From the NCBI GenBank assembly GCA_949152475.1, contig OX424560.1, positions 43,168,719 through 43,232,718 on the forward strand: 64,000 nt of DNA. Direction: 5' to 3'. Shown in pieces: positions 1 to 64,000 of this stretch; the stretch's first letter is position 1, and the number at the start of each line of letters is the position of its first letter. Both the position numbers and the translations under genes were made by a program. The notes under the pieces are model-generated. The model made no database searches. It saw nothing but the letters and a program-made list of their open reading frames with translations, and was not told the origin of the DNA. Origin of the DNA: Terebella lapidaria. Taxonomy: Eukaryota; Annelida; Polychaeta; Terebellida; Terebellidae.

Positions 1-340
1 TACTGTACACAATGTACACCAGATGGAATTAGTATACAACTGCCCAACAACCTATGAAAATAATTTAGAAATCCGAATCTAACCCCATGGAATAGATACA
101 TGACAAGTACAAAAGTACCCAATCACAAGCCCGAAGGCTACTGAGTTGATGGTATCCTCGGGGACAGATTTAACGTCCGCCAGTAGTGACACCGACTCAG
201 TGGTACAAATGTAAGTATCAATCTATTACCACCAATACAATCAAATTTTGATGATGCCAATAAGAAAGGTAAAATACAACATTTTGCAATAAAAACAAAG
301 CCCGCCCAAATAGTTTATCCAAAGACACACTGGCGTCATC
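1..340. other. no recognisable feature
   Basis: AT-rich sequence at the left window edge. I see no coding exon, RNA gene or clear repeat before the 134-bp tandem units begin near 340. Confidence 0.4.
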
Positions 341-2054
341 AGGGGCAGATGTAAAGATGATAATAAGCGACATATTAGCCATTTTGTTCTCTGACCTTGA
401 AAATGAGATCAAAGATCAAATTCTAGAACACCAAAATATTCAGCATACATCATTTCCTATATGTTCACTATGGACCTCTAAGCTGTAAATTTGATAATAA
501 GCGAGATATAAGCCATTTTGTATTCTGACCTTGAAAATAAAATGACTAACCTTGAAATTTAGGGCAAGGGTCAAATTCAAGGTCACTAGAATATTCAGCA
601 TATATCATTTCCTATATGTTCACAATTGATTCCTAAGCTGCAAAGTCGCTAATAAGCAAGATATTGGCCATTTTGTCCTGTGACCTTGAAAATGAGGTCA
701 AAGGTCAAATTCAAGGTCACGAGAATATTCAGCATATATCATTTCCTATATGTTCACAATTGATTCCTAAGCCATAAAGTCGATAATAAGCGAGATATTA
801 GCAATTTTGTCCTGTGACCTTGGAAATGAGGTCAAAGGTCAAATTCAAGGTCACGAGAATATTCAGCATATATCATTTCCTATATGTTCACAATTGACTC
901 CTAAGCCGTAAAGTCGATAATAAGCGAGATATTAGCAATTTTGTGCTATGACCTTGAAAATAAGGTCAAAGGTCAAATTTGAGGTCATCAGAATATTCAG
1001 CGTATATCCTTTCCTGTATGTCCATATTTGATTCCTAAGCTGTAAAGTCGATAATAAGCGAGATATTAGCCATTTTGTCCCGTGACCTTGAAAATGAGGT
1101 CAAAGGTCAAATTCAAGGTCACGTGAATATTCAGCATATATCATTTCCTACATGTCAACAATTGATCACTAAGCTGTAAAATCGATAATAAGTGAGATAT
1201 TAGCCATTTTGTCCCATGACCTTGAAAATGAGGTCGAAGGTCAAATTCAAGGTCATGACAATAATCTGCATATATCATTTCCTATATGTTCATAATTGAT
1301 TCCTAAGCTGTAAAGTCGATAAGAAGTGAGATATTAGCCATTTTGTCCTGTGACCTTGAAAATGAGGTCAAAGGTCAAATTCAAGGTCATCAGAATATTC
1401 GGTATATATCATTTCTTATATGTCCACAATTGATTTCTAAGCTGTAGAGTCGATAATAAGCGAGATATTAGCCATTTTGTTCTTTGACCTTGAAACTGAG
1501 GTCAGAGGTCAAACTCAAGGTCACGAGAATATTCAGCATATATCATTTCCTATATGTCCGCAATTGATTCCTAGTCTCTAATCTCAATATTAAGTGAGAT
1601 ATAAGGCATAATGTGTCCCATTATAAAGCATAGGAAAATTTAACATGGGAAAGTCCCATTTGGGCCAAGTTTGGCCCAAAATGGCCCACTTCGAGCGATT
1701 CAAGTGCAACGAAACTTATACACATCACAGGAGTACATATGAGGAGTGTTGTGTATCAAAAAGAAAAAAAGTTACTGAACAGTTTTTGAGAAAATGGCCG
1801 CCAAAGTCCAAAATCAGGCATTTTTCGTCGAAAACGGCCGCCATTTTGAAACAAATGCGAAAATCGAAAAACAAAAAAAAACCTTTCCTTGAAATATTTT
1901 TAGGTATTTTTGTGCAAAATTTCAGAAAGATTCGATCATATACTTTAAAGATAAAAATGTGAACGGACGACGGACGGACGGACGGACGGACGGACGACGG
2001 ACGACGGACGCAACGCCATGCCAATAGGTTATCGGACCATAGGTCCGGTAACCT
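340..2054 (-). mobile_element. Helentron-like non-autonomous element, family D, copy 1 (3' end not seen)
   Basis: In element orientation (minus strand) the 5' end is a hairpin at 2028-2054, where GGTTACCGGACC pairs with GGTCCGATAACC. A (GTCC)n microsatellite (about 1963-2010) follows, then a body rich in AAATGGCGGCC motifs, then about twelve copies of a 134-bp tandem unit running left to about 340. The hairpin, the GTCC microsatellite close to it and the tandem array resemble the Helentron/DINE-1 class of rolling-circle elements; that assignment is from recall of the family, not a search. The 3' terminal hairpin seen in other copies (TTAGCCCTTGGGCTAA) is absent here, so the left part is truncated, diverged or outside the window. 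No transposase is encoded. Short open frames on the opposite strand, such as 1645-1962, recur in other copies only because the DNA is repeated. Confidence 0.65.
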
Positions 2055-2060
2055 AAAAAA

Positions 2061-3331
2061 TTAGGCCAAGGGCCGAAGATAGGTTACCGGACAATGTTTA
2101 ATATTTTAGATGTTAGCCAGGTCACTGGTTGAATTCAAGGTCAAGAGAATATTCAGCATATATAACATTAATCATATATCATGTCCACAGTTGATTGCTA
2201 AGCTGTAAATTCAATAATCAGAGAGATATTAGCAATTTTGTGCTGTGGCCTTGAAAATGAAGGGGCAAAGGTCAAATTCAAGATCATAAAAATATTCAAT
2301 GTATATCATTTTCTATATCATGTCCACAATTGATTCCCAAGCCATACAGTCAAAAGAGGAGCTAGATATGAGCCAGTTTGTCCTTGGACCTTGAAAATGA
2401 GGTCAGAGGTCAAATTCAAGGTCACGAGAATATTCAGCATATATCATTTCCTATATGTCCACAATTGATTCCTAAGCTGTAAAATCGATAATAAGTGAGA
2501 TATTAGCCATTTTGTCCTGTGACCTTGAAAATGAGGTCAAAGGTCAAATTCAAGGTCATGACAATAATCTGCATATATCATTTCCTATATGTTCATAATT
2601 GATTGCTAAGCTGTAAAGTCGATAACAAGCGAGATATTAGCCATTTTGTCCTGTGACCTTGAAAATGAGTTCGAAGGTCAAATTCAAGGTCATCAAATTC
2701 AAGGTCATCAGAATATTCAGCATATATCATTTCCTATATGTCCACAATTGATTCCTAAGCTGTAGAGTCGATAATAAGCGAGATATAAGCCATTTTGTGC
2801 TCTGACCTTGAAACTGAGGTCAGAGGTCAAATTCAAGGTCACGAGAATATTCAGCATATATTATTTCCTATATGTCCACAATTGATTCCTAAGCTGTAGA
2901 GTCGATAATAAGCGAGATATAAGCCATTTTGTGCTCTGACCTTGAAACTGAGGTCAGAGGTCAAATTCAAGGTCACGAGAATATTCAGCATATATCATTT
3001 CCTATATGTCCACAATTGATTCCTAGTCTCTAATCTTAATATCAAGTGAGATATTAGGCATAATGTGTCCCATTATAAAGCATAGAAGAATTTAACATGG
3101 GAAAGTCCCATTTGGGCCGAGTTTGGGCCAAAATGGCCCACTTCGAGCGATTCAAGTGCAACGAAATTTATAGACATCATAGAAGTACATATGAGGAGTC
3201 TTATGTATCAAAAAGAAAAAAAGTTACTGAACAGATTTTGAGAAAATGGCCGCCAAAGTCCAAAATCAGGCATTTTTCGTCGAAAACGGCCGCCATTTTG
3301 AAGAAAAAGCGAAAATAAAAAAACTAAAAAA
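2061..3331 (-). mobile_element. Helentron-like element, family D, copy 2, 3' part (split by copy 3)
   Basis: The 3' terminal hairpin of family D is at 2061-2076 and is followed by 134-bp tandem units and the conserved body. The body stops at 3331 inside an A-run, exactly where copy 3 begins. It resumes at 6161 with the continuous body sequence expected from the intact copy at 57918-60848. Copies 2 and 3 are therefore a nested pair. Copy 2 abuts copy 1 across only six A bases. Confidence 0.65.
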
Positions 3332-6160
3332 TTAGCCCAAGGGCTAAGAAAGGTTACCGGACAATATATATTTTAGATATTAGTATTTTGTCCCGTGACC
3401 TTGAAAATATGGTCATTGGTTAATTCAAGGACATGATAATATTCGGCATATGTCATTTCTAGTATGTCCACAATTGATTCCTAAGCTGTAAAGTCAATAA
3501 TAAGCGAGATATTAGCCATCATGTCCTGTCACCTTGAAAATGAGGTCAAAGGTCGAATTCAAGGTCATAGCAATATTCAGCTTATATCATTTCCTATATG
3601 TTCATAATTGATTCCTAAACTGATCCTGAAAATGAGGTCAAAGGTCAAATTCAATGTCAAGGCAATAATCTGCATATATCATTTCCTATATGTTCATAAT
3701 TGATTCTCAAGCTGTAAAGTCGATAAGAAGCGATATATTAGCCACTTTTCCTGTGACCTTGAAAATGAGGTCAAAGGTCAAATTCAAGGTCATTAGAATA
3801 TTCGGCATATTTCATTTCCTATATGTCCACAATTGATTCCTAAGCTGTAAAGTCAATAATAGGCGAGATATTAGCCATTTTGTGCTCTGACCTTGAAACT
3901 GAAGTCAGAGGTCAAATTCAAGGTCACGGGAATATTCAGCATATATCATTTCCTTTATGTCCACAATTGATCCCTAAGCTGTAAAATCGATAATAAGTGA
4001 TATATTAGCCATTTTGTTCTGTAACCTTGAAAATGAGGTCAAACGTCAAATTCAAGGTCATCAGATTATTCGGCATGTATCATTTCCCATATGTCAACAA
4101 TTGATTCCTAGGCTGTAAAGTTGATAATAAGCGAGGTATTAGACATTTTGTGCTCTCACCTTGAAACCGAGGTCAGAGGTCAAATTCAAGGTCACGAGAA
4201 TATTCAGCATATATCATTTCCTATATGTCCACAATTGATCCCTAAGCTGTAAAATCGATAATAAGTGAGATATTAGCCATTTTGTTCTGTGACCTTGAAA
4301 ATGAGGTCAAACGTCAAATTCAAGGGCATCAGATTATTCGGCATGTATCATTTCCTATATGTCCACAATTAATTCCTAGGCTGTAAAGTTGATAATAAGC
4401 GAGATATTATACATTTTGTGCTCTGACCTTGAAACCGAGGTCAGAGGTCAAATTCAAGGTCACGAGAATATTCAGCATATATCATTTCCTATATGTCCAC
4501 AATTGATCCCTAAGCTGTAAAATCGATAATAAGTGAGATATTAGCCATTTTGTCCTGTGACCTTGAGAATGAGGTCAAACGTCAAATTCAAGGTCATCAG
4601 ATTATTCGGCATGTATCATTTCCTATATGTCCACAATTGATTCCTGGGCTGTAAAGTTGATAATAAGCAAGATATTAGACATTTTGTGCTCTGACTTCGA
4701 AACCGAGGTCAGAGGTCAAATTCAAGGTCACGAGAATATTCAGCATATATCATTTCCTATATGTCCACAATTGATCCCTAAGCTGTAAAATCGATAATAA
4801 GTGAGATATTAGCCATTTTGTTCTGTGACCTTGAAAATGAGGTCAAACGTCAAATTCAAGGGCATCAGATTATTCGGCATGTATCATTTCCTATATGTCC
4901 ACAATTAATTCCTAGGCTGTAAAGTTGATAATAAGCGAGATATTAGACATTTTGTGCTTTGACCTTGAAACCGAGGTCAGAGGTCAAATTCAAGGTCACG
5001 AGAATATTCAGCATATATCATTTCCTATATGTCCACAATTGATCCCTAAGCTGTAAAATCGATAATAAGTGAGATATTAGCCATTTTGTTCTGTGACCTT
5101 GAAAATGAGGTCAAACGTCAAATTCAAGGTCATCAGATTATTCGGCATGTATCATTTCCTATATGTCCACAATTGATTCCTAGGCTGTGAAGTTGATAAT
5201 AAGCAAGATATTAGACATTTTGTGCTCTGACCTTGAAACGGAGGTCAGAGGTCAAATTCAAGGTCACAAGAATATTCAGCATATATCATTTCCTATATGT
5301 CCACAATTGATTCCTAGTCTCTAATCTCAATATTACGTGAGATATTAAGCTTAATGTGTCCCATTATAAAGCATAGGAGAATTTAACATGGGAAAGTCCC
5401 ATTTGGGTGGAGTTTGGGCCCAAAGTAGCCCACTTCGAGCGATTCAAGGGCAACGAAATTTATACATGTCACAGGGGTACATATGAGGAGTGTTATGCAT
5501 CAACAAGAACAAAAGTTACTGAACAGATTTTGAGAAAACGACCGTCAAAATCCAAAATTGGTCATTTTTTTAAAGAAAACGGCCGCTCTGACCTTGAGAC
5601 TGAGGTCAGAGGTCGAATTCAAGATCACGAGAATATTCAGCATATATCATTTCCTATATGTCCACAATTGATTCCTAGTCTCTAATCTCAATATTAAGTG
5701 AGATATTAGGCATAATGTGTCCCATTATAAAGCATAGGAGAATTTAACATGGGAAAGTCCCATTTGGGCCGAGTTTGGGCCAAAATGGCCCACTTCGAGC
5801 GATTCAAGCGCAACAAAATTTATAGACATCATAGAAGTACATATGAGGAGTGTTATGTATCAAAAAGAAAAAAAGTTACTGAACAGATTTTGAGAGAATG
5901 GCCGCCAAAGTCCAAAATCAGGCATTTTTCGTCGAAAATGGCCGCCATTTTGAAAAAAATGCGGAAATCAGAAAACTAAAAAAAACCTTTCCTGGAAATA
6001 TTTTTAAGTATTTTTGTGCAAAATTTCAGAAAGATTGGACCATATACTTTAAAGATAAAAATGTGAACGGACGGACGCCGGACGGACGACGGACGACGGA
6101 CGACGGACGCCGGACGCAACGCCATGCCAATAGGTTATCGGACCATAGGTCCGGTAACCT
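3332..6160 (-). mobile_element. Helentron-like element, family D, copy 3 (complete ends, nested in copy 2)
   Basis: Both ends are visible. The 3' hairpin TTAGCCCAAGGGCTAA is at 3332-3347. The 5' hairpin is at 6133-6160, with a GGAC/GACG microsatellite beside it at about 6067-6118. The interior holds about fourteen 134-bp units and a partly duplicated body segment (about 5340-5590 repeated at about 5665-5960). Insertion lies in a T-run of copy 2 on the minus strand, in line with the T|T preference known for Helentrons. No protein is encoded. Confidence 0.7.
3400..5340. repeat. 134-bp tandem array with nuclear-receptor-type motifs (family D copy 3)
   Basis: The period is 134 bp. A typical unit holds, in order, TGACCTTGA, an AGGTCA-type direct repeat with one-base spacing (AGGTCAAAGGTCA or AGGTCAGAGGTCA), and TCAAGGTCA. 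It then has an AT-rich stretch with ATATCATTTCCTATATG and CACAATTGATTCC. AGGTCAAAGGTCA is the known DR1 consensus for RXR, HNF4, PPAR and COUP-TF receptors, and TCAAGGTCA is the extended half-site for ERR and NR5A receptors. Here the DR1 is degraded to AGGTCAAACGTCA in some units. Similar arrays occur at 340-1610, 2110-3010 and 58440-60790. Confidence 0.8.
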
Positions 6161-6247
6161 AAAATACCTCCTTCTTGAATTATTTTTAAGTATTTTTGTG
6201 CAAAATTTCAGAAGAATTCGCCCGTAAACAAAAAAGATAAAAATGTG

Positions 6248-6279
<32 letters not shown>

Positions 6280-6325
6280 ACGACGACGGACGACGGACGC
6301 AACGCCATGCCAATAGGCATGCCTT
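6161..6325 (-). mobile_element. Helentron-like element, family D, copy 2, 5' part
   Basis: This continues the body interrupted at 3331 and carries its own GAC-rich microsatellite (6247-6299). The expected 5' hairpin is replaced by sequence containing AGGCATGCCT, so the 5' end is altered. Confidence 0.55.
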
Positions 6326-7437
6326 TATGCCTTTATAGCACAATTAGTTACGAACTTGAATTTTCGGGGTGTGTTTAGCAGGCATCTTGGATATCTGTTA
6401 ATTAACAAAACTAATCAAATCAAGCTCTATTTGTTTAAGGATTTATTGGGATTGCAAATCAGTAAAAGTCTCTATCAGAAATATCCAAGCAAGATCCACA
6501 ATTGAGACCATAGGGGTGTCAAGTGGGCTATTTTCGAGAGATATCTAAATGAATGTGTAGCGTGTACCATGTGTGCAGGTGTACATGCATCAAAAGAAAT
6601 AGCTTGATTGTATTTATTTTGGTCTGAATGGATTCCCTGTATATGAAAACCTAGATATAGACCCCAAAATGAACATCCTAGGTTGACTCAGTCCGAAGTT
6701 ATGGACATTTTAGTGAAAAATTATCTAATTTTGGCGGCCATCTTGGATGCATGCATCAAAAGGAATAGCTTGATTGTATTTATTTTGGTCTAAATGGATT
6801 CCCTGTATATGAAAACCTAGGTATAGACCCCAAAATGAACATCCTAGGTTGACTCAGTCCGAAGTTATGGACATTTTAGTGAAAAATTATCTAAATTTGG
6901 CGGCCATCTTGGATATATATACATATTCATATTATAAATGTTTATTTAACCACTGTTTTCTCATGTACAATGTATAAGGCCCCTACAATGAGCAGCAAAA
7001 GGTAACAAAGATTTTATTTTGTAGACCTATGCAGCTTAAAGTGAAGCAATCTCAAAATTCGAGATTTCGCGGGGCGGCCATTTTGAAAAATGGCCCAAAA
7101 ACCAATTTTTGCAATGGATGCGCAACCGGAGACATATGTAATGTTTATTAGTATTAAAAAACCTTGAGAAAAAAGTTGGTTTTGGAGGATCATGGGGGGG
7201 GTGCAAAGAGACCACCCGTACATGCCCGACTAAGATGATTGACGAAACTTTTTTTTTATAGACGTGCAGGTACGGTAAGATGGTGGTCACGTGACACATG
7301 GCGAATACAGTTGAAACGAAGGTGGAAGGTGGAAAAAAAAAAAAAGGTGGCAACGAACGATTTCTGGTCAAACAAACCAGCTTTCTGTGTGCATTGAGCA
7401 GTGTCAAGTGTCAGAGAGTCCCTAATTAGGTAAACAT
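6326..7437. repeat. intergenic, with a two-copy 165-bp tandem duplication (6588-6915)
   Basis: Two successive copies of a ~165-bp unit start at 6588 and 6753, and both end in GGCGGCCATCTTGGAT. The rest, including a Watson/Crick mix of CGGCCATTTTG motifs near 7070 and homopolymer runs near 7190 and 7335, shows no exon or RNA gene. Confidence 0.6.
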
Positions 7438-7446
7438 GTTATTTTA

Positions 7447-8903
7447 TAGCCACGCTTGCGACGGTTCATTCGATCATGACCGTCGCGAACAATGGACGTC
7501 TCTCTCGGGACGACACCAATGCTCACAAACAATCTCTGATATAAACGTAAATACCTTGAACTGTGCTCCCAGAATCTTCCTTTTGTGTTACACTCGCGTG
7601 CAGCGACCACGCCGCACTAAAACTGAGAGCTGTCGTGCATTTCTTATAGTTTTAGGAAATTTGACAGATCCGCGTGGTATAGCCACGCTTGCGACGGTTC
7701 ATTCGATCATGACCGTCGCGAACAATGGACGTCTCTCTCGGGACGACACCAATGCTCACAAACAATCTCTGATATAAACGTAAATACCTTGAACTGTGCT
7801 CCCAGAATCTTCCTTTTGTGTTACACTCGCGTGCAGCGACCACGCCGCACTAAAACTGAGAGCTGTCGTGCATTTCTTATAGTTTTAGGAAATTTGACAG
7901 ATCCGCGTGGTATTTCTGTTGTTCTTTTCAAACGCCATCGATGTCCGCAATACTGCGCATGCGCGAAGGTGCACGCGCTCGTGCAGGCAACTGGTTCATC
8001 TTAACTAGACAGTTCGGTTGTTGGACCGGGCAAGTTTAGCCCCTGATACTGTGCGACGTAGGTCAAACTCAAAATCAAAATATCTTATTCCCAACAACAT
8101 GCAAAAATACATGATACCTATGCAAAATAGAAACAATACTGTTGAAAAGGAGAATGTAAGAAGACTAAGTCTTATGAGTGACATTCCTGTGTGCTGAAAC
8201 AATTAACAACTTGAGAATAAATTTGTACAGAGATACAAAAATTTTTTTTAACAAAACAAAAACAAAGGTACAAAAGTAAATCAACATACATATGAGCAAG
8301 CCAAAAGATCGCTTAAACGAACAAGGTAACAGTCATCACACAGAAAAAAACATAGTTAACAGATTTGTCATTTTAAAGAATTTAGGTTTATATTGCATTC
8401 GTTCTCAAAGAGGGCAAAGACAAAATGTGTATTTTATTGTGTGTGTTATGTGATTCGTGACCTTGGTATACATATGATCACTATAAAGCAATAATGTCAA
8501 CACGAATAATATAGGCAGAGTAGCACAGCATCAGAGAGGTTACTTGTACTTGCCCTGTCCAACAACCGAACCGTCTAGTTAAAATGTATCATTTGCCTGC
8601 ACGAGCGTGTGCACCTTCGCGCATGCGCAGTATTGCGGACATCGATGGCGTTTGAAAAGAACAACAGAAATACCACGCGGATCTGTCAAATTTCCTAAAA
8701 CTATAAGAAATGCACGACAGCTCTCAGTTTTAGTGCGGCGTGGTCGCTGCACGCGAGTGTAACACAAAAGGAAGATTCTGGGAGCACAGTTCAAGGTATT
8801 TACGTTTATATCAGAGATTGTTTGTGAGCATTGGTGTCGTCCCGAGAGAGACGTCCATTGTTCGCGACGGTCATGATCGAATGAACCGTCGCAAGCGTGG
8901 CTA
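7447..8903. mobile_element. Mutator-like non-autonomous foldback element with 9-bp target duplication
   Basis: The outer ends are TAGCCACGCTTGCG and its reverse complement. A 9-bp direct repeat, GTTATTTTA, flanks them at 7438-7446 and 8904-8912. The terminal inverted repeats are about 355 bp (7680-8035 against 8553-8903) around a ~520-bp AT-rich loop. The left outer 233 bp is tandemly duplicated (7447-7679 and 7680-7912). Long TIRs with a 9-bp duplication are typical of Mutator-like elements. No transposase is present. The open frames at 7436-7777, 7789-8004 and 8579-8794 are TIR sequence. Confidence 0.8.
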
Positions 8904-8912
8904 GTTATTTTA

Positions 8913-9592
8913 ATGACTATATAACATGATGATGATGTAGATCTATCTCATATTGAAATGTTCCAACTTATGTCGTCAGCGTACAGATCCAATTGGTTTT
9001 CAGCATCCTTCATGAAATTTAGACGAGTACTCGAGTCAATGGTCCCGAGTACTCGAGTTACAAAATCTTGACTTGTAGTACGGTAGCCCTAAATACATAT
9101 AATACGACACAACTTCTTACTTTCTGGTTCCAGTGTCCTGTTTTAGCTATACCACAATTTTCTGGCCATGGAACCATGCTGGGTGACAATTACTCACACA
9201 TATGTACTATCTTTTCACACATGCATCGTATCTTTCACACATGTGTCGTGTCCGTTTTCACACATGCATATCCACCGCTTTAACAGTTTGCGGGGAGTGG
9301 AGTACTCGAATCAATGAGCCCATGTCCTTTTCAATTTCGAATAACAAGTTTAAAATGAAACAAAATACATTGAAACTTTCCAAGTTTGACCAATAGTGTA
9401 TATTGAAACACAAAAATAACTTGTTTTGTCACAAGACACATCAAAACGACTGATTCATGCAGATTTTGGAACAGGGATTTTCACGCACCATTTTCGGGTG
9501 CCTTGGAAAACCGGAAAAGGCCGAATGTTTACACTAAATAGCGCCATGAAGCAATATATCATGGTAACATCAGCGTTCTTATTGTAGGCCCC
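8913..9592. other. intergenic, no gene seen
   Basis: It contains two GAGTACTCGAGT palindromes (about 9026-9060) and a short run of TTTCACACATG repeats (about 9190-9270). No exon-like or RNA-like structure is visible. Confidence 0.4.
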
Positions 9593-9597
9593 ATACT

Positions 9598-11268
9598 CAC
9601 GGTGTAAGTGCGATCTTCACTCTTACGGAGTTTTTAAGCACTCTTTCAGCGATGACGCACTCTTGTGGTGTATGAAGGCACTCTTGTGGTAAATAAGCAT
9701 GACTGGAAACGTGAGTAATGTTGAATTTCTAACTATTTCAATAGCTTGATACGGAATAATCATGTAAAAGGTATTGCATTGAGTGTCGGAATATATATAG
9801 GATACTCGCAAGACACGTAGTTCGGTATAAAGGTTTAATTCTTAACAAGAACGCGATTCCAGCTAGCGACCCCACACACCGGGAGCCAAAGGGGTGGTAT
9901 CGTGGAGTGTTTTACATATTATACGGCGATTGCTCATGAAATTATGTCATGTAGTATGATAGATGAAGTTGTTTTTGATAATTTAAAAATATTTATACTA
10001 TCATTTTCGATAGAATTGGGAGGTATGCTAGTAATTTCTATAAACTACATGATATAGCACTCTTTCGGAGTATTACAAAGAACTCTGAGAAAATATTGTA
10101 GTGAAAAACACATACTGGTAATATGTTCAATAAATGCACAATTTCCATATTTCATTCGCAGTAACCATTAGTATAAGCATATGGATTGCATATGATGTGT
10201 TGGCTTCAATTATATAGTTATATAAATCAAGAAATAAGCAGTTCGGTATGATCAGTTTGGAACAACGCACTCTTCTGTTTAATACAAAGAACTGTTTTGG
10301 AGGCCTTTGCTGGAAGCGGTGGCGTTTTGGCTAAACATGCTAAAGTGGTTGTGAAGATAATGTGGGTCTCTTGTAAAAGCACATTCAAATCAGGTACGGC
10401 TGAGAAATTCGTTTTTAAACATGTTGACGTTATTTTTTTCTAAACCAACTATAGGAGAACTTCCTGGACAGACACCTGGGCATGAGAAACACTGAATAAG
10501 TTATTTGTACCCGCTACATATAAATTTATAGATGATTATTTTTATCAATCAAATTATTTCAACATCAAACACCACATTGATATGTAATTGAATGTATTCA
10601 CATAAAAATTATATATGTTGAATATAGATAGGGAAGACATGGAATACAGATAGGTAGTTCATAAAAGCCATAATGAATCCATAGCCTTATGAGTTTTCTA
10701 TTTTCAAATACACGTACTAGTAACACATCAAAAAGAAAGAATTTTTTTTTTTACAAGACACTGTTCAAGGGTGAGGAAGCGTATGTTGACAACTGAACCC
10801 TGCTTACCGAATCCTGCAACTGAACCCTACCTACTGAACCCTGCCTACTGAACAGAACCTTGCAACTGAACCCTGCCTACTGAACCCTGCCTACATATAG
10901 TATTAGGCATGCTGAGATTTATGGTTGTGAAGAATAAACTTCATATTTTCCTTGATATACACTGAATAGTATACGCGCTTCAACAACAGCGATCCCAGGA
11001 CCGTCACGGGAATACAATAAATACAGCTTTCAATATCATATTCAAAAACTAAAATCATACCAGATGCTACTGGGGTTATACAGACACTCAATGCACACAC
11101 TCGCTTATCTCCTATTTACGGTTTTCTTGCCATTTTTGTACAATTCACTCCTTGCTGTCGTTTCTGTGCCCCACATGCTCACATGTTTTCACCACAAGAG
11201 CGCGTTATTACCGAAAGAGTGATTAAAACCTCCGTAAGAGTGAAGATCGCACTTAGGCCTACACCGTG
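9598..11268. mobile_element. Transib-like non-autonomous DNA transposon (5-bp target duplication, CACGGTG ends)
   Basis: Inverted ends begin CACGGTGTA at 9598 and end TACACCGTG at 11268. They are flanked by the 5-bp direct repeat ATACT (9593-9597 and 11269-11273). The TIR extends about 75 bp with one short insertion, and contains the motifs AGTGCGATCTTCACTCTTAC and GCACTCTT; the latter recurs inside the element near 10057 and 10266. A 5-bp duplication with a CAC-starting heptamer-like end is the hallmark of the Transib/RAG group. CACGGTG is one base from the RAG heptamer CACAGTG. No transposase reading frame is present in 1.67 kb, so this would be a deletion derivative. Confidence 0.6.
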
Positions 11269-11462
11269 ATACTACCACAAAGATTCGCACCTTTTAATAA
11301 ACTTGGGCGTTATGTCCAAGCACTGTAGGATGGAGTGAATTACACCGTAAATGTGCAAACATACCAGCGTTTGTAGGCGTTATAGAGTTGTTTTCTGGAA
11401 ACATGGTATGTGTTTATGTTCAATGTTCACTTCTACGGAAGCCCGTTGAGGCCAGATACTGC

Positions 11463-11605
11463 AAGGTGTGAAAATATAATAATCTGGCGGCCGCCACATA
11501 ATTATCTGGCGGCCGCCAGATAATTATGTGGCGGCCGCCAGTTCATTAAGTGGCGGCCGCCAGATAATTTTATGGCGACCGCCACTTAAATATATTTTCA
11601 CACCT
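11463..11605. repeat. short inverted-repeat element carrying five 12-bp palindromes
   Basis: AGGTGTGAAAATATA at the left and its inverse at the right bound 143 bp. The interior is a series of TGGCGGCCGCCA palindromes (one copy has a changed base) separated by AT-rich linkers such as GATAATTATG. The whole can fold into stacked hairpins. It looks like a MITE, but no clear target duplication is visible. Confidence 0.6.
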
Positions 11606-13160
11606 GGCACTAACGGTCTTCCGTACACTTCAGCAGGTCGCGGGAGCGGCAAGGCTGCAAGGGTTGCAGAGACAGTGTTGTATACAAAATGTCGACACAT
11701 AGACCAACATGGGCGAGACATAGGCCAACATACGTAAACCAACATGGGCGCAATAAGAGTAGGCCTATGATTGAATAGTTTTATCGTAACTTTATTTTTC
11801 GATTTCCAAACACGTGAAAGCATAGGCCTGTATGAATGGGTGTCACAAACTAGAACTACTGGATAAATAATCAGAACCACTGTATGCATACAATGAACCA
11901 CGTGTGGAATCAAAATCGTTATCAAAATATAATAAAATCGTCATCAAAAATAGGGACCTATTATTTCTATCTGAATCTGAACCTGAATGTGTAGGCATAC
12001 AGAACAGAAGCCAATTCTGGCATTTAAGCAATAGGAGAGAGAGAGAGCGCATCGATGTAGGTTTAATGCTTTGTAAGATAGCTGAACTGCCGTGCGGAAG
12101 GTGTCAGTGGATTCAGATTCGACTTTGCTATTGTCCAGCTTTTACTCTAGGAATGTTCGTGCGAAAATGAATAACACGAACGAATAATTCATGTAAATAA
12201 GAAGTATTGAATTGATTGTTGTGTTTCCGTTATTTTCGATTGAAAAACTGTCTAGCCTTATTTACCTTTTTATGAAATTATTAGGCCTATCATCTTATGC
12301 AACAACAATTGAATAAAACATGTCAATTTATATAATATGTACTTAATGTGGTGTTTTCATTATTTTCCAGTCATTTTCAGTAATTTCCAGACTGTAGGCT
12401 ATATATAGATGCCTTGTCAAAACTACTAGTCACATCCTGAGGCATTGGTGATTGCAATTCAGGTCTTACTGATCATCCGAGTCGGCTCGGCCGAGACCTA
12501 ATGACAGACCCCCCTCTCCCCCAGCACCACTGCTATGTTTCAACCCATGAGCCTTGTCCAATCAGCCGAACCGTGAGCCGACTTGTCCTGGCCGAGTTGT
12601 AGAGGCCTGGGCCGACCTGCTCGGGCCGAATTGTCTTTGAGCCGAGTTGTCCAATCCCTGGTCAGAAATAATCCGAGTACAGATCTTTACTAGATTAATA
12701 TTTTGCTTAAGGCCAATGTAGGCTGTTGGGGCTAAATTTTTGTTTCCATAGATCTTTTCCAAAATTTGAAAGTTTGTTGCTATCGATTTCAGCGGCCAAA
12801 ATTGGAATTTCAGATAAAGGAAATTTAACCTAAATTTGCGAAAATTTTGATAAATTCATTTACTTTGTTATCACAACATTTAACATGAAAATTAACATGA
12901 TGAACCCCATATTTTTAAAAAAATCAAAAACATGCACGCCAGTTAGTTGTTATTAAAAATTTGATTTTATCGAAAATGGTAAAAAATTACCCAGTTTTTG
13001 GCGCTGTTAAAATATCAGTGTAGCGCTATGACGTAGTATGCGCGAGTAGTGACACCACGGTTATGGTGCTGCAGTGCGGGCAGGTTAATAAAGACATTCG
13101 GTGACACTCCAGTAATGGGTTATACCTCTTTATCGTGGGGTCGCCGAACTTTACATTATT
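11606..13160. other. intergenic, no gene seen
   Basis: A stretch at 12480-12660 repeats GCCGAGTTGTC-like words, and the rest is AT-rich unique sequence. The open frames at 11524-11925 and 12562-12762 lack splice or domain support. Confidence 0.4.
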
Positions 13161-13804
13161 AGCATGCAAATATGATGTGGACTTATATGAAATATAGCAT
13201 TGATCTGAGCAAAATGGTCTTTACGGCATATATCAATATCACAATCCTTTCAAAAGTTACAGCCATTTGACACTGTTATTCCGGCACTACATTACAGAAA
13301 AGTTTTAGCAACTCATTAGTATGCAAATTAGATGTTAATGAGAATTCATGACGTCATGATGGGGACAAATTCTAATTAGGATATTTAAGGCCATGAAATG
13401 GCTATTAGTAATCGGCGGGTGCTGGTGCTGGACGGGATGACGGGATAGTAATTCGAAAACAAGGTTTTATCCAAAATCATTTTTTCGGTGGATCCTTTAA
13501 AACTCAAACATGCTGTGTCTAGAGATTGCGATGAATCAGACATTTTAAGACAATATTCGTAATTGTCGTAAGGTAAGCCCTCCTGCAAAATAAATAGGCT
13601 TGGTTTAAGTTGTCTATTGAAAACCACCCTTGAAAACCCAGCCCCATTGTAAAGGTTACGGAGGTGTATTCTGCTCGTCTCTGGAGAACGAATTATTTCA
13701 CAATCCTTTCCGCTGCCCAGCATGTCCAGAGTGAGGGGAATTTGTATAAACGCTACGCACGGACGAACGAACAGAATAGACAAGACATGGAAATCACAGA
13801 TACA

Positions 13805-13806
<2 letters not shown>

Positions 13807-13842
<36 letters not shown>
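13807..13842. repeat. (GA)n microsatellite
   Basis: About 18 uninterrupted GA dinucleotides. Confidence 0.95.
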
Positions 13843-13847
<5 letters not shown>

Positions 13848-14694
13848 TTGGCTCCGAGTTGGATTGTTGTGAAATGGAAATGTTTCATCAATAAAAGTTG
13901 ATAGAACAAGGACTTAGTGAAAAGAAATACACCGAACCTGGTCGGTAAGAGACTAAATATTTCCTTGCATATGAAGTTAAGCAGTGACTTCATAATGTAC
14001 ATGTGTATGTAGATAATAACTGATAAATGAGGCAGTTATCAATTCTTTTGTACTTGCATGCATTTAATGTTTCATTTTATCGTATTTATTTGTTATATAG
14101 TGACTGACACGACTGCATGGGTGCATGGAAATTACTAGTAGGCATATGTTAGCTATACTGGTGTACGTGTACAAGTAAAATACCAATTGACATTATAATC
14201 GACAGCAGTATATGTAATTTACGAAAATACGGAAATGGTCACTGGTGAGAGCATCTCCGGATGGATTCAACACCGAATATCCACTGGTAAAAGCACACAT
14301 TTATTGCAAACAGCGAGACAAACAAATCAGCTTTCATTCAACATGAACATGTATCAGTGATCACCACTACACGTGCAGCTTGACGGCCACTCTGTAATGC
14401 ATAATAACAAAAAAAATATGGCTAGAGAACTAGCGAAATAACTACACATTTTTGTATTCGATGCTGTACACGGGAATGCACACAAAACAACAACTTTTTG
14501 CTCGCTGCCGCGTTTTACCGTGTGCGCCATCCCTGCCATGCCTGCGCCCGCGCCCGCCGAATACTAATAGCCCATGAAATAATGATTCTTATTGAAGGTT
14601 CTGACGACCTGACTAGTGCATATTGCTATGTACCACAGTCAATTACCACACAAACTGTACTGTTGCTATGGTGCCAGGACCCATTCTGGGTTCT

Positions 14695-15065
14695 CCCAAT
14701 TTGGTAGTCAGCATTCCTACTAGCTCGGCTAGTGGGGTATACCTATAGCTCACTTGGTATAGTGTTGGACTGCTGTTCGTCGGGTCCTGGGTTCAAATCC
14801 CCTCCCGGACATGTGGATTTTTTCCCGAACCCTGTAGCATTGGCACCCAATGTGGGACTTGCCCAAATCTCGGGGACGAGATTTCCGAAGAGGGGGGAGT
14901 ATATGCCAGAGCCCATTCGGGGTTCGCCCAATTTGGTAGTCAGCATTCCTACTAGCTCGGCTAGTGGGATATCTCTTTAGCTCACTTGGTAGAGTGTTGG
15001 ACTACTGTTCGTCGGGTCCTGGGTTCGAATCCACTCTCGGGCAAGTGGATTTTTCTGAACCCTGT
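14695..15065 (+). mobile_element. tRNA-derived SINE, two tandem copies
   Basis: Two ~232-bp repeats start near 14703 and 14935. Each carries an RNA polymerase III A box (TAGCTCACTTGG) and, about 45 bases on, a B box (GGGTTCAAATCC in the first, GGGTTCGAATCC in the second), spaced as in a tRNA. The acceptor and T stems do not pair, so these are not functional tRNAs. The leader TAGTCAGCATTCCTACTAGC precedes each head. Confidence 0.7.
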
Positions 15066-15631
15066 AAGACTATCGTTACCAGTCCTTCCCTAGAGCCGTA
15101 GTTACCCACGGTTGCCATGGCTGTCAACTGCCAAGTCAAGCTATCTGTAAACTTTCTGTCGATTATTTATGAATTAAATTAGTGCTCAGAATCGGCACGG
15201 TTTTTTTTATTAGTGCATACCTCATTCTAAGGGCATACCCTTGTGCATACCCTATTCTAGAACCATGGTTGCTAAGGGCCATACCAGGTCACTGGTTGCC
15301 TTGACAACAACATAGAAAGTGAACACACTGATTATTCATATTGAACACTATATGGAATAAGTTTTCATGAATAATCTTAATATTAAATGAATGTATAATA
15401 CATATTAAAGTGCCTAATTAAAACAGCATCCTCCGACGACGTCATGAACATTTCATTTGCAAACTAATTAGCTAAATGATTTGAAAAAGCAAATTTGCCG
15501 ATTTCCGTCTTCAAAGTGAGGTAACTTTTGAATAGATTGTGATATTTACATACCTTGACACCATTTTGCTCGAATCAATGAGATCTTTCATATAAGTGCA
15601 CATCATGTTTGGACTGTACTAGTACTGTCCC

Positions 15632-16020
15632 AAAAGCCCGGTTTACACGATCAAACTACTTGAAACTTCTACTTCAAACTTCGGAATTTGACGCCATGTT
15701 TGATCCTGTAAACCGACACTTCAAACTACTTCAAAATTCTCAAAACTACTTCAAATTCGTCTTTTGTCAAACTCAGTCAAACTACTTCATATCCAATTAT
15801 GGAAAAGCACGATTTTCACTTTGAAACTCGTGTCATTGAAGTATATAACATAGCCATTCAGTTTCATTGCAAATTTCAACAAAAAAAGCATGAGAAAATA
15901 AAAATTTGGATGCAGTTTAAAGTGGGAAGTTTGGACGTGAAAATCGAAATTTGAAAGCGTTTGAAGTACTAGTTTGAAGAAGAAATTTTGAAGTATTTTG
16001 ATCGTGTAAGCCAGCTTTTA
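15632..16020. mobile_element. MITE with ~50-bp terminal inverted repeats
   Basis: The left end AAAAGCCCGGTTTACACGAT and the inverse of the right end (AAAAGCTGGCTTACACGATC) match over about 50 bp. The interior is rich in CTACTTCAAA words. No clear target duplication is visible, so the superfamily is unassigned. No coding capacity. Confidence 0.6.
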
Positions 16021-16437
16021 GGTTGTCATTGATACTTATTGGTATTTGGCTTAGATCAAAGTTAAACTGATACGAGGATTCACTCGTTGTGATGAATGAA
16101 GTCATTCTTGTCCCGATTAGATTTATATGTCCTGTAGGCCTATGTAATATATTTCGTCCAGAACATTTCAATTTTACCAGAGATGTTACCTCGAGTCATT
16201 GTCTGACCGGTTCGGTTTATAGTAGCTCATTATCATTATCGTACATTTGGATTATATATATATTTCAGGACTTTTTCGCTATTTATTCATATTCATTTCA
16301 CAATATTTGCATATAAACCATATAAACTATTTTATAAATGAATTTTTTGATAAGCTACAGTAGGCTACAGTTACTAAATTATATTTTTGAAAGCAACACC
16401 AAGTTGAGAAATCGTACATTATATTCATACGATAATG
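16021..16437. other. AT-rich region upstream of the zinc-finger gene
   Basis: No repeat or exon is recognised. It probably contains the upstream regulatory sequence of the gene that starts near 16450, but no TATA box at a convincing position is seen. Confidence 0.3.
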
Positions 16438-16449
16438 GATTTGGTGACT

Positions 16450-16537
16450 GCAGAAAAATGGCGAATATCGCGTAGCCGTAGTCTCGTGCGGTTTTTGTTT
16501 TCTGATCGAAATATTGATATAGATCTATAACTCAATC
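16450..16537 (+). promoter_or_regulatory. putative 5' UTR / transcription start region with short upstream ORF
   Basis: CG-containing sequence just upstream of the proposed start codon includes AAAATGGCGAA, resembling the YY1-type element often found at housekeeping-gene starts. The same ATG opens a five-codon upstream ORF (16458-16475) ending in TAG. The transcription start itself cannot be placed from sequence. Confidence 0.35.
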
Positions 16538-16562
16538 ATGTATTCGGGATATCAGTATCCAG
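16538..16562 (+). CDS. exon 1 (coding part) of the zinc-finger gene
   Basis: An ATG opens MYSGYQYP and then leaves one base (G) before the donor GTATTT. Exon 2 needs exactly one incoming base, and G completes a Gly codon, giving MYSGYQYP-G-TGYGM. The Tyr/Gly-rich composition matches exon 2. This is short, so it rests on phase, composition and the ATG; transcript data would settle it. Confidence 0.6.
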
Positions 16563-18050
16563 GTATTTACGTCACACTTTAACACATGTACTGTACTACT
16601 ATTATACTATAGGATAAAGTGCCACTCTGGGCAAGTCAAATTTGGGCGGCATGCTGAAGACCGAATCACCGATCAATACGGTTTTCGTCATGTTAAGTAG
16701 GGCCCGGACGAGTCGACGGGTACCCGAATTCGGGGCGGGTTATACAATTACCCGGGTCGGAATTTCGTTACCCGTACCCGAAAACGATAAAGATATAGTT
16801 CTTGCATTGAAAATTAACGATAAACACTAGTATAATCACAAGAATGACAAGGAAATCATCGGTAAAAATCGAAGTAGTTTTACGAGATCTGTTTCGAACT
16901 TGAAAATAAACACAGACGAAACAAATAATATGTGTCAAAGATCGATGACTGGCGTTCATGTGTTACAAATTGCTCCTGTGAGTCCCGTTCAAACGTTGAT
17001 ATATATTTGGACGGGTTACCCGGGGCGGGTCGGGTCAGACCATGCGGGTACTCGGGTCGGAAATTTTTACTCGTCCGGGCCCTAATGTTAAGCAAGGCAA
17101 TCAGTAACACATCGACTTCAAAGAATAAATAAGTTTTAATGTTTTGCGCATGATGAACATTCAACACGCCTTCATATAATATTAGTATATTTTATTCAAG
17201 ATGACGTTGATAATGTTGAGTTTAGAATTTAAAAAAATCAATGTCACTGGACTCATGACTGAACTGAGACAAACATGAACTACTCACAGTATTCGTCAGG
17301 TGGCAGCACAGCATACACTGCCTCAATTATGGAGTGGTTTTATTGACATTATTGTTTGTGATGAACATAATTGTACAAACACGGGTTGAGCCTCGTACTG
17401 TTGAAGATAAATTGCAGGAATTATAGTTAAAAGAACGGTGGCTTGTTGGGGATATAGATGGAAATGGAAATATAATGAAAAACGTTTATCAAAGTTGCCA
17501 ATATAATACTGATTACACTATTACCGCTCCATACTTTGCCCCATTCATTATTCCTCAGATATTTTGCAGTCGACGATGATTGTTTTAATGCAAATGACAC
17601 TTTTAACATGTTTTAGTTTTGTTAAATCATTGAAATCAACCTATGAAGACCACCTGACGAAAACTGAGAGGTGACGAAAACTGTGTTATGCGCTCTAATA
17701 AAGTCGGCGTCATTCAACTCTGACCCACGGTTTTTTCGCGATAATTTGATTCGTTTTTGAGATAGCTACATCAATTTTTCACAGCTCCCATAATTCTTAA
17801 GCGACCTAATTTCTTACTAAATTTCAGAAAGATTGGACAGTAAACAAAAAAAGTTAGCCCATTTGGCCTACAAGCCATCCGTACTAAATTCGCCGCATCC
17901 CAAAATTCGCCAACTTGATATTATCAGAACTCAGAAGCTTGTTTTGTGGAAAATAAATTACTGGAACAAAGATTGGATATCAGAGTTTCGATTGATGATC
18001 GAACTTGTTATTAAGGCATTTCGGCAGAAATGCCTTTATGGTTTCAGCAG

Positions 18051-18081
<31 letters not shown>

Positions 18082-21000
18082 CTTCTTCCGCCACTTTTGG
18101 TTTCCGGACGATAACTTTAGATTGCCTTGACGGATCCTCGTCAAATTTTCACCACAAGTCAGAAATGATATGTGGAAGAACCCTATTCTTTTTGAGCCGG
18201 ATCCGAGGTCCGTGAGGATGAAATCAAGGCTAATTTTGAGACTTGGTTTCCGGACGATAACTGGAAAAATATTTACGCAATAGTTGCAGAACTCTGCATG
18301 GAGGTTCATATGCCACCAGGGAAGAACCCTATTGATTTTGGGATTGATCCGTCAAACGACCTTTGACCTAGAGGTCGAAATAATTTTTTTTCTGATTCAT
18401 CCTTGAGGCTTCCTGCATATCTCAGAAACCGTGCGTCGTAGAGCGAAACGGACAATATTTTCGGACTCGTCGCCCTAGACAAACATCTCTAGGGTGTATT
18501 ATTTTTTTTGATCCGGCTCCGAGGTCCGTGAGGTCCTTGAGGATGAAATCGAGGCTGATCTTGAAACTTGGTTTCCGGACGATAACTCGAAAAATATTCA
18601 GGCAATAGTTGCAGAATTTTGCACGGAGGTTTATATATCAACAGGGAAGAACCCTATTGATTTTGGGATCGATACGTCAAACGACCTTTGACCTAGAGGT
18701 CGAAATAATTTTTTGCTGAGTCATCCTTGAGGCATCCTGCATATCTCGGAAACGATGTGTCGTAGAGCGAAACGGACGTTATTTTCGGACTCGTCGCCCT
18801 AGACAAACATGTCTAAGGGGTATTATGGATGAACTTTGACCTTGACCCCAAATTTTTTTGCCGAGTCGGCATTTTCGGACTCGTCGCCCTAGACAAACAT
18901 GCCTAAGGGGTATTATGGATGAACTTTGACCTTGACCCCAAATTTTTTTGCCGAGTCGGCATTTTTCGTTTCGTCGATATCTCGGAAACGGTGCGTCGTA
19001 GAGCGAAACGGACGTTATTTTCGGACTCGTCGCTCAAGACAAACATGCCTAAGGGGTATTATTGATGAACTTTGACCTTGACCCGAAATTTTTTTGCCGA
19101 GTCGGCATTTTTCGTTTTCGTCGATATCTCGGAAACGGTGTGTCGTAGAGCGAAACGGACGTTATTTTCGGACTCGTCGCCCTAGACAAACATGTCTAAG
19201 GGGTATTATGGATGGACTTTGACCTTGACCCCAAATTTTTTTTCCGAGTCGGCATTTCTCGTTTTCGTCGATATCTCGGGAACGGTGTGTCGTAGAGCGA
19301 AACGGACGTTATTTTCGGACTCGTCGCCGTAGACAAACATGTCTAAGGGGTATTATGGATGAACTTTGACCTTGACCCGAAATTTTTTTGCCGAGTCGGC
19401 ATTTCTCGTTTTCGTCGATATCTCGGAAACGGTGAGTCGTAGAGCGAAACGGACTTTTTTTTCGGACTCGTCGCCCAAGACATACATGTCTAAGGGGTAT
19501 TATTTTAACGGTAAATTTTTTTGCGGAGTCGACATTTTTCATTTTCGTCGATATCTAGTATATATTATAAATTAATCATCACACCGAAATGCCTCCAAGG
19601 CATCTTTAGGCCTTGACGTCTAGTTTTCATTTACATTACAAGGCCTGAAATCCACGCTGGCGAATTTGGGAATGCGGCGAATTTAGGACGGATGGCTCGT
19701 GTACATAACGTAATAAGAAAACGTCACAAAGTTATCTATATGAATGCTACGGTGTTGGCAGCGGTCCAAGACCAAATTTCACCAGAAATTTACTATAGGC
19801 CAAATATGCCAACTTTTTTGTTTACTGTCCAAATTCTTCCAAATTTTATAACAAATTAGGCCGCTAAGCATGATGGACGCCATTGAAATTTTAGAAAGGT
19901 AACTTAAAAATTGAAGGAATTAGCGCGAAAATACAGTCGGTTAGAGTTGAATAATGCCGACTTTAGATCTAGATTTCTATCTGCACCATGTCATGTGGCA
20001 TGTGCTGATGTGCCATGACCATGGCATGGGCTACGAGTAGGGGCCCCACGATTACGAGATTAATATCTGCCGAGCAGAGTATTGCCAATAATCGCGAGTA
20101 TTCGGTTACTTAATATGTATCTGATTTATCGTGAATTGAACACCATTCACCGAATGTTGTCTTCAACCAATGCTAGAACTGGGATCAAATGTCCCAGTTA
20201 CATAGTTGTAATATGTAACGAACACCGACAACACAGTTTTTGTATTCAACATATGTACGCAATTATGATTCTCCCTTTTTTCTCAGCGCCGAATGGTGGG
20301 GACACACGTGCGTTTTGACGTTACTGTTGACCTAGTTATGCGATGGCAGTCAACATTACTAGTATTCATGGTACTATTGTAACATCAGGGTTCATATAAT
20401 ACAGTACACTGTCACTCATGATACTGGAATTATTACAAAAAAACACGCATGACACACGCAGTCACGCACATTCACAAAGACATAAAGTCACAAACCATTT
20501 GACATGATGGAGGCGAAAAGTAAATATACCAGTGAGTTTTTCAAGTTTACTGATGATAAAAAGCAAACAACATGCACACTCTGCAAAAAATCGGTAGTAT
20601 ATTGTGGTGGAACCACAAATATGAGGAACCATATACTGCACTGCCACAAGAGTGGTGATGTACGTGGTAGCGGGCGATCCCAGGTACTGCAGGCGAAGAG
20701 GCAAGCGTCCCTGAAAAATTATCCTCGGTATTATGTTAACCTAACTTTTATATCTACAACTCCTTGTGAATGGACTATATGGATAGTCTATATAATGAAT
20801 GATATTACATACATAGGCACACAGTACATAATTCAGATGACTAACTATGACATATAGTAGTAAATGTTATTTTAGTAATACCTTCATACACATAGACATT
20901 TAAACAAATACAATCTAGCAAATCACCAATAAACTAGACGTCGCATTTCAGGGTGAAGCATGAAAAAAACAAAATGCTGAGTCAGCAAAAACAAGTTCCC

Positions 21001-24000
21001 AATGAGACCTATAAGACAATTATGCAATTACATGTATTTGACGGACAAACTTGATACCCCTAAGACTATCTGTCTATAAATGTCTGTTTTGCTCCAGGTC
21101 GCACTGTTTCCGAGGTATCGATGAAAATGAAAAATACCAGGTCAGGGTCAAAGTTCCTCCCTAATACCCTTAAGACATGTTTGTCTAGGGCGACGAGTCT
21201 GAAAATAATGTCCGTTTCGCTCTACGACAGACCGTTTCCCAGATATCAACGAAAACGAAAAATGCTGACTCGGCGAAAAATTTACGGTCAAGGGCAAAGG
21301 TCATCCCTAATACCCTTAAGACAAGTTTGTCTGGGGTGACGAGTCCGAAAATATCGTCCGTTTCGCTCTACGACGCACCGTTTCCGATATATCGATGAAA
21401 ACGAAAAATGCCGTCGCAGTGAAAAAAATCAACGGTCATCCCTAATACCCTTAAGACATGTTTGTCTAGGGCCACCAGTCCGAAAATAACGTCCGTTTCG
21501 CTCTACGACGCACCGTTTCCGAGATATCGACGAAAACGAAAAATGCCTACTCAGCGAAAAAAATTCAGGTCAAGGTCAATGGTCATCCCTAATACCCTTA
21601 AGACATGTTTGTCTAGGGCCACCAGTCCGAAAATAACGTCCGTTTCGCTCTACGATGCACCGCTTCCGAGATATCGACGAAAGCGAAAAATGCAGACTCA
21701 GTGAAAAAATATAAGGTCAAGGTCAAAGGTCATCCCCAGTATCCTGAAGACATGTTTGTCTAGGGCGACGAGTCCGAAAATAACGTCCGTTTCGCTCTAG
21801 GACGCACCGTTTCCGAGTTATTTTTGGACTCGAAAATCCTGGCATATCAAAGACGAGAAGTGGTTCATGATGAACTAGTGCATCTGATGGAAACGGAGAA
21901 TCAGCGTGTAGCACCAGAAGAACTCTTACTAAACAATGTTAAATTTGTTAAAATCATCGTTTTCATATGTCATTTTTCGACCTATTTCTCGGTATACAAA
22001 ATACACTCACAACAGGTCGAGCGAAAGGATTGTGCTGTACGGCAAATAGCTAGTGAGGCACTTGGGTGCACTGAGGTGTTTGGGATTATGAATCTTCAGC
22101 TCATTGCATTCATCTCACAGAAAGTATAGCCATATATATTCTCATTATTTTGACCACAACAAAGAATGAATATATGCAGCAGTCAGTATTTGTCAAGCGG
22201 AACGCACGAATGTTCGTTTTGGTGAAACAACGTATAAAATGATTTATCTAATCATCAATTTGCACAGCTTCCGTGATATCATTCATGAAACCATGTCTCG
22301 GTTGATCATCCACGAGTATATGTTTGTGTGCTAGCCAAGTTTTAGGTCAGGGGATTGTATCGTCTTGGTGATTTTGTTACCTTTACTTTCACATTACGTG
22401 CAATCAGTCACTAACTCTGACAGAAATGGCCTTGACATTGTTGGAGACTCCATTCTTGTCAGCAACTCATGAAATACCATTCACCATCTGAAATAAAATA
22501 ACATTGTTTTATATTGACAAGAACAACAGTAGAAATCATGTGCTCGACATTGACTAACCTTTTGTTAGCCACTGAAACATGAAATTTCCTACCGTCTAAT
22601 TGACTTTGTCACATTTGAATGACGATCGACTGATTGAAGGATCAAGCTCGTGACTCGACTCTAAAGTTTCACACTTCGACCAAAGAAGGGCGGTGCGGAT
22701 AATACACTGAATGATAGGTTTCTCCTGAGAAATTGAGTCTGAAAATCTATGGTAGCAGATTATCTCTCGTGAAAGACGTTACGATCTAGTGAAAATTGTC
22801 TGGTGTCCTCCAATCTAGGACAAATCTATCTCGGGTCTGTGTCACGCTGTGCCAGTCAGTACTCAATGTCCAACTTTGAATTGACCTCAGACTATTTTAG
22901 TATTAATGCTTCTGAAAATGACAGGGGTATGTAAGTGGATTTATGTCGTTCAAAATGACAGACAGGTCTCTGATCTATTCATAAAAGCTCTATATAAAAA
23001 CTGCAATTATTAATTATGTTCCAGAACTGTTCCTTTTATGATTTGGTGAAATGTTTACCACTGCAGGCACCGGGTATGGTATGGTATCAGGCCAGCCAAC
23101 CTACGACTCTATGACGGCTAGTGCCTCTGCCTACGCTGCCTCTAATCAAGCCAGTGCTTACAGCTACGCCAACCAAGGTGCCCATGTGTACAGCGGGACC
23201 ACACAGGCTGCCTACCAAACCGGCGGATACGGCTCCTATGGATATGACCCTAATGCATACAGCCAGGCCTACTCTGCATATAGGTGTGCTTCTAACAAAT
23301 GTTTGGGTTACATCAACTATAACTGAAATTTCCCCGTTCACGTAAATAACCATGTTGGAATATCAAGCTTTATGAATTTTTTGCAGTGGTTATGACACCT
23401 CTGGGTATGGCACCACAACGCCCTACACCGAAACCGCCAGCTATCCTGACACGACCACGTACACAGACGCATGGAGCAAGGACCCGCCCCCGCCCCCCGG
23501 CGTGACGGAAACCAGCTATAGCACCTCGGTCGAGGATCAACACACATCCAGCTGGAAAAACTACCAAAGCTCCAAGATCAAGATCAAGAAGAAAATCCCT
23601 CCCTCCACGCCTGGTGTATCCGTGTTGACCAAAAAGTCATCGAACATGGTCCCAGCTTACAGTGAGTCTTGTTAAGGCATTTCGGCAGAAATGCCTTTAT
23701 GGTTTTAGCAGAATTTTTTTTTTTTTTTTTTTTTTTTTCTTCTTCCGCCACTTTTGGTTTCCGGACGATAACTTTAGATTGCCTTGACGGATCCTCGTCA
23801 AATTTTCACCACAAGTCAGAAATGATATGTGGAAGAACCCTATTCTTTTTGAGCCGGATCCGAGGTCCGTGAGGTCCCTGAGGATGAAATCAAGGCTAAT
23901 TTTGAGACTTGGTTTCCGGACGATAACTGGAAAAATATTTACGCAATAGTTGCAGAACTCCGCATGGAGGTTCATATGCCACCAGGGAAGAACCCTATTG

Positions 24001-26617
24001 ATTTTGGGATCGATCCGTCAAACGACCTTTGACCTAGAGGTCGAAATAATTTTTTGCTGATTCATCCTTGAGGCTTCCTGCATATCTCAGAAACCGTGCG
24101 TCGTAGAGCGAAACGGACGTTATTTTCAGACTCGTCGCCCTAGACAAACATCTCTAGGGTGTATTATTTTTTTTGATCCGGCTCCGAGGTCCGTGAGGTC
24201 CTTGAGGATGAAATCGAGGCTGATCTTGAAACTTGGTTTCCGGACGATAACTCGAAAAATATTCAGGCAATAGTTGCAGAATTTTGCACGGAGGTTTATA
24301 TATCAACAGGGAAGAACCCTATTGATTTTGGGATCGATACGTCAAGCGACCTTTGACCTAGAGGTCAAAATAATTTTTTGCTGAGTCATCCATGAGGCAT
24401 CCTGCATATCTCGGAAACGGTGCGTCGTAGAGCGAAACGGACGTTATTTTCGGACTCGTCGCCCTAGACAAACATGTCCAAGGGGTATTATGGATGAACT
24501 TTGACCTTGACCCGAAATTTTTTTGCCGAGTCGGCATTTTTCGTTTTCGTCGATATCTCGGAAACGGTGCGTCGTAGAGCGAAACGGACGTTATTTTCGG
24601 ACTCGTCGCCCTAGACAAACATGGATGAACTTTGACCTTGACCTTGAATTTTTTTGCCAAGTCGTCATTTTTCGTTTTCGTTGATATCTTGGCAACGGTG
24701 CGTCGTAGAGCGAAACGGACGTTATTTTCGGACTCGTCGCCCTAGACTAACATGTCTAGATGGTATTATGGATGAAGTTTGACCTTGACCCGAAATTTTT
24801 TTGCCGAGTCGGCATTTTTCGTTTTCGTCGATATCTCGGAAACGGTGCTTCGTAGAGCGAAACGGACGTTATTTTCGGACTCGTCGCCCTAGACAAACAT
24901 GTCTAAGGGGTATTATGGATGAAGATTGACCTTGACCCAATTTTTTTTTGCCGAGTCAGCATTTTTAGTTTTCGTCGATATCTCGGAAACGGTGCGTCGT
25001 AGAGCGAAACGGACGTTATTTTCGGACTCGTCGCCCTAGACAAACATGTCTAAGGGGTATTATGGATGAACTTTGACCTTGACCCGAAAATTTTTTGCCG
25101 AGTCGGCATTTTTCGTTTTCGTCGATATCTCGGAAACGGTGCGTCGTAGAGCGAAACGGACGTTATTTTCGGACTCGTCGCCCTAGACAAACATGTCTGA
25201 GGGGTATTATGGATGAACTTTGACCTTGACCCGAAATTTTTTGGCCGAGTCGGCATTTCTCGGTTTCGTCGATATCTCGGAAACGGTGCGTCGTAGAGCG
25301 AAACGGACGTTATTTTCGGACTCGTCGCCCAAGACAAACATGTCTAATGGGTATTATGGATGCACTTTGACCTTGACCCGAAATTATTTTGCCGAGTCGG
25401 CATTTCTCGTTTTCGTCGATATCTCGGAAACGATGCTTCGTAGAGCGAAACGGACGTTATTTTTGGACTCGTCGCCCTAGACAAACATGTCTAATTGGTA
25501 TTATGGATGAACTTTGACCTTGACCCGAAATTTTTTTGCCGAGTCGGCATTTTTCTTTTTCGTCGATATCTAGTATATATTATAAATTAATCATCACACC
25601 GAAATGCCTCCAAGGCATCTTTAGGCCTTGACGTCTAGTTGGGATTGTAATAGCCTCAGCATACAGTGAGTCTTGTTGGGATTGTAATGGCCCCAGCATA
25701 CAGTGAGTCTTGTTGGGATTGTAATGGCCCCAGCATACAGTGAGTCTTGTTGGGATTGTAATGGCCTCAGCATACAGTGAGTCTTGTTGGGATTGTAATG
25801 GCCCCAGCATACAGTGAGTCTTGTTGGGATTGTAATGGCCCCAGCATACAGTGAGTCTTGTTGGGATTGTAATGGCCCCAGCATACAGTGAGTCTTGTTG
25901 GGATTGTAATGGCCCCAGCATACAGTGAGTCTTGTTGGGATTGTAATGGCCTCAGCATACAGTGAGTCTTGTTGGGATTGTAATGGCCCCAGCTTACAGT
26001 GAGTCTTGTTGGGATTGTAATGGCCCCAGCATACACAGTCTGGAACATTGCGCATTTGAGAAAAAAAAACCTCACGTAAGGACGTGAGAATATTTTTACG
26101 CTAGATAAATTCCTGTCGGTTAGGCAGGAGATTGTTTCTCCCGCCAGAGGCAGCACTTGCGATCAAGGTGTCCATGAATTGCCCAAAATTACATCAATGC
26201 TAAATACATTCACCAGGTGGCGCAATACAGGAAGATTATCAGTCAAAAGAACACCACGCAAAATCGTTAGATTTGCAACTGTTTTCAACATACAAGTATC
26301 TATATATGTGATTCCTGGCGGTGGACAAATTTCACGGCTTGTTATTCACAGTTCCGGTGGGGGCGGGATCTAACACCGACTTAGTTGCCAGATTCTCCTG
26401 CCACTAGTAGTTCAAATCAACCCCCATCCCCTCACCTTCCCGGTCTACCACCAACTGAAACAAGTTTATATCAGCCGTGTACATAATGACCTGTCTTTGC
26501 AAGCTAGCTTATCTAAAACAGAATGTTCAGTTTAAAAAATCTCGACGGCATCGTGTCACTTCGACTGTGTCAGATCGGAAGATTGGTATATATTCGCCAT
26601 TTTCATCCTGTGCTTTT

Positions 26618-26648
<31 letters not shown>

Positions 26649-29600
26649 GTGTGAGGTTTGCAAGAACAGCCTTTCATTGGCTAAGCAGATAAACTACGTC
26701 ATAACTTATGAATAATTAACCAGATGGTGTCCCCCCTCCCTCACCCGCCTCCCACATGTATCAATATCCAACATTCAATGCACATTCATCAATAAATATT
26801 TATTAGGGTCGCACCCACCCCTGGAAAAAGCCTGAAGAACCCCTGGAGTTATATTTAACGGGAATCTAAACAGTCCTTCAAATATCGTAGGCTTTGACTA
26901 GTATGTCAGCATACGACCTCTCCCCCCCCCCCCCCCCCCCATCTCTGCCAGCACAGAGAATGGTTACATCACCCGTGTAGCCTATTAACTGTGGAGGTGA
27001 ATGGGAGGGTTCGTTGGCAACAGAGCATCCATCCGTCTGTGTGTGCAGTATTCACATGCATTTACAGTAATAGTCGAGTTGCGGGTTATATCCCTTCCAT
27101 AGTGAACCTAGAAATTGTTGAAACAGCAAGGTTTTTTGATTGATATGCATTCATATGTGTCTCCAGGTGATTTTGAGCTTTGTTGGCACTGCGCCAACTT
27201 TGGGGAAAATTTTTTATTCGTTAATTAGCATACTAACCGCCAGATATGGATAATTAGCATAATCAAAATATAACTTTTTTAGTAATAGGCCTAGAATCAA
27301 GCGTGATATCACTTTTCTATACAAGTCTGACCCAAGCATTTCATTTCTGGTGAAACTTTTGTGATCCATGGTCAAGGTCACCACATAAGATCAAGATCAA
27401 GGTCAGTTTTCACACAAACTTGTCAAAACTTCTGGATTAAGGGGATATGGCTATTTTCTTGTATTTCTAGATTTCACTGATTCACTCCTGTGTTTATGTA
27501 ATACTGCTAAATGAATGCCTTTTGAATTAACTTGAAGATGGTTCAATAATTACTGATGTGCAACATATCGTTGACCAATATTCAAACAGGCCTCATCGTG
27601 GCGTTGGCTTGACATGTGGCATTGATGTGATCTACAGAGTTGCTGTTCGTAGTTTCCTATAACTCTCGTCATTATTTGGTGCGCACAAACGATATAATCT
27701 GACTATAATGTGTCCATTACTGTCCATTACTGCTTGATCAATTGCTCATCCTCACTGTTCACTACCATCTTCTCTTTTTAGGACAACGTAAAAGCGAACA
27801 TCACGAACCGGTTCACTGTGCATTTGCAATATGTGCATGTTCTTAACAGTCAAGGTCCAGATAGGCCTCTGTTGATACAATGAGATGAAATATCATCTTC
27901 CATTTCCCAAATATAATCTTATATGCTGACATCTAGAGGACACAATTTTCAACAGCATAGCAGCATAGATGAGTAGGAGGCCTCTGAAGTTACAAGTTCT
28001 TGTCTGGCCGAGTTAGTGACACAATAGGTAGCGGCTTCCCCTTCTCTCGACATACAGATTATCACAATTTTTTTATTTGTTGAGGTATCAATCGGTTGTC
28101 AATAAGGCACTGCAATAACATGTTCCCTAACTGGTCCGAAGTTGCTTCTGTTGCATTATCCTCACCCGTAATGTCGAACAGTTATGAGAGTCACCTTTCT
28201 CCAAAGTCGGGCATCTTGCATGAAGAAGCTGGTGTCTCAAGCCGTTGATTCTCTCTGTCAGGTGGTCAGAGTTCTCAGTGACTACACTGATATTTCAGTG
28301 CTTCTAGTTATTGGACGTGTGTGATGTGATCTACAGAATTGCTGTTCCGATGAAGAAGTAGGAACGGACTCGATGCAAACGTCACATATGCCAACTTGGG
28401 AGATAGGCTCTGCTCCCAGCTGCTTGTGCCTATGCGACTTGTTGTGATATTGTGTAGTATCCATTTACCAAAGCAAGGTTTCATTCCTGAAGAAGCTAAA
28501 GACTCTGCACATGCTAGATGAGGACAGTGCAACAGAAGCCGTTGTTGGACAGCAGTTGTTTTGCAGGTGTCATATGGGTAACGGATTGATACTTCAATGA
28601 CACAAGTCTCTCAACCACGGACATATGACAACTTGCCCCTTCATGGGTGCTGTACTCGGCTTCATATGCTGCTATTGTAGGCAGCTGACAAAATGTGTTC
28701 AAAGAATATGGTTAGGAATATGAAATATGGTTGGGAAATGACAGATGACATTGTATAAGAAGAGGCCCACCTGGACCACCAATGTTGATGAGGGCCATCA
28801 GTTGCGGCTGCTGAGCGAAGGATAAGGCCTGCTAGGATACCAGCTGCGGTTGTCACCATCAGAACTGAGCCGAACCACATATTTTTTCTGCAGGTGACGA
28901 TTGTTATAAACTGTTCAGAAAAAAAAGATAAGGCGGTGGTGAACAGTGTGGATGGGCATCAACAATAATGAATTTGTACTGTAGAGTAATATCGGCATGC
29001 TGGGAGATGATAAATTGGATAGTAAGTTTTCTTGTACAACTTTACAGCCGCAGCTGATCACAGTAATGGACATGAAGTTATGAGTCCAAAGAAGCAGTCA
29101 ACTCGTACTGTTTCCATTACTACCATGAACGCTAAAATCGTGGTAATTTGTTTCAATGCTACGTCCAATGTAAAATGGATATTTTCTGTCGAATGTTTCA
29201 CCCTGTGTTGACCTCATTGTTTAAAAATGTAGTGAATGCTTGATGGGTCATGAATTGACTTTATATATTACTGGCAGTTGCACCGTTTGATGTCATTATT
29301 GCGTAGTTGAAGCTAAATGTTGTAAATCTGAAGCCACGTTTGTTTACAAAACGATATTCTCTGATATTTATTCTAACTCATTTACATCGTTTATTTTTGA
29401 GATGCTTGACGATATTGTATTATAATTTGGCATACTTCATCGGGCAGTAGAATGGCACTTTTTCAACGAATCTCAGACCTCTATAACAAAAATCGACTAT
29501 CGACCCAATACGAATTTCAACCCAAACAGAAATCTGATCATATTCCAGTACATGTAAATGGTCATATTTACATTTACCACAGTAGGAAGTATTGTTGTAG

Positions 29601-32600
29601 TTTTGGAACAAAAAACACATTAGGTTGTATCCTACACAAACATATTCATTTTGTACAAAAGCAAGCAAATACACAAAGTTTTAAGCGAACCAATAAATTC
29701 AATGATGGAACTGAAATTAATATTGGGAAAGAATTTTGCGATAGAAGTCTGAAATTAGGTAGGAAATTTCCGTTTGACTTTGCTCAGAGTGAACATTGCT
29801 CAATGGTTTATAACACATAAGTAATCAATACACAATTACAGGTAACAATTATCATTCCAACAATGCGAACTACACATAGAAATGAAAAAGTAAAATCAAC
29901 TGGTGTGGATGAATGTCCATATCCCCTAAAACCGGGAATTTTGACAATTTCGTGTGAAAACTGACCTTGACCTCGATCTTATACGGTGACCTTGACCTTG
30001 GGTCACAAAAAAATCACCAGAAATGAATTCCTTGGGTCAGACTTGTGTAGAAAAGTGCTATCACACTTGATTCTAGGCCTATTACTAAAAAAGTTATATT
30101 TTGGTTATGCTAAATATCCATATGTAGCGGTTATTATGCTAATTAGCGAATAAAAAAATTTCCCCAAAGTTGGCGCAGTGCCAACAAAGCTCATAATCTC
30201 CTGGAGACACATATGAATGCAAATCAATAAAAAAACCTTGCTGTTTCAACAATTTCTAGGTTCGTTGTCTGGCAACTGGACTATAATGTACAGACTTGCA
30301 CAGGGCCGCGCATTGTCGAGGCAGGGAGTGCCATAAATCGTACATTTGAGAAGCAAATGATGTGTATATATTTAATTGATTCTGTACCTACACAAAATGG
30401 CATCTTTACAACAATGACAGAGACTACTAAGCATACCAGTATTATGGAACTATCTAGAATATAGACTGGTATTTTATACAAATATCAGTCAATTTACCCT
30501 TGAATATTGAATTTGGTGTTTGCAAAGAACACAAGTTATGTTTTATATTTTATATTAAATTTTGGACAAATGTTCATCAACCGTTATCATGGTAGTTAAC
30601 AATTATTTTGGAGAGTGCAGTTAAGCCCCACAGAAACTTTTCTTGGTCAAATTGTCTCCAAACGCCCCTGGAAAAAAAAACCCTGGCAAATTACACATAA
30701 CACTCCTCAAAAAAAATTGTGGGCTTGTTAATTAATCAAGTTTCACATCATTTGTAGCACACTTATTACTTAAGACATCAATAGTGAGAGAGTAAGCATG
30801 TTAATTAAGTGTTACTTTATTTGTAGCACACTTATTACTTAAGACATCGATTGTGGGAGAGTATGCATGTTAATCAAGTGTTACGTCATTTGGAGCACAC
30901 TGATTACTTAAGATTTTGTTTCAGTATGACACGTTCAATGATCAAAATAATTGTTCAATGTAAACGTGCATGTCAAATTACTCAATTGTTGAATATTTTG
31001 GATCAGTTTATCCATAAAATATCAAATTTGTTGCTGTTTGCACGATAGTGAAGGATTGGCTCAAGTTAATGGTCTGCACCCAACTGACGAGTCCTGGACA
31101 GACTGTATGGGCCACTAACGTATAACGGGACGAAACACAGCCAATAATTTGGTATTGTAAATAAACAATACGTATGTGAAAATAAACATACAATAAAGTG
31201 TGAATTTATTGGCTGTGTATTGGGGATTTCCTCATCGAATACAATTGAATGGATTTGCTTGACTCAGAAACCCATAAGAGAGATGGGTTTCTGCTTGAAT
31301 GTACAAGGGATATGAAAATGAAATGACCTCTTTTGATCAGATTGTAATACTAGTACTTACCATGCTGGATTTACTGGTCAGGTTTCTCTGAGCAGCAAGC
31401 ACCTCATGTATGTTTGGGTGTGTGAAGTTGGAGGTAAGGGTGATTATACACACTGTCCCTTTCTCCACAGAAATATATTGTGTGCTTGAAAGATGTTGTT
31501 CATCCATCTCTCCCTCTGTCCGTTCAGATACATGTTCATGTATGTGAACACTGCTCTGTCATGATATTTGTTGCAGTTTTCTATCTTCAACTCGAATCAA
31601 AAGTTACTCAGGTATAATCTTTTTAGACACATTGATGTTCTACGAGTTTCTGCTAAGATACGCAGTGGGCCTACATATTAATGGATTATAAGGAAATGGA
31701 GACTGTGTTCCTTTTTACCACACGTTTTCCACTTTGTTCGATTTATTGAAAACTGTACATAACTATTGAGTCAAGTCACCTACATGTAATCTTCTCTAGA
31801 TATATATTCTAAAATATCGAATCAATTCAAATGTAACTGTCGGGCGAAGGTTAACACACGTACACGTATATGTACTTGTGAATCTCTATTGGTTTCTGCA
31901 TACGATGTGCAGGGTTAAGGTGTTGAAGTCAGTATGGACAGCTCTACTCGATGTTGCTGAGTATCAATTTCATTGATAACCAACGTTTTCCATTCACGAA
32001 GGAGTTAACCGTACACTAGTAATGAATGTTGTTCGGATATGTATTGTCCTCAACTTTTGGCGATCTTACACAGTTACATTAGTGTCTAGTCATCATGAAA
32101 GCGTTGAGTAATCCGTGAGTAAAAAGCTCATGTAATTGCGTCAGATTTCTGTTTCGACCCTGTCAAAAATTTATATAGCAAATGAAACAAGTATGACGGC
32201 ATCAGCCGCTTCAGTATGGATCCGAGTCGACTCTTGTAGTGAATTTGGAATATGATATAGTAATGAAAATTCTCTGGTAAATTATCAAAGAACTACTACA
32301 TTCAAATTTTTTCCTGTTGGGGAAACTAAAATTGAATTGTTTTACTGAAGTGAGTTTAGTTGTTTGTTTCTCTTACAATAATATAAAACATACTACTCCA
32401 TGTGTTACCATTTTATGCATTCAGAGTAAATAAACTACACTATTAAGAGCAACTGAATTGTTCATAACTTTGACATGAAACAAACAGATCACGGTTGAGT
32501 ATTACCAGTAACCAATCATTTCATTTTACGAGTATTGTAGTCTAATAGTGCCTGTTGATAATATACGTTAACGGATCTACATGTTCACATCGTCAATCGT

Positions 32601-35600
32601 AGTAGTTTGACTGTACAGTGTACTGAAATGCCTGTTGAAAGTTCGCTGCAAGCTCCATCATCATTGCACATTGTGCACAATTCACTTTGTAATATTTGTA
32701 ACAGTTCGATGATACACATGTGTGACCCAATAAGACTAGTATACTGTCCAATATTTTGTGAGAACTGAAATAATTTGGTCAAACTCATGTTAAACTGGTG
32801 TGTTGTCTTTTATGGAACATAGGACTGTAATATTAGGTTTCATCAGAAATACATAAAGAGTCTCTCTTACGTTTTTCTGGTTTCATTGATCGAACTTCAT
32901 TCCATAATTTCTACCATTTACAATGTATAGGATTCACAACAAAATTGCACAGTATTACATTGTACATACACGTTATTTTGGTTCAATACTTTATTTTTTT
33001 TGTCGTCCATCTTGATTGATTTCACATGCTAATTGTTTTTTGTCCCTCCTATCCACTTGTTTCTTAGTTTGTATGTAAAACCTTTCATATATATATTCTC
33101 AATCTGATTCTGCGGGGACTCTTGGGATTCCAATGGATGTCCAAACATATAGCTGCATTATGAGAGGCACATGCAGTGCACAGTTTTATCATAATTCTGG
33201 CGAGTACACCACTATTTCCAAATTTAGTCGTTGGTACATGTACATATAGAAGCCAAGGCAAAATTATACACCATTATGTCTATATATACACCTCGTGTGC
33301 ATCATTCAAACTAGTTTTTTTTTAGCTATTTAGTTCCAACGATATAAATTTATTGGCACTGAATATTAAACTTCAAAACGACTGAAATAAGTTCAACCAC
33401 AAACCCATAAGAGCTTATGGGTTTCTGGTTCAACGCGTACTGTGTATTTGTACCAAATGGCCTTGTGTATTGGGTGTTGTTTCTGGTCAGAGCCTATAAA
33501 CTTTTTGACCCAGCATGATAATGGCTCTGTCATGGTAAATGAGGGAAGCTCGGTTGGCGTCACGGTAACGACTCCATTTCGCATACCATGTACATCATCT
33601 GAAAACCTTTCTCCACTGGATCAATTCTCCAGGTTCCTTGCGTGTCTGAAAACTGAATGGGCTGTTGTCTTGTCTTCCCTGCGTTGGCTCTGTCACGAAA
33701 TTTCTCTTACGGGAATCCGAGAGAGAACTGCAGACCTTGAAGTTGGCCAGAAAACATACAATGCACACGCCACTAGCCGGCTTCTCGTCGGCCAAATCAC
33801 GTGCATCCTACAAATGTACAAACATACATTATATTCATCTGCAACAACAGAAAAACATGAGAGATCTCTCCTATGTATTTTTGGCTGCAGTGATACATGG
33901 ACGGATGGATGGACGGACGGACGAGCGGCGTCCCCTCTGGTCTTCTCTCCCTTTTACTTGCCGCCCCCTCGTCAGTACACAGAATCAAACGCACGCTTAT
34001 AACCAGCTATTCTGCTACCCGCCCACAAATCCCCCCCCCCCCCCCCCCCTCCTCCACCCCCATCAACTCCACCCCCACCATCGACTCGCACAGTCACTAA
34101 ACCATTGCAGCCCATTCAGCCATGGATTGTTCACGTACACACATTTCGGCAAAAGTCTGAGATGATCCAGGGAGGTAGTGCGTCGTGTTTGAATTTCCAG
34201 CAAAAGCGCCATCAGTTTATCATAACCCTTCTTAACTTTCACACTCACAACTTTCTCTTTTTTGCCTTACTGTTGCTCGTCAGGAAAAGCATCACCACAT
34301 CGTTTTGTCACTTATCCATGTCAGGGGAAAAAAATAATGTACTAGTAAACGCTGATCATTTCTAAATTGATTTGATCATGTCTATGAAAGTTAAATCGAT
34401 GAGTGTGTGTGCGTGTGTAAGCTACACTTGTACTAGTCTATCTCACACAGAAACTTAATGGTAGGTTATAAACTGGATAATCATATATATATACACATGA
34501 TACAATTGTAACTTAGTGGTTAGGTAAACAAATTCTATAATGAAAAACAGCAGTGGGTGTATTCTGGGAGTTGATTAGTGTTGATTTGACATGTAAGAAA
34601 ATTATTTGACACCAAAGAAAATTATTACATCATGTAGATCTACACGTTAACATCAAATCATCAAACTGCGTTCAATATTTCCAAAACACGATTTATACCT
34701 GCATTCCATCACTATCATGACTGCTGCATTGTTGTACCTTTTATGCAAATACACACTAAGAATTGAGTGAAAATAATTGCATGCATACTTTTGACAAACG
34801 GTATATATCAGTATATGTGTCCATGCCCGATGTCAGGATGTCACGTGTTGATTCTCGCAGTCCGCATTTTACGACATAGCGCGTCGTTTTGTTGAGATAA
34901 ACCTATAGTACATGATAGTATCCTACAGTATACCCCGATTCTATTGAACAGATTTCTTCAGAGTGCCTGAGAATAATTCATTTGATCAAGATGCCAACTT
35001 TCCCCCTGTTTCCAGGCCGGCACATGTTGGCAAATTTTATGTAGAATCTTCTTACCTGAACTAGTGACAAAATGTTCGAGTTAGGATTTTTCTGACGGGC
35101 ATCAATGTGGAATTGAAAAAAAAAATAGCCTTACACAAACTTGCTGGGGGTTGACTCTAGATAAATCCCAAGCAAGTTTGTACGACTTCTCGTGAAATAG
35201 CAGATTGAAATCGGGAGGTTGCTGCCATAAATCAGGTCTGGCCCCACATTTAGTGAGCTGATCATAATGCCATTGTCAAATAAGCCATTGTCACCCATAC
35301 AAACCCCACGGCTTTACGTGCGATAATTGCCACGCACATGTTTTAACCTGATTGACCTGCCACCTGGCGAATATCCACTGAATTACACAGTCAATTATAC
35401 CAAGACGGGCATCATGTTCGGCGCCCCTACGACATGACATATAACCCTACGACACAAGCAAATGCACTTAGTCGTCTTCATCGTGTTTCAATCTATCCAC
35501 AAACGAAACTTGGAAGATCTTAATGTACTGGAACAGTTTGAAATGCTGCTGTGAACATCACCGAAAACTCATCAAAATACCAAGAATTGACGTAGCAGCG

Positions 35601-36239
35601 TGAGGATTTTCTCAATGGAGAAAAAACTTGATGCTAATCCGACAGATATATATCTAGCGTAAAAATATTCCCACGTCCTTACGTGAGTTTTTTTTTACTC
35701 AAATTCGCAATGTACCAGACTGATACAGTGAATCTTGTTGAGATTGTAATGGCCTCAGCATACAGTGAGTCTTGTTGAGATTGTAATGGCCTCAGCATAC
35801 AGTGAGTCTTGTTGGGATTGTAATGGCCCCAGCATACAGTGAGTCTTGTTGGGATTGTAATGGCCCCAGCATACAGTGAGTCTTGTTGGGATTGTAATGG
35901 CCCCAGCATACAGTGAGTCTTGTTGAGATTGTAATGGCCTCAGCATACAGTGAGTCTTGTTGGGATTGTAATGGCCCCAGCATACAGTGAGTCTTGTTGG
36001 GATTGTAATGGCCCCAGCATACAGTGAGTCTTGTTGGGATTGTAATGGCCCCAGCATACAGTGAGTCTTGTTGGGATTGTAATGGCCCCAGCATACAGTG
36101 AGTCTTGTTGGGATTGTAATGGCCCCAGCATACAGTGAGTCTTGTTGGGATTGTAATGGCCCCAGCATACAGTGAGTCTTGTTAGGCATCCCGATTGAAA
36201 ATCGGGAGGCCTTATGTTTTTGTCTGTTTTTTTTTTTTT

Positions 36240-36285
<46 letters not shown>

Positions 36286-39200
36286 CTTCCGCCGTTTGGT
36301 TTCCGGATCATAACTCTTGAACGCCTCGATCTATCTTTCCGAAATTTTCACAGCTCATCCGAAATACTTTGCTTCTAACCCCTATTGTTTTTCGTCGAGA
36401 TCCGAAATCCAAGATGGCCGCCAGCGGCCATTTTGGAAAAAAAAATCGGGCGATTCCTGTCAATGTCATAATTTGATTCAGGCAATTTCCAGAGGAAAAA
36501 AAAATTTGTAGGTGCATTTTTTTTTTTTTTTGGACTTAGAATTTTTCCCTCGCCTGCGCCCATGCAGATGTAATACTGTAACTGAGCCATGCTACTGCAT
36601 TCACTGACTGCAGCCTGCATGTCCAGCCTGAGGCTAGGCTCTGCCCTCTCAGCCAGTGCAGGAGATCAGCCAGTCTGTCCAGCACAGCAATGGGCTCTGC
36701 CCCTCTCAGCCAGCCCTGCTCGGTCATGCCTTACAAGATCAGCCAGTCTGTCCAGCTCAGAAATAGGCTCCGCCCCTCTCAGCCAGACCTGCTCAGTCAT
36801 GCCTGACAAGATCAGCCAGTCTGTCCAGCACAGAAATAGGCTCCACCCCTCTCAGCCAGCCCTGCTCAGTCATGCCTGACAAGTGATACAGCTAGCATGT
36901 CCAACATGACCCTAGGCTCATATCCATGCATTATCCCTCACTCCCCCCTCCAAAGCCTGGTTTACTAGTGTGTGTACATGGTAAAAGAATGAAGTTACAT
37001 CCCACAGAATACAATAGTTGGTTAATAAGCCAACACACATGACACAACATGCTTGGGGGATGATTTGCCCTGTCTGCATTTATATTGTACAAACATGTAT
37101 TGTTTGAATGTTTTGTTATTCAACTCTATTTCACATGCAATGACCAAATCATCATTGTTTTAGTTAGCTGGCAAATGTTTGGCTTTGGTTATAATATGAA
37201 TGCGAAAATTCCGCTGTATTGTACAAGTTTTGAAATCACAAAATTGGCCAAGATGACACAGCATTCTTTTAGTCACGTATCATTTTATATTTGACAGGAG
37301 CACCTGAAAAATATCACGAACATTCTGATTAAATATACTAGTACGCTGAATAATATTGGCTGGGTAATTGTCTATTCATTTGGGGTGGCAAATGTCTGGT
37401 GGGCCAAGTTGTCAAGATGATAAAAAGCAGTTCTGGTAAGAAACTGTCTGATGAGCTCTCACTCTTACCCACATACAATGGCCTATGTATCCTTTTTTCT
37501 CAGTCCAGTATGACCATTTGAAATGATAAGAACAAAATGGGGGATGCCACAAAGCCTATAGGCTTTTATGTCTAGTTGAGATTGTAATGGCCCCAGCATA
37601 CAGTGAGTCTTGTTGAGATTGTAATGGCCCCAGCATACAGTGAGTCTTGTTGAGATTGTAATGGCCCCAGCTTACAGTGAGTCTTGTTGATGGCCCTAGC
37701 ATACAGTGAGTCTTGTTGAGATTGTAATGGCCCCAGCATACAGTGAGTCTTGTTGGGATTGTAATGGCCCCAGCATACAGTGAGTATTGTTGAGATTGTA
37801 ATGGCCCCAGCATACAGTGAGTCTTGTTGAGATTGTAATGGCCCCAGCATACAGTGAGTCTTGTTGGGATTGTAATGGCCCCAGCATACAGTGAGTCTTG
37901 TTGAGATTGTAATGGCCCCAGCATACAGTGAGTCTTGTTGAGATTGTAATGGCCCCAGCATACAGTGAGTCTTGTTGAGATTGTAATGGCCCCAGCTTAC
38001 AGTGAGTCTTGTTGGGATTGTAATGGCCCCAGCATACAGTGAGTCTTGTTGGGATTGTATTGGCCCCAGCATACAGTGAGTCTTGTTGGGATTGTAATGG
38101 CCCCAGCATACAGTGAGTCTTGTTGAGATTGTAATGGCCCTAGCATACAGTGAGTCTTGTTGAGATTGTAATGGCCCCAGCATACAGTGAGTCTTGTTGG
38201 GATTGTAATGGCCCCAGCATACAGTGAGTCTTGTTGAGATTGTAATGGCCCTAGCATACAGTGAGTCTTGTTGGGATTGTAATGGCCCCAGCATACAGTG
38301 AGTCTTGTTGGGATTGTAATGGCCCCAGCATACAGTGAGTCTTGTTGAGATTGTAATGGCCCCAGCATACAGTAAGTCTTGTTGAGATTGTAATGGCCCC
38401 AGCATACAGTTATTCTTGTTGAGATTGTAATGGTTCCAGCATACAGTGAGTCTTGTTGGGATTGTAATGGCCCCAGCATACAGTGAGTCTTGTTGGGATT
38501 GTAATGGCCTCAGCTTACGGTGAGTCTTGTTGGGATTGTAATGGCCCCAGCATACAGTGAGTCTTGTTGGGATTGTAATGGCCCCAGCATACAGTAAGTC
38601 TTGTTGAGATTGTAATGGCCCCAGCATACAGTGAGTCTTGTTGGGATTGTAATGGCCCCAGCATACAGTGAGTCTTGTTGGGATTGTAATGGCCTCAGCT
38701 TACGGTGAGTCTTGTTGGGATTGTAATGGCCCCAGCATATAGTGAGTCTTGTTGGGATTGTAATGGCCCCAGCATACAGTTATTCTTGTTGAGATTGTAA
38801 TGGCCCCAGCATACAGTGAGTCTTGTTGGGATTGTAATGGCCTCAGCTTACGGTGAGTCTTGTTGGGATTGTAATGGCCCCAGCATACAGTGAGTCTTGT
38901 TGGGATTGTAATGGCCCCAGCATACAGTTATTGTATCCCCCGAACGAAGTTCGGCGGATACTATGGATTTGTCTCCGTCGCGCCGCGTCCGCCGTAGAGA
39001 TTTTCTTGTGAACGCTCTACAGGTTGCAAATCTTAACCGATTCTAATAATTTTTTATACAGACACATCTTATGGTAAGATCCCGACACCAATCGATTTTG
39101 GTTGCCATAGCGACCAAATTGGCCGATTGGCGACACATTTTGTGCTCAAATTAGCCTGTTTAACACACATGGCTTGTGAACGCTCTATGAGTGGGAGTTT

Positions 39201-42200
39201 TCATTGAATGATCATGAAATCGCACAGGCTCGATGAGAAAGACCGTCACACGAAACCTATTGTTTTTCAGAATTATCAAATAAATATTAATTAGTTAATG
39301 GACTAACTTATTACGACCTTTAAAATACCTACTTTGACATCTGTGCTCACTCCAATACCCTGTATTATGAAAGTAAATGGCAATGGATTTTTTGTTCAGA
39401 ATAGAGAACTGATGTTTTGGGTGAAAACAGAACAATATTATTGAATAAGTTAACATAAGTTTTACTAGTTAAGTCTATCATTTCCCACAATAAAAATAGT
39501 TAAGATGAGAAACATTTATTATTAAGCTCAACAAGGTAAAAGTTTCGTCCAGTACAAATTTCATGGGTGTAACCAAATAAGTTAAAATTATTTTTACTGG
39601 TTAAGTCTATTATTGACCACAATAAAAATAGTTAAGACAAGATATATTTATTATTGGGCTCAACAAGGTAAAGGTTATGTCCAGTAGAGATTTTGTGGCT
39701 TTAGCCAAATAAGTTAACATTATTTTTGCTAGTTAAGTCTATTATTGACCTCAATATGAATAGTTAAGACGAGAAACATTTATTATTGAGCTCAACAAGG
39801 TAAAGGTTTTGTCCAGTACAGATTTCATGGGTGACCGAAAAAGTTGACATTATTTTTACTAGTTAAGTCTATTATTGGCCACAATAAAAATAGTTAAGAC
39901 AAGAAATATTCATTATTGGGCTCAACAAGGTAAAGGTTCTGTTCAGTAGAGGTTTTATGGCTGTAACCAAATAAGTAAACATTATTTTTGCTAGTTAAGT
40001 CTATTATTTACCTCAGAAAAATAGTTAAGACGGGAAACGCTTATTTTTGAGCTGAACCAGGTAATGGAATTTCACATTCAAATCTAATTCGGAACATATT
40101 TCACGTGAAAATAGACCTTTTTGTGAAAACATTGATCTGGCTCCCATTTTGTCATCTTGAAATGCAGTTTTGGTCAACTTTTAATTTGAATTTCAAATTT
40201 TCAACTTGAAACCAAGTTTGACACATATCATGAGATAAAATATACGTTATGGTGAAAAGTTCGATCTGGCTCCAAATTTGTCATCTTGAAATGCAGTTTT
40301 GGTCAACTTTTAGTTTGAATTTCAACTTGAAACCAAGTTTGGCACATATTGTGAGTTAAAATATAACTTATGACGAAAAGTTCGATCTGGCTCCAATTTC
40401 GTCATCTTGAAATGCAGTTTTGGTCAACTTTTACATTGAATTTCAACTTGAAACCAAGTTTGGCACACATCATGAGTTAAAATATAACCCATGGCGAAAA
40501 GTTCAATCTGGCTCCAATTCCTTCAATTTGAAGTGCAGTTTTGGTCAATTTTTACTCTGAATATCAACTTTGAAACAGGTTTGTCAACTTTTCTGGGTTG
40601 ACATATAACTTCAGGTGGAAAAGTTGATCTGGCTGTAATTTTGTTATTTTGTCAAACATGTCGAAATGGGAATCCATATGCAGTGATTTTGGAGGTGATC
40701 TTGAATTCGACTTTCAATAATCTTGGAAGATCAATGCAGCAATTTTGGTGGAAAACAAAACAGTTGTGGCTTAAGATTTTACATTTCTCTAGTAATCTTT
40801 TTTAGCCCTTGCTCTAGTTTTTCATATTTATCAGTAATATATTTGGGGCAACAGGGATGATGAGGCTACGGGGGATACACCCAAGCGGTCGTAGGCGACC
40901 GGAAATGTCTAGTTCTTGTTGAGATTGTAATGGCCCCAGCATACAGTGAGTTTTGTTGGGATTGTAATGGCCTCAGCTTACACTGAGTCTTGTTGGGATT
41001 GTAATGGCCCCAGCATACAGTGAGTCTTGTTGGGATTGTAATGGCCCCAGCATACAGTGAGTCTTGTTGAGATTGTAATGGCCCCAGCATACAGTGAGTC
41101 TTGTTGAGATTGTAATGGCCCCAGCATACAGTGAGTCTTGTTGAGATTGTAATGGCCCCAGCATACAGTGAGTCTTGTTGGGATTGTTATGGCCCCAGCT
41201 TACAGTGAGTCTTGTTGGGATTGTAATGGCCCCAGCATACAGTGAGTCTTGTTAGGCATCCCGATTGAAAATCGGGAGGCCTTATGTTTTTGTCTGTTTT
41301 TTTTTTTTTTTCTCTTCCGCCGTTCGGTTTCCGGATCATAACTCTTGAACGCCTTAATCTATCTTTCCCAAATTTTCACAGCTCATCCGAAATACTTTGC
41401 TCCTAACCCCTATTGTTTTTCGTCGAGACCCGAAATCCAAGATGGCCGCCAGCGGCCATTTTGGAAAAAAAATCGGGCGATTCCTGTCAATGTCATAATT
41501 TGATTCAGGCAATTTCCAGGGGGAAAAAATTTTTTGGGTGTATTTTTTTTTGGACTTAGAATTTTTCCCTCACCTGCCCCCATGCAGATGTAATACTGTG
41601 ACTGAGCCATGCTACTGTATTCACTGACTGCAGCCTGCATGTCCAGCATGAGGCTAGGCTCTGCCCTCTCAGCCAGTGCAGTATATGAGAGCCCTGCTCA
41701 GTAATGCCTGTGATAAGGCAATACCCCCCCCCCCTCTCCCTCCCCCACCTCCACTATCAGCCAGTCTAATCTGCATATGAATGTAGCAATGTATCAGTGA
41801 CTTGTATGCACTGCCCCTCTTCCCCCCCCCCCCTCTCCTGTCCCCTCACCCCAGTTTACTATACTAACACCAACAAGTTGGAACAATGCCCTCCTTCCCT
41901 TTCTAAAGAAAACAATAGGTGGTTATATAATGATGACCCAAACTGAAGATAACAGCTTTGAAGGTCTGCCTGGGCCTTGCTTGCCGGTCAATTGTTCATT
42001 GTATTCAGTTAAAACAGCACTGTGTTTATCTGGATGAAACTACATGCATTGTTTTGTTTTCTAGCTGTATTTCACATGCAGTGACCAAATTATCATTGTT
42101 TTACTTAGTCAGAACCCAGAATAATTTCCTTTTTGCTTGTATTATGAATGTCTGTCATGTCTGTACATTCAATACCTATTGAGATTAAAACAAATATCTG

Positions 42201-45200
42201 ATGGACATTTGTCTAGTGAGCAACTGCTATAATTTGAACTCTCACTCCCACCTGTGTTCAATAATCCTGGTATATGTATTATAATAACAGTCAAGTTTCA
42301 CCATTAGAAAAGAAAAGAAAAATTGGGGGATGCCACAAAGCCTATAGGCTTTTATGTCTAGTTGGGATTGTAATGGCCCCAGCATACAGTGAGTTTTGTT
42401 GGGATTGTAATGGCCCCAACATACAGTGAGTCTTGTCGGGATTGTAATGGCTCCAGCATACAGTTATTCTTGTTGGGATTGTAATGGCCCTAGCACACAG
42501 TGAGTCTTGTTGGGATTGTAATGGCCCCAGCATACAGTGAGTATTGTTGGGATTGTAATGGCCCCAGCATACAGTGAGTATTGTTGGGATTGTAATGGCC
42601 CCAGCATACAGTGAGTCTTTTTGGGATTGTAATGGCCCCAGCATACAGTGAGTCTTGTTGGGATTGTAATGGCCCCAGCATACAGTGAGTCTTGTTGGGA
42701 TTGTAATGGCCCCAGCATACAGTGAGTCTTGTTGGGATTGTAATGGCCCCAGCATACAGTGGGTCTTGTTGGGATTGTAATGGCCCCAGCATACAGTAAG
42801 TCTTGTTGAGATTGTAATGGCCCCAGCATACAGTGAGTCTTGTTGGGATTGTAATGGCCCCAGCATACAGTGAGTCTTGTTGGGATTGTAATGGCCCCAG
42901 CATACAGTGAGTCTTGTTGAGATTGTAATGGCCCCAGCATACAGTGAGTCTTGTTGAGATTGTAATGGCCCCAGCTTACAGTGAGTCTTGTTGGGATTGT
43001 AATGGCCCCAGCATACAGTGAGTCTTGTTGGGATTGTATTGGCCCCAGCATACAGTGAGTCTTGTTGGGATTGTAATGGCCCCAGCATACAGTGAGTCTT
43101 GTTGAGATTGTAATGGCCCTAGCATACAGTGAGTCTTGTTGAGATTGTAATGGCCCCAGCATACAGTGAGTCTTGTTGAGATTGTAATGGCCCCAGCATA
43201 CAGTGAGTCTTGTTGGGATTGTAATGGCCCTAGCATACAGTGAGTCTTGTTGGGATTGTAATGGCCCTAGCATACAGTGAGTCTTGTTGGGATTGTAATG
43301 GCCCCAGCATACAGTGAGTCTTGTTGAGATTGTAATGGCCCCAGCATACAGTAAGTCTTGTTGAGATTGTAATGGCCCCAGCATACAGTTATTCTTGTTG
43401 AGATTGTAATGGTTCCAGCATACAGTGAGTCTTGTTGGGATTGTAATGGCCCCAGCATACAGTGAGTCTTGTTGGGATTGTAATGGCCTCAGCTTACGGT
43501 GAGTCTTGTTGGGATTGTAATGGCCCCAGCATACAGTGAGTCTTGTTGGGATTGTAATGGCCCCAGCATACAGTAAGTCTTGTTGAGATTGTAATGGCCC
43601 CAGCATACAGTGAGTCTTGTTGGGATTGTAATGGCCCCAGCATACAGTGAGTCTTGTTGGGATTGTAATGGCCTCAGCTTACACTGAGTCTTGTTGGGAT
43701 TGTAATGGCCCCAGCTTACACTGAGTCTTGTTGGGATTGTAATGGCCCCAGCATACAGTGAGTCTTGTTGGGATTGTAATGGCCCCAGCATACAGTGAGT
43801 CTTGTTGAGATTGTAATGGCCCCAGCATACAGTGAGTCTTGTTGAGATTGTAATGGCCCCAGCATAATTTCGTAGTGTTCTTTCTTCTAAATGATGACAA
43901 CTCTTTCCAGTTCTGACACGTCCTTTATTACTCGTAATTCGTCGTTATAAATTAACACAATTCAAACATGATGGTACTTGGCCGATGGACGCCAACTCTC
44001 TCCTTGAAATACAAATTTTTGACCGCCAACGCGGGTTTACATGAATATTCATTACCTTTAATTGTTCAGGATCCAATCCTGACTCAGGAAGACATATCCC
44101 CTTTCAGATTCATGAATAAAGTTTGAATACAACCAATGATCGTCATTGTTTTGTGGGCTGATACTACATGAATTACAAAGTTTGGCGCGTCGGTCGTTTT
44201 GACACTTGACATCTCTCAGTTACATTTACTTACAAGAATTAATCCGATGTACATGAACAAATACACAAGTTATTAAATTGTTCTTAATCTTCAAATCACT
44301 TGTATACAATAATTATAATTTTTTTGATCTATGATAATTGCCCTTCGTTTAATTTTTGAATCTCCTGATTCAATTCTGATGACAACACACAGAATCTGGA
44401 ATTTTATGTTATATTTTCTAAACTACTTCTACTTTGTACTTTCATCATTCACATCCATGCTCAGATCTATGATAATACATATGATTGTTACAACTATGAC
44501 ACTTGCATGGAAACTTGATTCTTGGTACATGTACCAAAACATTTTACTACTCAATCGGGTATTTCAGCTATGTAGATATAGCTACCCATTTCATAGCACC
44601 ATCGTATGACATTGCACACTTCAATGTCGGAAACACCAGTCCGTTCTTGGACTTCACTCCCATAACTCCATATATAAGCATGTAAACATTTCATGTTTGT
44701 CACCAATAAAACAGTAGTACGAGTACAAGTTGGATGACATGAGACATTCGAAAGTATGAGTTGCTCATTATGACAAAATACAGTCAAGTTTGTCAGATTA
44801 CACCTGAAGATACAAGATTGTACAGAGAGAGAAAAATTTTAGTGAATTTTGATGCGCTGCCTAAACTGACATATTTACAATACAAACTGAACATTCAGAC
44901 ATAACCTGTCATAGGATAAGTTCTAGAAACAGACCTATGCTGATACTTTGGTACTGTACAATGTACAAAAAGTGGCAACGATGACAGCAGAATACAAGGT
45001 ATCGCACATTTCAAACAATCTCACATGAATGATTACAATTATTCAGCTCAACCTGAATATTATTGGGAACTACATGTCCTTTCGCCGTTTACGGCTTTTC
45101 CCTTTCTGGGTTTTCGTGACATGGAATTTGCGTATAACTTCTTCTGGAAGGTCTACGTCACGTTTCCACTCCGTTTTGGGTGTATCGACATACTTGGTTC

Positions 45201-48200
45201 TGTACCACTTGTGACCGTCATAGTTCTTGCATTCACAAAGCCTTTGGATTTCACGCTCTCGCTGTTGATCTTGTGTGTTGGTCACTTCGTCATCATCGGA
45301 AGACACAGTGGCATCATTAGGTGTGCTTGTGCCTTCTGTCTCTTCGTCATTTTCTTGCCGATCCTCTGTGGTTGGAGGTTGGATCTTTCTGCATGCCGCA
45401 TTGTTGGGGTCTTTGTACATTGTCATACGGTCGGCATTGACCCTTGCTTTCAGTTGCTGGTGCGATGTACAGTCCCGCAACAAGTAAGTGTCATTTTCAG
45501 CAACATCTGTGATGTAGTATGGGCCTGTGTTCTTGGGTTGCAACTTTGGGTTTAGACCGATGGTTTTGTTCATACGGCTCAGAACAACCAAATCTCCCAG
45601 ATCGTAAGTTGGCTTTTTCGCCTTCTTGTCATGTTGTTGCTTGTTTCTTGCTTGTGCTTCGGCGATATTTTCTTTTGCGATTTCTCGTGTGATGTCAAAC
45701 TGCTCAGTGATATGCTGAAGATGGTCCAGGACACTCTGGCCTAGGGCTAGATTTGGCACAAGGGCTGTGTCTAGTGGCAAGCGCATTTCCTCACCCAACA
45801 GGATCTTATAGGGGCTAAACAATGTCGAGTTCGTTGATGGAGTTGCTCGCATTGCAGCCATCACCGAAGGCAGAATGTCTGGCCAATTCTGTTGGTTCTT
45901 ATCCACATACATTCTCAGGGTCTGGGCGAGAGTTGCCATTCTTCTCTCTGCTGTGGCATTCGTCTGTGGGTGGTAACTGGATGTAGCGAGTTTAGTGATC
46001 TGGAAAATCTTGCACAGTTCTCTGACGATGGTGGAGAGAAAGTTGGTCCCTCTGTCGCTCAACAATGAGTACGGAGCTCCCCATCGGCAGATGATTTCAT
46101 CATACAACACTCGGGCTATCTCCGATCCCTTCAGAGTCTTGATCGGGAATGCCTCCGGCCACTTGGAAAACGCATCTACCACCAGCAAGACGTACTTGTA
46201 CCCTCTGACCTCCGGAAGGGGTCCGAAGAGGTCTACATGGATCCGCTGGAAGATGCCATCGCTGTGTAGTGGTTTCAGGGGTGCCTTGGTCTTGTGGGAC
46301 TTGTTCTTGTTCATCTGACAGCTCCGACATGATGACACGTACTGCTTAATCTCGGCATACATTTTCTTCCAGAAATATTTCAGCCTTATTAGGTGATAAG
46401 TCCGGTCGAAACCTTGGTGTCCTGCCAGAAGGCTGTCGTGATATGACCGCATCACATCGTCTTTCAGTGCTTCTGGTACAACGAGCTGTTTGATGACCCG
46501 GTTGGTTCGTGTACCTTTCCCGCGGGGATAATAAAGGTGGTACAGGAGGTGATCGTCAGGGTCCAGCACATAGTCGTTGCTCTCCAGGATCAGTCTCCGT
46601 GCTTGGTCGTTTGTGACACCTTGTGGGAGGTCCCCGGAGTCGAGATACTCTATAATTTCCCCCAGATCTGGGTCTTGTTCCTGATGGTCTCGAACAGATC
46701 CTTGGTCCACACTGAGTACGGATGCCAGGTGTCGCGCCGAGTTCAACTGGACATATCTGTGGTCGGCTTCTTCTGGCCTGACTTCTGCTTCAGACGTGAG
46801 GGTCGCAACAATGGTGTTTACTTCCTGTACCGGCAGCAGCAAACTCGGAGCAGGGGTGTCGGTTGGTGGGTACTCCCTCCTGCTCAAGGCATCGGCATTC
46901 AGATTTTTCACGCCTCTCTTGAACTTCACTGTGAAATCGTATTGTTGCAAGAACAATGACCAACGACACAGACGTCCTGAGTCTAGCTTTACGTTCTTAA
47001 TGAACTGTAATGCTGCATGATCTGTTATGATTGTAAAGTGCTTGTCGGCCAGGTACACATGGTATTCTCGGACACCTTCTACTACTGCCAGTCCTTCCAG
47101 TTGAGTGATATGCCACTTCTTCTCCGAGTTCCTGAGGGCTCTACCTCCGTATGCGATGACGACTTCTCGGCCGTTCTGTTTTTGGCCTAGGATGTAGCCT
47201 ATGGCTTCGGTGCTCGCGTCGCAATACAGGATAAACTCGGATTCAAAGTCTGGAAGAGCTAGGACAGGCGGGCTCGAAAGGGTTGACTTCAGGGTCTCGA
47301 AGGCTTTATCGCAGGCGTCGTCCCAGTCGAAATTGACTCCCTTCTTGAGAAGGTTGTACAGTGGGGCTGCAATATTTGCGAAACCTCTGCAAAATCGCCT
47401 GTAGTAGGTACAAAGACCGAGGAATGATCTCAGCTGTGTTAGGGTCTTCGGTTGCGGAAACGTCTCGACTGCTCTCGTCTTGGCAGGATCTGTGGAAATA
47501 CCCTCTTGTGACAGCACATGGCCCAGGAATAATACACGCTTCCTTGCAAAGTTGCATTTCTGGGGTTTCAACTTCAAGTTTGCTTGTCGCAGAGTGGAAA
47601 AGATCTTCTCCAGGTGTTGCAGGTGGTCGTCCAGGTTGTTGGAGTACACCAGGATGTCGTCGGCGTATACAATTGAGTAGACATACAACATGTCTCGTAG
47701 TACTCTAGCCATGACAGCGCTGAATACCGAAGGACTTTGGGAGAGACCGTACGGTAGACGTGTGTATTGGTAGACGCCGTGGTGTGTCACAAAGCCTGTT
47801 TTGTGTTTTGTCGCTGGGTCAAGCTGGATCTGCAGGAAAGCTTGTGACAGATCAATCGTGGAGAAGACAGATGGCTTGTTCTTCCCAAGGGCATCAACCA
47901 CATCATTGTGTCGGGGCAGAGGAAAGTAGATCGGCTTTATGACTTTGTTGAGGGCCCTGTAGTCGATTGCCATTCTCCAGGTGCCATTCGACTTCTTTGC
48001 CAAAACTACTGGCGAGAGCCAATCACTAGTTGACCTTTCGATGATTCCCGCTCTCAACAGGTTGTCCACTTGTCTCTCTATCTCAGCCTTTTGAGCCGGT
48101 GAGGTCCGGTAGAATCTGGACTTGACGGGGGGACTGTCACCAGTGTCGATATGGTGTTGATGGTCTTCATATTTGCCAACGTCCAGTTCATCCTTGGAGA

Positions 48201-51200
48201 AGACATCTGCGTTCTTTCCCACGATCTCTAGAATCTTGTTCTGGTCTTCTGCGGTCAGGTCTGGTAGATCTATGGACAGCTGCTTTGCTTTGTCGATGTA
48301 TCGCTGACGCTCTTCAGTAGGTGTCATACTAGGGTCAGACATCTTGGCTTCTGTACACTTCTCTTCGTATGCCAGGAGCACGTCGACATGCTGTGTACTG
48401 TGTGATGTTCTGGGTGGCGTCTGCTTCGATGGTACAAACTCAGGAGCCAGTGGGTTCAATGTTGCTGTGTTGTTTTTGTCACCATCTGATCTGATGTGGG
48501 AGGGCATGTCTGACATATGAATTAGATCTGTGTCACCCGTTATGCGTGTAAATGTACCCACAATGGCCTGACTTGGGATTACTGTGTCAGTCGGCATTGG
48601 ATTTAACAACCGGTAACAACATTTACCATTCTGTGGCCTTACAGCACATCTGGGGCCAGTGACCTGCAGGTTTTTCTGCACAGACATTGTTGGCTCAATA
48701 ATACCATCTTCATCAATACATACATGCACACTTTTTCGTTTTGAGATGGCAACAGGCAACAAAATTTCACCATGACCTGGTACAATTACATCACCAACTG
48801 TTTTCACAAAGCACACTTCATTTGATGTATTGCCGTTTTCTAGGCCAACTGTCACCATACCTTTCTGTAGTGATACAATATTGTCAATAAAATTCCAGTT
48901 TGCTTGCTGGTCTCTGAGAAAATTTTCTCCCAGAATTACACCTGCAATTTTACTCTCATTATTTGGCAGTACAACAAACACTTGCCATAATTTCAGATCA
49001 CCAACCTTGATCGGTAGTGCCACTTCACCAATAACATTCACCATATGTCCACCTACACCAACGATAGATTTCACATTTGACGGTGTGATTGTAAACCTCT
49101 GGCAGTGACAGCTTTTATATGTTTGGTGTGAAATACACGATACTGAGGCACCAGTATCCAGTAGTGCCGAGACACTGCTACCATTTAGTGAACATCTTAA
49201 GCGATTGAATTTATGTACATTTGTGTCTATTGACACTGACACACGAACATCATCTTTTGCATTATTTTCATCATTTTCAGCATTGATATTTACATATTTA
49301 CAGTCATTCATCTGTTCTTGCGGTCGGTGCTGTGACTTGGCCTGCTGTTTATTCGGCCGCGGCCGCTGCGGCCTGCCCACAGGGACAGGCGAATGTCCCT
49401 ATGTCGTCGTGTTCGGCCTACGCGAAAAGCAGGCGGCCTTGAAGTGGTTCCTTCCCCCGCAGCGGAAGCACGTTTTACCATCGGCGGGGCAGCTTGCTCC
49501 GTCGGCGTGGTCATAGCTGCAACGCGTGCACCTTTTACCGGCGTTCGGGGACGGTTCTCGCTGGCGCTTTCTCGGCCCGTCAGATGAATCTCGTTGTCGC
49601 TTTTGGTGCGATTTGTTGTGGCCCCTTCTCACCTCCTTGGTCAGCGCAACGACCTGCTCTTTTAGGCTCGCCAGCTCGCTTTGTGGTTGGTCGTTGCTTG
49701 TGGCGGCGACGGTGGCGACCTCGGTGGTGTGTGTCGACTCGACCCCTTCGACTAAGATGGCGTATTTGTGCAGGTCTTCAAACGTGTCGAAGCTTTGCAG
49801 TAGGACCTGCTTCCTGATGGCTGGAAGCAGTCCTTGCAGCGCAATGTCAATTTTATACTCGTCCGGTTTTCCAATGAGTGTGCATTCAGTCTGGATCACT
49901 TGCAGATATTGTTCTACGGACTCGCCTTTTTGTTGTTTTCGCTGCATGAGTGCTTGTACCTTGGCCAGTTTCTGTTGCTTGTTAAGCATGTGGTGGGCCA
50001 GGAAGGCGGAGGACAGCACTTGCCAGGTCTGTTTGCACTCTGGTGCCAGGCTGTGGAACCAGTCTAGGGTTGTTGGGTTCAGGTAAAACTGAAGCGATTT
50101 CAACTTTGTTACCTCGTTCCACCCCTTGATGTCGGCAAACGTGTCATACATTGACAGCCAGTTTTCCGGGTTGTCACATTTTTCAAACATTTTATGTTTG
50201 ATGGTCGACTCACGTTGGGTGTTGATTGAGTTGGTTAGCGAGACCAACACGGATGACAGATCCGCGTGGTCGCTCTTGTTGTTGTTTATGTTCTCGTCGC
50301 CCATTTCCGCTTCTGATTGGTTAGAAGTTGGGAGTGAGGCCGTGACGTCGGCGGGCGGCTGTTGCTCTTGTTGAACTGCAGCTGGAGTCGACTTCTGTCC
50401 TCTCTTCGAACCGCTTCTGGTTAGCATTTCTATACACTTGTAGGAGAGATTTATGTCTGTGCTGTAATCCTTTTCAATTTTTCTATAGTCAATTGTTTCT
50501 GCGAGTTCTTGACTTCTTGTTGCAGTTGTTTTGTTTGATTTTTTTCGTGTCAGCTTCAATTATCCACGGAGGGTGGCGAACGGAACAGCCGTGCAATGCA
50601 GACCCGTGGCGGTGATTATCACCAATAATGGTCCCGAGATTTATGGCGGCGATATCCGATTTCGTGGTCGTATAAATGTTCTTCTCTTTGCGGTCGCTTT
50701 GCGGAGAGGTCTTGGGCGGGATCGTTGGAATTCCTCCACCAAATTTCGTAGTGTTCTTTCTTCTAAATGATGACAACTCTTTCCAGTTCTGACACGTCCT
50801 TTATTACTCGTAATTCGTCGTTATAAATTAACACAATTCAAACATGATGGTACTTGGCCGATGGACGCCAACTCTCTCCTTGAAATACAAATTTTTGACC
50901 GCCAACGCGGGCTTACATGAATATTCATTACCTTTAATTGTTCAGGATCCAATCCTGACTCAGGAAGACATATCCCCTTTCAGATTCATGAATAAAGTTT
51001 GAATACAACCAATGATCGTCATTGTTTTGTGGGCTGATACTACATGAATTACAAAGTTTGGCGCGTCGGTCGTTTTGACACTTGACATCTCTCAGTTACA
51101 TTTACTTACAAGAATTAATCCGATGTACATGAACAAATACACAAGTTATTAAATTGTTCTTAATCTTCAAATCACTTGTATACAATAATTATAATTTTTT

Positions 51201-54200
51201 TGATCTATGATAATACAGTGAGTCTTGTTGAGATTGTAATGGCCCCAGCATACAGTGAGTCTTGTTGGGATTGTAATGGCCCCAGCATACTGTGACCAAG
51301 CAGTAGCGGGCAATTTTTATTAAGTTTATATTAATGAATATTATTATTGTTATTACTATTATTACTTTATATAGTTGATATGTCGCATTAAGTATTTTTA
51401 CATCTATCATGTTCAAACTCAGTTATCTTGCTAACCATATTCAGAAAGGTAAATCTATCCTTGTACACATAGCTTCTGAGTATTGATCGGTTCCCGGCTC
51501 GCGTACTTTCAGGCCCCGAAACCTCCCAGTAGCAAACCCTGTATACCGATCAGGGTGATTAATGTCTTTTTCGCATTCAGGAATTTCTATCCATAGGACT
51601 CAGGAACACACAAAAATAGTTGTCTTCTGATATCATATCTTCCAAAATTACCAATTCTTCAAATGTTTAAAGTAACACAATCACGCTTTATAAATTCAAT
51701 TACCAATTTTGTAATTGTAATAAATCACATTCTGGATCTAAGAAATTATGAGATAAATGGCCGTAATAGCCTTGGAAACCCGGGAACTACTTTCTTTGTG
51801 TACGAGGATAACATAGCAAGATTGTAGTGCTGAGGCTTTGCTGTTTTGCAATGTGACGTAAGTTTTTGGCTATCCAGAGATCCTTATTCGGAATTGTGAA
51901 TACCATCCAACGTATGAATATCTATTCAGTTAAATTCCTTCTCAGTGATACAAAAAGCCCGAGGCCCCAGAAAACGACAGTGGATCTCCAGGCAGCATAG
52001 GCAACAACACCAAGCCTCCTCACATATACCATCAACTGTAAATTGTGAAGTTTGGAATAAAATAAACTCTTAATTTACCATCGGAAGCTGCCTAAGACTT
52101 TTTTATATAACCGACTCACCCCCATCGGTTATAATACAGTGAGTCTTGTTGGGATTGTAATGGCCCCAGCATACAGTGAGTTTTGTTGGGATTGTAATGG
52201 CCCCAACATACAGTGAGTCTTGTCGGGATTGTAATGGCTCCAGCATACAGTTATTCTTGTTGGGATTGTAATGGCCCTAGCACACAGTGAGTCTTGTTGG
52301 GATTGTAATGGCCCCAGCATACAGTGAGTATTGTTGGGATTGTAATGGCCCCAGCATACAGTGAGTATTGTTGGGATTGTAATGGCCCCAGCATACAGTG
52401 AGTCTTTTTGGGATTGTAATGGCCCCAGCATACAGTGAGTCTTGTTGGGATTGTAATGGCCCCAGCATACAGTGAGTCTTGTTGGGATTGTAATGGCCCC
52501 AGCATACAGTGAGTCTTGTTGGGATTGTAATGGCCCCAGCATACAGTGAGTCTTGTTGGGATTGTAATGGCCCCAGCATACAGTAAGTCTTGTTGAGATT
52601 GTAATGGCCCCAGCATACAGTGAGTCTTGTTGGGATTGTAATGGCTTCAGCATACAGTGAGTCTTGTTGGGATTGTAATGGCCCCAGCATACAGTGGGTC
52701 TTGTTGGGATTGTAATGGCCCCAGCATACAGTGAGTCTTGTTGAGATTGTAATGGCCCCAGCTTACAGTGAATCTTGTTGGGATTGTAATGGCCCCAGCA
52801 TACAGTGAGTCTTGTTGAGATTGTATTGGCCCCAGCACCTGTGAGGTTTTGTGGCTTTGTAGATGAGTGCTAGGTGTTGTCAGTAATCAGCCATATGATT
52901 TTGCTGGGGTTGATGGAATGTTCACATTTTGAGCATTATGATGTTTCAGAGGTTGATGGGATGGAAGTCGATGATGAACCTGATGACCCTGAGACTTTCT
53001 ACTGCAAAATCTGCGATATTGACTGTAAAACCTCTGGGGTAAGTTCTCGCGTGAGTCAGGTAACTACAGATGATGCAGTTTTAGTTTACATGTATAGACA
53101 ATATTTTTGCTTTTAGTCTTTTTGTATTGGTATTAGCATCCAGAGATACTCTCTGGTCAATAAAATGACAAAATTGAGATAATTATAATGCTGATAATGT
53201 GTTGTTGTGAGTACAGGGATATGTGAACCACACGCGTGGAATGATGCATACACAAAAGGCAATGGCTCTGGAGAATCCAAGTGCGGTCTCTGCTGCCGAT
53301 GATGACAGTACATTCCATGCTGCCATGGAAACCAACATCACTCAGGTATGGTTCCATGGATAGACTAAAAGTATAAAAGTATGGTGATCATCAGACCAGA
53401 GGTAATAGAAGCAGGCTATAAAAGTATCATGATCATCAGACCAGAGATAATAGAAGCAGACTATAAAAGTATGGTGATCATCAGACCAGAGGTAATAGAA
53501 GCAGGCTATAAAAGTATGGTGATCATCAGACCAGAGGTAATAGAAGCAGACTATAAAAGTATGGTGATCATCAGACCAGAGGTAATAGAAGCAGGCTATA
53601 AAAGTATCATGATCATCAGACCAGAGATAATAGAAGCAGACTATAAAAGTATGGTGATCATCAGACCAGAGGTAATAGAAGCAGGCTATAAAAGTATGGT
53701 GATCATCAGACCAGAGGTAATAGAAGCAGGCTATAAAAGTATGGTATCATCAGACCAGAGGTAATAGAAGCAGACTATAAAAGTATTGTGATCATCAGAC
53801 CATGGATAATGTATTACGTTGACAGGGCTCCCGATAGCGTAAAATAATGCGTAATTACGCATGACTTTTTGAAATTTACGCAGTGCTATCACGGCCAGTG
53901 CATATGATTACGCACTCGAAAGATTTGGGGAAACTAATTTAAAACAAGGACATCGATTTATTAGCTCAAAAAACGAAGTTCTAGAAAACAATCAAACAAT
54001 GTCAATTTCCGCCAAAGAGACGCATGCGCAATGCACTCGCTGGCGAATAAGTTGTGGGACACGTCATCAAAATTCGAGCACAACAAACTGCAGCGCCCTT
54101 GTGCGAATGGCTGCAACATCGAAAGCCTATGTGTGCGCCCCCTTGCGAATATAAATTTAAGGATTTCCCCACTTTCGTTTCTTCAACATGACTCGACAAT

Positions 54201-56174
54201 GAATCGACGAACTATTCGAGAGCAAAACAAGTGCGTTTTCTGCAATAGAAGACCTTCAGAAAGCTACTATGGGCAAAGGCTATCATTGACTATTAGGATT
54301 GTGCTGAAATTTTGAGAAAAAACCTAGAGGATATGCCAGATTTGTAAACATAATGGAAGCTGTCACTTTGACTGAAAAAAATTAAATAAAAATCACTGTA
54401 CATCCTTTTTTGAAAATTACCTCTTCATTTCAAAATTTACTCCTTGTAATTCGACCCATGGGGTACGGTACTCCTTCGAAAAAATCCTACCGGGAGCCCT
54501 GCGTTGACTTAAACACATCACTTGACCTCTCACTACTCACAGACTGCCCCCGCGGCCCCAGCCTTTGATCCTTCGTCCTTGCCAAAACCCAAACAACCAG
54601 GAAACTATCCGGACACCAGCAAGTACACAACATTTATCAAACTGCCGTCTGTGGAGCCCAAGCCAGAAGACCCTAGCGCCGACCTTGATATGTCAGTCGG
54701 CCCGGTGGAACGCAAGGGAGAAAATGGAGAAGGTCTGTGTTTGTCACAGAATGTACTTGTGCACACTTTATCTTTGGTGTTTTTGTGGATTTGCACTATT
54801 TTGTCCAGTTTGTGCGTAATTTTTCTGACAGTAACACTAACTCTTTCATGTTTTGATTATATTTTTGTGCTCTGTTGCAGTTGTCATAACTGGAATACAA
54901 GGCTCTACGTCCTTCTACTGCGAGGTAGGTTCAGTGAATATTTCTCTCTAATGCTATGGTCAATATTTAAAGGGGTTGTCAAGGTTGTTTTTGTTTCATG
55001 TATATGTCTGTTTCAGTTTTGAGTGTTCTCGAAATGATAACGGTTTCCTGTGTCAAGGTGTGATGTGTGTTATGGTTTCCTGTGTCAAGGTGTGATGTGT
55101 GTTACGGTTTTCTGTGTCAAGGTGTGATGTGTGTTACGGTTTCCTGTGTCAAGGTGTGATGTGTGTTATGGTTTCCTTTGGAGGTGTGATGTGTGTTACG
55201 GTTTCCTGTGTCAAGGTGTGATGTGTGTTATGGTTTCCTGTGCCAAGGTGTGATGTGTGTTACGGTTTTCTGTGTCAAGGTGTGATGTGTGTTACAGTTT
55301 CCTGTGTCAAGGTGTGATGTGTGTTATGGTTTCCTTTGGAGGTGTGATGTGTGTTACGGTTTCCTGTGTCAAGGTGTGATGTGTGTTATGGTTTCTTATG
55401 TCAAGGTGTGATGTGTGTTACGGTTTCCTGTGTCAAGGTGTGATGTGTGTTACGGTTTCCTGTGTCAAGGTGTGATGTGTGTTATGGTTTCCTGTGTCAA
55501 GGTGTGATGTGTGTTATGTTTTCCTGTGCCAAGGTGTGATGTGTGTTACAGTTTTCTGTGTCAAGGTGTGATGTGTGTTATGGTTTCCTGTGTCAAGGTG
55601 TGATGTGTGTTATGTTTCCCTTTGGAGGTGTGATGTGTGTTACGGTTTCCTGTTTCAAGGTGTGATGTGTGTTACGGTTTCCTGTGTCAAGGTGTGATGT
55701 GTGTTATGGTTTTCTTTGGAGGTGTGATGTGTGTTACGGTTTCCTGTGTCAAGGTGTGATGTGTGTTACGGTTTCCTGTGTCAAGGTGTGATGTGTGTTA
55801 CGGTTTCCTGTGTCAAGGTGTGATGTGTTTTACGGTTTCCTGGGTCTAGGTGTGATATGTGTCACCGTTGCTGTGTTTCAGGTGGGGTATTTGTTACTGT
55901 TGTTGTGTTCCAGGTGTGATATTTGTTACAGTTGTTGTGTTCCAGGTGTGATATGTGTCACAGTTGCTGTGTTTCAGGTGTGGTATTTGTTACAGTTCTT
56001 GTGTTCCAGGCGGTGTATTTGTTACAGTTCTTGTGTTCCAGGTGTGATATTTGTTACGGTTCTCTTTGTCACGGTCTGATGTTTGTTACGGTTACTGTGT
56101 TCCAGGTGTGTTGCTGCAGTATGAGCGGACCCAAAGCATTTGAGGCACACATCATCGGTACCCGCCATAAAAAG
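16538..56174 (+). CDS. U1-type C2H2 zinc-finger protein with Tyr/Ser/Gly-rich N-terminus (ZFR/JAZ-like), eight exons, 3' end outside window
   Basis: Eight exons join with matching phases at every junction and give 346 residues. Residues 1 to about 110 are low-complexity, rich in Tyr, Ser, Ala, Gly and Thr. A Pro run (114-118) and a basic patch KIKIKKK (144-150) follow. Finger 1 has Cys191, Cys194, His207 and His213. Finger 2 has Cys322, Cys325, His338 and His344. Both fit C-x2-C-x12-H-x5-H, the U1/matrin-type finger that in ZFR, ZNF385 and JAZ proteins binds structured RNA. A nuclear RNA-binding role is inferred, and orthology is not established because no DZF domain or third finger is in view. 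Introns are unusually repeat-rich: intron 3 is 29.3 kb and consists of splice-donor-derived minisatellite plus seven mobile elements. The next exon should start in phase 0 downstream of 56174. Confidence 0.75.
16698..17084. mobile_element. hAT-type MITE with 8-bp target duplication
   Basis: The ends TAGGGCCCGGACGAGT and its inverse are flanked by a perfect 8-bp repeat, ATGTTAAG (16690-16697 and 17085-17092). The interior holds many GGGTACCCG/GCGGGT words. An 8-bp duplication with a TAGGG-like end fits hAT. Non-coding, in intron 1 of the zinc-finger gene. Confidence 0.8.
17093..17698. other. intron 1 sequence, no feature recognised
   Basis: AT-rich unique-looking sequence between the hAT MITE and the foldback element, with no exon-like stretch in a compatible frame. 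Confidence 0.35.
17699..19965. mobile_element. foldback element hosting a nested Helentron-like copy
   Basis: Inverted ends TAAAGTCGGCGTCATTCAAC (left) and TAAAGTCGGCATTATTCAAC (right, inverted) lead arms of about 190-300 bp with matching words such as TTTGTTTACTGTCCAA and AATTCGCC. The arms are separated by the family A element at 18013-19623. No clear target duplication is visible. Confidence 0.55.
18013..19623 (+). mobile_element. Helentron-like non-autonomous element, family A, copy 1
   Basis: It starts with a near-perfect hairpin, AAGGCATTTC-GGCA-GAAATGCCTT. It ends with a second hairpin, ATGCCTCCAAGGCAT, followed by GACGTCTAG and a T-run. A poly-T tract follows the 5' hairpin. The body carries two ~450-bp near-repeats and then a 147-bp tandem array that includes the words GCCGAGTCGGCATTT and GCGTCGTAGAGCGAAACGG. 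The asymmetrically placed hairpins, CTAG end and T|T insertion fit Helentron-type elements. It is nearly identical to the copy at 23674-25638 in its first 500 bp, so movement was recent. No protein is encoded. Confidence 0.7.
19966..20503. other. intron 1 sequence, no feature recognised
   Basis: No exon, RNA or repeat structure is recognised. A (CACA)-like tract lies near 20445. Confidence 0.3.
20504..20740 (+). pseudogene. BED-type zinc-finger fragment of a hAT transposase
   Basis: The reading frame opens MMEAKSKYTSEFFKF and contains CTLCKKSVVY, then TTNMRNHILHCH. This is the C-x2-C ... H-x4-H spacing and the T-N-M/L-R-x-H signature of BED fingers, which sit at the N-terminus of hAT transposases and of ZBED host genes. 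Residues 1-75 are recognisable, and similarity then fades into a stop near 20857. No catalytic DDE or dimerisation domain follows in order. A family A element fragment lies directly downstream, so the transposase is broken. Autonomy is excluded; use as a host exon cannot be. Confidence 0.55.
20934..21820 (-). mobile_element. Helentron-like element, family A, copy 3 (3' part only)
   Basis: The 3' end CTAG/GACGTC is seen inverted at 20934-20942, followed by five or six diverged 147-bp units in reverse orientation. The 5' hairpin and poly-T are missing, so the copy is truncated. It is more diverged than copies 1 and 2, suggesting greater age. Confidence 0.6.
21824..22129 (+). other. possible coding fragment, unrecognised
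   Basis: An open frame of 101 codons includes a polar stretch, REVVHDELVHLMETENQRV, and a later segment, ERKDCAVRQIASEALGCTE, separated by a hydrophobic, intron-like stretch with a CAACAG before the second segment. It could be a remnant of the hAT transposase begun at 20504 or of another gene. I recognise no domain. Confidence 0.2.
22130..23066. other. intron 1, 3' part
   Basis: Unique sequence without a recognised feature. It ends with the acceptor TTTACCACTGCAG before exon 2. Confidence 0.4.
23067..23283 (+). CDS. exon 2: Tyr/Ser/Ala/Gly-rich low-complexity region
   Basis: Bounded by acceptor CCACTGCAG and donor GTGTGC. It encodes about 72 residues of SAYAASNQASAYSYAN-like sequence with regularly spaced Tyr, typical of disordered, condensate-forming N-termini of RNA-binding proteins. 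It enters in phase 1 and leaves in phase 2, matching exon 3. The 103-bp intron that follows is the shortest in the gene. Confidence 0.8.
23387..23661 (+). CDS. exon 3: PPPPPG and basic-patch region; source of the intronic minisatellite
   Basis: The acceptor is TTTTTTGCAG and the donor is GTGAGT at 23662. The exon encodes Tyr/Thr-rich sequence, DAWSKDPPPPPG, then KIKIKKKIPPSTPG and a C-terminal SSNMVPAY. It ends with one base that pairs with exon 4 to make a Lys codon. The last ~14 bases (GGTCCCAGCTTACA) plus the first ~23 intron bases match the 37-bp minisatellite unit. The family A element begins 12 bases into the intron and leaves the donor intact. Confidence 0.8.
23674..25638 (+). mobile_element. 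Helentron-like element, family A, copy 2 (inserted in first minisatellite unit)
   Basis: It has the same AAGGCATTTC hairpin start and GACGTCTAG end as copy 1, inserted at TT in CTTGTTGGG, 12 bases past the exon 3 donor. The 3' half is a 147-bp tandem array of about eight units. Each unit holds TTTGACCTTGACCC; on the minus strand this reads GGGTCAAGGTCAAAGTTCA, which includes a DR1-type AGGTCAAAGTTCA. No coding capacity. Confidence 0.75.
26622..26650. repeat. GT/poly-G tract
   Basis: A (TG)n run followed by about 19 G. A comparable poly-C tract lies at 26923-26940. Confidence 0.9.
27104..30263. mobile_element. 3.2-kb element with ~350-bp inverted arms, nested in the 9.7-kb element
   Basis: GAACCTAGAAATTGTTGAAA at 27104 recurs inverted at 30263, and the similarity runs about 350 bp (to about 27460 and 29915). 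The arms contain TTGGCACTGCGCCAA palindromes and TCAAGGTCA half-sites. No target duplication is evident. The interior has one open frame (29452-29820, 122 codons) that I do not recognise. Confidence 0.6.
30264..35640. other. interior of the 9.7-kb element, right part; no gene seen
   Basis: Mostly AT-rich. A three-copy ~74-bp tandem repeat lies at about 30717-30910. Two short hairpins share AAACCCATAAGAG (31267-31292 and 33402-33426). A poly-C tract is near 34028-34050. No domain-bearing frame is seen. Confidence 0.4.
36184..37575 (+). mobile_element. Helentron-like non-autonomous element, family B, copy 1
   Basis: It starts with hairpin AGGCATCCCGATT-GAA-AATCGGGAGGCCT and a long poly-T. It ends with palindrome AAGCCTATAGGCTT, then TTATGTCTAG, in the TT of CTTGTTGAG. 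It has the same architecture as families A and C with an unrelated body. About 300 bp at 36590-36890 are four ~72-bp tandem units with GGCTCCGCCCCTC boxes. No protein is encoded. Confidence 0.75.
38933..40912 (+). mobile_element. Helentron-like non-autonomous element, family C
   Basis: The 5' hairpin pairs GTATCC/CCGAAC with GTTCGG/GGATAC. The 3' hairpin is CGGTCG-TAGG-CGACCG, followed by GAAATGTCTAG, in a TT site (CAGTTATTCTTG) of the minisatellite. The body holds two separate ~120-bp tandem arrays: about 39470-40060 (AGTTAAGTCTATTATTG words) and about 40080-40640 (GATCTGGCTCCAATTT words). No coding capacity. Confidence 0.75.
41254..42361 (+). mobile_element. Helentron-like non-autonomous element, family B, copy 2
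   Basis: It has the same termini as the copy at 36184 and the same TT position in the minisatellite unit, but is about 280 bp shorter. It lacks most of the 72-bp tandem units and has C-rich tracts near 41720-41840 instead. The middle is diverged, so it is a separate insertion or an old duplicate. Confidence 0.75.
43867..44337 (-). repeat. 3' LTR of the Ty3/gypsy element
   Basis: It matches 50743-51213 at all but about one base. It begins right after a minisatellite GCATA. Confidence 0.9.
45070..49398 (-). CDS. pol: Pol polyprotein of the Ty3/gypsy element
   Basis: About 1,440 residues in the usual Ty3/gypsy order. They run: aspartic protease (LLDTGASVSC), reverse transcriptase (PYGLSQSPSVF, YADDILVYS), RNase H (ILYCDASTEAIGYILGQ), and integrase with an HHCC finger (CRSCQMNK) and a DDE core (VDLFGPL, LLSDRGTNFLS, SYHPQTNATAE). 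A basic C-terminal tail follows, with a W-x-R-x-x-D-LP-x-E-V-I-x-x-F chromodomain-like pattern. Integrase after RNase H and the absence of env distinguish Ty3/gypsy from Copia and BEL. Pol is in the same frame as gag, an arrangement known from elements that make Gag-Pol by termination read-through. Confidence 0.9.
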   Translation of the reverse strand, partial: GHSPVPVGRPQRPRPNKQQAKSQHRPQEQMNDCKYVNINAENDENNAKDDVRVSVSIDTNVHKFNRLRCSLNGSSVSALLDTGASVSCISHQTYKSCHCQRFTITPSNVKSIVGVGGHMVNVIGEVALPIKVGDLKLWQVFVVLPNNESKIAGVILGENFLRDQQANWNFIDNIVSLQKGMVTVGLENGNTSNEVCFVKTVGDVIVPGHGEILLPVAISKRKSVHVCIDEDGIIEPTMSVQKNLQVTGPRCAVRPQNGKCCYRLLNPMPTDTVIPSQAIVGTFTRITGDTDLIHMSDMPSHIRSDGDKNNTATLNPLAPEFVPSKQTPPRTSHSTQHVDVLLAYEEKCTEAKMSDPSMTPTEERQRYIDKAKQLSIDLPDLTAEDQNKILEIVGKNADVFSKDELDVGKYEDHQHHIDTGDSPPVKSRFYRTSPAQKAEIERQVDNLLRAGIIERSTSDWLSPVVLAKKSNGTWRMAIDYRALNKVIKPIYFPLPRHNDVVDALGKNKPSVFSTIDLSQAFLQIQLDPATKHKTGFVTHHGVYQYTRLPYGLSQSPSVFSAVMARVLRDMLYVYSIVYADDILVYSNNLDDHLQHLEKIFSTLRQANLKLKPQKCNFARKRVLFLGHVLSQEGISTDPAKTRAVETFPQPKTLTQLRSFLGLCTYYRRFCRGFANIAAPLYNLLKKGVNFDWDDACDKAFETLKSTLSSPPVLALPDFESEFILYCDASTEAIGYILGQKQNGREVVIAYGGRALRNSEKKWHITQLEGLAVVEGVREYHVYLADKHFTIITDHAALQFIKNVKLDSGRLCRWSLFLQQYDFTVKFKRGVKNLNADALSRREYPPTDTPAPSLLLPVQEVNTIVATLTSEAEVRPEEADHRYVQLNSARHLASVLSVDQGSVRDHQEQDPDLGEIIEYLDSGDLPQGVTNDQARRLILESNDYVLDPDDHLLYHLYYPRGKGTRTNRVIKQLVVPEALKDDVMRSYHDSLLAGHQGFDRTYHLIRLKYFWKKMYAEIKQYVSSCRSCQMNKNKSHKTKAPLKPLHSDGIFQRIHVDLFGPLPEVRGYKYVLLVVDAFSKWPEAFPIKTLKGSEIARVLYDEIICRWGAPYSLLSDRGTNFLSTIVRELCKIFQITKLATSSYHPQTNATAERRMATLAQTLRMYVDKNQQNWPDILPSVMAAMRATPSTNSTLFSPYKILLGEEMRLPLDTALVPNLALGQSVLDHLQHITEQFDITREIAKENIAEAQARNKQQHDKKAKKPTYDLGDLVVLSRMNKTIGLNPKLQPKNTGPYYITDVAENDTYLLRDCTSHQQLKARVNADRMTMYKDPNNAACRKIQPPTTEDRQENDEETEGTSTPNDATVSSDDDEVTNTQDQQREREIQRLCECKNYDGHKWYRTKYVDTPKTEWKRDVDLPEEVIRKFHVTKTQKGKSRKRRKDM
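49399..50559 (-). CDS. gag: Gag protein of the Ty3/gypsy element
   Basis: 386 residues. A central capsid-like region includes NPTTLDWFHSLAPECKQTW and AHHMLNKQQKLAKVQALMQR, characteristic of retrotransposon Gag. It is followed by a basic segment and a CCHC zinc knuckle (CFRCGGRNHFKAAC). It packages the element RNA into particles. It lies just upstream of pol in the same frame. Confidence 0.88.
   Translation of the reverse strand: MKLTRKKSNKTTATRSQELAETIDYRKIEKDYSTDINLSYKCIEMLTRSGSKRGQKSTPAAVQQEQQPPADVTASLPTSNQSEAEMGDENINNNKSDHADLSSVLVSLTNSINTQRESTIKHKMFEKCDNPENWLSMYDTFADIKGWNEVTKLKSLQFYLNPTTLDWFHSLAPECKQTWQVLSSAFLAHHMLNKQQKLAKVQALMQRKQQKGESVEQYLQVIQTECTLIGKPDEYKIDIALQGLLPAIRKQVLLQSFDTFEDLHKYAILVEGVESTHTTEVATVAATSNDQPQSELASLKEQVVALTKEVRRGHNKSHQKRQRDSSDGPRKRQREPSPNAGKRCTRCSYDHADGASCPADGKTCFRCGGRNHFKAACFSRRPNTTT
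50743..51213 (-). repeat. 5' LTR of the Ty3/gypsy element
   Basis: It would carry the element's promoter. The adjacent internal sequence on the minus strand begins TTTGGTGGAGGAATTCC, consistent with a primer-binding site opening with TGG; the priming tRNA is not identified. Confidence 0.88.
51291..52133. mobile_element. unclassified 843-bp insertion with 4-bp ATAC duplication
   Basis: It starts TGTGACCAAGCAGTAGCGGG and ends with a hairpin, ATAACCGA-CTCACCCCCA-TCGGTTAT. ATAC flanks both sides (51287-51290 and 52134-52137) at the same spot in the minisatellite unit hit by two other elements. There are no terminal inverted repeats and no coding capacity. Confidence 0.5.
52950..53038 (+). CDS. 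exon 4: first half of zinc finger 1
   Basis: The acceptor is ATGATGTTTCAG and the donor is GTAAGT. It encodes an acidic lead (EVDDEPDDPE), then FYCKICDIDCKTSG with Cys191 and Cys194. It enters in phase 1, matching exon 3 across the 29.3-kb intron, and ends in phase 0. The adjacent 3' end of intron 3 has no minisatellite copies. Confidence 0.85.
53217..53345 (+). CDS. exon 5: second half of zinc finger 1
   Basis: 43 codons beginning GYVNHTRGMMH, which supply His207 and His213 of the C-x2-C-x12-H-x5-H finger, then an Ala/Asp-rich linker. The acceptor is GTGAGTACAG and the donor is GTATGG. The intron falls within the finger, between the Cys and His pairs, as it does for finger 2. Confidence 0.85.
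53377..53800 (+). repeat. 45-bp minisatellite in intron 5
   Basis: About nine copies of a 45-bp unit (GGTGATCATCAGACCAGAGG, then TAATAGAAGCAGGCTATAAAA). Alternate units carry GATAAT in place of GGTAAT, and CAGACT in place of CAGGCT. The period is a multiple of three, which explains the 127-codon open frame across it. Confidence 0.9.
53824..54500. mobile_element. hAT-like MITE in intron 5
   Basis: The ends AGGGCTCCCG and CGGGAGCCCT are flanked by CGTTGAC on both sides; extending this to 8 bp costs one mismatch. The interior is AT-rich and non-coding apart from an unrecognised 94-codon frame. An 8-bp duplication with an AGGGCTCC-type end fits hAT. Confidence 0.65.
54543..54732 (+). CDS. exon 6: Pro-rich linker between the zinc fingers
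   Basis: The acceptor is CTACTCACAG and the donor is GTCTGT. 63 codons plus one base encode PAAPAFDPSSLPKPKQPG, then KLPSVEPKPEDPSADLDMSV. There is no domain; it is a likely flexible linker. Confidence 0.8.
54881..54924 (+). CDS. exon 7: first half of zinc finger 2
   Basis: A 44-bp micro-exon, acceptor CTCTGTTGCAG and donor GTAGGT. It encodes VITGIQGSTSFYCE, including Cys322, and leaves in phase 0. It is supported by exact phase fit on both sides and by completion of the finger in exon 8. Confidence 0.8.
55035..56105 (+). repeat. 32-36-bp minisatellite derived from the exon 8 3' splice site
   Basis: About 25 copies of a 32-bp unit (TTTCCTGTGTCAAGGTGTGA, then TGTGTGTTACGG) run to about 55860. 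About seven longer units close to the exon read TTGTGTTCCAGGTGTGATA, then TTTGTTACAG. The true acceptor of exon 8 reads TTACTGTGTTCCAG with GTGTGTTGC following, so the units copy the acceptor plus the first five or so exon bases. The array fills nearly all of intron 7. Confidence 0.85.
56106..56174 (+). CDS. exon 8: second half of zinc finger 2
   Basis: 23 codons: VCCCSMSGPKAFEAH, then IIGTRHKK. They supply Cys325, His338 and His344 and the A-H-I-x-G-x-x-H-K-K signature of U1-type fingers. The donor is GTACAC. This is the last exon of the gene visible in the window. Confidence 0.85.
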
Positions 56175-56244
56175 GTACACAAGCATATCACACATTCTAT
56201 GAATTTATATGCCACATATATCTGTGGTAGTTTCTGTTGGCAAG

Positions 56245-56430
56245 TCTTGATTGGTGAATACAGCTGATTGGTGAACACAGCTGATTGGTGAATACAGCTG
56301 ATTGGTGAATACAGCTGATTGGTGAATACAGCTGATTGGTGAATACAGCTGATTGGTGAATACAGCTGATTGGTAAATACAGCTGATTGGTGAATACAGC
56401 TGATTGGTGAATACAGCTGATTGCTGTCAC
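56245..56430 (+). repeat. 17-bp minisatellite
   Basis: About eleven copies of GATTGGTGAATACAGCT, starting about 70 bases after exon 8. The units are almost identical, implying recent expansion. Confidence 0.9.
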
Positions 56431-56884
56431 TGTCAGCTCAATAACGCAGTGATGAGAACTTCAGCTATGGCTAAATGTCAGCAAACCACAATGTGCGTTA
56501 CAATCGGCTTCAGAGATGCCTTTTGGCTCACAAAGGCTTTTTGAACAGAGGTCTACACGGATCTACTAATGTTCCATTGGTGTTGTTTAGATGGTGGCAT
56601 GGCCACTGAGTTGAAGAAAGATGATAGTGAATGCTTGCCTTGCACTCACATAAATAAGCAGTAAAGGTACACGTATAGCAGAACACTCTCTGAGATCTGC
56701 TGCAAACAGTATTAAAGTTACCTAAATAGTATTGCTCTGTTGTCATGTTTCTAGTCCGATGATACAACATGCAAAATTGTTTTTGTCAAAGCAAAGTTTT
56801 ATGCTTCACTTGAGCATTTGTTATTTCTGAACTGGCACAATGTCGTGCAGAGGTGAAGTTGTGTTGTTTTGCCACCAGCTGCAG
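56431..56884. other. intron sequence, no feature recognised
   Basis: No exon with a phase-0 entry or repeat is recognised between the two minisatellites. Confidence 0.35.
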
Positions 56885-57355
56885 ATATCCCGGTGAGCTG
56901 TGGATACCCGGTGAGCTGGGGATATCTCGGTGAGCTGCGGATATCCCGGTGAGCTGTGGATATCCCGGTGAGCTGTGGATATCCCGGTGAGCTGGGGATA
57001 TCTCCGTGAGTTGCGGATATCCCGGTGAGCTGTGGATATCCCGATGAGCTGTGGATATCCCGGTGAGCTGGGGATATCCTGGTGAGCTGCGGATATCCCG
57101 GTGAGCTGGATATCCCGGTGAGCTGGGGATATCCTGGTGAGCTGTGGATATCCCGGTGAGCTGTGGATATCCTGGTGAGCTGTGGATATCCCGGTGAGCT
57201 GCGGATATCCCGGTGAGCTGCGGATATCCCGGTGAGCTGCAGATATCCCGGTGAGCTGTGGATATCCCGGTGAGCTGCGGATGTCCCGGTGAGCTGCGGA
57301 TGTCCCGGTGAGCTGCGGATATCCTGATGAGCTGCGGATATCCCGGTGAGCTGCG
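56885..57355 (+). repeat. 19-bp minisatellite with donor-like GGTGAGCT
   Basis: About 25 copies of GATATCCCGGTGAGCTGTG, with variants in CCCGG/CCTGG and GTG/GCG. Each copy contains GTGAGC, a good 5' splice-site match on the gene strand. The 197-codon minus-strand frame is a by-product. Confidence 0.9.
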
Positions 57356-57917
57356 TTACAGATATCCTGGTGACCTTTCATCATAACGCACACATCAGCT
57401 ACAAATCCTTGCAATAGCTCTTTAAAGGGAGATTTTTTTTTGCAGATTTGTAGTGTCGCTTATTGGAGTGTTTAAATCAAATAATTGCCACAAAATATGA
57501 TGTTCCAAGTGCACAGTGTAGTAATAGATCAAGTTCGGTGACACTGATCCTGTGACTGAACTGTCTAGTTCTGGGAAAGTTTCTCGCCAGTTTGACAGCA
57601 TTCATTTTTCATTATTTCCTGCTAGAGGGATTGAATTTCGAGATTTTTGAAATTGTCAGGTGTCAAATAACTTCGAATGGTAATTGATTTTATCAGATTT
57701 TAATGGCATGATGATGTTTATGAAAATACCCTGTACATTGATACAACATTTGGAAGCCATTTGTAAATCCAGTGGAGCTAGAAGTAAGTCGTCAGTCCAC
57801 AAACTGTATGTGCAGTAATATTGCAAATATTGTATGCTCGGAATGTATTGGTCCACTGGCTGTGATGGCCCATTAAACATATAGCTATTGTTGTTTTTGT
57901 AGTCCTTCATCCATATT
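57356..57917. other. intron or intergenic sequence, no feature recognised
   Basis: AT-rich, without an exon-like stretch. Confidence 0.35.
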
Positions 57918-60848
57918 AGGTTACCGGACCTATGGTCCGATAACCTATTGCCATGGCGTTGCGTCCGGCGTCCGTCCGTCCGTCGTCCGTCGTCTGTCGT
58001 CAGTCGTCCGTCTGTTAACATTTTTATCTTTTTTGTTTACGGGCGAATTTTTCTGAAATTTTGCACAAAAATGCTTAAAAATAATTCAAAAAGGAGGTAT
58101 TTTTTAGTTTTTTGATTTTTGCATTTTTTTCAAAATGGCGGCCGTTTTCGTCGAAATATGGCCAATTTTGGACTTTGACAGTTGTTTTCTCAAAATCTGT
58201 TCAGTAACTTTTTTTCCTATTGATGCATAACACTCCTCATATGTACCCCTGTGACATGTATAAATTTCGTTGCCCTTGAATCGCTCGAAGTGGGCCATTT
58301 TGGGCCCAAACTCAGCCCAAATGGGACTTTCCCATGTTAAATTCTCCTATGCTTTATAATGGGACACATTATGCCTAATATCTCACTTAATATTGAGATT
58401 AGAGATTAGGAATCAATTGTGGACATATAGGAAATGATATATGCTGAATATTTTCGTGACCTTGAATTTGACCTCTGACCTCAGTTTCAAGGTCAGAGCT
58501 CAAAATGGCTTATATCTCGCTTATTATCGACTTTACAGCTTAGGAATCAATTGTGGACATATAGGAAATGATATATGCTGAATATTTTGATGACCTTGAA
58601 TTTGACCTTTGACCCCATTTTCAAGGTCAAAGGACAAAATGGCTAATATCTCGCTTGTTATCGACTTTACAGCTTAGGAATCAGTTATGAACATATAGGA
58701 AATGATATATGCAGATTATTGTCATGACCTTGAATTTGACCTTTGACCTCATTTTCGAGGTCAAAGGACAAAATGGCTAATATCTCGCTTGTTATCGACT
58801 TTACAGCTTAGGAATCAGTTATGAACATATAGGAAATGATATATGCAGATTATTGTCATGACCTTGAATTTGACCTTTGACCTCATTTTCAAGGTCACAG
58901 GACAAAATGGCTAGTATCTCGCTTATTATCGACTTTACAGCTTAGGAATCAATTGTGAACATATAGGAAATGGTATATCCTGAATATTCTCGTGACCTTG
59001 AATTTGACCTTCGACCTCATTTTCAAGGTCACAGGACAACATGGCTAATATCTCGCTTATTACTGACTTTACAGCTTAGGAATCAATTGTGAACATATAG
59101 GAAATGATATATGCTGAATATTCTCGTGATCTTGAATTTGACCTTTGACCTCATTTTCAAAGTCACATGACAAAATGGCCAATATCTTGCTTATTATCGA
59201 CTTTACAGCTTAGGAATCAATTGTGAACATATAGGAAATGATATATGCTGAATATTCTCGTGACCTTGAATTTGACCTTTGACCTCATTTTCAAGGTCAC
59301 AGGACAACATGGCTAATATCTCGCTTATTATCGACTTTACAGCTTAGAAATCAATTGTGAACATATAGGAAAGAATATATATGTTGAATATTCCCGTGAC
59401 CTTGAATTTGACCTTTGACCTCATTTCCAAGGTCACAGGACAAAATGGCTAATATCTCGCTTATTATGGACTTAACAGCTTAGGAATCAATTGTGAACAT
59501 ATAAGAAATGATATATGCTGAATATTCTCGTGACCTTGAATTTGACTTTTGACCTCATTTTCAAGGTCACAGGACAAAATGGCTAATATCTCGCTTATTA
59601 CTGACTTTACAGCTTAGGAATCAATTGTGAACATATAGGAAATGATATATGCTGAATATTCTCGTGATCTTGAATTTGACCTTTGACCTCATTTTCAAGG
59701 TCACATGACAAAATGGCCAATATCTTGCTTATTATCGACTTTACAGCTTAGGAATCAATTGTGAACATATAGGAAATGATATATGCTGAATATTCTCGTG
59801 ACCTTGAGTTTGACCTTTGACCTCATTTTCAAGGTCACAGGACAACATGGCTAATATCTCGCTTATTATCGACTTTACAGCTTAGAAATCAATTCTGAAC
59901 ATATAGGAAATGATATATGTTGAATATTCTCGTGACCTTGAATTTGACCTTTGACCTCATTTCCAAGGTCACAGGACAAAATGGCTAATATCTCGCTTAT
60001 TATGGACTTTACAGCTTAGGAATTAATTGTGAACATATAGGAAATGATATATGCTGAATATTCTCGTGACCTTGAATTTGACCTTTGACCTCATTTTCAA
60101 GGTCACAGGACAAAATGGCCAATATCTTGCTTATTATCGACTTTACAGCTTAGGAATCAATTGTGAATATATAGGAAATGATACATGCTGAATATTCTAG
60201 TGACCTTGAATTTGACTTTTGACCTCATTTTCAAGGTCAACAGGACGAAATGGCTAATATCTTGCTTATCATCAACTTTAAAGCTTAGGAATCAATTGTG
60301 AACATATAGGAAATGATATATTCTGAATATTCTCATGACCTTGAATTTGACCTTTGACCTAAATTTCAAGGTCAGTCATTTTACTTTCACGGTCAGAATA
60401 CAAAATGGCTTATATCTCGCTTATTATCGAATTTACAGCTTAGGAGTCCATAGTGAACATATAGGAAATGATGTAGGCTGAATATTTTGGTGATCTAGAA
60501 TTTGACCTTTGATCCCATTTTCAAGGTCAGAGAACAAAATGGCTAATATGTTGCTTATTATCAACTTTACAGCTTAGGAATCGATTGCGAATATAGAGGA
60601 AATGATATTTGCTGAATATTTTCATGACCTTGAACTTGAACTTTGACCTCATTTTCAAGGTCACATCCCAGAATGGCTAATATCTCACTTATTATCGACT
60701 TTACAGCTTAGGAATTTATTGTGGACATACTAGAAGTGATATTTCATGGCTTTGAATTTATCAGTGACTTTATTTTCAAGGTCACTGGACAAAAGGCTAA
60801 TATCTAAAATGTATTTTGTCCGGTAACCTTTCTTAGCCCTTGGGCTAA
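57918..60848 (+). mobile_element. Helentron-like element, family D, copy 4 (complete, plus strand)
   Basis: The 5' hairpin AGGTTACCGGACC/GGTCCGATAACC is at 57918-57944, and the GTCC/GTC microsatellite at 57965-58015. The body follows, then about eighteen 134-bp units (58440-60790), and the 3' end GTCCGGTAACC with TTAGCCCTTGGGCTAA before a T-run. Ends and order are intact, so it serves as the reference for the other copies. Insertion is at TT. No protein is encoded. Confidence 0.75.
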
Positions 60849-61695
60849 TTTTTTTGTGTATGTGTCACTCAGCTATTTCGATGACAACTCACACGACCTT
60901 GCTCCTGGTTTGAGTTTCTAAACTGATCTCTTGTTATACAATTGAAGGATCAGACTTTGAGGACATGTATACTGTAAAGATTACAGCATGTTAATATTTT
61001 TGTCAGGATTCCAGAATTTGACCTCAGATGACCATGAGTTCTCAATCTGAAGATCTGGAATAGCTTGAAATGTGTGAGGTGTCTCATACAGAACGCTCTA
61101 ACCAAGGATCTTCCATAATAGGATGTCCAACTGTGCTCATTGTGGACGTAAAATACCTGATTACGTAAAATGACGAAATCTCATTTGAGCGTGTCAAAAC
61201 GGTGACAGGTGCTCGAAATTGAGTTTTTCATACTGCTTATCACGTCGCTCATGGTGACATTATACAAGATCTGGCCCTGGGATTGAGCTCAGTGATCTTG
61301 GAGGGCACGCGTGAGGGATGGAGCCTCATTGTCATCCACAATTTGTCTTTCTGTCCGCTTGCGAAGATATTTTTGATGTGGTCCAAGCACGTGCATGTCT
61401 GTATGCGTGTTTTTGAGCACATCCACGTCAATAATTAAAAAAGTTACCAATCAATCTTTTCAAAAATTTAGGACTGAGAAGCATTATCCAATGTCTCGGA
61501 AATACCCCGTTTCCGAGGAAATCCGATAAAAACGGTATGAGAACCGTTCCAATATCATTGCAATACTAAATTTTCACTAAATTTGGAGGTACATGTAGAT
61601 GTCCTGTCTCATAACTCTGAAATGAATCTACATTTCACCTGCAAAATACCACAGGAGTTACATCAGAACTTGCTCTCGAGTATGTGGGTGTTTTT
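60849..61695. other. unique sequence between two Helentron-like elements
   Basis: No exon, RNA gene or repeat is recognised. Confidence 0.35.
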
Positions 61696-63394
61696 AGGTT
61701 ACCGGACCTATGGTCCGATAACCTATTGCCGTCACGTTGCGTCCGTCGTCCGTCCGTCGTCCGTCCACATTTTTATCTTTAAAGTTTACAGGCGGATTTT
61801 CCTGAAATTTTGCACAAAGTTGCCTAAAAATATTTCAAGAGGGGGTTATTTTTTAGTTTTTTGATTTTCGCATTTTTCTCAAAATGGCGGCCATTTTTGA
61901 CGAAAAATGGCCAATTTTGGACTTTGGCGGCCATTTTCTCAAAAACTGTCTGATCAGTTTTGAGATTTTTGTTTCAAAAGATTCCCCTTATGTACCTTTA
62001 TGATGTGTATAAGTTTTGTTGCCCTTGAATCGCCGGTCTCCGTGTGGCGGCCATTTTGAATTTCTGACGGGTCGGCGAAAAAAATTTTATTTGTCCCAAA
62101 TCGCGTTACTATCCATTTTGGGTCATTTCTAGACAAAAAAAATTTTTTCACCCTTTGAAAAATATTTTGGACTTAGAAAATTTTCGGTACTTTTTTCCTT
62201 CATAATGAGAGCTGCCAGGACTGTACTCATAGAACGTTTGAAGATAGAGCTTAGATATTGGCACTTTCAAATGGAAAGTCATATATGGCGACTTGTGTGG
62301 TGACCTTGAATTTGACCTTGGATGACCTTGAAAGGTAAAAACAGCCATTTTTGGGTCGAGAAATGCTCAAATTTGCACCTGGCCTGTCTTTTCTCGAAAA
62401 CTGTCTGATCAGTTTTGAGATTATTGTTTCAAAATATTCCCCTTATGTACCTTTATGATGTTTATAAGTTTTGTTGCCCTTGAATCGCCAGTCTCCGTGT
62501 GGCGGCCATTTTGAATTTTTGACGGGTCGGCGAAAAAAATTTTGTTTGCCCCAAATCGCGTTACTATTCATTTTGGGTCATTTCTAGACAAAAAAAAAAT
62601 TTTCACCCTTTGAAAAAAATTTTGGACTTGGAAAATTTTCGGCACTTTTTTCCTTCATAATGGGAGCTGCCAGGACTGTACTCATAGTACGCTTGAAGAT
62701 AGAGCTTAGATATTGGCACTTTCAAATAGGAAGTCATATATAGCGAGTTGGGAGGTGACCTTGAATTTGACCTTTGATGACCTTGAAAGGTCAAAACAGC
62801 CATTTTTTGGGTGAAAAAATGCCCAAATTTGCCTCTACAGATGAAATGTATGTAGATAGAGCTTCAGTTTGCATTATGAACATATAGGAAGTCATATATG
62901 AAACAACTGATGATGACCTTGATTTTGACCTTGGATGACCTTGAGTGCTAAATGTCTGACTTGAAATCTTGAAAGTGGCCTCTGAAGCATAAACTTTTGC
63001 ACATACAGGTTAGGATTGTGTATAAGCCTGTAAAAGAGTCATGTATAAATGGCACATTTTTTGGTGACCTTGAACTTGACCTTAAAGACCTTGAAAGGCG
63101 AATCTCAAAATCTGAAATTGGCCTCTACACACGAAATACTTGTTGATAAAACTTTTTTTTTTGCCGACTCGGCACTTCCTGTTTGGCCGTATCTCGGAAA
63201 CGGTGAGTCGTAGAGCGAAACGGAGCTCAATTCCGGCCTTCTGTATTATGAACATAGGAAGTCATATGCAGCATACCTGATGGTGACATTGAGATTCACA
63301 AAGATGACCTTGACTGGTAAATATCAAAATCATATGTCACCTACAATGCTTGAAACCAAAATTGTCCGGTAACCTATCTTAGCCCTTGGGCTAA
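61696..63394 (+). mobile_element. Helentron-like element, family D, variant copy 5
   Basis: The termini match copy 4 (the hairpin at 61696 differs by a few bases; the 3' hairpin ends at 63394). The body differs: two ~455-bp direct repeats (from about 61945 and 62403) replace most of the 134-bp array. A short block near 63163-63222 (GCCGACTCGGCA, then GTGAGTCGTAGAGCGAAACG) is the tandem-unit core of family A. Several TGACCTTGAATTTGACC motifs remain. Confidence 0.7.
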
Positions 63395-64000
63395 TTTTTT
63401 TTAATGAGGGGCCAATTTTATTGTCACCATGAGTGGGTCCATTTTACAGGCGTTTTCGATGACAATAAAATAGCATTTCAGGATTTTGAATGGTTGCCAT
63501 GGCAACAAAAATCAACTGATTTCTATGGAAACTCAATATTTCCAAGCCGAGAGGTTCTACCCCCCACTGCTCCAATTTAAAGACGATTGGATCAAACCCG
63601 TTCAAGTTACAGCCGTCCATTCACAAACAAACATATACGCGGACACTCACAAATCCCGACCCCAATACCACATCATCGGTAACGCAAATGCTGAATATTG
63701 TTGAAGAAATTTAGGCCATACCCCCACTCAACACAATCACCTATCATTCATTTCAATATATGGTTCACAACTCTGCTTATGTTTATTACAAATCGATGTG
63801 CACATTCTGATTATCAACGCCCGGCAGTGTTTCAACACGCTCAAATCAGATTTACGTCATATTACGTAATCACGCCTTTTTGGGCAGAGTTGGATATCCT
63901 ATTATAGAAGATCCTTGCTCTAACACTGAGCTCGACCACGTACACAGAGTCACGTGTGACAGATTTGGTGACTGATCATGTGACTGATCATGTGACCGAT
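63395..64000. other. unique sequence at right edge; perfect RFX-type X-box palindrome
   Basis: GTTGCCATGGCAAC at 63493-63506 equals the palindromic X-box bound by RFX factors. At the edge (about 63955-64000), ACTGATCATGTG is tandemly repeated. No gene is recognised. Confidence 0.4.

Follow-up and report, generated by a model that had tools for sequence, protein, structure and literature searches.

Host gene and structure of the array-bearing intron

The window, a 64,000-nucleotide stretch of the Terebella lapidaria genome (contig OX424560.1), includes an exon (positions 23387..23661, plus strand; last bases GTC CCA GCT TAC A) that has GT-AG borders and is in frame with six other exons, giving 336 aa without a stop. 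Its end at 23661 is predicted from these borders and from the open frame over seven exons. Pfam searches of exons A to G revealed zf-met and jaz-type fingers, two stretches of each, with no other family above the cut-off, and the predicted host is a zf-met/jaz zinc-finger gene. The name ZFR was considered and dropped, as Pfam indicates zf-met and jaz-type fingers only. No family was found in a Pfam search of exons I to K, and no homologues were found for the product of exons A to G in the protein collection searched or for that of exons I to K in the PDB. The exon ending at 23661 is flanked by an upstream intron of 103 nt and a downstream intron of 29,288 nt (29.3 kb); all seven introns near the gene that are free of minisatellites measure 94 to 178 nt.

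The 29.3-kb intron starts with the authentic donor GTGAGT (23662..23667, plus strand; context ACA/GTGAGT) and carries approximately 130 tandem copies of a 37-bp unit on the plus strand, interrupted by seven insertions. Unit 0 (23646..23673) is the authentic junction itself, with 16 exonic and 12 intronic bases. It is split by the first insertion, a plus-strand Helentron-like element of ~1.97 kb with a 147-bp satellite (23674..25638), which lies at the TT of unit 0; its ends were set by a second copy at about 18013-19623, and the array is in register after it. The first array block therefore starts at 25639, so that the earlier note's statement that the array begins at the junction applies to unit 0 but not to the block. 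Block 1 (25639..26035; 11 units, the first one partial) is followed by a DNA-transposon-like insertion of 9.7 kb (26036..35722), with inverted ends CAGTCTGG...CCAGACTG and ATACA on both sides, and block 2 (35723..36183; 12 units) by a Helentron-like insertion (36184..37575; AGGCATCCCG...GTCTAG) at the same TT of the unit as in unit 0. Another Helentron-like insertion (38933..40912; GTATCCCCCG...GTCTAG), at the TT of the variant unit CAGTTATT, separates block 3 (37576..38932; 36 units) from block 4 (40913..41253; 9 units). Between the latter and block 5 (42362..43866; 41 units) lies a second copy of the Helentron-like family inserted at 36184, again at the same TT (41254..42361); its first 58 bases are identical to those of the other copy and a further 411 bp match at 92%. 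Thus, four of the seven insertions are Helentron-like, each at a TT within a unit. A 7.3-kb insertion (43867..51212), which is LTR-retrotransposon-like by frame size only (minus-strand frames of 1442 and 386 codons), and a 0.8-kb insertion (51296..52133) enclose block 6 (51213..51295; 2 units), and block 7 (52134..52837; 19 units) completes the array. The remaining 112 bp of the intron (52838..52949), which are not repeated and end in TTTCAG, lead to the next exon (52950..53038, plus strand), the start of a zinc finger, with an in-frame join (...VPAYKVDGM).

The array span of 29.2 kb therefore consists mostly of insertions (24.3 kb), with ~4.9 kb contributed by the array itself; an array over 29 kb, as previously described, is correct for the span only. 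The blocks resume in register after each insertion, which makes the array older than the insertions; it once formed a single uninterrupted stretch of ~4.9 kb. Runs of variant units are common to blocks 3 and 5 and to blocks 5 and 7, and appear to point to past exchange between units.

Probable derivation of the unit from the gene's own junction

The unit joins the last ~16 bp of the exon to the first ~21 bp of the intron, with 14 of the 16 exonic positions identical; the earlier note had recognized that it spans the exon-intron border, and its division into 14 and 23 bases is corrected here. With a threshold of at least 26/37 matches, 130 units are found on the plus strand of the window and none on the minus strand, in agreement with the copy number proposed before; fixing the register to the junction leaves 127 units at 28/37 or better, and the two counts differ by these thresholds. 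The authentic junction (23646-23673) shares 26/28 positions with the unit consensus, and outside the array blocks each of the 15 top-scoring 28-mers overlaps this junction. The 9-mer ACAGTGAGT occurs 107 times on the plus strand, always within this intron, and not once on the minus strand, which amounts to one authentic donor and 106 identical copies, much as had been predicted (one real donor and about a hundred decoys).

A search of the 761.6-Mb genome for the unit, allowing up to 3 mismatches, gave 123 matches on one strand (100 of the 123 listed) and none on the other. The window itself has 123 matches, which places 123/123 in this intron and leaves no second haplotype of the array in the genome. 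Satellite-bearing elements are abundant in this genome, and the array might have been a dispersed satellite or transposon cargo containing a donor by chance; this reading is contradicted by the confinement of all copies to one intron and by the presence in the unit of the coding end of the host exon itself, and we give it virtually no credence. As judged from these matches, the array is a product of the host gene's junction amplified in place at one locus.

Junction-spanning arrays elsewhere in the genome

Junction arrays recur at further junctions downstream of the array intron. In all, 5'-junction arrays were found at 23661, at 74456, and in a myosin gene, and 3'-junction arrays at 90844 and in the same myosin gene. 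The latter lies on another chromosome, and one of its introns is made up of repeats derived from that intron's own 5' and 3' ends. The myosin 5' junction matches its 40-bp unit at 39/40 positions and the 3' junction matches its 74-bp unit at 62/64. The myosin exon end HYHYLNQ falls in a match to the Myosin_head profile (33 aa, E value of 1.6e-7) whose 30.5 bits just miss the cut-off of 33.3 bits; a different exon of this locus scores 157.7 bits. The direction from exon to array is clear in myosin; in the zinc-finger gene, for which no homologue was found, it was probably the same.

Near the zinc-finger gene, 10 minisatellites lie outside the insertions, of which 3 clearly and 1 moderately span a junction; this tally excludes two-copy repeats, simple repeats, periods of >100, repeats inside insertions, and a 21-bp repeat in coding exon L. 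The moderate match is that of a 32-bp array of 33.7 copies (55040..56110, plus strand) that adjoins the acceptor of the exon at 56106 and is a 3'-junction array (score of 22; 0 of 2,000 random windows as high). A 32-bp array after exon H has a weak junction match (reached by ~2% of random windows), a 45-bp array after exon D has a score reached by 10% of random windows, and a 67-bp array before exon I matches at 16/16 positions on the intron side and at only 3/16 on the exon side. The random windows were drawn from sequence that took in the window's first 25 kb and hence the zinc-finger junction as well.

The presence of arrays at several junctions, and at either end of a single myosin intron, could mean that splice junctions are targeted, the duplications being seeded at these borders by an R-loop, a nick, or slippage. 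However, by the length-based expectation 2(u-1)/((L-u+1)+2(u-1)), 30-61% of random duplications of 32-46 bp (u) would include a junction in introns of 103-178 nt (L), and the 4 cases among 10 minisatellites fall within this range. In addition, a sample of 10 kinase loci (40 kb) had no array at any of 18 matched exons; three of these loci (L056, L058, and L060) carry arrays farther off, and the comparison is limited to the matched exons. Targeting thus appears improbable. Among the myosin pieces, which were picked for long introns and whose counts therefore give no rate, L061, L062, and L064 have no junction array, and L063 and L065 together represent one intron with two.

Decoy donors and splice site choice

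GT is kept in 124 of the 127 units, GTGAGT in 110, and ACA/GTGAGT in 105. The authentic donor is of moderate strength (U1 duplex of -5.7 kcal/mol); 110/127 decoys match or exceed it in U1 pairing and 9/127 surpass it. Most decoys equal the real donor, but the "good 5' splice site" of the earlier note is generous for a donor of this strength. Variation at donor positions is 2.4%, compared with 3.5% elsewhere in the unit, and 19 of 37 rotations are as extreme; the decoys show no sign of selection, neither excess loss nor conservation. Read-through past the junction reaches TAA after 14 nt (...VPAYSESC*), so that use of any decoy in the present sequence would yield a truncated or decaying mRNA. 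The large family of exon 3 variants envisaged in the earlier note would accordingly not arise as proteins.

We consider it probable that the array is a junction-spanning minisatellite (a "mirage") that grew by duplication and unequal exchange and was broken by transposons, with the exon-proximal donor most likely used and the decoys drifting neutrally. It would have started as a short tandem duplication across the border, taking in ~16 bp on the exon side and 21 bp on the intron side, when the intron measured perhaps 110-135 bp, as estimated from the remaining sequence. A GTGAGG... near the start of the 112-bp flank is weakly unit-like (its score is reached by 3.45% of shuffles and by 1.2% of random windows) and may hint at a remnant of the ancestral intron start. 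Unequal exchange, supported by the variant runs shared among blocks, would have brought the array to ~130 units, and transposons later split and lengthened it, as the in-register resumption shows. The gene most likely still splices at the first, exon-proximal copy, since, where the downstream intron is long, the two sites with the shortest stretch of exon between them would be favored, and the decoys would be largely unused and free to drift; both the site choice and the neutrality are inferred.

The best reading is that junction arrays are tolerated because exon definition, which we assume to operate in T. lapidaria, picks the exon-proximal site. This rule accounts for both 5' and 3' arrays, whereas co-transcriptional use of the first donor, suggested earlier, would fit the 5' arrays but not the 3' ones, where transcription reaches the real acceptor only after all the other copies. 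The available portions of PMC9225289 describe an exon-centric rule that was measured in minigenes carrying identical 5' sites; in human transcripts, the preference was heightened by a short upstream and a long downstream intron, which is the layout of the host exon (103 and 29,288 nt). In those human data, however, 86% of events had the stronger site as the dominant one. The same rule, moreover, would predict harm from the first duplicate, at a time when the intron was short.

Two other readings give the decoys a function. A regulated fraction of transcripts might use them, gain a stop, and decay, tuning the amount of zinc-finger protein; the in-frame stop no more than 14 nt beyond the real donor and the 110/127 decoys at least equal to it in U1 pairing would suit such poison splicing. 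The donor positions, however, are no more conserved than the rest of the unit and arrays are present in the unrelated myosin gene too, which leaves this quite unlikely. Alternatively, many 5' sites might hold U1 and silence early polyadenylation (telescripting, as described in the portions seen of PMC5499120 and others), the array being kept as a protection for a 29-kb intron. The 107 identical sites, all on the transcribed strand and 0 on the opposite one, and an excess of AATAAA (20 occurrences, where base shuffles average 12.2) agree with this, but ATTAAA is below expectation (6 versus 14.0), the array predates the insertions that lengthened the intron, and 3'-junction arrays supply no 5'-junction copies; we regard this as very unlikely. 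The neutral mirage remains the preferred reading.

Comparison with known systems

Junction-spanning minisatellites have been described from lancelets as mirages, in Adh3, troponin C, globins BflGb6 and BflGb9, and PGBD5, and, in the text available from these reports, without disturbance of splicing (PMC3087553, PMC3902484). The annelid arrays share their defining features: the unit spans an exon-intron boundary and includes exon sequence (26/28 here; 39/40 and 62/64 in myosin), both 5' and 3' boundaries are affected in this genome, and many but not all units have AG/GT signals (124/127 keep GT). Minisatellite-like turnover, to which the shared variant runs point here, would be a further likeness to the lancelet mirages as far as described in those portions. 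However, the BflGb6 haplotypes reported there have 6 and 3 units, compared with about 130, 22, and 54 units here, and, unlike in the lancelet mirages covered there, both ends of one myosin intron are amplified. The host is an annelid, as its mitochondrial gene order also indicates, rather than, as in the literature found, a lancelet; that gene order rules out a lancelet here. A search for the GFP family gave no match, but it gave none in the control genomes either and carries no weight.

Tandem duplication carrying splice signals is also common to the intron gain by duplication of AG/GT sites proposed by Rogers, by Venkatesh, and by Gao and Lynch (as cited in the portion available of PMC3087553); those cases concern a new intron, whereas here an existing intron appears to have grown and no new one is seen. 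In earthworm metallothionein, likewise an annelid gene, a long intron 1 is filled with minisatellite repeats (monomers of 25-216 bp, means of 178 and 181), which, in contrast to the present array, are not described as junction derived in the part of PMC12783039 available.

As far as literature searches show, large mirages in an annelid are new, and mirages would thus arise in a phylum distant from lancelets, their sole reported source in the literature found. Short introns, in which junction-spanning duplications are likely, are a suggested reason for their occurrence here. More tentatively, and with doubt, junction minisatellites in this annelid might represent a general, self-stabilizing way for introns to grow. 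While the intron is short, a newly arisen duplicate would compete with the real site; the array would then lengthen the intron beyond the 200-250 nt given in cited work, at which exons rather than introns would be recognized; the exon-proximal site would win, the decoys would fall silent, and the intron would grow on and gather transposons. The 106 copies of the donor 9-mer in one intron, together with the acceptor arrays, form a natural series of competing sites of near-constant strength and differing position, which makes the choice of the correct splice site directly testable.

Origin of the minisatellite unit

The donating exon (23387 to 23661, plus strand; 3' end TACA|GTGAGT), the next exon on the same strand, which starts at 52950 behind TTTCAG, and five others form one open frame of 336 residues with no stop, and a family profile search finds zf-met/jaz-type zinc fingers in the predicted protein. 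The intron separating 23661 from 52950 is 29,288 nt long and carries 130 tandem 37-bp units (at least 26/37 matches) on the gene strand and none on the opposite strand. Compared with the unit, the real junction has the same base at 26 of 28 positions. Beyond the array blocks, every one of the 15 top-scoring 28-mers overlaps this junction. Thus, the unit consists of about 16 bp of exon end and about 21 bp of intron start; the earlier note had recognized this composition but divided it as 14 + 23. The genome search that it proposed, run on the assembly of 761.6 Mb in 438 contigs, found no unit outside this intron: all 123 copies with up to 3 mismatches lie within the window, and none is on the reverse strand.

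The register of the seven array blocks is kept across every insertion, and the insertion sites show short repeats of bases; originally this was a single array, interrupted afterwards. Array sequence sums to ~4.9 kb and inserted sequence to ~24.3 kb. The first insertion (23674 to 25638), which we take to be Helentron-like from its CTAG end, TT target, and internal satellite, has its ends defined by a second copy at about 18013 to 19623. Its target TT belongs to the unit at the real junction itself, which makes the true donor unit 0 of the array. A further three insertions have a TCTAG end and are positioned at a TT within a unit; for two of these, that TT is at the same place in the unit as for the first insertion, and the two are identical to each other in their first 58 bases. 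The others are a 9.7-kb insertion with inverted ends and ATACA on both sides, a 7.3-kb insertion with long minus-strand frames, and a seventh piece of 0.8 kb. Runs of unit variants are common to blocks 3 and 5 and to blocks 5 and 7, as expected under unequal exchange.

Introns of two myosin pieces, L062 and L064, also contain the 147-bp satellite present in both copies of the Helentron-like element. On the minus strand of the 37-bp array, open frames overlap one another and reach 404 codons (25583 to 26162, 37559 to 38699, 42345 to 43944, and 52132 to 52869). Checked by hand, the antisense consensus unit has no stop, and its period of 37 gives a 37-residue repeat; these frames are probably a by-product.

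Decoy donors

GT is retained in 124 of 127 units, GTGAGT in 110, and the full ACA|GTGAGT in 105. By U1 duplex energy, 110/127 units equal or surpass the real donor in strength, and 9/127 surpass it. Deviation from the consensus is 2.4% at donor positions versus 3.5% in the rest of the unit, a difference equaled in extremity by 19 of 37 rotations, so the decoys are neither eliminated nor specially preserved. Read-through beyond the real donor runs into TAA within 14 nt, so extension of the exon cannot, in the sequence as it stands, produce a full protein.

Other junction arrays

Contig C6, of which the window is the stretch from 43168719 to 43232718, carries other arrays downstream that touch splice junctions, in the zinc-finger gene or its neighbor (exons h0 to N have only a putative link to exon G; window numbering is continued past the window end). 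A 41-bp unit starts at the exon K donor (74456) with a local score of 32, matched by 0 of 2,000 random windows; its 9 genomic matches with up to 3 mismatches are all at this donor. A 46-bp unit (~107 copies) ends at the exon M acceptor (90844), matching it at 29/32 positions, and a 32-bp unit ends at the exon G acceptor (56106) with a score of 22, again reached by 0 of 2,000 random windows. Weaker cases are a 67-bp array before exon I, which matches on the intron side only, a 32-bp array after exon H (~2% of random windows score as high), and a 45-bp array after exon D (10%). A second 37-bp minisatellite (TACAAGTGACTTATCTACATGTAGAG...) forms long stretches from 7769 of piece L013 (91769 in continued numbering) and again at 113000 to 114000; it begins roughly 200 nt past an exon and, by eye, is not junction-derived.

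Both junctions of one intron are copied at a myosin locus on another chromosome-sized contig, C8. Its 4,799-nt intron is made up of two arrays. The first follows the exon and has 21.9 copies of a 40-bp unit representing the exon's own 5' junction (39/40); the second adjoins it and has 53.9 copies of a 74-bp unit that represents the intron's 3' junction (62/64 positions from -30 to +34; 63/80 if extended to +50). With up to 3 mismatches, the 40-bp unit has 19 matches genome-wide, all in this intron. The exon, ending in QHYHYLNQ, matches Myosin_head over 33 aa (E = 1.6e-7; 30.5 bits, below the cut-off of 33.3), and a different exon at this locus reaches 157.7 bits. Because the exon end fits this conserved profile, the direction of copying at this locus is clear: from exon to array.

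Such arrays are not universal in the genome: of the 18 exons matched at 10 kinase loci (40 kb), none is touched by an array. A further three myosin pieces have no junction array, only satellites resembling those of the transposons. Beside a kinase on C17, there are a 69-bp and a 31-bp array (1 to 1223 and 3277 to 3751 of piece L028).

Probable formation and splice-site choice

Seven introns near the gene lack a minisatellite (94, 103, 107, 145, 148, 153, and 178 nt; the 153-nt one contains a two-copy 14-bp repeat). The five longer introns with both ends known each have an array; that after exon D is not junction-derived. A random tandem duplication of 32 to 46 bp in an intron of 103 to 178 nt is computed to span a junction in 30 to 61% of cases. 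By our sorting, three clear and one moderate of the 10 minisatellites outside insertions near the gene do so, and targeting of junctions is therefore unnecessary.

A junction duplicate would preserve the coding sequence provided that the exon-proximal copy stays in use. In a study by Carranza and others, among near-equal sites the intron-proximal one is favored with short introns and the exon-proximal one with long introns, the latter bias being stronger where the intron upstream is short and that downstream is long (PMC9225289). The donating exon is flanked by 103 nt of intron upstream and 29,288 nt downstream; under this intron-length rule the worm would choose the exon-proximal site, and we infer that it obeys the rule. 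The rule covers the 3' arrays as well; a first-come rule does not, because the real acceptor there is the last copy transcribed. By the same rule, the first duplicate within a short intron is predicted to be harmful, which counts against the proposed mechanism.

The worm arrays are of the same kind as the mirages of lancelets, junction-spanning minisatellites described from Adh3, troponin C, globins, and PGBD5; one globin gene has 6 units in one haplotype and 3 in another, and splicing is reported to be unaffected (PMC3087553; PMC3902484). Among the open-licence PMC papers listed for junction repeats, titles and abstract openings give no indication of such repeats beyond lancelets, except for human internal repeats, which are associated with cryptic sites and new introns (PMC2812944). 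In the passages considered, intron minisatellites of earthworm metallothionein are described, but not as junction-derived, and a C. elegans paper connects intron minisatellites with the regulation of splicing rather than with copied junctions (PMC4039745).

Mitochondrial genome and possible companion sequences

Contig C438 is a mitochondrial genome (15,973 bp). All genes that could be placed share one strand and follow one another as cox1-N-cox2-D-atp8-Y-G-cox3-Q-nad6-cytb-W-atp6-H-nad5-F-E-P-T-nad4L-nad4-C-M-M-rrnS-V-rrnL-L-A-S-L-nad1-I-K-nad3-S-nad2, where COX1 is a family match and the names of the remaining protein and rRNA genes are read from frames and gaps. ARAGORN finds 22 tRNAs, including two adjacent trnM, and no separate trnR. 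The order presumably agrees with the annelid ground order; together with the trnM pair, it indicates an annelid, perhaps a terebelliform. Adjacent trnM pairs are reported from Terebellidae and Trichobranchidae, though not from all terebellids, with trnM duplication also in an amphinomid and a syllid (PMC9629097); a pectinariid and some sipunculids likewise have adjacent pairs (PMC3282830).

On small contigs (e.g., C25, C110, C150, C186, and C363), kinase and myosin genes are open only with TAA and TAG as residues and mostly lack TGA; the assembly seems to include a ciliate-like companion genome. A second COX1, at 44633 to 46450 of C417, reads through TGA and is perhaps from the companion's mitochondrion.
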